Origin: Acidobacteriaceae bacterium
GTDB taxonomy: Bacteria > Acidobacteriota > Terriglobia > Terriglobales > Acidobacteriaceae
Direction: 5' to 3'
DNA length: 46,980 nucleotides
Assembly (NCBI GenBank): GCA_003139095.1
Contig: PLHW01000014.1
Coordinates: 41,687-88,666 of the forward strand
In this document: piece by piece, positions 1 to 46,980 of the stretch
Position numbering within the stretch: position 1 is the stretch's first letter
Layout of the letters: every line of letters begins with the position of its first letter
Position numbers and translations under genes: made by a program
Notes under the pieces: model-generated
Told to the model about the DNA's origin: nothing
What the model saw: the letters and a program-made list of their open reading frames with translations, nothing else
Database searches by the model: none

Positions 1-1635
1 TTCATCGACGAGTTGCACACGCTGGTGGGCGCGGGCTCGGCGGAAGGTTCGCTCGATGCCGCCAACATTCTGAAGCCTGCTCTATCGCGCGGCGAAATTC
101 AGTGCATCGGCGCAACCACGCCGGCCGAATATCGCAAGTCGATCGAGAAAGATCGCTCGCTCGAGCGCCGCTTCCAGGCGGTAAAGGTTCCACCGCCCAA
201 CGAAGTCGACGCCATCAAAATTTTGTTCGGGATCAAAGAGCGCTACGAGAAATTTCACGCGGTTACCTATACCGACGATGCCATCAACTTCTCAGTCTCG
301 CATTCGAATCGCTATATTCCGGATCGCTTCTTGCCCGACAAGGCCATCGATTTGATCGACGAAGCGGGAGCGCGCGTGAAGCTGCGCCAGACCTCGCTTC
401 CCGAAGAGTTGACCGAAGTCCAAAAACGCATCAAGTTCATCGTTCACCGTATGGAGAACGCCATCGCGAACCACGAGTTCGAGAAGGCGCGCTTCTACTC
501 GGACGAAGAACGCAAGGAGCGCGAAAACCTGCGCGCTCTTCGCGAAAAATACCACCTCGATGAATCCTCCACCGGCGTAGTCGGTCGGGAGGACATCGAG
601 GACGTGGTCAGCCGCTGGACCGGCGTGCCGATCACCTCGATCAAAGAAGAAGAAACGCAGAAGCTGCTGCGCATTGAAGAAGAGTTGCACAAGCGCATCA
701 TTTCGCAGGACAAAGCGATCAGCGCCCTCGCTCGCGCGATTCGGCGTTCGCGCGCGGGGTTGAAAAGCCCGAATCGGCCGATCGGATCGTTCCTCTTTTT
801 GGGGCCGACCGGCGTAGGCAAAACGGAAGTCGCGCGTACGCTGGCGAGTTTCATGTTCGGCAGCGACAAAGCGCTCGTCCGCTTCGATATGTCCGAGTTC
901 ATGGAGAAGCATTCGGTCTCGAAGCTGATCGGCTCGCCTCCGGGATACGTCGGCTACGAAGAAGGCGGGCAATTGACCGAACGCGTCAAGCGCGCGCCAT
1001 ATTCTGTCGTTCTGCTCGACGAAATCGAAAAAGCGCATCCGGATGTGTTCAACATCCTGTTGCAGGTTTTTGAAGACGGGCAGTTGACCGACGGCTTAGG
1101 CAACACCGTCGATTTCAAGAACGTCATCCTGATCATGACTTCGAATATCGGCGCTCGCCACCTGATGAAGCGCGAAGGCCTCGGTTTCCAGTCGTCCAAA
1201 GAAGATATGGTCTCCGAGAAGGTTGAGGACCTGGTCAAGGGCGAAGTCAAACGCACCTTCAATCCCGAGTTCCTGAATCGCCTCGACGAGGTCATCCTCT
1301 TCACGGCGTTGAGCGAGCAGGACCTGATCCAGATTCTCGAACTGCTGGTCAACCAGCTCAACCAGAACCTGGCGCAGCGCTCGATCACAGTCACGGTAGC
1401 CGACGATGCCAAGAAGTGGATCCTGAACCAGACGCTAACCGACCGCAGCTACGGAGCCAGACCGCTCCGCCGGGCACTGCAAAAGTACATCGAAGACCCG
1501 CTGTCGGAAGCGCTGATCCAGGGGACGATCACCACGAGGCCAGCCTTCATCGAGGTCTTCCTCGAAGACAACAAGCTTTACTACCGTCCAGTGGACGCGG
1601 AGAAGGCCGAGGGCGTGCTGCTGTACGAGAGCTAG
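1..1635 (+). CDS. clpC: ATP-dependent Clp protease ATP-binding subunit ClpC (5' truncated by window edge)
   Basis: This is the C-terminal 544 residues of a HSP100/ClpC unfoldase, which feeds substrates to the ClpP peptidase in the cytoplasm. The reading frame is open from base 1, and the first visible residues ([12 protein letters not shown]) are the Walker B region of the first AAA+ domain, so the start lies outside the window. After domain 1 comes a UVR-like coiled middle segment (around residues 135-180, rich in E/K/R), which favours ClpC over ClpB. The second AAA+ domain has Walker A GPTGVGKT near residue 268, the pore-loop motif [13 protein letters not shown], Walker [12 protein letters not shown] and the C-terminal ClpB_D2-small domain. 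The gene ends at TAG 1633-1635, followed by a heptamer array and an intrinsic terminator. Function is secure; the only doubt is ClpC versus ClpA naming. Confidence 0.93.
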
Positions 1636-1663
1636 TTTTCAGTCATCAGTTGTCAGTTTTCAG
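1636..1663. repeat. Heptamer tandem array (4 x 7 bp)
   Basis: Four uninterrupted 7-bp units start immediately after the clpC stop codon: TTTTCAG, TCATCAG, TTGTCAG, TTTTCAG. The last three bases CAG are constant and the first four vary. The phase is exact. It belongs to the same class as the arrays at 7787, 7865, 12748, 35496, 35757 and 46949. Confidence 0.8.
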
Positions 1664-1668
1664 TAAAG

Positions 1669-1702
1669 GCCGTCAGCGAAAGCTGGCGGCTTTTGCTTTC
1701 TT
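1669..1702 (+). terminator. Rho-independent terminator of clpC
   Basis: A 9-bp stem with one mismatch or wobble (GCCGTCAGC / GCTGGCGGC) around the stable GAAA tetraloop is followed by TTTTGCTTTCTT. It lies 33 bp past the clpC stop and is the expected end of the transcript. Confidence 0.85.
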
Positions 1703-1744
1703 ATCTCGGCCTGGCGTCTCTCGCGCGGCTATCGCTTCTCCCAG

Positions 1745-1860
1745 GTACCCCCTACCCCCCTAGACCCGGTCTCTTAGAATCAAAGACTTAGCGGCTCTCT
1801 CCCGCCAGGTCTTTGAGGAATAGGGACTTGCGAGTAAAGTCTTTATAAATCAGAGACTTG
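1745..1860 (+). repeat. Composite hairpin repeat, copy 1 (C-tract, X, Y, Z)
   Basis: The element starts with a C-rich tract (GTACCCCCTACCCCCC, 1745-1760). Three imperfect palindromic units follow: X at 1768-1791, Y at 1805-1830 and Z at 1835-1860. Each unit has arms of the type GTCTTT and AAAGACTT around 6-9 bases. A 4-bp linker (CGAG) separates Y and Z. The same order and spacing recur at 1959-2074 and, inverted, at 34911-35029. No open frame of note covers it. The function is unknown. Confidence 0.75.
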
Positions 1861-1885
1861 CCTATGCTTCCCGGTGAATTCCCCT

Positions 1886-1912
1886 CCAAGGACTTTGAGA
1901 AATAAGCACTTA
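1886..1912 (+). repeat. Solo Y unit of the composite repeat
   Basis: A single Y-type unit (begins CCAAGGACTTTGAGAAATAA) lies between composite copies 1 and 2, without a following Z unit. Confidence 0.6.
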
Positions 1913-1958
1913 CCGGAAGAGCCAGCTACGTATCGTATCGAGGTTCCGGTCCCAGTGA

Positions 1959-2074
1959 ACCCCCACACCCAAGAATGGGTTGTCTTTAGAATCAGAGGCT
2001 TAGCGAAAGCTATCGCGCCAGGTCTTTGAGAAATAAGGACTTACAGGTAAAGTATTTATAAATCAGAGACTTAG
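1959..2074 (+). repeat. Composite hairpin repeat, copy 2
   Basis: A C-rich tract (1959-1970) is followed by X (1981-2003), Y (2018-2043), a 4-bp linker CAGG and Z (2048-2074). The unit order and distances match copy 1, while the joining sequence between X and Y differs. This is what is expected of a structured repeat rather than a recent duplication. Confidence 0.75.
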
Positions 2075-2097
2075 GAGCCGCGTCTTACTGGTTTCCT

Positions 2098-2123
2098 CCA
2101 GGTCTTTGAGGAATAAGGACTTG
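2098..2123 (+). repeat. Solo Y unit; 25 bp identical to the distal array
   Basis: A Y-type unit. Its 25 bases at 2098-2122 are identical, on the opposite strand, to 34943-34967 about 33 kb away. The rest of the spacer up to 2377 holds a small GC hairpin near 2206-2221 (CCCGCCTGGGCGGG) and nothing else I can identify. Confidence 0.7.
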
Positions 2124-2377
2124 CTGAAAGGCTTACGCGTGTGACGGCTGACGCCACAACCATATTCTCCGCAAAGTCCAATTTTCAAAGAAGTTAAGTG
2201 CCACCCCCGCCTGGGCGGGGTCGGGGCCCGGTTTCAGGTCCCCTGATGAAATTGTTGGCGATGTGATTCGCTAAGTCAATGAATTTTTGGGCGGCGCGAC
2301 AGGACGGGGACTTTGACTTCCTATCCTCACCACGACTCGCGGGTGCGCCACGTTAAAATCAAAAATGGAGGCAAGAG

Positions 2378-2728
2378 GTGGGCAAACCGACAATCGACCA
2401 AATTCTCGTCAGTCTGAACAATGAAGTAATGTTGGGGCGAGGGTATCTCACCATCGCTAATGGGTTGAGGGGTGCGGATGCTGTCGTTTTCAAGTCTTCC
2501 CCCACATTCTTTGGCTTAGCTTTCGAGGCGAGCTTGCAAATGTCACAGATGTACGCCGCGAAACTGTATGACAAAACAAGCAAGTCGGTCACGGTGAGGT
2601 CACTCCTTGATAGGGCTAAATTGGAGGCGGCAACTTTCAAGCATGGAACACCTGAACAGGTATCGTTAGCTGTGAAGGACGCCGAAAAGCGTATTGCTGG
2701 TCTTCAGGACATTCTCTTGTCAGTATAA
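2378..2728 (+). CDS. Hypothetical protein, possible HEPN-type helical domain
   Basis: This 116-residue protein is read from GTG 2378, with GGAG about 8 nt upstream as the ribosome site. The sequence looks wholly alpha-helical, without signal peptide or membrane segment. The central stretch (PTFFGLAFEASLQMSQMYAAKLYD) resembles small HEPN/AbiU2-like proteins, a superfamily that includes toxin RNases and abortive-infection proteins. I see no clear RxxxxH catalytic motif, so this assignment is tentative. Its composition is visibly less GC-rich than flanking core genes. It lies between the composite repeats and the VapBC cluster, which suggests an accessory patch. The neighbouring sequence downstream is degraded. 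Confidence 0.55.
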   Translation: MGKPTIDQILVSLNNEVMLGRGYLTIANGLRGADAVVFKSSPTFFGLAFEASLQMSQMYAAKLYDKTSKSVTVRSLLDRAKLEAATFKHGTPEQVSLAVKDAEKRIAGLQDILLSV

Positions 2729-2874
2729 AAACGGAGAAACGAGGCGATTGCCCATTTAGACCCAGGAACCGTGGTCGATCCGGCAGGTCTCGAAAGCCGT
2801 GCCAAGCTTACGTATCTTGCCAGAGACGCATAACCCCATTGAGAACCGCACTGGTCTCGTCGAACACTTTTTGA

Positions 2875-3039
2875 GGTCCGGAATCGTATGCATACCTGGA
2901 GTTTATCGGAAGTGATGATTACAAGACTGCCCTAGAACTGATTGCCGAAGCTAAACACGCGCAAGTCGATAAATGGGAAAAGGAATTCCCGAATGTACCC
3001 TGCGATTTCCCGCGACCGCAAACACCTCGCCGTCCTTAG
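2875..3039 (+). pseudogene. Possible gene remnant (open frame without start)
   Basis: The frame between a TGA at 2872 and a TAG at 3037 reads GPESYAYLEFIGSDDYKTAL and on to ...EKEFPNVPCDF. Its composition is protein-like (acidic and amphipathic) but there is no usable ATG and no known family is recognised. The remainder of the 2729-3085 spacer shows no other coding signal. It could be the 3' relic of a lost gene or chance. Confidence 0.25.
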
Positions 3040-3085
3040 GTGCAGCGCGAGTTGTAGAATCCACTTGGACCAAGGGGTGTGATTT

Positions 3086-3331
3086 ATGTTCGCGACAATC
3101 TTTGTGGCCGTATTGTCTGCCCTGATTGTGAATGACTGGCGCCGTAACATGCACAAAACGATCAAGGGCTGGACAAAGGATGCTGAAGCCCGCGCTGCGG
3201 AGCACAACAGGGATGCGAGTCTATACCGTGACCGAGGAAACGAAGAAATGACGAAGATGCACATTGAAAACTACATTCACTGGACCAAAAGTGCGAAGCG
3301 GTGCAGAATGTGGGATTTTTTGCTGCCGTAG
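3086..3331 (+). CDS. Small hypothetical membrane-anchored protein
   Basis: This 81-residue protein starts at ATG 3086, behind AAGGGGTG as ribosome site. Residues 1-16 (MFATIFVAVLSALIVN) form a single hydrophobic N-terminal segment, followed by a charged helical cytoplasmic-type region rich in K, R and E. No family is recognised. It stands alone on the plus strand, convergent with the DUF2442 gene. Confidence 0.45.
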   Translation: MFATIFVAVLSALIVNDWRRNMHKTIKGWTKDAEARAAEHNRDASLYRDRGNEEMTKMHIENYIHWTKSAKRCRMWDFLLP

Positions 3332-3433
3332 GCCTTCGCACACCAGGCGCCGACACAGCTTATCGTGCACTCTTCCAAGACCGGAACAGCGCGGCACTAT
3401 GGATCCTGTCCGCCCATGGAACTAGCGAGATGC

Positions 3434-3460
3434 CCCACACATTCTTTGCGAATGTGTGGG
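3434..3460. terminator. Strong hairpin between convergent genes
   Basis: A perfect 11-bp stem (CCCACACATTC / GAATGTGTGGG) with loop TTTGC lies between the ends of the plus-strand small membrane gene (3331) and the minus-strand DUF2442 gene (3479). There is no T-run on either side, so it may be a REP-type hairpin or a factor-assisted bidirectional terminator. Confidence 0.5.
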
Positions 3461-3478
3461 TTCATCGACTCCATCTCA

Positions 3479-3934
3479 CTAATCCCCCTCCGCAACTTCC
3501 CCCCGCCGGGGCCGACCGCCCTTTAGCCCGTTCGCCCGCGATGGCGCCTTCTTGGCCCGGCTTCGCGACTGCCCTCCGGCCTGCCCAAGACGTGCCGCCA
3601 TCCAGTTCTTTGATCCCATCAGCCCTTCCAGCAACCCCGGAATATAGAGGTCGGCGTCGATTTTCGGAAAGTGCACTCCAAAGCCTGACGGACTCAACTC
3701 AATTTCCTCGAGCCGCGCCGGCGTGGCATTTTCCAGTCCTTGTGCGTCGTGCGGCGAAAAACTCAATGTCAGCTTCGAACTCAGCTCAATCACGACCTTC
3801 CCGCTGGCCCGGTCATACCGCGCCGAGACAGCATGCGGAGAATTGGCATGCAGGCCCTTCGCGCGTTGAATGGCGCGATCAATCTCGACGTCGCTCGTTG
3901 AAATCCGATGCCGCCTGCTCCTATTCCTCCTCAT
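3479..3934 (-). CDS. DUF2442 domain-containing protein
   Basis: This 151-residue protein is on the minus strand; the start ATG at 3934 has GGGAGG 8 nt upstream. The central part (SARYDRASGKVVIELSSKLT, then FPKIDADLYIPGLLEGLMGS) fits the DUF2442 family, and the tail is the usual basic A/R/G-rich run (ANGLKGGRPRRGE). DUF2442 proteins are often found beside DUF4160 or toxin-antitoxin genes, but their activity is unknown. Here it is the third gene behind VapB and VapC, 55 bp after the VapC stop, and probably on the same transcript. The N-terminus is short and very basic (MRRNRSRRHRIS). Confidence 0.7.
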   Translation of the reverse strand: MRRNRSRRHRISTSDVEIDRAIQRAKGLHANSPHAVSARYDRASGKVVIELSSKLTLSFSPHDAQGLENATPARLEEIELSPSGFGVHFPKIDADLYIPGLLEGLMGSKNWMAARLGQAGGQSRSRAKKAPSRANGLKGGRPRRGEVAEGD

Positions 3935-3989
3935 GAATGGCCTCCCATGATGCTTCGAGTTCCTGAATATGCTCCGCCGCAGCCCTCAG

Positions 3990-4394
3990 TCACCTGCTCC
4001 AATCCTCCACCTTCAACCCCTTCACCCGCCGAAACACGTGATCATGCGTAACCAGCACCGCTTCTGCGGCGACCGCGTGCGCCGCGATCATCATGTCGAG
4101 GTTGCCCATTGGTTCTCCGTCTTTCTCCAGTGCCGCGCGGATGCGGGCATACTGCTGTGCGGCATCGGAGTTCCATGGCAGCACTTCCACTCGCAGAAGA
4201 AATTCCTCGACTACTTTTTTCAGAGACGCCGCCTCAGGACGGCGCGCAACACCGAAGCGCAATTCGGCCTCGGTGACGACCGAGATTCCGACTTCGGCCA
4301 TGGGCACTTTCAGCAGGCGCTCGCGCACGCGCGGAAAATTTCCTTTGATTACATAGCTGGCGGTGTTGGTATCGAGAAGATAGCGGACAGCCAC
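3990..4394 (-). CDS. vapC: Type II toxin VapC, PIN-domain RNase
   Basis: This 134-residue PIN-domain endoribonuclease, toxin of a VapBC pair, is expected to cut tRNA or rRNA in a Mg2+-dependent way. The acidic active-site residues are in place: D8 in YLLDTNTASY, E44 in TEAELRFG, D100 in GNLDMMIAAHA, and D118 in VTHD. It is the normal length for VapC. It directly abuts the antitoxin (VapB ends at 4395), so translation is probably coupled. Pairing and motifs make this a confident call; the RNA target cannot be read from sequence. Confidence 0.9.
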   Translation of the reverse strand: MAVRYLLDTNTASYVIKGNFPRVRERLLKVPMAEVGISVVTEAELRFGVARRPEAASLKKVVEEFLLRVEVLPWNSDAAQQYARIRAALEKDGEPMGNLDMMIAAHAVAAEAVLVTHDHVFRRVKGLKVEDWSR

Positions 4395-4637
4395 TTAGAA
4401 CAACTCGCGCTTTTGCGGGGGCCCGTCCTGGCGATCGGAGAGAAAGTCTTTCGGCACGTCGGCGGTCTTGAGAAACGCGAAAAAATCCTTCCAGGATTCG
4501 GGACGCCGCGACAAGATTACATCGCCCGTGGCCGGATCACGCCGGACAAAAACCTCCGAGCCTTCGAAGCGATATTCCGAGGGCAAGCGCACGGCCTGGC
4601 TTCGTCCATTGCGAAACAGCTTGGCGGTTCGCGGCAT
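4395..4637 (-). CDS. vapB: Type II antitoxin VapB, AbrB/SpoVT fold
   Basis: This 80-residue antitoxin has the N-terminal swapped-hairpin AbrB/MazE DNA-binding motif ([20 protein letters not shown]), and its C-terminal half wraps the toxin. I chose ATG 4637. A TTG at 4667 would extend the frame by ten residues but would place the operator palindrome inside the coding region. VapB-VapC dimers normally repress their own promoter, which fits the perfect inverted repeat directly before this start. Confidence 0.88.
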
Positions 4638-4674
4638 GGTATATATTGTGATATATACCTCCGCCAAATGTCAA
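4638..4674 (-). promoter_or_regulatory. vapBC promoter with palindromic operator
   Basis: On the minus strand, TTGACA (4674-4669) is followed after 18 bp by CACAAT (4650-4645), a plausible sigma-70 promoter. The -10 box lies inside a perfect inverted repeat at 4638-4659, with arms GGTATATAT and ATATATACC around TGTG (or its complement). Transcription would start about where the ATG begins, so the mRNA may be leaderless. VapBC binding here would block RNA polymerase. Confidence 0.7.
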
Positions 4675-4835
4675 GCTGGCGGTGAATCGACTGGGTTCCA
4701 TCGCAGTCTGCGGAGCACGTCCTTCGCGCGCGAAGCTGTACCTCATCGGCTGAAGAGGCTGCGAAAAAAGTCGGGCAGTCCGCGAAAAGGCTGCCTCAGG
4801 CGCTAAAGCGCGGACACAGTTTTCAACGACTTACT

Positions 4836-4856
4836 GGCACGAGTGGAACTCGTGCC
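4836..4856. repeat. REP-like hairpin
   Basis: A perfect 9-bp stem (GGCACGAGT / ACTCGTGCC) with a 3-nt loop is followed by CTTCC. The same stem-plus-CCCTTCC layout appears at 43004-43021. It lies between the vapBC cluster and the HtrA gene. Confidence 0.55.
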
Positions 4857-4910
4857 CTTCCCGGTTACGTCGGCAACGTGGCGCAACCGTTTCGAAATTC
4901 CTTCCGGCCC

Positions 4911-6056
4911 TCACACCTGGTCGCGGGTTTCGCCCAGAACTACCGCTACGTCTTGCCTTTGTTTGCCGCGGAAGATGGATACTTTGACCGTGTCGCCGGC
5001 GCGGTGGTTGTTCATTACCTGGGCCAGGTCCTGCTGACTCTCGACGGGCTTGCTGTCGATGGCGACGATGAGGTCGCCGCCGATCATGATGGGCATGTTG
5101 CCGAGGTAGGCGCGTTCGGTGCCGCCGCGCAGGCCGGCGCGGTCGGCGGCGCCTCCGGGGACGGCTTGCACGATGAGGAGGCCGGAATCGGCGGGGAGGC
5201 CGAGTTCGGTGGCGAGTTCGGGATCGATGGGAATGGTGCGGACGCCGAGTGCGGGACGGCGAACGCGGCCGAGGGTGACGAGATCGTTGAGAACGGCTTT
5301 GGCGGTGTTGATGGGGATGGCGAAGCCGATGCCGGAATTTTGTTCGGCGCCACCGGCAGCAGCAATCATCGTATTAATACCGATGACCTCGCCGTGCGAG
5401 TTAAGGAGCGGACCTCCGGAGTTGCCGGGGTTGATGGCGGCGTCGGTCTGGATGGCTTCTTCGATGACTACGCCGCTGGGTTCCTGCACCTGGCGAATGG
5501 AGCTGACGATGCCGCGCGTGAGGGTGCCGGAGAATCCGAAGGGATTGCCGATGGCATAGACATTTTGGCCGACTTGCAGATTGGTGGAGTCGCCGAGGGT
5601 CATAGGCTGAAGACTGGGCGCTTTGATCTGCACGACAGCGAGGTCATGGCCCCGGTCGGTGCCGACGATGGAGGCGCGGTACTTCTTGCGGTCGTGGAGG
5701 GTGACCCAAACGTCGTGCGCATTCTCGATGACGTGATAGTTGGTGAGGATGTGGCCTTCTTTATCGATGACGAAGCCGGAACCCTGGCCTTCCTGCGGGA
5801 CAGACCCGTAGAAGAAATCAAAGGTCATGACGCGCGAGGTAACGTTGACGACGGAGCCGATGTTGCGGCGGTAGACGGAGATGTTGTTCTGCTCCTCGGA
5901 GTCAAACTGCCCGCCACTGGCGGCTTCGGTGATTTCAAGATGCTGGGGGTGGGAGAGGAAACTGGCGGGATGAAAAGTGCCGGTGCGGTAGGTGGTGAAG
6001 TAGAAGAATCCGGCCGCGAGAATGATGGCGAAGATGGTGGGACGAAGAAATTTCAT
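4911..6056 (-). CDS. HtrA/DegP-type periplasmic serine protease with one PDZ domain
   Basis: This 381-residue trypsin-fold protease is for envelope protein quality control. ATG 6056 (MKFLRPTIFA) is chosen because GGAG lies just upstream and a hydrophobic signal anchor (residues 5-20) follows directly; longer in-frame readings only add low-complexity Ala/Pro sequence. The catalytic triad is H108 (LTNYHVIENA), D138 (DRGHDLAVV) and S213 (NPGNSGGPLL). One PDZ domain covers about residues 275-375. A single PDZ domain and a membrane anchor make it closer to DegS than to two-PDZ DegP. It lies 82 bp downstream of the hydantoinase gene on the same strand. Confidence 0.9.
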   Translation of the reverse strand: MKFLRPTIFAIILAAGFFYFTTYRTGTFHPASFLSHPQHLEITEAASGGQFDSEEQNNISVYRRNIGSVVNVTSRVMTFDFFYGSVPQEGQGSGFVIDKEGHILTNYHVIENAHDVWVTLHDRKKYRASIVGTDRGHDLAVVQIKAPSLQPMTLGDSTNLQVGQNVYAIGNPFGFSGTLTRGIVSSIRQVQEPSGVVIEEAIQTDAAINPGNSGGPLLNSHGEVIGINTMIAAAGGAEQNSGIGFAIPINTAKAVLNDLVTLGRVRRPALGVRTIPIDPELATELGLPADSGLLIVQAVPGGAADRAGLRGGTERAYLGNMPIMIGGDLIVAIDSKPVESQQDLAQVMNNHRAGDTVKVSIFRGKQRQDVAVVLGETRDQV

Positions 6057-6138
6057 CAGTGGCTCCGTAAAAGATGGCTCCGTGAAACAGGATAGTAAGA
6101 ATTTTAGCGAAAGATGTGGCTGATGGGCGATTCGGAGG

Positions 6139-7782
6139 TTAACGCGGGGACTTGCCCCAGGCGCCGCCGCCCGGGGACTCGATGCGGACGCGGTCACCGG
6201 CGCGGAGGCGGGCGCTGGTTTTGCCGGGGAGAATCTCTTCCGAGCCGTCCTGACGAATGATGGTGGTGCGGCCGGGAGCGCCGTCTTCGCCGCCGGCAAG
6301 GCCGTAGGGACCGCGGGTGCGGCGGTCGGCGAGCAGGGTGACTTGCGCGTCGGTGAGGACTTCGATCTCGCGGATGATGCCGTCTCCGCCATTGTAGAGA
6401 CCTTTGCCTCCGCTTCCTGCGCGCAGGGAATACTGGCGCAGGCGAACGGGATAGGCGTTCTCGAGGGCTTCCGCGGGGGTGTTGAGCGAATTGGTCATGT
6501 GGGTGTGGACGCCGGAGACGCCGTCTTTGGTGGGGCGCGCGCCCATTCCGCCGGCGATGGTTTCGTAATAGGCGAAGGGCTGATGCGTGCGTGAATCGAT
6601 CCCGCCGATGGTCAGGTTGTTCATGGTTCCGGCGGCAGCGGCGGGAATGCGATCGGGAATGGCCTGTGCCAGAGCGCGGAGGAGAACATCGACCATGCGT
6701 TGCGAGGTTTCGACATTGCCTCCGGCGACGGCGGCGGGAGGACGGGCATTGACGATGGTGCCAGCGGGCGCGATGACTCGGATGGGGCGCATGAGTCCGG
6801 CAGTGGCGGGAATGTCTTCGCGCAGCAGGCAGCGCAAGACGTAGAAGCAGGCGGAGTAGGTGATGGCTTCGACGGCGTTGACTGCGCCCTGGACTTGCGG
6901 GTCGCTGCCGGCGAAGTCGATGGTGACTGCGGGGTTCCTGCGCGGGCGCGCGATGTTGATGGTAACGGCGATGCGGACGGGTTTGGAGTCTACGCCGTCG
7001 TCATCGAGGAAGTCTTCCGCGTGGTATTTGCCCGGGGGAACGGTGGCGAGGAAAGCGCGCATAAGTTCCTCAGAGTAGTCGAGGAGACCGGATGCGGCTT
7101 GTTGCGTGCGGGCGAGACCATAGCGGGAGACGAGTTCGCGCAGACGTTGAGCGCCCGTTTGGCAGGCCGCGATCTGGGCGCCAAGATCGCCTTCGCGCTC
7201 CTCGGGCGTGCGGACGTTGTTGAGCAGCAGAGCGAGCACGTCGGGGACGATCTTCCCGGCACGCATGAGCTTGACGGGCGGAATGCGCAGGCCTTCCTGG
7301 TAGATTTCGCGGCACGGGCCCATCGAGCCAGGATAAGCGCCTCCAACGTCGGCGTGATGGGCGCGCGAGGCGACGTAGAAGTCGGGAGCAATCGCGCTCG
7401 TGGCGTTGGTCGAGGATGTTCTCTTGGCGCCGATAAATACGGACATCACCATGGTGATGTCGGGGAGATGTGTGCCGCCGCGGAACGGATCGTTGAGCAT
7501 GACAACGTCGCCGGGTTCGAAGCGGCCGCAGCCGATGCGGGATTGGTTGAACTCGCATTGCTCGATGGCGGCCGCGACTGACATGGGCATGGAGCCGAGA
7601 TGAACAGGCATGTGATCGCCCATGGCGATGACCTGGCCGCGCGCGTCGAAGACGGCGCAGGAGTAGTCGCGCCGCTCCTTAATATTGGGAGAGAAAGAAG
7701 TGCGGCGCAGCGCCGCGCCCATTTCTTCGGCGATGGAGTGGTAGAGGTTCTTGAATACTTCGAGTTCGATGGGATCGCGCAT
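6139..7782 (-). CDS. Hydantoinase B/oxoprolinase family protein
   Basis: This 547-residue protein is the size of HyuB, the ATP-dependent N-methylhydantoinase/5-oxoprolinase B-type subunit. Typical family sequences are seen at the N-terminus (RDPIELEVFKNLYHSIAEEM, then SPNIKERRDYSCAVFD) and in the middle (VMLNDPFRGGTHLPDITMV), and near the C-terminus there is the Gly-rich GAPGRTTI region. The A subunit (HyuA), which normally supplies the ATPase part, is not adjacent in this window, so the substrate (hydantoin, oxoproline or another amide ring) cannot be fixed. The gene is divergent from sppA across a spacer with two heptamer arrays. Confidence 0.88.
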   Translation of the reverse strand: MRDPIELEVFKNLYHSIAEEMGAALRRTSFSPNIKERRDYSCAVFDARGQVIAMGDHMPVHLGSMPMSVAAAIEQCEFNQSRIGCGRFEPGDVVMLNDPFRGGTHLPDITMVMSVFIGAKRTSSTNATSAIAPDFYVASRAHHADVGGAYPGSMGPCREIYQEGLRIPPVKLMRAGKIVPDVLALLLNNVRTPEEREGDLGAQIAACQTGAQRLRELVSRYGLARTQQAASGLLDYSEELMRAFLATVPPGKYHAEDFLDDDGVDSKPVRIAVTINIARPRRNPAVTIDFAGSDPQVQGAVNAVEAITYSACFYVLRCLLREDIPATAGLMRPIRVIAPAGTIVNARPPAAVAGGNVETSQRMVDVLLRALAQAIPDRIPAAAAGTMNNLTIGGIDSRTHQPFAYYETIAGGMGARPTKDGVSGVHTHMTNSLNTPAEALENAYPVRLRQYSLRAGSGGKGLYNGGDGIIREIEVLTDAQVTLLADRRTRGPYGLAGGEDGAPGRTTIIRQDGSEEILPGKTSARLRAGDRVRIESPGGGAWGKSPR

Positions 7783-7786
7783 GGGA

Positions 7787-7814
7787 AGTCAGAAGTCAGA
7801 GGGCAGAAGTCAGA
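7787..7814. repeat. Heptamer tandem array (4 x 7 bp)
   Basis: Units are AGTCAGA, AGTCAGA, GGGCAGA, AGTCAGA, starting 5 bp from the start codon of the minus-strand hydantoinase gene. They therefore cover the place where its ribosome site would be. A second array of complementary type follows at 7865. Confidence 0.8.
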
Positions 7815-7864
7815 AGTTAACCGCCTTTTGCGTCAGCATTGATGTCAGGACCGAGAGATTCTAA

Positions 7865-7899
7865 CTTCTGACCTCTCACCTCCGACCTCTGACCTCTCA
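7865..7899. repeat. Heptamer tandem array (5 x 7 bp), inverted relative to 7787
   Basis: Units are CTTCTGA, CCTCTCA, CCTCCGA, CCTCTGA, CCTCTCA. The reverse complement resembles the AGTCAGA-type array at 7787, so the two could pair over a spacer of about 50 bases in the divergent hydantoinase/sppA promoter region. Confidence 0.8.
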
Positions 7900-7931
7900 A
7901 CTCTCTCACCTTCGTGTAGACTCGTTCAATT

Positions 7932-8840
7932 ATGGCAGAAGGACGATCGCGGATCTGGATTTGGGTTTTGGTGGGATGCGGACTTTTTGTGCTGTTCGCT
8001 GCGGCGGTGATTACGCTGGTGTATTTCAGCTTCGGCGGGAGCGAGGAAGAGTCGTTCTCGGGATTCGGGCCGAAGATTGCGGTCGTGGAACTTGATGGCG
8101 TGCTGCTTTCTCCCAAGCAGGTGGTGAAACAGCTGAAGGACTTTGCGGATGACGATTCGGTTAAGGCGATCGTCATTCACGTGAATTCGCCGGGCGGAGG
8201 AGTGGCCGCGTCGGAGGAAATTTACCGCGAAGTGAAGCGGATTCGCGACGAGAAGAAGAAGCGGATTGTGGCGTCGATTGAAACGGTGGGAGCGAGCGGC
8301 GCATATTATGTAGCTTCGGCGACCAACAAAATTTATGCGGACAAAGGAAGCATCGTCGGATCGATTGGCGTGATTGCCGAGTGGGTGAACTACGGCGAGC
8401 TGCTGAAATGGGCGAAACTGGAGCCGATCACGATGAAGGCGGGCGAATTCAAAGATACGGGCAGCCCGACGCGCGAGATGACTCCGGCGGAGAAGCAGTA
8501 TTTCCAAGGCATGCTCGACAACATGCATGCGCAGTTTATTCAGGCGGTGGCGGACGGGCGGCATGAAAAAGTTGAAGAAATTCGTCCCCTGGCGGATGGA
8601 AAAGTCTGGACCGGCGAAGAAGCGCTGCCGCTGAAACTGATCGACCAGATTGCGGATTTTGAAGGCGCGGTGAAGGATACGGCGCGGGCCGTGAATATTT
8701 CTGGCGAGCCGTCGCTGGTCTATCCGCAAAAGGAGAAGCGATCGGTGTTGGACATGATGTTTGGCGACGTTTCAGATTACTTGCCGACGCGGGAGAAGAT
8801 GCTGGAGCAGGAAGTGAGTTTCTTCTATTTGTGGAAATAA
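7932..8840 (+). CDS. sppA: Signal peptide peptidase SppA
   Basis: This 302-residue membrane-anchored serine protease of family S49 (short, single-domain form) digests released signal peptides. One transmembrane segment lies at about residues 8-34. The Ser/Lys dyad is visible: S122 in VGASGAYYVASA and K174 in GEFKDTGSPTREM. The oxyanion region is IHVNSPGGGVAAS. The start ATG 7932 gives the expected short cytoplasmic N-terminus. Length and motifs agree with bacterial SppA of about 300 residues. Confidence 0.92.
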   Translation: MAEGRSRIWIWVLVGCGLFVLFAAAVITLVYFSFGGSEEESFSGFGPKIAVVELDGVLLSPKQVVKQLKDFADDDSVKAIVIHVNSPGGGVAASEEIYREVKRIRDEKKKRIVASIETVGASGAYYVASATNKIYADKGSIVGSIGVIAEWVNYGELLKWAKLEPITMKAGEFKDTGSPTREMTPAEKQYFQGMLDNMHAQFIQAVADGRHEKVEEIRPLADGKVWTGEEALPLKLIDQIADFEGAVKDTARAVNISGEPSLVYPQKEKRSVLDMMFGDVSDYLPTREKMLEQEVSFFYLWK

Positions 8841-9148
8841 CGCCGTCACTCGACGCGTGAAGCACAGAAGAATCTGGCAGGCGAGTCGTCAAGCTTGGTG
8901 CGGGCCGGGTTGGATACCGACCGTTCGAAATAGCCGCTGGATACGGGGGCACGCAGGCCCGGGATGGCTTGCGGCTTTTAATCCAGCAGCCTTCCCTCAC
9001 GCGAGAAAGGACGCCGCACCGATCCATGTACTATCGCCGATATTTGATGTTGGACTCCTTCACAATGACTTTGATTTACAAAAAGCGAACAAGATCAGTT
9101 TTGACATGAGAGCGACGGAGAAGCGATATAGAGTGAACGGGCAAGTCT
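8841..9148. other. Spacer without a supported gene
   Basis: This 308-bp spacer after sppA can be read as open frames, but none has protein-like composition or a ribosome site. I see no tRNA, terminator or strong repeat in it. Confidence 0.5.
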
Positions 9149-9520
9149 ATGCTTTGGGAGCAAGTGCGACGAGGTCTTCGCAACGTCCGGCGTGTCCTAC
9201 GACTGGAGCGGCAGCTCAACATTGAGGAACTATGTGAACTCGCGCAAGCGATCCGCGATTATGGGCAAATGATCCAATCGCAGGAGAATTGGTCAGCAAC
9301 GCCGCCACAATACATTATCGTCGAGATTCCCGAATTAGCTTTTCGATTCAGAGAGACGCCGCGAACGATAAAAGATGCGATCCTAGTGCTGAACCTTTTG
9401 GGCGTCGCTGACCCACTTCCTCGCAAACAGCAATGTTGGAAACTGAAACTGGCAGAAATCCCCACAAAGCGCGAATATGAAAAGGCCGCTCACCGTCTGC
9501 TCGACCGTGCGGCGAGTTGA
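9149..9520 (+). CDS. Hypothetical protein
   Basis: This 123-residue frame starts at ATG 9149. The second half looks like a real folded protein (PPQYIIVEIPELAFRFRETP, then IKDAILVLNLLGVADPLPRK), with alternating hydrophobics and a basic C-terminus. No family is recognised and the ribosome site is weak. Its less GC-rich, non-core-like composition suggests acquired DNA. A second tiny frame follows 21 bp downstream, possibly in the same transcript. Confidence 0.4.
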   Translation: MLWEQVRRGLRNVRRVLRLERQLNIEELCELAQAIRDYGQMIQSQENWSATPPQYIIVEIPELAFRFRETPRTIKDAILVLNLLGVADPLPRKQQCWKLKLAEIPTKREYEKAAHRLLDRAAS

Positions 9521-9541
9521 GCAGTAAACTTCGTTGCGCCC

Positions 9542-9715
9542 ATGCTGACTCTGGATCAAATCGGACAGGAACTCAGAGCCATGGGGCAGCTTGACACTGT
9601 GTTTCTTCTCGAAGAGAAACATACAGCTGAAGCAATGACTGCATTTAGAAAACGCCAAGAACGCAAACGGGAATTGCTCGAACTCGCCAAGGCGCAGCAA
9701 ACCAAGAGTGGATAA
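9542..9715 (+). CDS. Small hypothetical protein (57 aa)
   Basis: A short frame from ATG 9542 to TAA 9713-9715 begins MLTLDQIGQELRAMGQLD and ends in a charged helix (KRQERKRELLELAKAQQTKSG). The amphipathic pattern is typical of a small helical protein. There is no clear ribosome site. It may be the second gene of a two-gene unit with the preceding frame. Confidence 0.35.
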   Translation: MLTLDQIGQELRAMGQLDTVFLLEEKHTAEAMTAFRKRQERKRELLELAKAQQTKSG

Positions 9716-9768
9716 GACGCTGTGGAAATCTTATCGACCCACTACCGTGAAGTCAGATCGATTCGGCG

Positions 9769-9799
9769 GTGTCAGACACTTATGCCATAAGGACTGACC
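9769..9799. repeat. Nested inverted repeat in a gene-free spacer
   Basis: CTTATG-C-CATAAG (9779-9791) is flanked by GTCAG (9771-9775) and CTGAC (9794-9798), giving a nested palindrome. It could be an IS end, a protein binding site or an RNA hairpin. The rest of the 9716-10061 spacer contains no gene or RNA I can support. Confidence 0.45.
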
Positions 9800-10061
9800 T
9801 GGGATCCGGGCGGATCACAATTCGCGTGCCCGAGATTTTGGGGAAGTGTGGGCCGGTGAAGAGGCGCTCGGCTTTGCCCAACACGCCGCCTCCGGAGGCC
9901 CCCGAAATCTGGTGAGCGCGCCCCCATGTCCTTGTGATGGCTCCGAACCTGGGCGGGCGCGGCTACCCTACCGGAGTGAGCAGACAAGATTGGCAAACAC
10001 GAGGGGCCGCGAGTTGTGCGGCCCTCAATGTGCGCTTGGCGTGGAATTCGCGAAGAGTGTC

Positions 10062-10523
10062 TTACTGCTTGTCGTAGACCGCGGTGTAGTGCACTTTCTT
10101 GCCTTCTGGATTGGTTGCGTTGACGGTGACGGTGCGGGTTTTGCCGTCAGCGGAAACCACGATGGTGCCGGTGGCCGTCACTTTGCCGTCCTTCTTGTTG
10201 GTCAGTTCCAGCTTGTGGTCGCTGATCTTTTTATAGGCGCGGGTATCGGCAGACGGATCGCCCACCAGCGGATAATCTTTGCCGTCGAACTTGCCGGTCC
10301 ACTCGTTGTGGGTAGCTTTGCCATCGGCGTCGACGCCGTCCACCGTGACCTTAGTGTTGTCGCCGGCGGCCTCATAAACGACCGTGTTGTTTTTCGCGGC
10401 TTTCGGCGGGAATTTTGATTTGGCGTCGTTCAGCTTCCAGGTGCCCATCTGGGGGCTGGCGAAGCTAAGCGTCAGCGCGGCAAAGCAGGTGGCGATCGTC
10501 AATGCGATCGTTCTTATTTTCAT
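10062..10523 (-). CDS. Secreted hypothetical protein, beta-rich
   Basis: This 153-residue protein starts at ATG 10523 with GGAGAGC upstream. Residues 1-23 are a signal peptide (ALTIATCFAALTLSFA, cleavage near SFA-SP). The mature part opens with GTWKLNDAKSKF and then consists of short repeated beta strands (DNTKVTVDGVDADGK, TATGTIVVSADGKTRTVTV), like a lipocalin or meander beta-barrel. Proteins of this kind are common in soil acidobacteria and have no assigned role. It is divergent from the DUF6599-like gene. Confidence 0.7.
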   Translation of the reverse strand: MKIRTIALTIATCFAALTLSFASPQMGTWKLNDAKSKFPPKAAKNNTVVYEAAGDNTKVTVDGVDADGKATHNEWTGKFDGKDYPLVGDPSADTRAYKKISDHKLELTNKKDGKVTATGTIVVSADGKTRTVTVNATNPEGKKVHYTAVYDKQ

Positions 10524-10713
10524 CTTGCTCTCCTAGTGCGGAAGTGCCGGAGTTGAGCGGCGAGCCATCGTCGTCGTTTCGGGGGTGAATGTCAAGGTCG
10601 GGAGGCCCGACTTGTCCGGAAGGCGCGACCGCCGGCGACGGGGGATGCCAACTGGAAACTTTCGCGGGCTGCCGGTAGTCTAATCGAGTAGTGTGGTGCG
10701 GCGTTTATTCCGA

Positions 10714-11880
10714 ATGAAATTCTCCCATCTTCTGTTTGTTTTCCTCGTGGTTGCGGGTTGCTGCGCTTCGGCGATGGCTGCGGATTCGCACGGCGCGGAT
10801 TCGCCCACCTCGAGTTCGCCCGCCTCGACTTCCGTCCTGCCGAAGCAATTTGGCGGCTGGCAGATGGCCGACTCGTCAACGAATAGCGGGGACGCGGTTG
10901 TGGCCGATCCCGCGAATGCAGCCGTCCTTAGAGAATACGGATTCAAAACGGTTGAGAAAGCCGAATACACGCGCGATGACGGGCGCCATCTGACGATTAA
11001 GGCCGCCGTGTTTGACGATGCCAGCGGGGCGTATGGGGCGTTCACCTATTATCAGAATCCGGAGATGCTGGAGGAAAAGATTGGCGAGCGAGCGTGCTCG
11101 TTTGGCAATCGCGTGCTGTTTTTTCAGGGGAACGTGCTGGTCGACGCGGTGTTCGACAAGCTGAGCGTGATGTCAGCGGCGGAATTGCGGGAACTGGCGG
11201 GCGCGGTGCCGAAACCCGCGGGGAGCACGGGCAAGCTGCCGCCATTGCACAATTATCTGCCGGCGCGCGGATATCAAAAAAATACCGCCAAGTACATTCT
11301 GGGGCCGGTGGCGCTGGACCGGCTGGGCGCGCCGCTTGCGAGCTCAATGGTCGATTTCAAGTCGGGCGCGGAGGTGCTGCTCGGGAAGTACACGGCGGGG
11401 GCGGGCGATGCGACGCTGATGCTGATTGAGTATCCGACGCCGCAGATCGCGGCGGAGCGGTTGCGGCAGATCGATGCGGCGCACCAGGTGACCGCGCAGC
11501 AACCCGGCATGGCGACGATTTTGGATGTGGGACCGTTCTTCGACAAGCGAACTGGGCCAATCGTGGCGATTGCAGCGGGGCCGCTTTCGCAGAGTGAGGC
11601 GCGGGCGCTGCTCGGGTCGGTGAGCTACGAGGCCGACGTCACGTGGAACGAGAACACATACGCGACGAAGAAAGACAATCTGGCGAATCTCCTCTTTAAT
11701 GTGATTCTGCTGTGCGGAATTTTGATAGGGCTGGCGCTGGTGGTGGGAGTGGGATTTGGCGGGATTCGGATCATGGCAAAGCGGCTTTTTCCGGGGCGGG
11801 TGTTTGACCGGCCGGAGGAGACCGAAATCATCAGTTTGCACCTGGAGGATCGGGCACCGGGGGGATCGGGCGGACGGTAA
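10714..11880 (+). CDS. DUF6599-like secreted/membrane protein
   Basis: This 388-residue protein is read from ATG 10714 (MKFSHLLFVF), which places the signal peptide at the N-terminus; a GTG 21 bp upstream is possible. The body matches my recollection of DUF6599 (FGGWQM, then AAVLREYGFKTVEKAEYTRD, DASGAYGAFTYYQNPEM, FFQGNVLVDAVFDKLSVMSA). A single C-terminal transmembrane helix (LLFNVILLCGILIGLALVVG) anchors it with the main domain outside. The cytoplasmic tail is about 45 residues. The biological role is unknown. Confidence 0.72.
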   Translation: MKFSHLLFVFLVVAGCCASAMAADSHGADSPTSSSPASTSVLPKQFGGWQMADSSTNSGDAVVADPANAAVLREYGFKTVEKAEYTRDDGRHLTIKAAVFDDASGAYGAFTYYQNPEMLEEKIGERACSFGNRVLFFQGNVLVDAVFDKLSVMSAAELRELAGAVPKPAGSTGKLPPLHNYLPARGYQKNTAKYILGPVALDRLGAPLASSMVDFKSGAEVLLGKYTAGAGDATLMLIEYPTPQIAAERLRQIDAAHQVTAQQPGMATILDVGPFFDKRTGPIVAIAAGPLSQSEARALLGSVSYEADVTWNENTYATKKDNLANLLFNVILLCGILIGLALVVGVGFGGIRIMAKRLFPGRVFDRPEETEIISLHLEDRAPGGSGGR

Positions 11881-12006
11881 GTGACTCAATCGAAGTCTGT
11901 TAAGGGAGAAAATGGGCGGTTTTGTACCGTTTTGAGACGGTTTATCGAGTTGTGGACCACGCTTGTAAGCTATTGAAAACAGGACTATTTAAGGCACAAA
12001 ATTTAC

Positions 12007-12034
12007 TTGACACCCGGGTTTTCCGGCCCATAAG
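12007..12034 (+). promoter_or_regulatory. Candidate sigma-70 promoter
   Basis: TTGACA at 12007-12012 and CATAAG at 12029-12034, with 16-bp spacing. No open frame starts downstream within the next 90 bases, but a terminator-like hairpin lies there, so the promoter may drive a small RNA. Confidence 0.4.
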
Positions 12035-12040
12035 ATTCCC

Positions 12041-12130
12041 GCAGAAAGTTCTGATGGGTTTCTAAGTTCCGTTGGAACTATTCTCCCTTGAAGAAAAGGC
12101 TGCCCAGTTGCCGGGTGGCCTTTTCGTTTT
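12041..12130 (+). ncRNA. Candidate small RNA
   Basis: Promoter-like boxes at 12007-12034 and a terminator-like hairpin at 12094-12127 bracket about 90 nt with no open frame. Inside is a second hairpin, AGTTCC-GTT-GGAACT at 12065-12079. It resembles no RNA family I can name. The call rests only on this promoter-hairpin-terminator layout. Confidence 0.3.
12094..12130 (+). terminator. Terminator-like hairpin
   Basis: AAAAGGC and GCCTTTT form the outer stem, with CCC/GGG inside after a 2-nt mismatch, followed by TTTTCGTTTTT. The rest of the 11881-12255 spacer holds a weak 5-bp hairpin at 11926-11941 (ACCGT/ACGGT), which may end the DUF6599-like transcript. Confidence 0.6.
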
Positions 12131-12255
12131 TGGCTTCGAACCTCGAGTCGCGAGCAAGCGGGCGCGAGTCGCAGTTCGCACAGAATCGAGTCCGCTGAAA
12201 CTTCGCACGGTCGGCACGCGTATTGTCTAGGGAACGAAGAGAAATGGAGGCGAAC

Positions 12256-12744
12256 ATGTTTTGCGATCAATGTGGCGCGCAATTACAGGCGGGGCAGATG
12301 CATTGCGTGCGCTGCGGGAAAGCGATTACCGGCCCTTTGGAGTATGGGAAGACGCGAGTGCGAGAGCACGTCAAGCTGGTGGGAATCTTGTGGATGGCAT
12401 ATTCGGCGCTGCACGTGGTGGGCGGACTGATTGTCCTGCTGATTGGAAAGTTCGTGGTGGTGAGGATCGGTGAAATTCCGAATGGCCCGCCGCCGGAAGT
12501 GATGGCGTGGCTGCCGGCGCTGGTCACCACGATCGGCTGGCTGTTGTTGGTAAAAGCGGGCGTCGGCATCGCAGTGGGCTGGGGTTTGTTGCAGCATGAG
12601 GAGTGGGCACGGGTGTTCGCGCTGGTGGTGGCGTTCGTTGCGCTGTTGAACGTTCCGATTGGGACGGGGATTGGAATTTATACGCTGTGGGTGCTGCTGC
12701 CGTCAAAGTCGGAGGAAGAGTATCGGGCGCTGGCGGCGGCATAG
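12256..12744 (+). CDS. Zinc-ribbon integral membrane protein
   Basis: This 162-residue protein starts at ATG 12256, with GGAGG 5 nt upstream; this is better than the in-frame ATG at 12244. The N-terminus is a zinc ribbon with two CxxC knuckles (FCDQCG and HCVRCG). Three hydrophobic stretches follow (about residues 38-58, 80-103 and 112-140), giving a small polytopic membrane protein. No specific function is known for such DUF-type zinc-ribbon proteins. Confidence 0.72.
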   Translation: MFCDQCGAQLQAGQMHCVRCGKAITGPLEYGKTRVREHVKLVGILWMAYSALHVVGGLIVLLIGKFVVVRIGEIPNGPPPEVMAWLPALVTTIGWLLLVKAGVGIAVGWGLLQHEEWARVFALVVAFVALLNVPIGTGIGIYTLWVLLPSKSEEEYRALAAA

Positions 12745-12747
12745 GGC

Positions 12748-12782
12748 AGTTCTCAGGTGTCAGGTTTCGGGGTCCAGTTCTC
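12748..12782. repeat. Heptamer tandem array (5 x 7 bp)
   Basis: Units are AGTTCTC, AGGTGTC, AGGTTTC, GGGGTCC, AGTTCTC, in exact phase. The array begins just after the zinc-ribbon gene and lies upstream of the tRNA gene. Confidence 0.75.
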
Positions 12783-12897
12783 AAAGTGCTCTTGCTTGTC
12801 GGGGCCTTCGCGCCAGGGAGCGGACGAATTGAACTGGGGGCGGACGACTTCGGTTATGCGTTTGCCGTGAAAGTGAAATGATAGAATCGGTTGACGG

Positions 12898-12973
12898 GCC
12901 GACGTAGCTCAGTTGGTAGAGCAGCCGATTCGTAATCGGCAGGTCACCAGTTCAAGTCTGGTCGTCGGCTCCA
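12898..12973 (+). tRNA. tRNA-Thr (anticodon CGT)
   Basis: This 76-nt cloverleaf has acceptor arms GCCGACG/CGTCGGC, D-arm GCTC-AGTTGGTA-GAGC, anticodon loop TTCGTAA between GCCGA and TCGGC, T-arm CCAG-TTCAAGT-CTGG, discriminator T and encoded CCA. Anticodon CGT reads ACG (Thr). A TAGAAT box at 12882-12887 could be its -10 element. Confidence 0.95.
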
Positions 12974-13165
12974 TATTTCTCGGGCCGTGCACTGGGTTCG
13001 CGGCGCAATGCCCGCCTCTGGACTTTGCGCCGGGCTTACCGTTTCGTGCTGACGCCCGCACTCCGCACTCGCCTGCCAGATTCGTACCGTACCCGTCCGG
13101 TTGCCCCTACCCCCGACTGCGGGCCAGTTTTGGCATGCGCGGCGGCGCGGGTCTCATCTCTCTAT

Positions 13166-13206
13166 TTCGAACTATATTTCGAATCTACTTACGAATCTAT
13201 TTCGAA
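13166..13206. repeat. Phased TTCGAA palindromes
   Basis: TTCGAA at 13166, 13178 and 13201, with the near match TACGAA at 13190, lie 11-12 bp apart. The group overlaps the stop codon of the response-regulator gene. The rest of the 12974-13196 spacer shows nothing else. Confidence 0.5.
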
Positions 13207-14360
13207 GCGCTCTTGACGAACGAGAGCGTGGTCGCGGGCATCGACGTAAGCATTTCGGAGGCGACCATTTTGCGGGCCAGCAGGTTCTTGAGCTTGAGGA
13301 TGAGCGGCGGAGTGACCTCCTGGCCTTTGGAGATGACGAGGCTGCCGTCGACGCTGCGAACCTCACCTTGAACGATCATGCCGGGGGAGAGCATGTCGAT
13401 GCGGCACTTGCGAACCTCGCCTTCCTCGGCGTTGGGATCGAGGGAGATCAGGGCGTTAAAGAACTCCGGATTGAAACCCTTGTTTTGCCGGGACAGGGTG
13501 TGGACTGCCTCGGTACGGGAAACGCCGCGCTGGATCAGCCGCTCGTACTCGAGCGTGAGGCGGAGGATTTCGGCAGCCTGCCGCATATCCATGGGAGCGG
13601 ACTCGTCCATTGCATGGCTGGGGCTGTTTTGATTTCGGATCATCCAGGCGATGGGCTCAAGGCGGGGAATCTTGGAGAGAAGTCCGAAGGCGACGGTGGG
13701 GTGCGATTCGAATTGGGCCTGCTCGCTGTCGGAGAGCTTCCCGCCGCTGTAAACGGCGTCGATGGTCTCTGGGGCGAGGGTGACACAGCCCAGTTGGGAC
13801 ATCATGGCGGCGACTTCGTATTGCCAGGGATTGCCGAGCTTCATCAGGGTAACGACCTGATGGATGTACCGGCGGGCGCGTTCGGCGCGACTGAAGGCGG
13901 CGGGATTGACCAGGCTGAGGACTTCTGTGAGGACCTGAATGCAGCCACTGAGAGTCTGCTCGAGCAACTGGCTTTCGGCGGTGACGAGCCGATACTGCAC
14001 GAGCGCGGCGGTGAGGGTCTTGGCCATCATCTCTTTGCTGCAAGGCTTATTGAGGAAGCGGAAGATGCTGCCTTCATTGATGGCGACGACGGCCGTATCC
14101 ATATCCGAGTTGCCGGTGAGCATGACGCGGACGGTGTTGGGCGATTCGAGTTTGACCTTGTTGAGGAACTGAATGCCATCCATGCCGGGCATTCTCATGT
14201 CGGAGACCACGACCGCATAGGGCCCGTTGCTGGCGATGTTTTTGAGCGCCGGCTCGCCGCCGAGAGCGGTATCGATGGTAAACTCGCGGGCCAATATGCG
14301 CCGGAATCCATCCAGGATGTTGCTGTCGTCGTCGACGAGCAGGATCTTCTCAGGCATCAT
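13197..14360 (-). CDS. Response regulator: REC plus degenerate HD-GYP domain
   Basis: This 387-residue protein has an N-terminal receiver domain with D11/D12 and phospho-acceptor D54 (VVSDMRMPG). From about residue 150 a helical output domain aligns by eye with HD-GYP phosphodiesterases (IDAVYSGGKLSDSEQAQFES, HPTVAFGLL). The metal-binding HD pair is replaced: where AAxxHDxG is expected it reads AAMMSQLGCV, and the GYP loop is missing. It therefore probably cannot hydrolyse cyclic di-GMP and may only bind a partner. A C-terminal segment (about 310-380) looks like a small beta domain. AGGA lies 8 nt before ATG 14360. It is the last gene of the kinase operon, 77 bp after the REC-HDOD gene. Confidence 0.82.
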   Translation of the reverse strand: MMPEKILLVDDDSNILDGFRRILAREFTIDTALGGEPALKNIASNGPYAVVVSDMRMPGMDGIQFLNKVKLESPNTVRVMLTGNSDMDTAVVAINEGSIFRFLNKPCSKEMMAKTLTAALVQYRLVTAESQLLEQTLSGCIQVLTEVLSLVNPAAFSRAERARRYIHQVVTLMKLGNPWQYEVAAMMSQLGCVTLAPETIDAVYSGGKLSDSEQAQFESHPTVAFGLLSKIPRLEPIAWMIRNQNSPSHAMDESAPMDMRQAAEILRLTLEYERLIQRGVSRTEAVHTLSRQNKGFNPEFFNALISLDPNAEEGEVRKCRIDMLSPGMIVQGEVRSVDGSLVISKGQEVTPPLILKLKNLLARKMVASEMLTSMPATTLSFVKSASK

Positions 14361-14437
14361 TTTGTGTTTCCTTTCACTTGCGTCTTTTCCGGCGCGCCTT
14401 CGCGGGGCGTTTTTTCCGGTGCGTTCTCTCCGGTTGG

Positions 14438-15733
14438 TTAGCCGGAGGACGCCTGTTTCTTAGCTGCGGAGGCGGATTCCTTCACCCGTTTTTCCGCTGC
14501 GAGTTTTTCTTCCATCGCCTGTTGTTTTGCCGCGGTGTCCGCGGCAAAAAGACCGCGCCACACCTCGACCTTCGGGCCGAACCCGAGGGCCTCGAGGTAG
14601 CCCAGATCGATTCGTGTATCGCGGTTCAAAGGGGACGAATCGACGGAGGCGACGATGGCGTCGGCGGCATGGACCGCGGTGAGGGAGGAAAACTCAGTCT
14701 CGGCGCTCGCGGCCGGACAATGGTGAAAGGCCACCGCGCGCACTAGTGGCAGGGGGAGGCCCCAGATGCTCATCAGGTAGGCTCCGATCTCGGCATGGGT
14801 GCAACCGAGAAGCTTGCGCTCGGTGCTCTCGAGTTCGCCGACCTCTTGCGCGGGGGGCTCTTTGCGCTCCACGATGAGGCGATACTCGACCGGCATCTCC
14901 GACAACAGGACCGCCTTGCCGACATCGTGGAGAAGTCCGGCGGTAAAGCATTCTTCGACCAGCGGCTTGGCCACGCCTTCGGAGGTCGCGATGTGCTGAG
15001 CGAGCGAGGCGGTGGACACACTGTGATCCCATAAAACAGGCAAGTAGGCGGCCACTTTGGGGTTGCCATCGAACTGAGAGAAGACATGAACCGACAAAAC
15101 CAGCATGCGCACGGCCTCCGTGCCGATCAGAGACATGGCTTGCAGGAGACTGGTGACGCGGCCGGAGGCGCCAATGAAAGCGGAGTTCGCCAGTTGCAGG
15201 ATCTTGGCGGCCATTCCAACATCCTTGGCAATGATCCGTTCCAGTTGCGCGATGGAGGGATCCTCGAGGCGCAGAGCGGCGGTGAGTTCTTCGTAGATGA
15301 TAGGCAGGCTGGGGAGTGACTTCAGACGGGCGACAATCGTCTTGAGAGCCTGGTTGGCGAGCAGATCGCGCGTGGCGAATGCCTGGGTGAGGCGGGAAGC
15401 CAATTCCTGGGGGTCGCAAGGCTTGGACAGGAATTGGTGAGTGAGGGAGAGCGAGCGATAAAGAGCGGCGCGGCTGGACTGGCCGGAAAGCACCATGCGC
15501 ATGACATCGGGATGGCGCTGCTTGGTGTGCTCGAGGAGTTGAGCGCCGTCCATGACGGGCATGCGCATATCGGTGATGATGGCGTCATAGGGCTTCTCGT
15601 CGAGCGCGCGCAGGGCGGCCTCGCCGCTGCCCACGAAATCCATCTCCCAGTCTCCGCGCATGCCATGCAGAGCGCGGCGCAGGCCACTGAGAATCATGGC
15701 GTCGTCATCGACAAAGAGCAGGCGCTTGGGCAT
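14438..15733 (-). CDS. Response regulator: REC plus HDOD domain
   Basis: This 431-residue protein has a receiver domain (acidic pocket DDD at 9-11, phospho-acceptor D55 in ITDMRMP, K in SKPC), followed by an HDOD domain from about residue 130 (LPSLPIIYEELTAAL, AKILQLANSAFIG, TAGLLHDVGKAVL). HDOD proteins are usually signalling scaffolds rather than proven hydrolases. The C-terminus is a charged Ala/Lys/Glu-rich helix. The start ATG shares one base with the kinase stop codon (TAATG), so the two are translationally coupled. Confidence 0.9.
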   Translation of the reverse strand: MPKRLLFVDDDAMILSGLRRALHGMRGDWEMDFVGSGEAALRALDEKPYDAIITDMRMPVMDGAQLLEHTKQRHPDVMRMVLSGQSSRAALYRSLSLTHQFLSKPCDPQELASRLTQAFATRDLLANQALKTIVARLKSLPSLPIIYEELTAALRLEDPSIAQLERIIAKDVGMAAKILQLANSAFIGASGRVTSLLQAMSLIGTEAVRMLVLSVHVFSQFDGNPKVAAYLPVLWDHSVSTASLAQHIATSEGVAKPLVEECFTAGLLHDVGKAVLLSEMPVEYRLIVERKEPPAQEVGELESTERKLLGCTHAEIGAYLMSIWGLPLPLVRAVAFHHCPAASAETEFSSLTAVHAADAIVASVDSSPLNRDTRIDLGYLEALGFGPKVEVWRGLFAADTAAKQQAMEEKLAAEKRVKESASAAKKQASSG

Positions 15734-18495
15734 TAGGACTCCTTGGCTCGATCCGCCGGCTTGATGGGTAGGTCGATGAAAAATGTGGTGCCATTGCTGT
15801 CGGTTTCAAACCAGATCTTGCCGGAGTGCTTCTTGACGACGATCGTGTGGGCGAGAGACAGGCCTTGTCCGGTGCCTTTGCCCACCTCTTTGGTGGTGAA
15901 GAATGGGTCGAAGATTCTGGTACGAATGGCTTCGGGGATGCCGGTGCCGGTATCGGTGACTGCGATCTCGGCAAATTCGCCGCGCTGTCGAGTGGCGACG
16001 GTGATCTTGCCTTTTTCGCCTTCTTTGATTTTGTCCTTGATGGCATGGGCGGCATTGACGAGGAGATTGAGAACGACCTGGTTGATATCGCCGGGATAGC
16101 AGACCACGGCGGGCAGATTTTCATCGAGCTCGAGGGCAATGTCGGCCACATATTTCCACTCGTTGCGGGCGACGGTGATGGTGGACTCGACGGCTTTGTT
16201 GAGATCGGCCGCGGTCTTATCGGCCGAGTCGGGGTGGGAGAACTCCTTCATGGCGCGAACGATTTTGGCGACCCGGTGGGCGCCCTCCAGACCCTGCTCG
16301 ATGGCGCGCGGCACCTCGGCCAGAATGAACTCCAGATCGCACTGCCGCTCGGTTTCCTGGAGCGCGGCGGCCATGCCCACGGGCAAAGAGTCGGCGGTGC
16401 TGCGCACGGCCTGGCGATACTGTTCCAGCAGGTCGCGAGTCGACTTCCAGGATTCGCCCAGGAAGGTGAGGTTATCGCTGACAAACTGGGTGGGGGTATT
16501 AATCTCGTGGGCGATGCCGGCGGCGAGTTGGCCGATGCCTTCGAGCTTGTGCGCCTGGCGGAGACGGCCTTCCATCTCGCGCCGCTCGGTGATGTCGCGG
16601 ACGAAGGCGAAGGCGTATTCCTGCCCATCGAACTCCAGGTAGTTGACGGTGACATCCACGGGAAAGATGCGGCCATCTTTGTGCTTGTGGCGGCTTTCAA
16701 AGTTCATCGAGCCCTGCGCCTTGATGTCTTCCCAGACCTTTTTCCAAGCCTCTTTGGGGAAAAGCGGATTGAGATCGGAGATGGTGAGCGAACTGAGTTC
16801 CTCGCGCGTCCAGCCGACGGAGCGGCAGGCGGCCGCGTTGGCATAGACGATGCGGCCCTCGGAATCGGCCCAGAAGACGGCATCGGAGGCGCTCTCGAGA
16901 GAAGTTTTGGTCAGGAGGAGTTCTTTTTCGGCGAATTTTCGTTCGGTGACGTCGCGAAAGGTCCAAATCCGCCCGTAATATTTGCCGCCCTTATCCATCA
17001 CGGGAGCGGAATAGCGATCCATGAAGCGTCCGTCGTTGAGTTCGATTTCGTCGCAGCTGACGGCGTTGGGATCTTTATAGAGTTGGTCCACCTTGGCCCG
17101 GAACGAGTGGCGGTCCCGGATCAGGGTGGTGAGGTATTCGAGCATACGGCAGTCGTTGGTGTCGGCGGCAATTTCCGGGGGAATTTTGAATAGCTCGCCC
17201 ATCCTCTGATTCATGAGCAAGCGCTCTCCGCCGCTGCCCACGACCAGTATGCCGTCGATGGTGGAGTTGACTTGCGCTTCCAGGAAGGCCGTCTTCCATT
17301 GCAGTTCAGCCTCAGCCTGCTTGCGCTCGGTGATGTCACTGAACACGCCGTCGGCGTAAAGGACGCCGTTTTCCTCGTGAACGCCGGTGGCGCGGTCATG
17401 GATCCAGATCCAGGCGCCGTCTTTTCGCCGGAGGCGGTATTCTTCGTCAAATCCGCCCTGATTTTCAAAAAGCTTCTGGTAGGCGTGATTGACGCGGCCA
17501 AAATCTTCCGGGTGGATCAGACCGGAGCGAAAGCTGCCCCCGCCGGTACAGATTTCCTGTTTCGTGTAGCCGAGGACGCTCTCCACTTTCGGGCTGATGT
17601 AAATGGTGCGGCGCTCGCCATCGGAGGTCCACGCCACGTCGGCCATACTGATGAGGATTCTGCGAAACTTCTCTTCGCTCTTGCGCAGCACCTCGCGGGC
17701 TTCGTAGAGTTCGGTGATATCTTCGGCGATCCCGACAAACATGGAAACCCGGCCATTCGGGTCACGGATCGGTTTGGCGCGATCCTTGATCCAGCGGGTC
17801 GAGCCGTCGCTACGCCGGATGGCATACTCGGTGACGGTCTCATCCCCGGCCACGACCCGGCGATAGTCTCCGCGAACTCTCTCTTTATGCTCGGGGAGGG
17901 CGAGATCGCCCCACGGGGAAGGCTTCTCGTAGGCTTCGCGGCGACTGCATCCGGTGATGGTCTCGAAGGCAGGGCTGGCATAAACCAGCCGCGAAGCGTT
18001 GACGTCGACCAGGTAGAAGGCCTGGTCGATGTTGTTGCTGATCTGGCGAAAACGTTCTTCGCTGATGCGCAGCGCTTCGGTGGCGCGCTCGCGCTCCGTA
18101 ATCTCCTGCACCGTCACTACGCAGGTCGTCCGGCTGGCGGGATGGTGCAAGGGATGAGCCCAGTATTCGGCGGGAAAGCAGGTTCCGTCTTTGCGCCAGT
18201 AAAATTCGTGTTCGGCATGAAACGTTTCCCGCGAGACCAGCGCCTTGTGCAACGGGCATTCTGCCTCCGGGTAGGGTGTTTTATCCGGACGGCTGTGATG
18301 AATCAGGGTGTGCAGGTTCTTTCCAATCAACTCCCCGGGGCGATAGCCGGTCATGCGGAGGAGGGCCTCGTTGCAGAATGTGGTCCTGCCCTGCGCGTCG
18401 AGACCGAAGAGGCCTTCGACGACAGCATTGAGAATCACTTGTATTTCCGGCTGCAACTCCTGCGACGAACCTTCCAGTAATTGAGTCGGTGGCAT
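15733..18495 (-). CDS. Multi-PAS sensor histidine kinase
   Basis: This 920-residue soluble kinase has five successive PAS/PAC domains (about 18-145, 150-275, 280-398, 400-525, 527-645), each ending in the typical DITER-type motif. A DHp helix carries H663 in GIAHEINTPT, and the C-terminal HATPase_c has N-box NLLVNAAHAI, G1 DTGTGIP and G2 GKGTGQGLSL. There is no signal peptide or membrane segment, so it senses something in the cytoplasm, such as redox state, a ligand or light. The ligand is not readable. It heads an operon with two receiver proteins, which are its likely phosphoryl acceptors. Confidence 0.92.
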   Translation of the reverse strand: MPPTQLLEGSSQELQPEIQVILNAVVEGLFGLDAQGRTTFCNEALLRMTGYRPGELIGKNLHTLIHHSRPDKTPYPEAECPLHKALVSRETFHAEHEFYWRKDGTCFPAEYWAHPLHHPASRTTCVVTVQEITERERATEALRISEERFRQISNNIDQAFYLVDVNASRLVYASPAFETITGCSRREAYEKPSPWGDLALPEHKERVRGDYRRVVAGDETVTEYAIRRSDGSTRWIKDRAKPIRDPNGRVSMFVGIAEDITELYEAREVLRKSEEKFRRILISMADVAWTSDGERRTIYISPKVESVLGYTKQEICTGGGSFRSGLIHPEDFGRVNHAYQKLFENQGGFDEEYRLRRKDGAWIWIHDRATGVHEENGVLYADGVFSDITERKQAEAELQWKTAFLEAQVNSTIDGILVVGSGGERLLMNQRMGELFKIPPEIAADTNDCRMLEYLTTLIRDRHSFRAKVDQLYKDPNAVSCDEIELNDGRFMDRYSAPVMDKGGKYYGRIWTFRDVTERKFAEKELLLTKTSLESASDAVFWADSEGRIVYANAAACRSVGWTREELSSLTISDLNPLFPKEAWKKVWEDIKAQGSMNFESRHKHKDGRIFPVDVTVNYLEFDGQEYAFAFVRDITERREMEGRLRQAHKLEGIGQLAAGIAHEINTPTQFVSDNLTFLGESWKSTRDLLEQYRQAVRSTADSLPVGMAAALQETERQCDLEFILAEVPRAIEQGLEGAHRVAKIVRAMKEFSHPDSADKTAADLNKAVESTITVARNEWKYVADIALELDENLPAVVCYPGDINQVVLNLLVNAAHAIKDKIKEGEKGKITVATRQRGEFAEIAVTDTGTGIPEAIRTRIFDPFFTTKEVGKGTGQGLSLAHTIVVKKHSGKIWFETDSNGTTFFIDLPIKPADRAKES

Positions 18496-18725
18496 AGTGG
18501 GCCCTGCTATTTAGAAATCGGCAGAACCGGGATAGGAATGAAGATTCGATGGGCTTGGGGGATTACGAAAGTGCAGTTTTCCGGGCGCAGGCGGATGGAG
18601 TTTTTGGCCTTGCCGTCGATCCCACTTCCGTGCCATTTCAGCCCAGTTCTCCACAGCTTCCACCGCGACGATACTTGCGATTCCGCCGCAACTTCCAGAT
18701 AATTCAAAGCGACATATTTACTGTT

Positions 18726-19628
18726 ATGTATCGCTATAGCCGACTCGATCTGCTGCGCATTCTGCGGCTGACTCCCCGCCAGCTGCAAACGTGGGAGAAA
18801 GCCGGGCTGGTCAAGCCGAGCGACGGCTATACGTTTTTTGATCTGCTGCAAATCAAGAAAGTGCGCGATCTGTGCGGGAAACGGGTGCGCCCGGCGGTGA
18901 TCCGGCGGTCGCTCGATGCCATGCTGAAGCAGGTGTCGGGAATGGAAAATCCGCTGCTCGAGGCGGGCGCGTATCAAAGCGGGCACCGGGTCGCGTTCCG
19001 CCACGAGGGGCGCCTGCTGGAACCGATTGCCGGGCAGTTCATGTTCGACTTCGCCTCCGAAGAAACAAAAATTGTGACCAGCCCGCGCTCCAGTGGCCCG
19101 GCGTTGGTCGTCACCGACGTCGTCGACCTGTTTGCGCGGGGGATCGTGCTGGAAGAAGATCCGTCCACGCAGGGCGAGGCGATTGACATTTATTTGAAGG
19201 TTCTCGAAATGGATCCTCAACACGCCGCCGCGCACATCAACCTGGGCACGCTCTACTACAACCGGCAGGAATATGGGCTGGCCGAAAAGCATTACCGGTC
19301 GGCGATCCAGATCGATCCCCGCTATGCCCTAGCCTATTTCGACCTGGGCAATGTGCTGGATGAAACGGGGCGGATCGCGGAGGCGATTGATACTTATAAG
19401 GCGGCGATTCAACTGGCTCCGACATACGCCGACGCGCACTACAACATTGCGCTCGCTTACGAAAAAGTGCGCGAGCCGCGCAAGGCGCTCGTGCACTGGC
19501 GCTCCTACGTGAAGCTGGATACGACGGGACCGTGGAACGTACACGCCAAACATCAGATCCAGCGCATTCTTCAGGGCGATAAATTGAAGCTGGTTCACTC
19601 GCGCAATACGGTGGGGGAAACCGCCTGA
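18726..19628 (+). CDS. MerR-type HTH and TPR-repeat protein
   Basis: This 300-residue protein starts at ATG 18726. Residues 3-70 resemble a MerR winged helix (YSRLDLLRILRLTPRQLQTW, then GYTFFDLLQIKKVRDL). From about residue 150 there are at least three TPR units (AAHINLGTLYYNRQEYGLAE, ALAYFDLGNVLDETGRIAEA, ADAHYNIALAYEKVREPRKA). TPR repeats suggest protein-protein control of a DNA-binding factor. There is no clear ribosome site before the start, so the mRNA may be leaderless; the in-frame upstream extension to 18549 looks non-coding. It is divergent from the histidine kinase, with a 230-bp shared control region. Confidence 0.8.
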   Translation: MYRYSRLDLLRILRLTPRQLQTWEKAGLVKPSDGYTFFDLLQIKKVRDLCGKRVRPAVIRRSLDAMLKQVSGMENPLLEAGAYQSGHRVAFRHEGRLLEPIAGQFMFDFASEETKIVTSPRSSGPALVVTDVVDLFARGIVLEEDPSTQGEAIDIYLKVLEMDPQHAAAHINLGTLYYNRQEYGLAEKHYRSAIQIDPRYALAYFDLGNVLDETGRIAEAIDTYKAAIQLAPTYADAHYNIALAYEKVREPRKALVHWRSYVKLDTTGPWNVHAKHQIQRILQGDKLKLVHSRNTVGETA

Positions 19629-19794
19629 GAGGAATGCGCGGGGGCGAGCCGCAGTTCTAAGCGATCTAAATTCTCTCTTCCGCAACTTATCTGCCTTGGT
19701 TCTTTCGGTTGCCTATCCGCCGTGCTTCTCTCCCGCGCGAGCCTGCATTCCGGTGCGGTAGACTGATCTTGATTTGCATGCAGAGGGACAACTT

Positions 19795-20283
19795 ATGAAA
19801 CTTTACGAACGAATTACTTCCGTGAGTCTTGCCCTGGCGGTGGTCGTTGCAGGCGGACTCTTGTTTGCCCAGGAGGCGCCCAAGGAGAAGCAGATTTACT
19901 CCGAGACCACCGACGCGCATGCCGAGATCAAAGAGGCTCTGCATGAGGCCCGCGCTGAACATAAGCGCGTCATCGTGGTTTTTGGGGCCAACTGGTGCTA
20001 CGACTGCCACGTCCTCGACAAGGCGTTCCATCGCGCGGACCTGGCCGCCATCATCGCGGCCAATTACAAGGTTGTGCACGTGGACATCGGCAAAGGCGAA
20101 AAGAATCAGGATTTGATGACGAAATATGAAGTGCCGATGAAGCGCGGAATTCCGGGCCTGGCCGTGCTCGATCCCGATGGCAAGTTGGTTTACAGCCAAA
20201 AAAATGGCGAGTTCGAAAATGCCCGAGCCATGTCTCCCGACGACTTTCTGGCATTCCTGAATAAGTGGAAGCCGGCGGCGTAG
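19795..20283 (+). CDS. Secreted thioredoxin-like protein
   Basis: This 162-residue protein starts at ATG 19795, behind AGAGGGA. A signal peptide or anchor covers about residues 10-26. The thioredoxin fold carries the CxxC pair C68/C71 in GANWCYDCHVLD, and IPGLAVLDPDG provides the cis-Pro region. It is close to the thioredoxin_7/DsbD C-terminal type, so it is likely a periplasmic thiol-disulfide reductase. The partner is unknown. Confidence 0.85.
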   Translation: MKLYERITSVSLALAVVVAGGLLFAQEAPKEKQIYSETTDAHAEIKEALHEARAEHKRVIVVFGANWCYDCHVLDKAFHRADLAAIIAANYKVVHVDIGKGEKNQDLMTKYEVPMKRGIPGLAVLDPDGKLVYSQKNGEFENARAMSPDDFLAFLNKWKPAA

Positions 20284-20325
20284 TCCAAGGGATTTCCAAT
20301 TAGGCGCTAGTCTCAATCCTCCTTG

Positions 20326-20354
20326 AAAAAATAGGCGCGGCTTCCACCGCGCCT
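20326..20354 (-). terminator. Rho-independent terminator of the BON-domain gene
   Basis: A perfect 8-bp stem (AGGCGCGG / CCGCGCCT) with 6-nt loop; on the minus strand it is followed by A and then TTTTTT. It lies 51 bp past the minus-strand stop at 20405 and between convergent genes, so it may also help end the thioredoxin-like transcript. Confidence 0.8.
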
Positions 20355-20404
20355 TCCAGGAGGAGAGCTTCTATTCTTAGAACGTGCCCGCTTCGCTTTC
20401 TTGC

Positions 20405-21157
20405 TTACCCTTTATTTACGACGAGCTTATTTTCTACGCTGAACGCTCCCGGTACAGCTCCAGCGCGTATTCCGGCAATGTTCTTGTCCATCGTGCTTTG
20501 CACCGAGCCGTAGAGCGTCACGTGCCCGTTGTCAACGACGATGCGGATCGGATGCACGGGATCGATTCCGTAGCGGCCGAGCACCGGGTCGCGGTAAATG
20601 GCGCGCGCCAACCGGACCCGCAGCGAATCGTCAAAGCTCGACGCGGGCAGCACCTTTATGTCATTGACTACGTCCTTGACGCCCGGCGTGCTGGCGACAA
20701 TCGCCATCGCCGAATCCCTGGGCGTGTCGTACACCGTGTCGCCGGTCAGCGTCACGACGCCGTTCTGAACTTCGAGCGCGAGAAAATTGAACGTGTTGTC
20801 GCGGTAGCCCACGCGATCGTAAGCCAGCTTTTTCGCGAGCTTCTGTTCGAGTTGGTTGTCGGGAACATTCTGCCCAGCGACCACGATGTTATTTCGCACG
20901 CCGGAGACGTTCGCAATCTTCTTGATTTTCTTCGCCGCATCGAGTTTCGCCTGGTAAAGATTTACCGTGCCGGTCAGCGTCACGATCCCGTCCTCGACGC
21001 TCGCATTCACGCTTTGCAGTTGCTTGGCATGGTGCAGTTTCTGGCTGACGGCCTGCTGAACCTGTTGATCGTAGCGGCCGCTATCGGTTGCGGCCATTGC
21101 CGTCAAACTCAGCAGGACGACGAGCACCACGGTTACCGCAAGACTTTGTTTCTTCAT
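20405..21157 (-). CDS. Periplasmic BON-domain protein (three BON repeats)
   Basis: This 250-residue protein is read from ATG 21157 (MKKQSLAVTV), with GAGGATGG upstream; ATG 21166 and GTG 21172 are alternatives. The signal peptide ends near AMA-AT. Three BON domains follow (about 30-95, 100-170, 180-250), each with the core NGxVTLxGxV (GIVTLTGTVNLYQ, GVVTLTGDTVYD, GHVTLYGSVQ). BON domains bind membranes or phospholipids in OsmY-like envelope-stress proteins. In the upstream spacer to 21363 I see only an AACCGGTT palindrome near 21198. Confidence 0.88.
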   Translation of the reverse strand: MKKQSLAVTVVLVVLLSLTAMAATDSGRYDQQVQQAVSQKLHHAKQLQSVNASVEDGIVTLTGTVNLYQAKLDAAKKIKKIANVSGVRNNIVVAGQNVPDNQLEQKLAKKLAYDRVGYRDNTFNFLALEVQNGVVTLTGDTVYDTPRDSAMAIVASTPGVKDVVNDIKVLPASSFDDSLRVRLARAIYRDPVLGRYGIDPVHPIRIVVDNGHVTLYGSVQSTMDKNIAGIRAGAVPGAFSVENKLVVNKG

Positions 21158-21363
21158 GGTTGCCATCCTCACGAGAATTCCGGTTTTTATAACTGTTTAA
21201 CCGGTTAGTTAAATAGATGCGTTGCTGCGGGCGGGAGATGCGCTTGAAGGAACTGTTTACAAAGTATTACGTTGGCAAAAGGTTGTCTCGCCAACTGGCG
21301 GAAAATACAGATGATAGCGGGGGCGCGTAAGCCGGGCGATTTTCGGGCACCGCCGCCCCGAAA

Positions 21364-22722
21364 CTACTTCCGGCTCTTTTGTGTTTTTTTGTTCCTGCTC
21401 TTCGATGCCCGATCTTCGCGCGATTTCTTTTCCGGAAAGACGCGCGCGAAAATCTTATCGATATTTTTCAGTTGCCGCCGCAGGTCGAAGGCGCGCTCGA
21501 TCTTTGCGCGCGGCACGCGGCCCGCGATTGCCGGATCGCCGAGCACGAGTTCGTGGAAATCGAGATCCTCTTTCCACGCCCGCATGGCGTGCGACTGCAC
21601 CAGGCGATACGCGTCTTCGCGCGAAATTCCGCTTTCCACCAGGTCAAGCAATAGCTGGCCGCTGAAAACCAGGCCGCGCGTGCTCCCGAGGTTCGCCAGC
21701 ATGCGCTCGGGATAGACGAACATGGTTTCGATGAGGTTCGCCGTTTTGTTCAGCAGGTAGTCGGCGAGCGTCGTCGAGTCGGGAATGATGATGCGCTCGG
21801 CCGAGGAATGCGAGATGTCGCGCTCGTGCCAGAGCGGAACATTTTCGAACCCGGCCTGCGCATTCGCGCGCACTACCCGCGCCAGGCCGCTGATCTGCTC
21901 GCAGTTCACGGGGTTGCGCTTGTGCGGCATGGCCGACGAGCCTTTTTGCTTTTCGCTGAAGAATTCCTCCGCCTCCCGCACTTCCGTGCGCTGAAGGTGG
22001 CGGATCTCGGTAGCGATCTTGTCGAGCGTGGAGGCAATCACGGCCAGCGTTGCGAGGAAATGCGCATGCCGGTCGCGCTGGATCACCTGCGATGAAACGG
22101 CCGCGGCCTTCAGCCCCAGCCGCGCACAGATCTTCTCTTCGAGTTCCGGGCTGAGATGCGCGAAGGTTCCGACCGCTCCCGAAAATTTGCCGACGCGCAG
22201 ATCTTCGGCGGCCGCGGCAAACCGCGCAATGTTGCGCCGCGTCTCGGAATACCAGTTCGCAATCTTGAATCCGAACGTGATCGGCTCGGCATGAACGCCA
22301 TGCGTGCGGCCGATCATCGGCGTGTCTTTGAATTCCCAGGCGCGGCGTTCGAGCACATCGGCCAGGCGCTCGAGGTCGCCCGCAATCAGCGATGAGGCCT
22401 GCTGGATGAGCAATGCCTGTGCGGTGTCGACAACATCGTTCGAGGTGAGGCCATAGTGGAACCAGCGCGCGTGCGGCCCTACGATTTCGGCCACCGCCGT
22501 GGTGAAGGCGATGACATCGTGCTTGACCTCGGCTTCGATCTCGAAGATGCGCTCGACGTTGAAATTGGCGCGCGCGCGAATGGCTCTCGCGGCTTCTTTG
22601 GGTACGATGCCGGCCTCGGCCAAAGTTTCCGTGGCGGCGACTTCAACCGCGAGCCAGGTGCGAAAGCGATTTTCATCGCTCCAGATGCGGGCCATCTCCG
22701 GCCGCGTGTAGCGTGGAATCAC
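21364..22722 (-). CDS. purB: Adenylosuccinate lyase
   Basis: This 452-residue member of the fumarase/aspartase superfamily cleaves adenylosuccinate and SAICAR in purine synthesis. The signature SSAMPHKRNPVNCEQISG holds the mobile catalytic-loop serine. Other family stretches are GLTSNDVVDTAQALLI, IGRTHGVHAEPITFG and RDISHSSAERIIIPDS. The last 25 residues form a very basic tail (KSRNKKTQKSRK) beyond the usual end of the family. The start ATG 22722 gives the standard MIPRYTRPEM opening. Confidence 0.96.
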   Translation of the reverse strand: MIPRYTRPEMARIWSDENRFRTWLAVEVAATETLAEAGIVPKEAARAIRARANFNVERIFEIEAEVKHDVIAFTTAVAEIVGPHARWFHYGLTSNDVVDTAQALLIQQASSLIAGDLERLADVLERRAWEFKDTPMIGRTHGVHAEPITFGFKIANWYSETRRNIARFAAAAEDLRVGKFSGAVGTFAHLSPELEEKICARLGLKAAAVSSQVIQRDRHAHFLATLAVIASTLDKIATEIRHLQRTEVREAEEFFSEKQKGSSAMPHKRNPVNCEQISGLARVVRANAQAGFENVPLWHERDISHSSAERIIIPDSTTLADYLLNKTANLIETMFVYPERMLANLGSTRGLVFSGQLLLDLVESGISREDAYRLVQSHAMRAWKEDLDFHELVLGDPAIAGRVPRAKIERAFDLRRQLKNIDKIFARVFPEKKSREDRASKSRNKKTQKSRK

Positions 22723-22793
22723 GGCGCTTCTCTCCTGAAGGGAACGGAGGATTGTAAATCACGACGAGGCGCGCCGCACAGTGCCGCTCGCGC

Positions 22794-23984
22794 CTAGTCC
22801 ACCGTGTGCTTCGCGGTGTAGCCCTCGCGCGCGTAGACGATGGTCTTGACGTCCTTGCCTTTCTGGTCGTGCACCTTCAGCGGGCCGCCGTCCGGCGCCT
22901 GCAATTCCACTTTCAACTTGCGATAGGTGCCGTCGAGCTTCGCGTTCGTAGGATGGTAGGCAATCGTGTATTGATTGCGAATATCGGCGGAGACCTGCTG
23001 AAAAATTTCCGGCAGTTCGCCTTCGAAGCGCGGAAAGTAGGCGCGGCCGCCGGTCAGCTTGGCGAACGTGTTGAGCTGATTATCGTTTTGCAGCCAGCCC
23101 ACTTCGCGCATTCCGCCGGCCATTCCGTGCGCGTCCAGATACTCGCGCCACTGCCAGCCGACGCTCACGGCATAAATCGTCGTATCGCGCGTGGACTTTA
23201 CTTTCTTCAAAATTTGGTCGTAGGTCAGCTTGCTGAAAGTGTCCGCGCCGGACGAAACCAGAATGATGTACTTCTTCCCCTCGATGCGATCGATGCGATC
23301 GATCGTATCGAACACGGCGTCAAACAGGTTGCGCTCGCGGAAGCCGGGAATGCGCAGCATATTGAGCGCCCCCATCACCGCGCGCTTATCCTGCGTGAAG
23401 TCGACCAGAATTTTCGGCTTCATGTCGTAGGCAACCACCGCGACCCAGTCATCTTTTCTCAGACCGTTGGCGAATGTGTACGACGCATTGAGCGCGTCAT
23501 ACATGTATTGCAGGTTGGTGGCGGCGTATTCCACCAGCAGCACGGCGGTGATTGGCGCCTGCGTCTGATTGAACGCAGAGATCTTTTGCTCCTGCCCGTC
23601 TTCAAAAATCTTGAAGTTGTCCTGCTTCAGACCCGGAATCGTCTGGCCGTCTTTGGTTGTGACCAGCACGTCAAGCGTGACGAGCGGCACGTCGACCTTG
23701 ATCGAGTAATCGGGCATGTTGTCGATCTTCTTGGGCTTCTCGGGCGCGGGCGGAGGCGGCTCATCTTTCTTTTTCGGAATGACGTACGGGCCCACGTCGT
23801 TTTGCGGGCCACCGGCTTCGGGTGGCGCTTCCTGCTGATTGGGATTAGCCGGCGGCTGGCTGTTGTTTTGGGCACGCGCTCCGGCCGGCAGGATCGCCAG
23901 GCAGATAAGAATCGCCATGGCTGTCAAGCCCTTTCGGCGCGTCAGCCGCGCATAGTTCTGCCCTTGAAACACGCTAAAAATCAT
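22794..23984 (-). CDS. Secreted VWFA-related protein (acidobacterial TIGR03436 type)
   Basis: This 396-residue protein has a signal peptide at about residues 20-39, then a Gln/Pro-rich linker (about 40-90). The VWFA-related domain starts around VPLVTLDVLVTTKDGQTIPG. The sequence fits the family described as acidobacterial VWFA-related (TIGR03436), usually secreted and present in many copies. The MIDAS site appears degenerate: where DxSxS is expected after ITAVLLV it reads EYAATN, so metal-dependent binding is doubtful. It is divergent from the S55 peptidase gene. Confidence 0.85.
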   Translation of the reverse strand: MIFSVFQGQNYARLTRRKGLTAMAILICLAILPAGARAQNNSQPPANPNQQEAPPEAGGPQNDVGPYVIPKKKDEPPPPAPEKPKKIDNMPDYSIKVDVPLVTLDVLVTTKDGQTIPGLKQDNFKIFEDGQEQKISAFNQTQAPITAVLLVEYAATNLQYMYDALNASYTFANGLRKDDWVAVVAYDMKPKILVDFTQDKRAVMGALNMLRIPGFRERNLFDAVFDTIDRIDRIEGKKYIILVSSGADTFSKLTYDQILKKVKSTRDTTIYAVSVGWQWREYLDAHGMAGGMREVGWLQNDNQLNTFAKLTGGRAYFPRFEGELPEIFQQVSADIRNQYTIAYHPTNAKLDGTYRKLKVELQAPDGGPLKVHDQKGKDVKTIVYAREGYTAKHTVD

Positions 23985-24140
23985 GGGAGGTCCTCGAAAT
24001 CACCTGTGCTAGTATAGATGCAACGCTCTGCGGTTGGGATAGTTTGCGAGCGGCAAAACGTCGCTTCTCCCAGCAAAACCATTTCGACAACACGTGGAGT
24101 CCAAGTAAGTGGGTCCGTTTTTCGGCCTCCGGGGATATTC

Positions 24141-25925
24141 ATGCGAATCACGGCGCTTCTCGCCGCCCTCTTGTCTCTTACGTTCACCCTGCCCGCAGCC
24201 GGCGAAAATAAGCCAGACATCATCACGCTGGACCAGATTCACGCCGGCATGAAAGGCACGGCCCTGACCGTGTTTCAGGGCGTGAAGCCCGAGTCGATGG
24301 ACGTGGAAGTTCTGGGCGTACTGCGCAACGTGAACGGGCCCAAGGGCGACATCATCCTGGTGCGGCTGCACGGCACCAAGCCCGAATATACCGGCGTGGT
24401 CGCCGGCATGAGCGGAAGCCCGGTGTATTTGGACGGCAAGCTGGCGGGCGCGCTGGCGTTCCGCATTGGCGAATTCTCCAAAGAGCCGATCGCCGGCGTC
24501 ACGCCCATTGCGGAAATGTTCGAGATCAATGCGTTCGATAGCCGGCCGACTCCAGCGCCGGTGCCGGCGAGCTCGGCCACTGCCAGCGGCAAGACGCCGA
24601 CCTCCGGACCCGGAGAGAGCCCGGCGCTGCCCGTTTCCGATTATCGCGAGTATCTCAAACCGATTGACGCGCCCTTCGTGTTCAACGGATTTTCGGAAGA
24701 TACCGTGCGGCGTTTTGCCGGCCAGTTCGCCGCCGCGGGAATCGTTCCGGTGATGGGTGCCGGCTCGGCCAGCGACCAGAAGCAGCCTGAGCCAATCGAA
24801 CCCGGCTCGGCGGTGAGCGCGGTGCTGGTGCGCGGCGACATGGACATCGCGGCCACATGCACGGTCACCTATGTCGATCCGAAATACCTGCTGGCCTGCG
24901 GGCATCCGCTGCTGCAGTTTGGCGAGGTCGACCTGCCCATGACGAAGGCGAATGTGGTGGCTACGCTGCCCTCGCCGATGAACGCTTTCAAGATCGTCAA
25001 CACGACCGAGACGGTGGGCGCATTCGTTCAAGACCGGCAGGCCGGCATACTTGGCTTGATGGGCCACGAGCCGAAGATGATTCCCGTAACCGTTTCCCTG
25101 CACACCGGCACGGCCATCAAAGAGTTTCACTACGAGGTGCTGAATAACGCCAAGCTTAGCCCGCTCGCCATGATGGCGACGGTGTTCAACGCACTGCACG
25201 GCACGAACGAATACGGCGAAGACATTACCTATCGCATGACGGGCGTGCTCAGCGTGAAGGGCTACCCCGACGTGACCATGCGGAACATGTTTGCTCCGCT
25301 CGATAGCGGCCAGCCAGCCGCAGCGGTTGCGGCTTCCAGCATCGGCGAGCGCTTTGGGCGCATTTACAGCAACCCTTACGACGCGCCCGACGTCGAGGGC
25401 GTGAAGCTTGACTTCGACCTGGTGCGCGACCGCCGCTCGGCGCGGCTGGAAACCTCGCGCGCGGATGTTTCTGAAGCTCGGCCCGGCGACTTGATTACCG
25501 TTGAGACCGCCATTCGCCCATATCGCGGCGAGCGGCAAGTCAGCCAGATTCCAATTCGTATTCCGACGACCGCCTCGAAAGGCCCGCTGCGCCTGCTCGT
25601 CAGCGATGGCGACACGCTCGACAAAATTCATCGCGCCGCGCCGACCATGACTCGCGGCCTCGGCCTCGCGCCCACCATCTCGCTGCTCAACAAAGAGCGC
25701 TCCAACGATCGCGTCTATGTTTCGCTCTTCGATTCCGACCCGGAAGCGATGGTCGCCGACAAAGTCATGCCCACGCTGCCGCTTTCCGTCATGAACGTGA
25801 TGGAGAACATGCGCGGCACGCAGGATATGGTCGTGCTCGGCGAATCGTCGGTGAGCGAAGCTGCGAGCGAGCCGCTGGATTACGTCGTTTCCGGCGCGCA
25901 GATGCTGACGATCAACATCAAGTAG
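24141..25925 (+). CDS. Secreted SpoIVB-like peptidase S55 family protein
   Basis: This 594-residue protein is read from ATG 24141, after GGGG at suitable distance, with a signal peptide (LLAALLSLTFTLPAAGE). The domain opens with DQIHAGMKGTALTVFQGVKP and contains the serine motif GMSGSPVYLDGK (S91/S93), then later a His motif ACGHPLLQFGEVDLPMTKA. This family is annotated as S55-like in many acidobacteria, although no sporulation occurs there. The role is probably envelope proteolysis or a structural one. The middle linker is Ala/Pro/Ser-rich (about 133-165). Confidence 0.8.
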   Translation: MRITALLAALLSLTFTLPAAGENKPDIITLDQIHAGMKGTALTVFQGVKPESMDVEVLGVLRNVNGPKGDIILVRLHGTKPEYTGVVAGMSGSPVYLDGKLAGALAFRIGEFSKEPIAGVTPIAEMFEINAFDSRPTPAPVPASSATASGKTPTSGPGESPALPVSDYREYLKPIDAPFVFNGFSEDTVRRFAGQFAAAGIVPVMGAGSASDQKQPEPIEPGSAVSAVLVRGDMDIAATCTVTYVDPKYLLACGHPLLQFGEVDLPMTKANVVATLPSPMNAFKIVNTTETVGAFVQDRQAGILGLMGHEPKMIPVTVSLHTGTAIKEFHYEVLNNAKLSPLAMMATVFNALHGTNEYGEDITYRMTGVLSVKGYPDVTMRNMFAPLDSGQPAAAVAASSIGERFGRIYSNPYDAPDVEGVKLDFDLVRDRRSARLETSRADVSEARPGDLITVETAIRPYRGERQVSQIPIRIPTTASKGPLRLLVSDGDTLDKIHRAAPTMTRGLGLAPTISLLNKERSNDRVYVSLFDSDPEAMVADKVMPTLPLSVMNVMENMRGTQDMVVLGESSVSEAASEPLDYVVSGAQMLTINIK

Positions 25926-25951
25926 GAGAGCAGTATCTCGCCGGCTCTATT

Positions 25952-26224
25952 ATGGAAGGTAATCGGGGCCGTCGCGTGAAGAACAGAGTCGTCCTGGGAG
26001 TCACCGCTCTCGTGGTGATCTGGACGGTTGTTGTACACGCACAATCGCATTGGAATCCGACCTTCGCCTATCCTCTATTCATCGGGATCGCTTTCCATTC
26101 GTTCGTTGTGGGGGACCATCACACGCTGTCTTGGGACAAGATTGGATTTGCGGCAGAGTTAGCAGTAAATCTCGCCACTTACATAGGATTGAGCATCGCA
26201 ATTCCAGTTCGGTTTTTTGGCTGA
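25952..26224 (+). CDS. Small hypothetical membrane protein
   Basis: This 90-residue frame has two or three hydrophobic segments (VVLGVTALVVIWTVVVHA, AYPLFIGIAFHSFVVG, ELAVNLATYIGLSIAIPV). ATG 25952 and GTG 25976 are both possible starts; neither has a strong ribosome site. It lies between the S55 peptidase and beta-propeller genes with short spacing, so it may share their transcript. No family is recognised. Confidence 0.5.
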   Translation: MEGNRGRRVKNRVVLGVTALVVIWTVVVHAQSHWNPTFAYPLFIGIAFHSFVVGDHHTLSWDKIGFAAELAVNLATYIGLSIAIPVRFFG

Positions 26225-26238
26225 GCGTAGAATAAGAC

Positions 26239-28434
26239 ATGACTCGTAAGAAATTTGTTCTGCCGGTATTGGTTATCTTCGTACTAGCTCTTTCCGTATG
26301 CGTCTCCGCCGAAGGCACGCGCACCTGGGAACAATCGAAATTTGACGAACTGATTAAGGGCACGGCGAACGGAATCGCCTTCCGCAGCGAAGGTGGATTG
26401 GAACTCGCTCCGGCATTCAAGGCGATAGCGACTACTCCCTCAACTTACATTTGGGCGCTGGCGTCGGATGCCGCCGGCAATGTTTATGCGGCGGCCGGCT
26501 CTCCTGCGCGCGTTTATCTGATCACGCCGGCGGGCAAAATCACGACGATTTTTGAGCCGCAGGAGTTGCAGGTGCAGGCGCTGGCCGCCGCCAAAAACGG
26601 CGTCGTCTATGCGGCCACCGCGCCCGACGGCAAAGTATATCGGCTCGCCACGACAGGTCCGGCGACCGGCGCGTGGAGCGCCTCGCTCTACTTCGATCCG
26701 GGGGCGAAATACATCTGGAATCTCGCGCTCGACGCCAAGGGCAATTTGTATGTGGCCACCGGCGATCATGGAGAGATCTTCAAAGTCGCCGCCGACGGGC
26801 AGCATTCCCTCTTCTTCAAGAGCGATGAAGTGCACATTCGCGCGCTGGCACTCGACCCCAAGGGAAACCTGATTGCCGGCTCCGATGGCAGCGGTCTGGT
26901 ATATCGCATCGCGCCGAGCGGCGAGGCGTTTGTTCTGTACAGCGCGCCGAAAAAAGAAATCACCGCGCTCGCGGTCGATGGCTCGGGCAACATCTACGCC
27001 GCCGGAGCGGGAGAGAAACACCCCGGCTCTCTGGCGCCGTCGTTGAGCTTTCCAAGTTCGTCCTTATCGCCGAGCGCGCCCGCCGGCAGCGCAAGCATCA
27101 CCATCACTCCCAGTTCCGGCAGCGCGAGCACGAGTTTCCCCTCGCCCGGACAAGGCGCGACCGGCGGCTCGGAAATTTATCGCATCGCGCCCGACGGCGC
27201 GCCGGAGCGCCTGTGGAGTTCGCACGAAGATCTCGTCTATGCGCTGGGCTTCGATCGGGCTGGGCGGCTGATCGCCGGCACGGGAAATCGCGGCCATATT
27301 TTTGCCATCGACGCGGCGGGCGATTTCTCCGATCTCGTGCGGGCCAGCGCCAGCCAGATTACCGCCTTCGCCGCTGCCCCGGGCGGCGGTCTCTATGCCT
27401 CGGGCAGCAACCTCGGCAAGGTCTTTCTGCTGGGCGCAGGCCCGGAAGCGGAAGGCTCCTACGAGAGCGACGTTTTCGATGCGCACGTTTTTTCGCGCTG
27501 GGGACGCGCCGCCATGCGCAGCTCCGGCAACGTGGAACTATTTGCGCGCAGCGGCAACGTGGACAATCCCGACCGCAACTGGAGCGCGTGGACGCCAATC
27601 GATTTCACGGCGAACTCGGACCTGAACGTACCTCCAGCGCGTTTTGTGCAGTGGAAGTGCGTCCTGCATGCGGGCAACGTGGGGCCGCGCGTCGATAGCG
27701 TTCTGCTCTATTATTTGCCCAAAAACATCGCGCCGGAAATCGAGGACGTCACGGTGCAGCCCGGCTTCCGCTATCCTGCGGCTTCCCGCGCCACAAACAT
27801 CGAAATCTCATCGGCTGCGCGAATCGAATCTTCGCCCCCGTCCCCGGTGCGCGACCGCGACGCGATTGGCGTGCGCTGGACGATTCGCGATGACGACGAC
27901 GATCAACTGGTCTATTCCATTTACTATCGCGGCGACAGTGAATCGCGCTGGCTGCTCTTGAAAGATGGGATCACTGACCGCTTTTATTCCTTCGATTCGA
28001 GCCTGATGCCCGATGGCGGCTACACCTTGATGATCGTGGCCAGTGACGCGCCTTCGCACTCGCCGGGCGACGCGCTCTATGCGCAAAAGGTCTCGGCCCG
28101 CTTCGAAGTGGATAATACCGCGCCCATTATTTCCGATCTGAAAGCCGCGCTGGAAGGGAAACAAATCCATGTCCGCTTTCGCGCGAACGATTCGTTTTCG
28201 ACGATCAAGCGCGCGGAGTATTCGCTGGATGGCGGTGACTGGCAGTTTGTCGAACCGGTGGGCAAGCTATCAGATTCGAAAACGGAGGATTACGATTTCG
28301 TCGTGCCGGTGCCGCCGCCGCAGCCTCCGCCGCCGGTGATTCAGGCCGAGGCCGGCGATCACGTGGTGGTGGTGCGGGCTTATGATCGCTTCGACAATCC
28401 AGCCACCGCAAAGACGCTGATCCGCGCCAAATAA
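26239..28434 (+). CDS. Secreted beta-propeller protein
   Basis: This 731-residue protein starts at ATG 26239 with a clear signal peptide (FVLPVLVIFVLALSVCVSA). Residues 70-400 hold repeated NHL/SMP-30-like blades (YIWALASDAAGNVYAAAGSP, YIWNLALDAKGNLYVATGDH, LALDPKGNLIAGSDGSGLVY, YALGFDRAGRLIAGTGNRGH). A Ser/Pro/Gly linker of about 40 residues interrupts the propeller near 265-310. The C-terminal part (about 500-700) looks like fibronectin/Ig-type beta domains. No catalytic site is evident; binding or scaffolding outside the cell is likely. Confidence 0.78.
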   Translation: MTRKKFVLPVLVIFVLALSVCVSAEGTRTWEQSKFDELIKGTANGIAFRSEGGLELAPAFKAIATTPSTYIWALASDAAGNVYAAAGSPARVYLITPAGKITTIFEPQELQVQALAAAKNGVVYAATAPDGKVYRLATTGPATGAWSASLYFDPGAKYIWNLALDAKGNLYVATGDHGEIFKVAADGQHSLFFKSDEVHIRALALDPKGNLIAGSDGSGLVYRIAPSGEAFVLYSAPKKEITALAVDGSGNIYAAGAGEKHPGSLAPSLSFPSSSLSPSAPAGSASITITPSSGSASTSFPSPGQGATGGSEIYRIAPDGAPERLWSSHEDLVYALGFDRAGRLIAGTGNRGHIFAIDAAGDFSDLVRASASQITAFAAAPGGGLYASGSNLGKVFLLGAGPEAEGSYESDVFDAHVFSRWGRAAMRSSGNVELFARSGNVDNPDRNWSAWTPIDFTANSDLNVPPARFVQWKCVLHAGNVGPRVDSVLLYYLPKNIAPEIEDVTVQPGFRYPAASRATNIEISSAARIESSPPSPVRDRDAIGVRWTIRDDDDDQLVYSIYYRGDSESRWLLLKDGITDRFYSFDSSLMPDGGYTLMIVASDAPSHSPGDALYAQKVSARFEVDNTAPIISDLKAALEGKQIHVRFRANDSFSTIKRAEYSLDGGDWQFVEPVGKLSDSKTEDYDFVVPVPPPQPPPPVIQAEAGDHVVVVRAYDRFDNPATAKTLIRAK

Positions 28435-28479
28435 GCCGGCAAATCAGTCGTGTGGAGAAACGCGGCCTGCCGCGCCTCA

Positions 28480-28509
28480 AAGTCGCGAATGGCTCGAAGC
28501 TCGCGACTT
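28480..28509. terminator. Hairpin between convergent genes
   Basis: A perfect 9-bp stem (AAGTCGCGA / TCGCGACTT) with 12-nt loop lies between the propeller gene and the Ig-like lipoprotein gene, which converge here. There is no T-run, so terminator function is inferred from position. Confidence 0.5.
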
Positions 28510-28528
28510 ATGGCGCAAGACTCAAATC

Positions 28529-30778
28529 TCACTGCGCCAGATAGAAGACGGGACTCGCCGCGCCGCTTTTCTCCTCAATCATGAAAAACTGCGTCTCCGT
28601 CAGCCCGTAAATCACATAGGGCGCGGCCGCCGGCGCGGTGAGAGTAATGGTGCCATAGCCCTGGCCTTGCGCAGTGTACGCTCCGGTGACGGCGTGTCCG
28701 CCCGGATTCTGTGTCCCGTTCACATTGAACTTAGAATTACCCGGCGAGGTGAGCAGCAGGTTCATGGTGACGGGCGAAACGCTCGCAACGCTATTGCTGT
28801 TGGTCGCCACTGCAAACGTCCCGATCGTCGTCGTGCTGGTAAAGTCTCCCTGCGTCACTTTCGGGGCGTTCTGAGCGTACATGGCTCCGGTCATCACCGA
28901 CGCACTCGATTGATCGAGCACGTAACCGCGATTGGCTCCGCTGGCGTAAACGACGAATGGGATCGGCAGAATAGGCGATGGGGTTGCACTCGGATTGCCC
29001 AGCATGCAGAAGATGTAGCGTCCCGTGTTGTTGTTGGTCGCCACGTATGTATACGGGCTGGGGGATTGCGCCGAGGATGGGAAGAGTCCTACGGCCGTAA
29101 TTGCGCCCGCATTGTTCTGGTCGAACTGGCCTTGGACGCCGCCCGTGCCCGAACCTGGGCATGCGCCCGTAACGCCGCTGCCGCTGGAATTGCCATCCGG
29201 CGAGCCCAGCACCAGCGCAACGTTGTCGTTCGCGCCCGCAAGCACCGACACGGACGTGCCGCTCAAACCCGCATTGTTGTAGGTCGTCTTCGCATCCTGG
29301 AGCGTCAGCGTTCCCAGCACGGCCGGATTGCTGTCGGTGGAAATGGCGTACAGGTTGAGCGGATTATTCGAAGTCGCATTTCCGTTGGCCACGAAAAAGT
29401 CAAAGGCCATGGCGTGCGGCGAAGTCAACGTCAAATGCCAGAGGCCGCTGATGCTTCCATCCGCGGCATAGCTTCCCGCAACATTGCACGGCGCGGAAGT
29501 ACAAATTGCATTGCTGCTGTGTCCGTTGTCGTTCACATCGATCAGCCCGCCCGTAATCGTCCCGCCATTTGTGCCCGGAACCATGGGCAGCAGGCCCGCA
29601 TAGCCAATGCGGTTCCCGCTCGAATCCACGCCGGTAAAGCCAAACGCATATGTCGCGTTGGCCTGATTAAATTTCTTGGTCGACGTTGCTTCGGCAATGC
29701 CCTGGCCCTTGCCCGCATAAGGCGAGTCCGATTCGATCATCTGGATATCGCCGGGCCCGTCGAGAACAATTTGATATTGCACGGGGTAAACTCCCGCCCC
29801 GTTCGTTAGCGTCAGCGTGCCGGCGTTGTTGGAGTTATTTGGGTCGGTCGACGAAGGTGTGAACTGGCCGCCGGTAATCGTCACCCCCGTATTGGGGCCG
29901 CTCGCCGTCAACACGTCTTCCACGCCACCGGTGACTGTCGCGGTTCCGTCCGGGTTCGCACTGGCGGTAAAGGTACCCGCGACGCTGACTGGCTTGCTGC
30001 TGTTGTCAAAGCCGGAGAACTGGAATGCATAAGTCCCGTTCACCCGGGAATTGACCACCGTTACGGACGCAGCCGTACAAGTAGCGGACCCCTGTCCCGC
30101 CCCGCAACCGCCGGTGTCGATCGTCCCCACGGACGAAATCTGGACGCACCCGTTGCCGCATTCCTCGCTGAGAACGGGCGTGTACGTGGCTACCCCCGGG
30201 CCGGCTTGCCCAGGAGCGGGAGTAAAGCTCGCGCACGGCGCGCCGGCTGCCAAACATGTCCAGGTCTGCGTCTGCGGCGACCAGTCAGGCGTGACCGTGG
30301 AGGCAAACTGTTGCGTCAGGCCGAGACCTACGTACAGCGAATTGGTCACCAGGTTGTTCGGCGCAACGTAGGTCGTGTCGGGAACAACAGTCAATACCAG
30401 CGTCCCGGAGAGGCCGCTGTCGGCCTGCGACGTGGCTACAATGTTGACGGACGGGTCCGTCGGTACGGCGGCCGGCCCCATATAGGTCGCCGTTGTGCCT
30501 CCGGTCGCGGTGAAATATCCGCAAGGATTGGAAGACCCCGACCCCGTGCATGACGTGCCCGTGATGCTCCAGGTCACCGCCGACTGCGCTGCGTGTGAGA
30601 TGGTCGCCGTGATTGAAAGCGGGAGATTCAGTCCGGCCGAACTCGTGGGTTCCCCGGCCCCCGTCGCCGCCACCGTGATGGCCGCACAGTTACTAACACA
30701 GGGCCCACTGCCGCCCGTCGCGCATCCGCTGGCTAACGCCAGACTCATAAGTGCCGCTGCAAATAGTAGTTTTTTCAT
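28529..30778 (-). CDS. Large secreted lipoprotein with Ig-like/beta repeats
   Basis: This 749-residue protein is read from ATG 30778 (MKKLLFAAALMSLALASGC), which gives a textbook lipoprotein signal with lipobox LASG-C. The mature part is Gly/Thr/Asn/Ser-rich, with Ig-like domains (ITATISHAAQSAVTWSITGT) and repeats of the type GTYAFQFSGFDNSS and ATYAFGFTGVDSSGN, each followed by a GGVEDV or GGLIDVND stretch. Such repeats are common in acidobacterial surface proteins of unknown function. Confidence 0.78.
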   Translation of the reverse strand: MKKLLFAAALMSLALASGCATGGSGPCVSNCAAITVAATGAGEPTSSAGLNLPLSITATISHAAQSAVTWSITGTSCTGSGSSNPCGYFTATGGTTATYMGPAAVPTDPSVNIVATSQADSGLSGTLVLTVVPDTTYVAPNNLVTNSLYVGLGLTQQFASTVTPDWSPQTQTWTCLAAGAPCASFTPAPGQAGPGVATYTPVLSEECGNGCVQISSVGTIDTGGCGAGQGSATCTAASVTVVNSRVNGTYAFQFSGFDNSSKPVSVAGTFTASANPDGTATVTGGVEDVLTASGPNTGVTITGGQFTPSSTDPNNSNNAGTLTLTNGAGVYPVQYQIVLDGPGDIQMIESDSPYAGKGQGIAEATSTKKFNQANATYAFGFTGVDSSGNRIGYAGLLPMVPGTNGGTITGGLIDVNDNGHSSNAICTSAPCNVAGSYAADGSISGLWHLTLTSPHAMAFDFFVANGNATSNNPLNLYAISTDSNPAVLGTLTLQDAKTTYNNAGLSGTSVSVLAGANDNVALVLGSPDGNSSGSGVTGACPGSGTGGVQGQFDQNNAGAITAVGLFPSSAQSPSPYTYVATNNNTGRYIFCMLGNPSATPSPILPIPFVVYASGANRGYVLDQSSASVMTGAMYAQNAPKVTQGDFTSTTTIGTFAVATNSNSVASVSPVTMNLLLTSPGNSKFNVNGTQNPGGHAVTGAYTAQGQGYGTITLTAPAAAPYVIYGLTETQFFMIEEKSGAASPVFYLAQ

Positions 30779-31066
30779 GATCAGGTTCTCACTGGTGAAT
30801 CTGCCGCTCGCAGAGATAGGCCTGCTGTCGCCCGTAGAATCAACGAGGCAGAGTCTAAAGCCGACGCCAATCTGACCGAAGCCGGCCGGCAAAACTGCCC
30901 AACTATATTTTACAAATGTACCTGAATCCCTGGGCTTTGTCTGCGACCCCTCGGCCGCACTTCAAACCATGAACGGCGCCTCCGCAGCAGCTTGCTTCGG
31001 CACAAAACGGGGGCAGGAGCGGGAATGTTCAATCTCCCGCTGAAGTTACAGGCTATGGATCGCCGG

Positions 31067-31327
31067 CTACTGCGATTCGTCGATTCCCAGCCGCTTCGCC
31101 ATTTCGTCGTAAAGAAAGCCTTCGCCCGGGCGGTAGGGCTGCACCCATTCGCCGTCAATCACAAACTGTGGGACGGCGCGCATGCCGGTGCGCTGAACAA
31201 CTTCCTCCGCCGCGCCCGGCGTGGTTTCGATATTCACGTCCGTATAGGCGATTTTATAGCGCTCGAGAAAGCGCTTGGCCTCGCGGCAGTCAGGACACCA
31301 GGGGGCCGAATAAACGGTGAGTTGCAT
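31067..31327 (-). CDS. Glutaredoxin-like protein
   Basis: This 86-residue thioredoxin-fold protein has the CxxC site C11/C14 in YSAPWCPDCREAKRF and the cis-Pro motif RAVPQFVIDGEWVQPY. ATG 31327 gives the standard beta1 strand MQLTVYSAPW; upstream in-frame sequence lacks protein character. It likely acts as a cytoplasmic disulfide or mycothiol/glutathione-type reductant, but the real thiol partner is unknown. Confidence 0.85.
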   Translation of the reverse strand: MQLTVYSAPWCPDCREAKRFLERYKIAYTDVNIETTPGAAEEVVQRTGMRAVPQFVIDGEWVQPYRPGEGFLYDEMAKRLGIDESQ

Positions 31328-31413
31328 GGTGATCAATAGATGCGGCGGTCCGCTCGCAAGTCGCACGCGCGGGTCTTGCACAGCTCAAACGCGGTTCTAA
31401 CGCGTCCAAAAGT

Positions 31414-31773
31414 TTACACCCACTCCAACTCGCGCTGCGTCAGCTCATTTTCAACGTTGCCGGTGTTGAGCGTCGTCGCCGGCTCGAAGAGCACAATCCA
31501 GCACTCTTCGTCCGCCACCGGCCGGTGCTCCACTCCCCGCGGCACAACAATCAATTCGCCCTCTTCGATCCATTCGTGACGATCACGGAAATCCATGCGC
31601 AAGCGCCCCTTGACCACGAGAAACAGCTCATCTTCGTTCTCGTGATGGTGGAAGACAAACTCGCCATTGAGCTTTACGAACTTCACATGCTGTCCGTTGA
31701 GCTCGGCCGCGATGCGTGGGTGCTCAAACTCGGTGATCCGGGCAAATTTCTCGGCGATGTTGACCTTTGTCAT
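31414..31773 (-). CDS. Cupin-domain protein
   Basis: This 119-residue single-domain cupin starts at ATG 31773, with GGAG upstream. Cupin motif 1 is HHHENEDELFLVVKG and motif 2 is PRGVEHRPVADEE, giving the usual His/Glu metal ligands. Small cupins of this type bind metals or sugars and have various functions; no substrate can be assigned. Confidence 0.85.
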   Translation of the reverse strand: MTKVNIAEKFARITEFEHPRIAAELNGQHVKFVKLNGEFVFHHHENEDELFLVVKGRLRMDFRDRHEWIEEGELIVVPRGVEHRPVADEECWIVLFEPATTLNTGNVENELTQRELEWV

Positions 31774-31887
31774 GGTGGCTCCGGCAAGCAAAGCTCGCAC
31801 AGCTTTGGATATCGCAATCGTCCCGGCAGTCGCAAAAAAAGCCGCAGGCAAGCGCCCACGGCCTTTTGCTTCTTGCGACCCGCGGCG

Positions 31888-32940
31888 TTACAAGCCCGCG
31901 GCCCCCGTGCCCGAGTGCCCCGGCGGCAGCATCACGCGCACCCCGCGCTGCCCGTTGAGGTGTGTGGTTGTTGTCCAGTCGACTTCATCGGCGCCGATCA
32001 CGCCGCTGCCTCCGCTGGAAAGTTCATAGCTGATGCGGCCGTCCCGGTAGCCATAATTTCCGACCGCCAGAACCATACCCGTCTTCAGCACGAACACTGG
32101 CACGCCCGGAGACGTGCCGGTAAAGCGCGCGTCGCTCAGGCTTAGGTTTGCGTTGACTGGTGCGGCGTTGCCCTGCGGCACGTCAATCGTTTTATAGCTG
32201 GCATACCGAAGCTGCGGAACTTCCTCAAGCGTTGGCTCGCTCGCCGACGGCTTGAGGTGGCGCACCGCGAGATGCGGCCCCGAGTTGTCGCTCGCACCGT
32301 TATAGCCACTGTTGTATGCGTCCGTGCTGTACGACTCGTTGTACGGATGCCCGAAGAAATGCCAGTCCGGCCCGAACGTGGTGGCGACCTGCGGCATCTC
32401 GACATCATCCATCAGCCGCAACGTGAGCACGCTCTCGCCCTTCAGCGAAGGCCGCGGCCCGCGCGCCGGCAGCATGATGATCTTCCATGGCCAGAGCGGA
32501 GGAATCATCCACTCGACGACGTCGCGCTTGGCATGGCCCTTGCCGTCGATGTCGCCGTACTTATCGACCTTGTAACCGCGCGTCGAGATCACTTTGGCGT
32601 CCAGGGGCATGTCGCCGTTGGGCATTCCGATCCGGTCGAACTGAATCTTCATGTAGCCCTTGCCCCAGAAGTGGCCGGGATCCTGCGCCGCTTCGAGGTG
32701 TCCGACCAGGTAACTTCCGCGCGGAAACGCCTGGTGGCCGAACTCGGTCAGCGAGTGCAGATGACAGAGCACGGGATCGCCGATGGCAACCGTGGCCGTA
32801 GAAAAGTTGGGTTCACTGAGTGTGCACTGCAGAAGAGTTCCGGCGGGCAGGACCATTTCCCGCGCGCTGGCACTCAAGGTGAGGGTTAAGCAGAGGAAGG
32901 ACACTACAGCAATCGCACAGAACGTGCTGCTGGCTTTCAT
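31888..32940 (-). CDS. Secreted hypothetical protein
   Basis: This 350-residue protein has a signal peptide (AIAVVSFLCLTLTLSASA, residues 9-26). The early mature part (LPAGTLLQCTLSEPNFSTAT) resembles the beta-rich opening of several acidobacterial exported proteins, and the rest has many aromatic and Gly residues. The C-terminus reads LNGQRGVRVMLPPGHSG. No catalytic motif or family is recognised. Confidence 0.65.
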   Translation of the reverse strand: MKASSTFCAIAVVSFLCLTLTLSASAREMVLPAGTLLQCTLSEPNFSTATVAIGDPVLCHLHSLTEFGHQAFPRGSYLVGHLEAAQDPGHFWGKGYMKIQFDRIGMPNGDMPLDAKVISTRGYKVDKYGDIDGKGHAKRDVVEWMIPPLWPWKIIMLPARGPRPSLKGESVLTLRLMDDVEMPQVATTFGPDWHFFGHPYNESYSTDAYNSGYNGASDNSGPHLAVRHLKPSASEPTLEEVPQLRYASYKTIDVPQGNAAPVNANLSLSDARFTGTSPGVPVFVLKTGMVLAVGNYGYRDGRISYELSSGGSGVIGADEVDWTTTTHLNGQRGVRVMLPPGHSGTGAAGL

Positions 32941-33202
32941 CGAATCACCTCGGTCTCACGCCCCAAAATGCGTGGTACGAGTTGCCAAAGCTACCGTTGA
33001 GCCAGCCCCGATGGTTGAAAGTAAATCATAAGAGGCGGCCCCGGGTCAATCGCCAAGCCGTGCGGGTTCCGTGCGGATTCCGTGCCCCATGTCCCGGAGG
33101 GACGATCCAGTTTCGTAACCGCCTCTTTAGGGCCCGGGGAAAAGTTCGAGGTGCCAGCGAAAGTCCACGAGGGACGACCGAAAAGTCGGTGTTGCTTTGA
33201 CG

Positions 33203-33226
33203 GGCGCGGCTTTAGCTAGCCGCGCC
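33203..33226. repeat. REP-like hairpin in a 560-bp spacer
   Basis: A perfect 8-bp stem (GGCGCGGC / GCCGCGCC) with 8-nt loop. The spacer 32941-33504 also contains weaker GC-rich inverted repeats near 33249 and 33296-33330, so it looks like a cluster of decayed REP-type elements. No gene is supported in it. Confidence 0.45.
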
Positions 33227-33504
33227 GCAAGGCGTCCTTCATAACAGGGGCAGCCCCTGAGGGACCTAATCAGAGTTTCCTTAGCAAGAACCGTGTGGCG
33301 CGGACACTCCTGTCCCCGCGCGTCCAGAAGCGAGAGTCCTCGCCCGCATAGTGGCCACCAACAAGGTGGAGGCCCGCGCGCCCAGCCCGTGCACGCAACG
33401 ATTCAGCAGCCAGCGCGCAACCGGCGGTTCGATCATGGATCGTGAGTGTAATGGGGATTTTTCGCCAAGTAATGAATCCAACTCAGGTACTGCAGGCGGC
33501 CTTT

Positions 33505-34458
33505 CTACTTTGTGCCGATTGCGGCAACATTCGAGACCACTGCACCTGTCCAAAAGGGCATGAGAGCCACCCCCTTGAGATCGAGGTTGGCTTCAGCTTG
33601 GCTGACGCCTCTTCCCGTGAACTGAGCTTGAAGTGTATATTGCTTCGTGGGATCAGGCTTGAAATCCTCAACTTGCCCGGAGGCGTACCAAGGCCGACTC
33701 CTAAAAACGTCTAGTGGGAGCATGAAGGATGCGCCGCTCGGCAAAGGGACGATAAGGGCGTCGATCCGGCCGCCAATCAGTCCCACCGGTTCGGCTAATC
33801 TAGCGTGGTGCTCTACGCCGTGTGCGTCCTTTAACAACAAGGTAATAGCCGTTGGGTACTGCCGCATACCGTTCGCCTCCATCGTCCCTAGATTAAGGAC
33901 CGCATCCTTCGCGCCAATATTCCTCACTTCGAGCGTCCCGCGACCCGGTGAAAGGCAAAGTGCAATTCCAGTGATGGGAGCGCCGCATTTGCCGACGTCG
34001 TTGAGAGTATCTCTCACTACGCCTCCAAACCATCCAACGATCTTGACGAAGCTGTTGTAGATCTTGGCGAAGAGCTGTTGATTGTGTTCACCCCACAATT
34101 CTGGTTCGGGGGTGAGGTCCAGGATGACGAGAGGTTCCATAACTCTCCGAAAACTCTCATAGGCATTGAATAGATCAACAACCTGAGGAGCGGAGAGCCG
34201 ACGATAGTGTGTGATCTCCGCTTTGGCTTCTTGAACGCGAGTTCCCAGATCCTCGAGCCCTATCTTGCAAGCATCACGCAACTCTACTTTCGTTGCGTCC
34301 TCGCAACGGATGCCGGGTGCAAGTTGCTGATAGTGATCCAGCGCCTTGCTGGCCGCTTTCAGCAGAGAATCGATGTCTGGCTGCGGCTGAACTTGACCAT
34401 AGATGGGGATGGCAAGTGCGATTAGCAACAATGCGGGAAACCGCTGGCGTAGTTTCAT
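33505..34458 (-). CDS. Secreted hypothetical protein
   Basis: This 317-residue protein is read from ATG 34458 (MKLRQRFPALLLIALAIPIY), behind GAGGAAC; this gives a signal peptide ending near YGQ. The frame stays open upstream to 34704, but a second hydrophobic segment before a signal peptide would be unusual. The mature part has a helical first half (LLKAASKALDHYQQLAPG) and a beta-rich second half (GTLEVRNIGAKDAVLNLGTM). No family is recognised; composition suggests accessory DNA next to the repeat spacer. Confidence 0.55.
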   Translation of the reverse strand: MKLRQRFPALLLIALAIPIYGQVQPQPDIDSLLKAASKALDHYQQLAPGIRCEDATKVELRDACKIGLEDLGTRVQEAKAEITHYRRLSAPQVVDLFNAYESFRRVMEPLVILDLTPEPELWGEHNQQLFAKIYNSFVKIVGWFGGVVRDTLNDVGKCGAPITGIALCLSPGRGTLEVRNIGAKDAVLNLGTMEANGMRQYPTAITLLLKDAHGVEHHARLAEPVGLIGGRIDALIVPLPSGASFMLPLDVFRSRPWYASGQVEDFKPDPTKQYTLQAQFTGRGVSQAEANLDLKGVALMPFWTGAVVSNVAAIGTK

Positions 34459-34812
34459 GTTCCTCGTTCCGAAAGCTGAGATCATTATGCTCGAATCGTG
34501 CTCGACTTCGGGATCAATCCCAAAAGCCGTGTAGCCGAATAATTCGAGGTCCGTGATAATTGTCGCAACCAGGCCATTACACTCACGAGCGCGAGTATGA
34601 ACAAAGAAACCGACCAAAGGTACCGCGAGATACAGTAAGCACGAACCACCCCATGACCAAATGTCCTTGACACCCAAACTTATAATGTAAGTAGAAGGTT
34701 CCATCAGAGCGCGCCCCAGGGCCGTCGCCTTCCGTTGTAGAAGGTTTTTTGTTTCTTGCTTCGAAAATGCCTCCCAGGAGGCAAGGGCTGGAATCGGGTC
34801 TTTGACATTTAT

Positions 34813-34882
34813 GTGAGCCGTGGACCATGCAGGTTCGACATTTCATGGCCCGGCGTGAGCCGTGGATCATGCGGGTTTGCCA
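34813..34882. repeat. Direct repeat with 42-bp period
   Basis: A 28-bp segment at 34813-34840 recurs at 34855-34882 with five or so differences (both begin GTGAGCCGTGGA). It lies at the start of a 1.5-kb gene-free spacer (34459-35975). Confidence 0.6.
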
Positions 34883-34910
34883 AGTCGAGCCGCTTCTCGA
34901 TTTCTTGACG

Positions 34911-35029
34911 CTAAGTCTTTGGTTTATAAAGACTTTAGCTCTAAGTCCTTATTCCTCAAAGACCTGGAGCCCCGCCCCCTCTAAGTCTTTGGCTTCATTA
35001 GACCAGGGGAGGGGGGATACCCAGTCCCC
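34911..35029 (-). repeat. Composite hairpin repeat, copy 3 (inverted)
   Basis: Read on the minus strand: C-rich tract (35029-35005), X (35004-34981), Y (34967-34942), a 4-bp linker GAGC and Z (34937-34911). Order and spacing match copies 1 and 2 near 2 kb. Twenty-five bases of Y (34943-34967) are identical to 2098-2122 on the other strand. Confidence 0.75.
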
Positions 35030-35122
35030 GACCATTGCCACAAAGCCTCTCCTTTCGCTGTTCCTTCGTGAACCTTCGGTGCGCCCGTCGTTGTCTCCTG
35101 CTAAATGCGGGTTCTGGAGGAG

Positions 35123-35179
35123 ATTAAGTCTTTTATTTTTAATACTTTAGATTTAAGTATTGTAGAATGAATACTTTGC
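35123..35179 (-). repeat. Composite hairpin repeat, partial copy 4 (Y-Z)
   Basis: On the minus strand Y (35179-35154) is followed by a 4-bp linker AATC and Z (35149-35123). Y has changed in both arms (AAGTATT and AATACTT), so pairing is kept. No X or C-tract is present. Confidence 0.65.
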
Positions 35180-35230
35180 GAGGAGCGAGCCGGAAAGCCT
35201 TATTTAATCGCAGTTAACTCCCATGCGCTC

Positions 35231-35270
35231 AAGACTTTACCTCTAAGTCCCGATTTCTCAAGACTTTGGC
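35231..35270 (-). repeat. Composite hairpin repeat, partial copy 5 (Y plus part of Z)
   Basis: On the minus strand Y (35270-35244), a 4-bp linker GAGG and the first arm of Z (TAAAGTCTT). It is the fifth instance of the constant 4-bp Y-Z linker. Confidence 0.6.
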
Positions 35271-35336
35271 AGGTAAAAAATCGCAAAATTTCCGAAAACC
35301 GCACCTAACTCCAACTCAGAAAAAGAGTTGTAAGAA

Positions 35337-35443
35337 CTAAGTTCAAGCCTATATTTTTGAATACTTTGCCATCCAACTTACTCTAAGTTCATGATTCCAT
35401 TAGACAGTGACGGAGGCAGGGGGAGGGGGGGAGGGGGGTACCC
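35337..35443 (-). repeat. Composite hairpin repeat, partial copy 6 (G/C tract, X, Y)
   Basis: On the minus strand GGGTACC plus a long C-rich tract (35443-35413), X (35405-35382) and a diverged Y (35370-35337). The tract has several runs of four or more G on the plus strand and could fold as a G-quadruplex. Confidence 0.6.
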
Positions 35444-35495
35444 GAAAAGGCCCAGCACAACGGCCCAAACGCGTCCAACGACCGCTCGGACCAAA

Positions 35496-35544
35496 ACGAC
35501 CGACGACGAACGACCGACGACGAACGACCAACGACGAACGACCA
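35496..35544. repeat. Heptamer tandem array (7 x 7 bp)
   Basis: Seven exact-length units alternate ACGACCG and ACGACGA, ending in ACGACCA types. It is the longest regular array in the window. The frames it opens (TTNDRRRTTNDERPI) are artefacts of the repeat, not protein. Confidence 0.85.
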
Positions 35545-35756
35545 ATAACTAAAAAAGGACAGCCCGGAGCCCCCCAAGGCCGTCCTTATAAACCCTCCCG
35601 GTTAGAAGGGCAACTGTCGTCAATCTATCCCGAAGACGTTGCACGAAGGTTGCGGAATTGTAAAATTCCGATGAATTCGCGCCCGCCAGCACCTTTGGGG
35701 TTTCTCTCCAACGAACTCGTCCAACTCGTCGATACTTCGGCCGGCTCGTCCCTGGA

Positions 35757-35836
35757 GAGCGTGGAGCTTGGAGCTGAGAGCTTGGAGCTTTGTTACTGAG
35801 AACTGACAACTGAGAACTGACGACTGAGAACTGATA
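35757..35836. repeat. Two joined heptamer arrays (5 x 7 and 6 x 7 bp)
   Basis: Five units of GAGCNNN type (35757-35791) are followed after 3 bp by six units of ACTGANA type (35795-35836). Different words lie side by side, each in strict 7-bp phase. The array sits 140 bp upstream of hemL. Confidence 0.8.
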
Positions 35837-35975
35837 ACAGCTCCGTTCACCCATCACAACCCCTTGTGATCGCTCGCGCTGCACCCATCCCGGCTTCTGC
35901 TAAAGTGGCCTGAGACCTCAAAACGCGACTGTCAGAACGAAGATTCCCAGTCTAACTTTTGTCTGTGGAGGAGCA

Positions 35976-37277
35976 ATGCCACGCAAAACTGAGCATTCCC
36001 ATAAACTCCAAAAACGCGCCGAGCAAGTCATTCCCGGAGGCGTGAACTCTCCCGTGCGCGCCTTCGGTTCCGTTGGCGGCGATCCGCTCTTCATCGTGCG
36101 CGGACAAGGCTCGCACATCTGGGACGCGGACGGCAACGAATATATCGACTACATCGGTTCATGGGGACCGCTCATTCTCGGTCACGCCGCTCCTACCGTG
36201 ATTGAAGCCGTGATCTCCGCCGCCCGCAGTGGCACCAGCTTTGGCGCTTCGACGCCCACCGAAGCCGATCTCGCGGAACTTGTCATCTCCGCCTTCCCGC
36301 ACATGCAGAAGGTCCGCTTCGTCAGTTCCGGCACCGAAGCGACCATGTCCGCGATTCGCCTGGCGCGCGCTTACACCAAGCGTAAATACATTGTGAAGTT
36401 TGAAGGCTGCTATCACGGACACGCCGATGCGCTGCTCGTGAAGGCCGGCTCTGGCGTTGCCACGCTCGGAATTCCCGGCTCGGCGGGCGTTCCTGAAGAG
36501 TTCACGCAGTTCACGCTCGCCCTGCCCTACAACGATACCGATGTGCTGGAGCAGGTCTTCAAGAAGTACAAGCACCAGATCGCCTGCGTCATCGTCGAGC
36601 CCGTGGTGGGAAATATGGGCTGCGTTCCGCCCGCCCGCGGCTACCTGGAAGCGCTGCGCGCCATCACCTCGCGCGACAAAGCGCTGCTCATCTTCGACGA
36701 GGTCATGACCGGCTTTCGTGTTGCCTACGGCGGAGCGCAGGAGCTATACGCGATTCAGCCCGACCTCACGACGATGGGCAAAATCATTGGCGGCGGCTTG
36801 CCTGTAGGCGCGTACGGCGGCGCCAGCGACATCATGGACATGGTTGCGCCACTCGGCCCTGTCTATCAGGCTGGAACGCTCTCCGGCAATCCGCTGGCGA
36901 TGGCCGCGGGTTATGCGACACTGCGTTACCTGCGCGAGCACAAAGATGTATATGCGAAGCTGGAGAAACTCGCTGCCGAAGTCGTCGCCGGCGTGACCGC
37001 TGCCGCGAAAGATTCCGGAGTCGAGATCTGCAACAACCGCGTGGGATCTATGTTCACGTGGTTTTTCGCGCCGGGACCAGTGACCGATTGGACTTCGGCG
37101 GCCAAGAGCAACACCGAAGCTTTCGGCCGCTTCTTCCGCTCCATGCTGGAGAGCGGAATTTACCTGCCTCCTTCGCAGTTCGAAGCCGCATTCCTGAGCG
37201 CAGCCCACACGGAGAACGATGTGCAGCAGACGATCGCAGCAGCGAAGCAGGCGTTCGCGGTAGCGGCCCACGCATAG
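35976..37277 (+). CDS. hemL: Glutamate-1-semialdehyde 2,1-aminomutase
   Basis: This 433-residue PLP enzyme converts glutamate-1-semialdehyde to 5-aminolevulinate in the C5 pathway of tetrapyrrole synthesis. The start ATG 35976 follows GGAGGAG. The opening [20 protein letters not shown] and the aminotransferase motif [16 protein letters not shown] are typical; the PLP lysine is K269 in [18 protein letters not shown]. Length is normal. Other haem genes are not adjacent in this window. Confidence 0.96.
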
Positions 37278-37316
37278 CGTGTGGCGCGGAGATTTCTTTC
37301 CGCATCACCGCTGACT

Positions 37317-38057
37317 TCACCGGACGGCTGAGAGCTGAGGTCCGACGGCTCTCACCATCTCCGGGACAGTCACGAATTCGTATCCCTGATTTTTATATCG
37401 CCGAATCAGATTGTCCGTCGCGATTACCGTCTGCGCGCGGTCCGCGCCCATCGCGCGATGACTGCCATCGTGCAGCAGAACGATGTCGCCTCCGCCCTCG
37501 CGAATCTGCCGACTGACTTTGGCTTCGATCCTCGATGCAGGTGGCGCGTTCCAGTCGTAGCCCGTTACGTTCCACATCACCGTTTCCAGGCCCAGTTCAC
37601 GCGCAATCCGCAGTGTCGCCGGACGTCTACCGCCAAACGGCGGACGGAACAGCTTGGAATGCGCGCCAATCGCATCGTCCAGAGCCTGCTGGCAGCCAGT
37701 AAGCTCGGCCCGCGTTTGCGCCTTCGACTGGAACGTAAGCAGCGGGTGTGTGAAGGTGTGGTTGCCGATCACGTGTCCGGCCGCGGCAACCGCACGCGCA
37801 ATGTCAGGCCGCTCGCGCACGTAGCGCCCGATCATGAAGAATGTCGCGCGCACGTTGTGCCTCGCCAGCACATCGAGCAGTTTCAGCGTGTGCGGATCGT
37901 TCGGCCCGTCGTCGTATGTCAGCGCGAGTTGCCTGCTGCCGCGCGTTCCCGCAGCCACCGTCCGCCCAAACCACTGCCCAGTCGGTGCCATGGACTGGTA
38001 TCCAGCAGCAGAAGCCGCTGCGACAGCTGCGACGGCTCCGATCAGCGCAGGAAGCAT
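37317..38057 (-). CDS. Polysaccharide deacetylase (NodB-type, CE4)
   Basis: This 246-residue protein has an N-terminal hydrophobic signal or anchor (residues 3-20) and a NodB fold. The motifs are LTYDDGPN (D49/D50, metal and base), GNHTFTHP (H100/H104, metal), RPPFGGRRP, and VLLHDGSH near the C-terminus. CE4 enzymes remove N-acetyl groups from peptidoglycan or exported polysaccharide; the exact substrate is not readable. It is convergent with hemL. Confidence 0.92.
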   Translation of the reverse strand: MLPALIGAVAAVAAASAAGYQSMAPTGQWFGRTVAAGTRGSRQLALTYDDGPNDPHTLKLLDVLARHNVRATFFMIGRYVRERPDIARAVAAAGHVIGNHTFTHPLLTFQSKAQTRAELTGCQQALDDAIGAHSKLFRPPFGGRRPATLRIARELGLETVMWNVTGYDWNAPPASRIEAKVSRQIREGGGDIVLLHDGSHRAMGADRAQTVIATDNLIRRYKNQGYEFVTVPEMVRAVGPQLSAVR

Positions 38058-38095
38058 GAAGAATAGTATTGCAGATTGCAGAAGGCGGAGAATGA

Positions 38096-38192
38096 GGTTT
38101 CAAGGTCCCAAAGTTTCAAGGTCTCAACTCAGGTCGACGGATAGAGGTTGCCGCTTCAATTTGAAACTCTGAAACCTTGAAACTTTGAAACC
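38096..38192. repeat. Pair of inverted octamer arrays
   Basis: Four 8-bp units at 38096-38127 (GGTTTCAA, GGTCCCAA, AGTTTCAA, GGTCTCAA) face four units at 38161-38192 (TTGAAACT, CTGAAACC, TTGAAACT, TTGAAACC) that are near reverse complements. They can pair around a 33-bp loop. They lie between the deacetylase and nucleoside kinase starts, which diverge here. Confidence 0.8.
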
Positions 38193-38287
38193 TCGCTCCA
38201 CCTCTGCACTCGACCCTCCAACCTCTTCCCTCTCTTTTATCCACAATTGCGCGTTCGCCCGAAGCGATATATTCTGGCTCACGTCCC

Positions 38288-38953
38288 ATGGCCAAGCTTT
38301 TCGAGCTCCCTCGTTACATTGCGGTCGAAGGTCCGATACGAGTCGGGAAGAGCACTCTGGCCCGGGTTCTGGGCGAGCGGCTGGCCGCCCAGCGCGTCAT
38401 TGAACCGGAAGACAACCCGTTCCTCGCGGCTTTTTATGGAGGCGAGGCGGGCGCCGCATTTCAGGCCCAGATGGCGTTCCTGATCCGCCGTTTCGAGCAG
38501 CTGCGTTCGCTTGACCTGGGACCGCGCTCGAATCAAACGGTGGTGGCGGATTACATTTTCGAAAAAGACAAGCTCTTTGCCTGCCTGAATCTCAACGATC
38601 AGGAGCTCGAAACCTACAACCGCTATTTCAATTATTTTCGCGAGCAGGTGCCCACGCCCGACCTCGTCATCTACCTGCAAGCCACGCCCGAGGTGCTCAA
38701 AAAGCGCCTAAAAAAGAAAAACGCCGCCGGCGAAAAAGCCATCAGCGAGGATTACCTGATGGAGGTAGTGAAAGCCTACGAGCATTTCTTCTTTCACTAC
38801 ACCCAGTCCGACCTGCTCATCGTCAATACCAGCGAAATCGACTTCGTCGACCGCAATGAAGACCTGCAAGAGCTGCTGAAAAAAGTTTCCGCCCCAATTA
38901 AGGGCACGCAATACTTCCTGCCGCTCGGCAGCGAAAACGCCGCCAGCGCGTAA
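38288..38953 (+). CDS. Deoxynucleoside kinase
   Basis: This 221-residue member of the deoxyguanosine/deoxyadenosine kinase family phosphorylates deoxynucleosides in salvage. P-loop GPIRVGKST is at residues 15-23, followed by the ERS/DRY-like site (VVADYIFEKDKLFA) and a lid region rich in K/R (LKKRLKKKNAAGEK). In several bacteria this gene is near folK and the pantothenate genes; here panB is 4.9 kb downstream, behind an accessory island. No clear ribosome site precedes ATG 38288. Confidence 0.88.
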   Translation: MAKLFELPRYIAVEGPIRVGKSTLARVLGERLAAQRVIEPEDNPFLAAFYGGEAGAAFQAQMAFLIRRFEQLRSLDLGPRSNQTVVADYIFEKDKLFACLNLNDQELETYNRYFNYFREQVPTPDLVIYLQATPEVLKKRLKKKNAAGEKAISEDYLMEVVKAYEHFFFHYTQSDLLIVNTSEIDFVDRNEDLQELLKKVSAPIKGTQYFLPLGSENAASA

Positions 38954-39116
38954 GGAGGGTCTCAGGTCGTAGTGTTAAGAGGGGTCCATGGCTTGTGTTT
39001 TATTGCTAACCCGATTTGCTCTGTTCGGCCGGCGCGCGTCAATCTCATTCATTATTTGCTCTGCCCATGAGAACAGAACAGATCCACGTTCTAATCTTTC
39101 CCACAACGCCCGATAG

Positions 39117-39962
39117 CTACTGGCTCCGTGAGGCTTTCTTCAATCGTCTGCCCAATCGAGCGTGGCTCTCCGACAGCTTAAGGCGATCAGGTAGTGCGAT
39201 TCCTTCATACGTGACGCCCTGCTCAACGGCCATGATCCCGTAGTGGGTGTCGTAATCCCCGCAGAATAGATTGGCCGGGAACGAAATTCGTGCGACGGCG
39301 TTGTGCCAAACGATCACGCGGGGAACCTGAAGATTCGGATCGAAGCGGGGTATCTTCCCTCGTAGTTCGGTTTCCCAATCTCTTGTGCGATCTTCGGCAA
39401 TCAAATCCTCCATCTGCATCAGGAACGGTTTGATGATGTCCACGGTGATGATTGCAGACAAGGTCGTGTTCTGTGGCTTCGTCCAATTCGGACGAATCAT
39501 CTTGCCTCTACCCAAGAATGCTTGTCTCGTCTGACTAGCATCGCCAATACCTGTCTCAGTGTTGAAGGGGAACGTGAATCCTGAATCGCCACACATCGAA
39601 CCGAGCATCGTAGTGGGGCTGTCGATGAAAACAAGCGGATGGCCCACATTGAACAGCACCAGACCACAGCAGTATTCCTTGAACTGTTTGAATTTGTCCC
39701 GCCCTTGGTTGATCTTTTCTCTGATCGGCGGATACGGGTCGAACGCGCCGAAACCTTTCAAGAGCTTACTGGGAGGGTCGAAATCTTTCACATCGAATAC
39801 GATTGGACGATCTTCCCATTCAATGGTGTAGTCAGGTCGCTTGCTCTTCCCCGGATGTTTCTTCTCAAACTCGAAGGGAATCTGCTGGAAGTTGAGATAC
39901 TTCTCAAAGACTATTTCGCCAGCCGTTTTGGGCGTCTCAGTCATGGCTCTTAGCTCTGGCAC
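39117..39962 (-). CDS. PD-(D/E)XK nuclease-like protein, third gene of a TA operon
   Basis: This protein has 281 residues from GTG 39962, which overlaps the stop of the toxin gene by one base (TAGTG); ATG 39944 is the alternative start. The N-terminal 65 residues fit a PD-(D/E)XK core: E20 in the first helix, P43-D44 in KRPDYTIEW, and D57-V58-K59 in IVFDVKDF. The rest (about 90-281) is unfamiliar. It contains no helicase, methylase or DNA-recognition domain that I can see, so a restriction enzyme without its methylase, a transposon-type nuclease or a defence effector are all possible. Its GC content is visibly lower than in core genes. Confidence 0.65.
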   Translation of the reverse strand: MPELRAMTETPKTAGEIVFEKYLNFQQIPFEFEKKHPGKSKRPDYTIEWEDRPIVFDVKDFDPPSKLLKGFGAFDPYPPIREKINQGRDKFKQFKEYCCGLVLFNVGHPLVFIDSPTTMLGSMCGDSGFTFPFNTETGIGDASQTRQAFLGRGKMIRPNWTKPQNTTLSAIITVDIIKPFLMQMEDLIAEDRTRDWETELRGKIPRFDPNLQVPRVIVWHNAVARISFPANLFCGDYDTHYGIMAVEQGVTYEGIALPDRLKLSESHARLGRRLKKASRSQ

Positions 39963-40255
39963 TACCGCAATTGCCAGCGCCTTGGATTGCGTCTGCCGTG
40001 GAAGCAGGCTATCACCACAATCCGATTGTCCTGCACCTCGAAGAATATGCCATACGGAAAACGCCGCACTCCCACACGACGACGGCTTCTGTACACAACA
40101 GGGAATTGCAAGGGATGTTCCGCTAGTGCCTCAACCGTGACCTCGACCGCCAGCGCGAAACGCTCCCCAAGCTCCGGGCGGATGTTGTCATACCATGCCC
40201 GCGCTTCCAGCAAGTCCTCATTCGCTTCTGGAATCCAGACGACCGGGAGCGTCAC
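39962..40255 (-). CDS. RelE/ParE-family toxin
   Basis: This 97-residue protein starts at GTG 40255, overlapping the antitoxin stop by 4 bp (GTGA). Typical family sequence is seen: PEANEDLLEARAWYDNIRPE at the N-terminus and RRRVGVRRFPYGIFFEVQDN with the IVVIACFHGRRNPRRW end. Members either cleave ribosome-bound mRNA or poison gyrase; this sequence is nearer the ParE-like end. It is the second of three tightly coupled genes. Confidence 0.88.
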   Translation of the reverse strand: MTLPVVWIPEANEDLLEARAWYDNIRPELGERFALAVEVTVEALAEHPLQFPVVYRSRRRVGVRRFPYGIFFEVQDNRIVVIACFHGRRNPRRWQLR

Positions 40256-40464
40256 GGTTTTTTAAACAGGCCCGCCCTGACTTGCTGCCACGGGATGACA
40301 TCGGAAGGATTTTGCTCATGCCGAGCGATGCGGTAGTCAAGCTCCGCCCGTTGCGCGTCCGTCAGCGATACCGCGTCCGCTTCCAGACTTTCCCAGACCG
40401 TATCCAACAGTTCTGCCTTCTCCGCGGGAGAGAGGCTGTTTATCTGGTTTCGCAAATCGCTCAT
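40252..40464 (-). CDS. Addiction-module antitoxin component
   Basis: This 70-residue protein is read from ATG 40464 (MSDLRNQINSLSPAEKAELL). The sequence LSPAEKAELLDTVWESLEAD and the end IPWQQVRAGLFKKP match the short family annotated as putative addiction module component (TIGR02574). It lies directly upstream of the RelE/ParE toxin with a 4-bp overlap. The ribosome site is weak (AGGCG). Confidence 0.85.
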   Translation of the reverse strand: MSDLRNQINSLSPAEKAELLDTVWESLEADAVSLTDAQRAELDYRIARHEQNPSDVIPWQQVRAGLFKKP

Positions 40465-40562
40465 ACGCCTATACCCTAGCGCGGTTTCCCCTCTGAGGCA
40501 AGCACGGCACGCACGTACAAGGACAAAACGTGAGCTGCAAGTGTTCTCAAGGCTAACAGTGA

Positions 40563-40916
40563 CTAAGCAAGATAAGAATGGCAAATGCAGCAACCAATTC
40601 CTAAGCCCATCCACTTTAGCTTGTTGGCTTGCTTATCTGCATGTCCCCAACCTCTTTGGAAGCCCTCCTGAAAGCGCTCTCTGTTTTCCCCCAAAGTAAG
40701 TTGTCTCGTCCATTCTGACGCTTGTTCTGGAGTCATCCCTTCAGGTACGGTGCGGCCCATTTCTTCTGCCAAACTCTTCTGATGAGGAGTCAGTTGATTC
40801 TCTCCGAGGGCACCAACCTTCATCAACGCCTGTTGTTGAGGTGTCAGCGATGCAATGAATCTATCGACAGCCTGAAGTCGCCCACGCCCTAGTTCATCCA
40901 TCGTCTTTACCGCCAT
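40563..40916 (-). CDS. Hypothetical protein
   Basis: This 117-residue frame starts at ATG 40916, on the same strand as and 98 bp upstream of the addiction-module antitoxin. The sequence is helical and polar (QAVDRFIASLTPQQQALMKV, LTPHQKSLAEEMGRTVPE). The C-terminus is short and hydrophobic with three cysteines/histidines (GIGCCICHSYLA), resembling a truncated anchor. No family is recognised. It may belong to the same operon. Confidence 0.45.
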   Translation of the reverse strand: MAVKTMDELGRGRLQAVDRFIASLTPQQQALMKVGALGENQLTPHQKSLAEEMGRTVPEGMTPEQASEWTRQLTLGENRERFQEGFQRGWGHADKQANKLKWMGLGIGCCICHSYLA

Positions 40917-40945
40917 TCGCTACTTGCAACATTTTATCCTTGGGC

Positions 40946-41072
40946 GGGTGGCCGACCCTCTGAAAGTGTTCTGATTCCTTTCCCAAATCGAAATAAGGGA
41001 TGCCCCGCTCTTGCGCTTTTTGCAAGGGCGGGTACGAAGCGGCCGGTACGATGGGATTTGCCATGCCCAGCG
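40946..41072 (+). repeat. Direct repeat A: decayed 5' end of a REP-associated transposase
   Basis: About 125 bp recur at 41840-41963 with scattered changes; the best-kept part is GGTACGATGGGATTTGCCAT plus GCCCAGCG. In copy B this sequence leads into the start of a Y1 transposase. Copy A stops matching just after ATG 41063, so it is a broken end. The two copies flank the AbrB-Doc module. Confidence 0.7.
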
Positions 41073-41129
41073 ACCTGGCGGCGAGGAATGTCAGAAGCGT
41101 GGGCCATCGGCCCCCGCCTTTCAGCGAAC

Positions 41130-41169
41130 TTGCGCGGATGGGCTCTATGTTATTACAATTGTAATAACA
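41130..41169 (+). promoter_or_regulatory. Promoter and operator of the AbrB-Doc module
   Basis: A perfect 22-bp palindrome at 41148-41169 has arms TGTTATTACAA and TTGTAATAACA. Its centre holds TACAAT (41154-41159), a good -10 box, with TTGCGC 18 bp upstream as a weak -35. The antitoxin start lies 15 bp downstream. Binding of the antitoxin complex would block transcription, as with the vapBC operator at 4638. Confidence 0.75.
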
Positions 41170-41183
41170 CAGAAAGGAGCGCC

Positions 41184-41411
41184 ATGGTTGAGCTTAAGAT
41201 CCGGAAGTTTGGCAACTCCCTGGGCGTCGTTCTGCCGAAAGAGGTGATCGACCGCTTGCAGACCAGCGATGGAGAGCGGCTGTTTCTCATCGAGTCCGGC
41301 GACGGCGATTACCGGCTCACGCCTTACGATCCGGCGTTCGAGAAGAAAATGACGAAAGCGGAAGACATTATGGCGCGTTACCGCAACACGCTGCACGCCC
41401 TTTCCAAGTAA
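41184..41411 (+). CDS. AbrB/MazE-family antitoxin
   Basis: This 75-residue protein starts at ATG 41184 after AAAGGAG. The swapped-hairpin DNA-binding motif is LKIRKFGNSLGVVLPKEVID; the C-terminal tail (KMTKAEDIMARYRNTLHALS) should contact the toxin. An upstream in-frame extension would read through the operator and is rejected. It is 9 bp ahead of the Doc toxin gene. Confidence 0.9.
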   Translation: MVELKIRKFGNSLGVVLPKEVIDRLQTSDGERLFLIESGDGDYRLTPYDPAFEKKMTKAEDIMARYRNTLHALSK

Positions 41412-41420
41412 CGAAGCAAC

Positions 41421-41825
41421 GTGAAAAAGAAGGAACCACTTTGGATCGAAGAACGCGACGCCCTCGCGATCCATGATCGGCTCCTGGCGCTCCACGGCGG
41501 GCGCGCTGGCTTGCGCGATCGCGGGCTTCTGGAGTCCGCGCTGGCGCGTCCCCGGCAGCACTATTCTTACGCGAATACTTCCGATGTACTCGAAATGGCC
41601 GCGCTGTACACGGCGGGCATCGTCCGTAACCATCCTTTTGTCGATGGCAACAAGCGGACCGGATTTGTGATCGGCGTTCTCTTCCTCGAACTGCACGCCT
41701 TCCACTTCGGGGCCAGCGAGGAGGATGCAGCCCAAGCTGTCATGGCTCTGGCGGCCGGCACGCTCAGTGAAATTGGCTACAGCAAGTGGCTCCGGGAGAA
41801 CGCGAAGCCCCAGCGGAGGCGCTGA
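41421..41825 (+). CDS. doc: Doc-family toxin (Fic fold kinase)
   Basis: This 134-residue Fic/Doc protein carries the Doc motif HPFVDGNKRTG (H71, D75, N77, K78), the site used to phosphorylate EF-Tu in the characterised phage P1 Doc. The helix EERDALAIHDRLLALHGGRAG and the ARPRQHYSY stretch are typical. Its partner here is AbrB/MazE-like rather than Phd, a combination also annotated in other genomes. The pair is flanked by direct repeats. Confidence 0.93.
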   Translation: MKKKEPLWIEERDALAIHDRLLALHGGRAGLRDRGLLESALARPRQHYSYANTSDVLEMAALYTAGIVRNHPFVDGNKRTGFVIGVLFLELHAFHFGASEEDAAQAVMALAAGTLSEIGYSKWLRENAKPQRRR

Positions 41826-41839
41826 GAGTTTTGGATGGC

Positions 41840-41963
41840 GCGTGGCCCACCCTCCCAGGTGTCGTGATTCCTTTCCCAAAACGAAGTGAGGGTGGTCCGC
41901 TCTTACGCTTTTGCAAGGTCGGGTACGATGCTGCCGGTACGATGGGATTTGCCATGCCCAGCG
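41840..41963 (+). repeat. Direct repeat B: REP palindrome and 5' end of RAYT
   Basis: This is the second copy of the 124-bp repeat. GGCCCACCCTC (41843-41853) and GAGGGTGGTCC (41888-41898) can pair with one mismatch, forming a long REP-type hairpin upstream of a transposase start. It begins 15 bp after the doc stop codon. Confidence 0.7.
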
Positions 41964-42052
41964 GCCTGCATCGCACTTACGGTGTTCCTAACCTGCACTT
42001 CATTACCTGTTCGTGTTACCGGCGATTGCCTTTGCTTAGTTCGGCACGTTGA
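41954..42052 (+). pseudogene. REP-associated Y1 transposase (RAYT) remnant
   Basis: Thirty-two codons from ATG 41954 read MPSGLHRTYGVPNLHFITCS then CYRRLPLL, the exact opening of IS200-like REP-associated tyrosine transposases (the HUH motif would follow later). A TGA stops it after SSAR and no further transposase sequence is found. Only the N-terminus survives. Confidence 0.75.
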
Positions 42053-42063
42053 AGTGCCCCCAC

Positions 42064-42084
42064 TCAAGCCAAAAGATGGCTTGA
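42064..42084. repeat. REP-type hairpin beside the RAYT remnant
   Basis: A perfect 8-bp stem (TCAAGCCA / TGGCTTGA) with 5-nt loop AAAGA. It lies directly after the transposase remnant, in the 41826-42178 spacer, and is likely one of its cognate REP sequences. Confidence 0.6.
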
Positions 42085-42178
42085 ATGGGCCACCGCCCGT
42101 CAGGAGTACGATTCGAGTACTTCTGCATGCCAATCGCGCGCTTGACAGGGTTCCGTCACGCTCCTACGCTAACGTGAT

Positions 42179-42475
42179 ATGGATGTGCAACTCACCGCCG
42201 ATCAAAGAGCCTTTGTCCGGCAAGCGATCGAGAGCGGCCGGCTCCGACGCGAGGAGGACGCAGTCAAGGAAGCCCTTTCTTTGTGGGAGGAACGCGAACG
42301 CGGGCGTGCGGAAATCCTCGCGGCCATCGACGAGGCGGAAGCCTCTCTTGCCCGCGGGGAAGGGCGTCCGATAACGGCCGAGTCTATGCGCGAGCTTGCC
42401 CAGCAAGTGATGGATCGCGGACGAGCGCGCCTTGCCAATGAACAGCAGTCCGAAAAACAGACGCCGCGCCGATGA
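42179..42475 (+). CDS. ParD-family antitoxin
   Basis: This 98-residue protein starts at ATG 42179. The N-terminal ribbon-helix-helix region (MDVQLTADQRAFVRQAIESG, then EEDAVKEALSLWEERE) matches ParD/CC2985-type antitoxins, followed by an acidic helix for toxin binding (AAIDEAEASLARGEGRPITA). It overlaps the toxin gene by 4 bp (ATGA). Confidence 0.88.
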   Translation: MDVQLTADQRAFVRQAIESGRLRREEDAVKEALSLWEERERGRAEILAAIDEAEASLARGEGRPITAESMRELAQQVMDRGRARLANEQQSEKQTPRR

Positions 42476-42771
42476 GCCATCGTCGTTCGGCGCTGGCCGA
42501 CTCCGATCTGGACGAAATCTGGTATTACGTCGCTTCCCGAAGCGGCAGCACGGATGCCGCCGATCGTTTGATTGGCTCCATCACAGACCGGTTCCCTCTT
42601 CTCGCCTCCTATCCCAATCTAGGGCGTGCCCGCAATGAGGATCTTCGTCCTGGCCTGCGGACGTTTCCCGTTGGCGACTACATCATCTTCTACCGTATCG
42701 AGGGCGAGGACGTGGTGATTCTCCGCGTGCTGCGCGGCAGCCGGAACATCGCGGCGTTGTTCGGCCATTGA
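42472..42771 (+). CDS. ParE-family toxin
   Basis: This 99-residue RelE/ParE-fold toxin starts at ATG 42472, with 4-bp overlap with the antitoxin. Family features are ADSDLDEIWYYVASRSGSTD, GRARNEDLRPGLRTFPVGDY, and the end YRIEGEDVVILRVLRGSRNI. ParE proteins usually inhibit DNA gyrase. This is the fourth toxin-antitoxin pair of the window. Confidence 0.9.
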   Translation: MSHRRSALADSDLDEIWYYVASRSGSTDAADRLIGSITDRFPLLASYPNLGRARNEDLRPGLRTFPVGDYIIFYRIEGEDVVILRVLRGSRNIAALFGH

Positions 42772-42924
42772 AGATGGAGCGTAGCCGTAAGGTTGAGTCC
42801 GTTGTGAAGTTGATTGTGTCGTCCAATCCACCGGTCGCCCGCATGATCGGGACCGTCCCATACTTCAGGCTGTGGAGTGCCGGGCCCTCAGGGACTAAAG
42901 CCCAAGTCAAAACAGACGACTTAT

Positions 42925-43021
42925 CGCAGCGGTGAACCGCTGCGCCACCCAAAAACTGAGTTTTTCAGCAAACTGTAAAGCCCCTATCTTTGGTGGCTGC
43001 GAAGCACGGCTAAAGCCGTGC
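42925..43021. repeat. Two REP-like hairpins after parDE
   Basis: Perfect inverted repeats at 42925-42944 (CGCAGCGGT / ACCGCTGCG) and 43004-43021 (GCACGGC-TAAA-GCCGTGC, followed by CCTTCCC). The 42772-43096 spacer contains no gene; it seems made of REP-type elements like those at 4836 and 33203. Confidence 0.6.
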
Positions 43022-43096
43022 CCTTCCCAAAACCTATTCGTGAGGCCGGAACTAGACTAACTTTACGGTGTGTCGAATTTTGACGGTGTCTCGACT

Positions 43097-43489
43097 TCAT
43101 GAGGCCGGTGTGTCGACGAGGGGTTGCCAGAGTTCCACGCGGTTGCCCTCGGGGTCGGTGATCCAGGCGAAGTGGCCGTAGGAGGCGGATTCCTGCTTGG
43201 GGTCGATGGGGACGTTGGCGGCGCGGAGCTTGGTGAGGAGGGCCTCGAGGTCGTCGACGCGGTAGTTGATCATGGCGCGCTGGGCGGGGTCGCCGAAGTG
43301 TTTGGTGGTGTCGGGGAAGAGCATCCAGGCGGTTTGGCCGGTACCGGCGGGGACTTCGTCGGACCAGAGGAGGGTGGCACCGCCGTAGTCGGCGAGCTGG
43401 ATGCCGAGGTACTGGGCGTACCAGGCGGCGAGGGCTTTGGGGTCGCGGGCTTTGAGGAAGACGCCGCCGATTCCGGTGACTCGTGCCAT
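43097..43489 (-). CDS. VOC-family (glyoxalase/bleomycin-resistance fold) protein
   Basis: This 130-residue protein is read from ATG 43489 with AAGGAGACCCTC as an ideal ribosome site. Two beta-alpha-beta modules are visible: GIGGVFLKARDPKALAAWYA with LGIQLADYG, then MINYRVDDLEALLTKLRAAN with the end WITDPEGNRVELWQP. VOC members are metal-dependent lyases, dioxygenases or binding proteins; substrate is unknown. It sits at the edge of the accessory island. Confidence 0.88.
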   Translation of the reverse strand: MARVTGIGGVFLKARDPKALAAWYAQYLGIQLADYGGATLLWSDEVPAGTGQTAWMLFPDTTKHFGDPAQRAMINYRVDDLEALLTKLRAANVPIDPKQESASYGHFAWITDPEGNRVELWQPLVDTPAS

Positions 43490-43852
43490 GAGGGTCTCCT
43501 TAGGAGTGTGCGAGCGGGGGAGGAAAAGAAGATCTCTCCGCTGCGCTACGAGACAACAAAAGCAGGTGCTGCGGGATGATACCAAATAATGAAACGGAGT
43601 GACGGAAAAATGTGGAGCGGGATGACGAAACCTTGCCACGATCATGCACTGAGGGCGGCGATGAGGTGGGTGACGCTGCCGGAAATCGATTGTATGCGCT
43701 CGGAGGGCGGTTAAGATGTTTATGAAACACGCTCCAGGCAATCCTCATTTTTTTCTCTAAACGAGCCTTTTTGCGGCTACAATAGCTCTCGCGTCATCCA
43801 ATCAGACGCAACAGGCTCTATCCGCGAATGCGGAGGGGCACTGGAGGGCACG

Positions 43853-44740
43853 ATGAGTCTCACCCCGATCGGCGAACCTCGCCACAAGATCACCACCGCT
43901 ACCATTCGCGAAAAAAAACTTCGCCGGGATCCCATTTCTAGCCTGACTGCTTACGACTACGCCACCGCGCGCCTGGTCGATGAGGCCGGCATCGACGTCG
44001 TGCTGGTCGGCGACTCGCTCGCCATGACCATGCTTGGCTACGAAAACACGCTCTCGGTTACGGTCGACGAGATGCTGCATCACGTCCGCGCGGTGCGGCG
44101 GGGCGTGAAGAACGCGCTGCTGATCGCCGACATGCCCTACGGCTCGTATCACGCAACCGCCGTGGAAGCGATCCATAACGCGGCTCGCTTTGTGAAAGAA
44201 GGCGGCGCCGAGGCGGTCAAAATCGAGGGTGGCGAAAAACGTGTCGACGTGATCCGCCGCGTCATCGATGCCGAAATTCCCGTCGCCGGGCATATCGGCC
44301 TGACGCCGCAATCGGTCAACGTGATGGGCGGCTACAAGGTGCAGGGCAAAACGCTCAACGCCATCGAGCAACTGATGCGCGACGCGGTCGCGCTGGATCG
44401 CGCGGGCGTGGCGTGCATTTACCTCGAAGGCATTCCGCGCGAGGTGGCCGCCATGATTACCGCCGAAGTCGAGGCTCCGACCATCGGCATTGGCGCCGGC
44501 CCCGATTGCGATGGCCAGGTGCTGGTGTTCCATGATCTGGTCAACCTGACGTTTGGGCACGCGGCCAAATTTGTGCGCCGTTATGGAGACGCGGCCGCGC
44601 TCATCACGGAATCGGTGCTGGCGTTCAAGGCCGACATTACTTCGCACCAGTTTCCGAACGATAGCGAGTCCTACCATTTGCCGAAGGATACGCAGGCCGC
44701 ACTCGAAACCGTACTTCACCGCAAGCGCGCGATGCGGTGA
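43853..44740 (+). CDS. panB: 3-methyl-2-oxobutanoate hydroxymethyltransferase
   Basis: This 295-residue enzyme transfers a hydroxymethyl group from 5,10-methylene-THF to ketoisovalerate, the first step of pantothenate synthesis. The start ATG 43853 follows GGAGGG. Family motifs are LTAYDYATARLVDEAGIDVV, VGDSLAMTMLGYENTL, EGGAEAVKIEGG, GHIGLTPQSVN and IGIGAGPDCDGQVLVFHDL. The gene probably forms a unit with the lipoprotein gene and panC downstream. Confidence 0.96.
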   Translation: MSLTPIGEPRHKITTATIREKKLRRDPISSLTAYDYATARLVDEAGIDVVLVGDSLAMTMLGYENTLSVTVDEMLHHVRAVRRGVKNALLIADMPYGSYHATAVEAIHNAARFVKEGGAEAVKIEGGEKRVDVIRRVIDAEIPVAGHIGLTPQSVNVMGGYKVQGKTLNAIEQLMRDAVALDRAGVACIYLEGIPREVAAMITAEVEAPTIGIGAGPDCDGQVLVFHDLVNLTFGHAAKFVRRYGDAAALITESVLAFKADITSHQFPNDSESYHLPKDTQAALETVLHRKRAMR

Positions 44741-44764
44741 TAATAGCCAGCGGAGAGAAACTTC

Positions 44765-45268
44765 GTGCGAATTACGGTCCCGCGAATTGGCAGAGTGCGA
44801 ATGTGCGATTCCACCTTTCGCCGGCGCATCCTGCCACTGGCGCTGGTCGTGCTGCTATCGTTGGCGTCGTTGGTAGCGTGTTCAAAGCCGCCGAATCCGG
44901 CTCCCGAGGCTGCAACTGAGCCGGCCAAGACAACCGGGCTGGAGTCGATTCCACCGCCCGACCGTTCGAAATATCCGCCCTTTCAGGACCTGCGCAGCTG
45001 GAAGAATCCCTACTTCGTCGTGCGTGAGGACGGGATCGGGTTCGTCGATCTCTCCAATCGCGAGGTTCGCATGCTGACGCCCGAGCAGATTCCGGCGGAA
45101 CTGGTCTCGCTGGGATCGGATGCGTGGCCCTACGGGCGTGTGGTGCTGGTTGCCGAGGCCGTGCCCAAAACTTCCACGAATGAGGCAAAAGCCGAGATCC
45201 GCAAAAATCGCGGCCTGTTGCTGGGCACGCTGAAAGAACTCGACGTCGCCGTGCAAGAGGCGCCGTGA
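44765..45268 (+). CDS. Hypothetical lipoprotein
   Basis: This 167-residue protein is read from GTG 44765 (GGAGAG upstream); ATG 44801 is a shorter alternative that leaves a cleaner signal peptide. The lipobox is SLVAC. After a Pro-rich linker, the domain reads DLRSWKNPYFVVREDGIGFV, then LTPEQIPAELVSLGSDAWPY. No family is assigned, but its place between panB and panC is worth noting. Confidence 0.7.
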   Translation: MRITVPRIGRVRMCDSTFRRRILPLALVVLLSLASLVACSKPPNPAPEAATEPAKTTGLESIPPPDRSKYPPFQDLRSWKNPYFVVREDGIGFVDLSNREVRMLTPEQIPAELVSLGSDAWPYGRVVLVAEAVPKTSTNEAKAEIRKNRGLLLGTLKELDVAVQEAP

Positions 45269-45311
45269 AGAGCTGGCCCGGCAACGCGGCGACTCGAAAA
45301 AAGAGCAGCCT

Positions 45312-46196
45312 GTGAAAATCTGCGCAACTATTGCCGATGCGCGCGCGGCCTGCCGCGAGGCGCGAGCCCAGTTCAAGCGCACAAAACCTGCTGCCGGCGA
45401 TGCTGGCGCTCGCTCTTGCCTAGGGTTTGTGCCCACCATGGGAGCGCTGCATGCCGGGCACTTGTCGCTGGTGCGCGCCGCCAAAATGCGATGCGACGTG
45501 GTGGCGGCCTCCATTTTCGTGAATCCCACGCAGTTCGGGCCGTCGGAAGATTTCGCAAAATATCCGCGTTCATTCGAGAGCGATTGCGCGGCGCTGGACA
45601 AAGCGGGCGTCAGCATTGTTCTTGCGCCCACGGTTGAAGAAATGTATTCGCAGGGTGAGACCACATGGGTGACGGTCGAGGGGTTGAGCGAACGCCTCGA
45701 CGGGTGCTCGCGGCCCCTACATTTCCGCGGCGTAACCACGGTTGTCGCAAAGCTCTTTCACATCATCGAGCCGGATGCGGCGTTCTTCGGCCAGAAAGAC
45801 GCCGCGCAACTGGCCGTCATTCGGCGCATGGTGCGGGATCTGAACTTTCCCGTTGAGGTTGTCGGCTGCCCGATTGTGCGCGAACCCGACGGACTGGCGA
45901 TGAGCTCGCGCAATGTTTACCTCAGTCCCGAAGAGCGAGTTCGCGCGCTCGTTCTGCAGCGCTCGCTGAACAGCGCGGAAAAGCAATTTCGTGCCGGCGA
46001 AACGAATGCTGCCGAACTCAGCAAAACTGCACGTGACGTAATTGCCCAGGAACCGCAGGTCCGGCTCGATTATTTTGAAGTCGTCGATCCCGAGACGCTG
46101 GAGCCCGTCGCTCGCATATCGCGATCAACGCTGGTTGCCGTCGCCGCCTATGTCGGCCCCACGCGCCTGATCGACAATGTTGTGCTCACGCCGTAA
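45312..46196 (+). CDS. panC: Pantothenate synthetase
   Basis: This 294-residue ATP-dependent ligase joins pantoate and beta-alanine. It starts at GTG 45312. Nucleotide-binding motifs are VPTMGALHAGHLSLVRAA (HxGH) and DGLAMSSRNVYLSPEER (KMSKS-like); substrate residues are in FVNPTQFGPSEDFAKYPR and FFGQKDAAQLAVIRR. A 13-residue stretch before the HIGH region (KRTKPAAGDAGAR) is an insert compared with typical PanC. The 3' end overlaps the glycosylase gene on the other strand by 11 bp. Confidence 0.96.
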   Translation: MKICATIADARAACREARAQFKRTKPAAGDAGARSCLGFVPTMGALHAGHLSLVRAAKMRCDVVAASIFVNPTQFGPSEDFAKYPRSFESDCAALDKAGVSIVLAPTVEEMYSQGETTWVTVEGLSERLDGCSRPLHFRGVTTVVAKLFHIIEPDAAFFGQKDAAQLAVIRRMVRDLNFPVEVVGCPIVREPDGLAMSSRNVYLSPEERVRALVLQRSLNSAEKQFRAGETNAAELSKTARDVIAQEPQVRLDYFEVVDPETLEPVARISRSTLVAVAAYVGPTRLIDNVVLTP

Positions 46197-46923
46197 CGGC
46201 GCGCGGAAGCCGCGCCGACACGAAGGCACTGTCCGCGATCAGAAAACGCAGCGGTTCTTCCGCTGACTTGGTGATTCCGATGCGCGGGCCGATCGCCACC
46301 CGGCGCACGCGATATCCATCGTCTACGATTTGCAGATCGGAGCGCGAAGCGACGAAGCTTTTGCCATTGTCGCGAGCGCGCGTGACGCCCAGCGCTTCGC
46401 ACAGGCGTCCGGGCCCGGAGGAAATTTTCTGAAGAAAAGAAATCTTGTACAACTCGGATGGTTGCGCCGTCGCGGACGCGGATTTGCGTTCACCCGTGGC
46501 GAGCGCCGACTTTCGTCCGCTACGGACGACGGGCGATAGCGCCTCTGCCCGCGCGATCTCGATTTCTCGCGCTTGCGCCATCTCCTCGATCCCGGCTACC
46601 GGTTCGAGCGCGCGGAAAAGCACGCCGCCCGCCTCGCCCTCCGGCAGGCAGGAGACATTCAGGCAGTAGTGATTGCCATAAATGAAGTACACGTAAGCAT
46701 GGCCGGGAGGACCGAAGACAACGGAGTTTCGCGCCGTCCGGCCGGAGGCCGAGTGCGCCGCCGCATCGCCCCGTCCCAGGTATGCTTCAGTCTCGACGAT
46801 GCGTCCGGCGAGAATGCCCCGCGAAGTTTTGCGTACGAGCACCTTCCCCAGCAGCGCCCGCGCCACCCGGCGCGGATCGCGATTGAAGAACGCGGGAGAG
46901 AGGAGTCGAGACGGTGCGAGCAT
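46186..46923 (-). CDS. DNA-3-methyladenine glycosylase (AAG/MPG family)
   Basis: This 245-residue base-excision enzyme removes alkylated purines. Family signatures are VETEAYLGRGDAAAHSASGR (catalytic Glu in VETEAY), TARNSVVFGPPGHAYVYFIYGNHYCLNV, and GPGRLCEALGVT. About 35 residues rich in Ser, Arg and Ala (around 125-165) form an insertion relative to short bacterial homologues. The stop region overlaps panC by 11 bp on the opposite strand. Confidence 0.92.
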   Translation of the reverse strand: MLAPSRLLSPAFFNRDPRRVARALLGKVLVRKTSRGILAGRIVETEAYLGRGDAAAHSASGRTARNSVVFGPPGHAYVYFIYGNHYCLNVSCLPEGEAGGVLFRALEPVAGIEEMAQAREIEIARAEALSPVVRSGRKSALATGERKSASATAQPSELYKISFLQKISSGPGRLCEALGVTRARDNGKSFVASRSDLQIVDDGYRVRRVAIGPRIGITKSAEEPLRFLIADSAFVSARLPRAVTA

Positions 46924-46948
46924 TCTGGATGCCTATGCGCGATTGCAG

Positions 46949-46976
46949 AGGTCGGAAGTAAGAAGTCAGAAGTCAG
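46949..46976. repeat. Heptamer tandem array (4 x 7 bp) at the window edge
   Basis: Units are AGGTCGG, AAGTAAG, AAGTCAG, AAGTCAG, in exact phase; it may continue beyond the window. It lies upstream of the glycosylase start. The word is nearly that of the 7787 array (AGTCAGA) in another register. Confidence 0.7.
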
Positions 46977-46980
46977 ATTG

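What the first reader, a model, noticed from the sequence alone, without database searches (positions are those of the whole stretch)
1745..35443. Composite intergenic element: C-rich tract, then hairpin units X-Y-Z, at two distant sites
At 1745-2123 and, inverted, at 34911-35443 the same ordered element appears: a C-rich tract, unit X (GTCT...AGACTTAG), unit Y (CCAGGTCTTTGAGGAATAAG type) and unit Z (TAAAGTCTTTATAAAT type). Three copies are complete and three partial. Unit order is kept and joining sequences vary. One 25-bp stretch (2098-2122) is identical to 34943-34967 on the other strand. I know no described repeat with this layout. It could be a mobile RNA-structured element, a nucleoid or replication-related site, or a transcriptional insulator.
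Basis: seen in the sequence. Interest (0 to 1): 0.75.

Follow-up and report, generated by a model that had tools for sequence, protein, structure and literature searches.

The report
Mobile-looking hairpin repeat in Acidobacteriota genomes
Two spots in this soil-bacterium sequence carry the same undescribed, many-part stretch of non-coding DNA, which turns out to be one of dozens of copies scattered between genes here and in related species, often at different places, as expected of a small jumping or copied DNA element.

Summary

The layout is richer than reported: [palindrome W in some copies], C-tract, X, 13-15 nt, Y, 3 nt, Z, and often a second Y-like unit. X/Y and Z/Y' are inverted arms of two hairpins. 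Site 1 holds two tandem copies.

Copies are intergenic (0 of 117 sites overlap a gene call), without orientation preference. Many lie at different places in different species: no copy at the corresponding place in 10 congener regions read for each window site, and one G003 site is empty in a relative with 91-94% identical flanks.

Best reading: a BOX-like, non-autonomous, hairpin-bearing mobile repeat, mover unknown. It fails REP-tag, RAYT-linkage and TIR tests. Conserved RNA structure is not shown; terminator, insulator or promoter roles lack support. New variant of a known kind.

The parts
1748..1760 (+). C-tract of copy 1 (CCCCCTACCCCCC)
   Evidence: aligned with 34 cores, C-rich in all
1768..1791 (+). 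unit X of copy 1, 5' arm of hairpin I
1806..1830 (+). unit Y of copy 1, 3' arm of hairpin I
   Evidence: folds with X
1834..1860 (+). [not shown]
   Evidence: 3 nt after Y, as in all 37 cores of that call
1886..1913 (+). extra Y-like unit (Y') of copy 1, 3' arm of hairpin II
1960..1970 (+). C-tract of copy 2
1980..2003 (+). unit X of copy 2
2019..2043 (+). unit Y of copy 2
2047..2073 (+). [not shown]
2098..2123 (+). extra Y-like unit (Y') of copy 2; 2096-2122 is the exact inverted match of 34943-34969
1669..2321 (+). whole site-1 repeat shared with three other loci (subfamily A)
   Evidence: 80% identity to L021 over 663 columns, 79% to L022 over 615; L023 shorter (78% over 318)
35006..35016 (-). 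C-tract of the site-2 core
34981..35004 (-). unit X of site 2
34942..34966 (-). unit Y of site 2
34912..34938 (-). [not shown]
34661..35036 (-). site-2 core with its subfamily-B tail
   Evidence: 87% to L030 over 365 columns; shorter matches to L036, L037, L038
35101..35443 (-). diverged longer relative with its own C-tract (35438-35419), preceding the core
   Evidence: nine further places in the genome at 78-86%

Best explanation
A family of small, non-autonomous, intergenic mobile repeats of one family of Acidobacteriota, comparable in kind to pneumococcal BOX elements. The basic element (about 110 bp core, about 210-221 bp with tail in three young copies) is a C-rich tract followed by two imperfect hairpins: arms X and Y, then arms Z and a second Y-like unit. 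Some copies start with a 16-bp palindrome (W) about 22 nt before the C-tract. New copies arise at other intergenic places, so related species carry many of them at different sites, and head-to-tail arrays form locally. Most likely mechanism (inferred): an enzyme acting in trans recognises the hairpins, probably as folded single-stranded DNA, and copies or moves the element. Shown: family, layout, intergenic placement, differences of position between species. Not shown: the enzyme, the movement itself, exact ends, target duplication, any benefit to the host.
For: Copy number and spread. Common layout with fixed Y-Z spacing. Intergenic: 0 of 36 own sites and 0 of 117 sites in all overlap a gene call. 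Different places in related species: only 27 cross-genome pairs among 117 sites share a flanking gene (a lower bound, since at most the best 18 hits per relative were fetched). Window site 1: none of 10 congener regions has the element at that place beside the clp-like gene (4 have one elsewhere in the region, one of them weak); site 2: 0 of 10 have one upstream of the aminotransferase (10 of 23 congeners read for each). Empty sites: G009 has 74 bp where G003 has 200 bp, flanks 94% and 91% identical; G012 has 28 bp versus 441, flanks 67% and 77%; G008 has 186 bp versus 446, flanks 80% and 73%. Recent burst in G003: seven further copies at 92-96% identity to one query copy. Lineage-specific amplification: nearest neighbour at another locus of the same genome for 18 of 35 G000, 11 of 20 G008, 9 of 20 G003, 9 of 18 G009 and 10 of 12 G007 copies.
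Against: No transposase is linked: none of three Y1_Tnp loci holds the element within about 1.5 kb (one chance-level X hit, E 0.61). No TIR above chance in three young copies. No target duplication: at the best empty site the G003 contig has NN inside the element, and the relatives' gaps hold other sequence, so flanks cannot simply be joined. Some sites are orthologous across species (14 pairs compared, copies 66-94% identical), so part of the spread is old. For G017 (1 of 6), G021 (2 of 4), G020 (0 of 2) and G018 (0 of 1) the nearest copy is mostly or half of the time in another genome. Position differences could partly be losses. A further search for an empty site (L115) gave none that could be used. 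Gene calls come from a rough home-made finder.
Confidence: 0.68

Rival explanations
1. A REP/BIME-type repeat moved by a RAYT (Y1 transposase): tagged single hairpins recognised as single-stranded DNA.
For: Hairpin units of 24-27 nt, intergenic, clustered; units often end in TTAG or TTAC; the genome has three Y1_Tnp genes.
Against: GTAG or CGTC tag near an end in 1 of 118 X, 1 of 118 Y and 0 of 118 Z units. No copy at the three Y1_Tnp loci, at least two of which carry different palindromic repeats of their own.
Confidence: 0.12
2. A structured RNA (small RNA or leader) with two hairpins after a C-rich stretch.
For: The X-Y stem is predicted in 4 of 5 plus-strand folds (not in L030); z-scores -1.2 to -3.2 in six folds, one of them the minus strand. 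Cognate outer arms X/Y and Z/Y' pair better than swapped arms in 27 of 40 copies and worse in 6 (26 of 39 without one copy that has a truncated last unit), but many of these are one related subfamily. X self-hairpin: 16 double-change cells against 7.2 in shuffles.
Against: X5'-Y3' and the inner X-Y stem show no covariation above shuffles or slid controls; top covarying columns mostly do not line up as helices. Antisense placement to both neighbours (37) is commoner than sense (23) of 104 gaps. Rfam has no match.
Confidence: 0.12
3. A regulatory site: terminator, insulator, or a ready-made promoter/operator (W palindrome, C-tract, promoter-like Y-Z pair) spread across genes.
Against: No orientation preference (64 vs 51, p 0.26; 44 vs 62, p 0.10). 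Gaps: 60 co-directional, 23 convergent, 21 divergent of 104, against 89, 24, 41 of 154 gaps without the element. The window copies lack W. The promoter scan reports consensus matches only.
Confidence: 0.08

Closest known systems
BOX elements of Streptococcus pneumoniae (PMC3049150, passages read)
   Same: Composite of several modules in fixed order, variable number of inner modules, intergenic, hairpin-forming, found in clusters with other repeats, thought non-autonomous and mobile.
   Different: Other phylum and a different module set: C-tract plus two related hairpins, sometimes a leading palindrome. The passages describe BOX and RUP as having TIR; none found here in three young copies.
REP / BIME palindromes with RAYT (PMC3733652 passages; PMC8266576 abstract and outline)
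   Same: Short imperfect palindromes, largely extragenic, in pairs and clusters, many copies.
   Different: No GTAG/CGTC tag, no linkage to the three Y1_Tnp genes, multi-unit core of fixed order.
MITEs (definition in a passage of PMC3049150)
   Same: Short, non-coding, hairpin-rich; X, Y and Z are AT-rich relative to the host (AT 62%, 60%, 76% against 41% in the window).
   Different: No TIR above chance in three young copies, no target duplication found.
Correia / NIME mosaic elements of Neisseria (one passage)
   Same: Composite intergenic repeats.
   Different: Correia elements are bounded by 26-bp inverted repeats according to the passage; none found here.

Membership tests
REP (GTAG/CGTC superfamilies) | GTAG or CGTC tetranucleotide at one end of the palindrome | tested here: not met
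   within 8 nt of an end in 1 of 118 X, 1 of 118 Y, 0 of 118 Z; definition from PMC3733652 passages
REP (GTAG/CGTC superfamilies) | GTAG type linked to a Y1 (RAYT) transposase gene | tested here: not met
   0 of 3 Y1_Tnp loci hold the element; loci reach about 1.5 kb each side
MITE | terminal inverted repeats | tested here: not met
   three young copies, ends chosen by me; local score reached by 112, 132 and 247 of 500 shuffles
MITE | target site duplication | tested here: inconclusive
   empty sites found but junctions not resolvable (NN gap, other sequence in the gap)
BOX | modular composite with variable inner modules, intergenic | tested here: met
BOX | boxA/boxB/boxC sequence | not tested
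   BOX sequences were not compared; only passages of PMC3049150 were read
Rfam structured RNA | match at the gathering score | tested here: not met
   none on the element; the window has one tRNA elsewhere; BjrC68 only at 17.4 of 39 bits (1644-1701), outside the core
Conserved RNA structure | compensatory changes beyond shuffled and slid controls | tested here: inconclusive
Intrinsic terminator / insulator | enrichment at gene ends in one orientation | tested here: not met

The most novel reading that the evidence does not exclude
An undescribed class of bacterial mobile repeat that moves as a single-stranded two-hairpin unit by an enzyme other than a RAYT. By carrying an operator-like palindrome (W), a C-tract that could form a G-quadruplex on the other strand in some copies, and a promoter-like Y-Z pair, it would rewire the edges of the genes beside which it lands.
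Probability: 0.12. Interest if true: 0.75.

Novelty: new variant of a known kind. Interest (0 to 1): 0.45.

Why it matters
Small interspersed repeats are well studied in a few lineages; the searches made here (60, 61, 63, 64) listed no such family for the Acidobacteriota, a major soil phylum. A clade-wide family with dozens of copies, a recent burst and site differences between congeners gives a natural system for asking how repeats without terminal inverted repeats or a linked transposase spread. It also warns that intergenic conservation in these genomes can come from repeats and not from regulation.

Tried and rejected

Rows dropped before counts: alignment A1 used 34 of the 37 cores; three copies that follow another array unit (L044, L049, L054) were left out. 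The 118-copy set is those of 211 model hits with fewer than 12 gaps. The W test used 115 of 118 copies (three had no run of four C in the slice). Relatives' sites are at most the best 18 per genome, so shared-site counts are lower bounds; one search used stricter filters and scored 18 candidates per genome. In one search one of the 40 copies had a truncated last unit and was counted as better; without it the figure is 26 of 39.

Full report
Observation. Site 1 holds two head-to-tail copies and site 2 one good core on the other strand, with a diverged longer block outside it. The exact inverted match is 27 bp. The site-1 query gives 45 matches in the genome (5.53 Mb, 75 contigs) at E <= 0.001. 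A sequence-only model of 34 aligned cores (A1; R1) gives 93 matches at E <= 0.01 (150 of 969 candidates scored). The 34 best are the building set; some of the other 59 are reverse-strand echoes of the palindromes.

Layout. A second Y-like unit follows Z in a good part of the copies: 40 distinct copies from all genomes had one within 130 nt (131 full matches scanned, duplicates and copies with N dropped). X and Y are roughly inverted copies of each other, as are Z and the second Y, so the core reads as two related hairpins in a row. The X-Y stem is predicted in 4 of 5 plus-strand folds; L030 folds otherwise. In 118 full copies the longest C run is 4 or more in 115. A palindrome W (GTTTACCATTTAGTAA type, up to 5 mismatches) precedes the C-tract in 16 of 115 copies, at 21-23 nt in 13 of the 16, against 0.8% of shuffles. 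An exact W search of the own genome found 15 matches at 13 distinct places, control 0. Ten of the 13 lie beside a copy listed, nine of these on the C-tract side; three have none. The window copies lack W. In G007, five copies have a different palindrome in that place (TTGGCAAAGATTGCCAA).

Subfamilies. Site 1 belongs to a 600-700 bp subfamily with L021 and L022, and L023 in part; site 2 to another with L030, L036, L037 and L038. A young subfamily in G003 and G009 spans 210, 212 and 221 bp in the three copies measured, from GCGCAGA(G/T)CC to GAAGAGC or GGAAAGAGC.

Distribution. 16 of 61 genomes matched by DNA and 49 of 200 by model, own included in both. Of the 49, 22 are among the 24 of the genus and 27 in other genera of the same family; all matching rows are in that family. 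Some of the 27 rest on one or few weak matches. Phages, plasmids and viral contigs: none (one search was an exact pattern only).

Placement. 0 of 36 own sites and 0 of 117 sites in all genomes overlap a gene called by my rough finder (edges of 30-40 bp allowed). The gaps are 60 co-directional, 23 convergent and 21 divergent of 104, against 89, 24 and 41 of 154 gaps of 150-1500 bp without the element. The C-tract side faces gene starts 64 times and gene ends 51 times (p 0.26); the Z side 44 and 62 (p 0.10). The C-tract end lies near genes (medians 148.5 bp from starts, 76 bp from ends) and the Z end further (293.5 and 241 bp); part of this comes from the unmodelled tail.

Mobility. Among 117 sites, 27 cross-genome pairs share a flanking gene; the copies of 14 such pairs are 66-94% identical. 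For window site 1, ten congener regions around the clp-like gene were read. None has the element at the window's place; L166, L170 and L172 have a clear and L169 a weak copy (E 0.0015) elsewhere in the region, near the homologue of the gene at 31888-32940. For site 2, 0 of 10 regions have it upstream of the aminotransferase; that the far flank is syntenic there was not shown. G003 versus G009 at L092: flanks 94% and 91% identical, 200 bp versus 74 bp, but the G003 contig has NN within the element and the G009 gap holds other sequence, so no duplication can be read. Two more absences, at lower flank identity: L096 in G012 and L196 in G008, the latter gap filled with other sequence. Nearest neighbours within the same genome: 18 of 35 (G000), 11 of 20 (G008), 9 of 20 (G003), 9 of 18 (G009), 10 of 12 (G007), 2 of 4 (G021), 1 of 6 (G017), 0 of 2 (G020), 0 of 1 (G018).

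Mechanism. The own genome's three Y1_Tnp genes lack the element nearby; L184 and L186 show palindromic repeats of their own. Units lack the REP tag, and three young copies show no TIR above chance. What remains best supported is a BOX-like non-autonomous repeat; the mover is unknown. That hairpins in single-stranded DNA are what is recognised is inference from the anatomy. Regulation of neighbours is possible, given the closeness of the C-tract end to genes, W, and the promoter-like Y-Z pair (consensus matches only), but nothing here shows it.

Literature. PMC3049150 and PMC3733652 were read as passages; PMC8266576 as abstract and outline. Searches listed no paper whose title or start of abstract describes such a family in Acidobacteriota; the library holds open-licence papers only, so this is not proof of novelty.

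Noticed in passing
window 35542-35679: Block upstream of the aminotransferase gene, conserved (about 76-85% where the whole block aligns) in many congeners and ending in a terminator-like hairpin on the minus strand; looks like an undescribed small RNA or leader. No Rfam match at the gathering score.
   Followed up: partly
window 35082-35443: A second, longer repeat family: nine other places in the own genome match it at 78-86% identity; it precedes the core at this site and in L030 and L036.
   Followed up: partly
window 2296-2353: Short stretch matching several loci of congeners (G017, G007, G002 and others) at about 88-93% identity; another dispersed motif.
   Followed up: no
window 1634-1666, 7782-7899, 35793-35825, 46946-46977: TCAGTTGTCAGTT / GAAGTCAGAAGTCAG type short repeats, in inverted pairs across the window.
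   Followed up: no
L091-L097, L115, L120, L193, L196: Intergenic regions look like mosaics of several further repeat modules (GGCTGCGGAAAAACTC type, GCGGACA..TGTCCGC type) abutting the element.
   Followed up: no
window 31888-33030 and 13-1635: In G001, G007 and other congeners the homologues of these genes lie a few kb apart and in inverted relative orientation; in the window they are 30 kb apart, so a rearrangement has one end near site 2.
   Followed up: partly
window 33505-34704: 399-aa ORF beside site 2 with no Pfam match and one related locus found in genome contigs.
   Followed up: partly
window 2378-2728: ORF after site 1 weakly resembling HEPN_AbiU2 (E 6e-5, below the curated cut-off).
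   Followed up: no
L184, L186: Y1_Tnp loci of the same genome with their own palindromic repeats (CCCACCCTTGCG and CCCCACTCAAGCC..GGCTTGAATGGGGC types).
   Followed up: no
L103, L121, L141, L142, L143: In G007 the C-tract of these five copies is preceded by another palindrome, TTGGCAAAGATTGCCAA type, in place of W.
   Followed up: no
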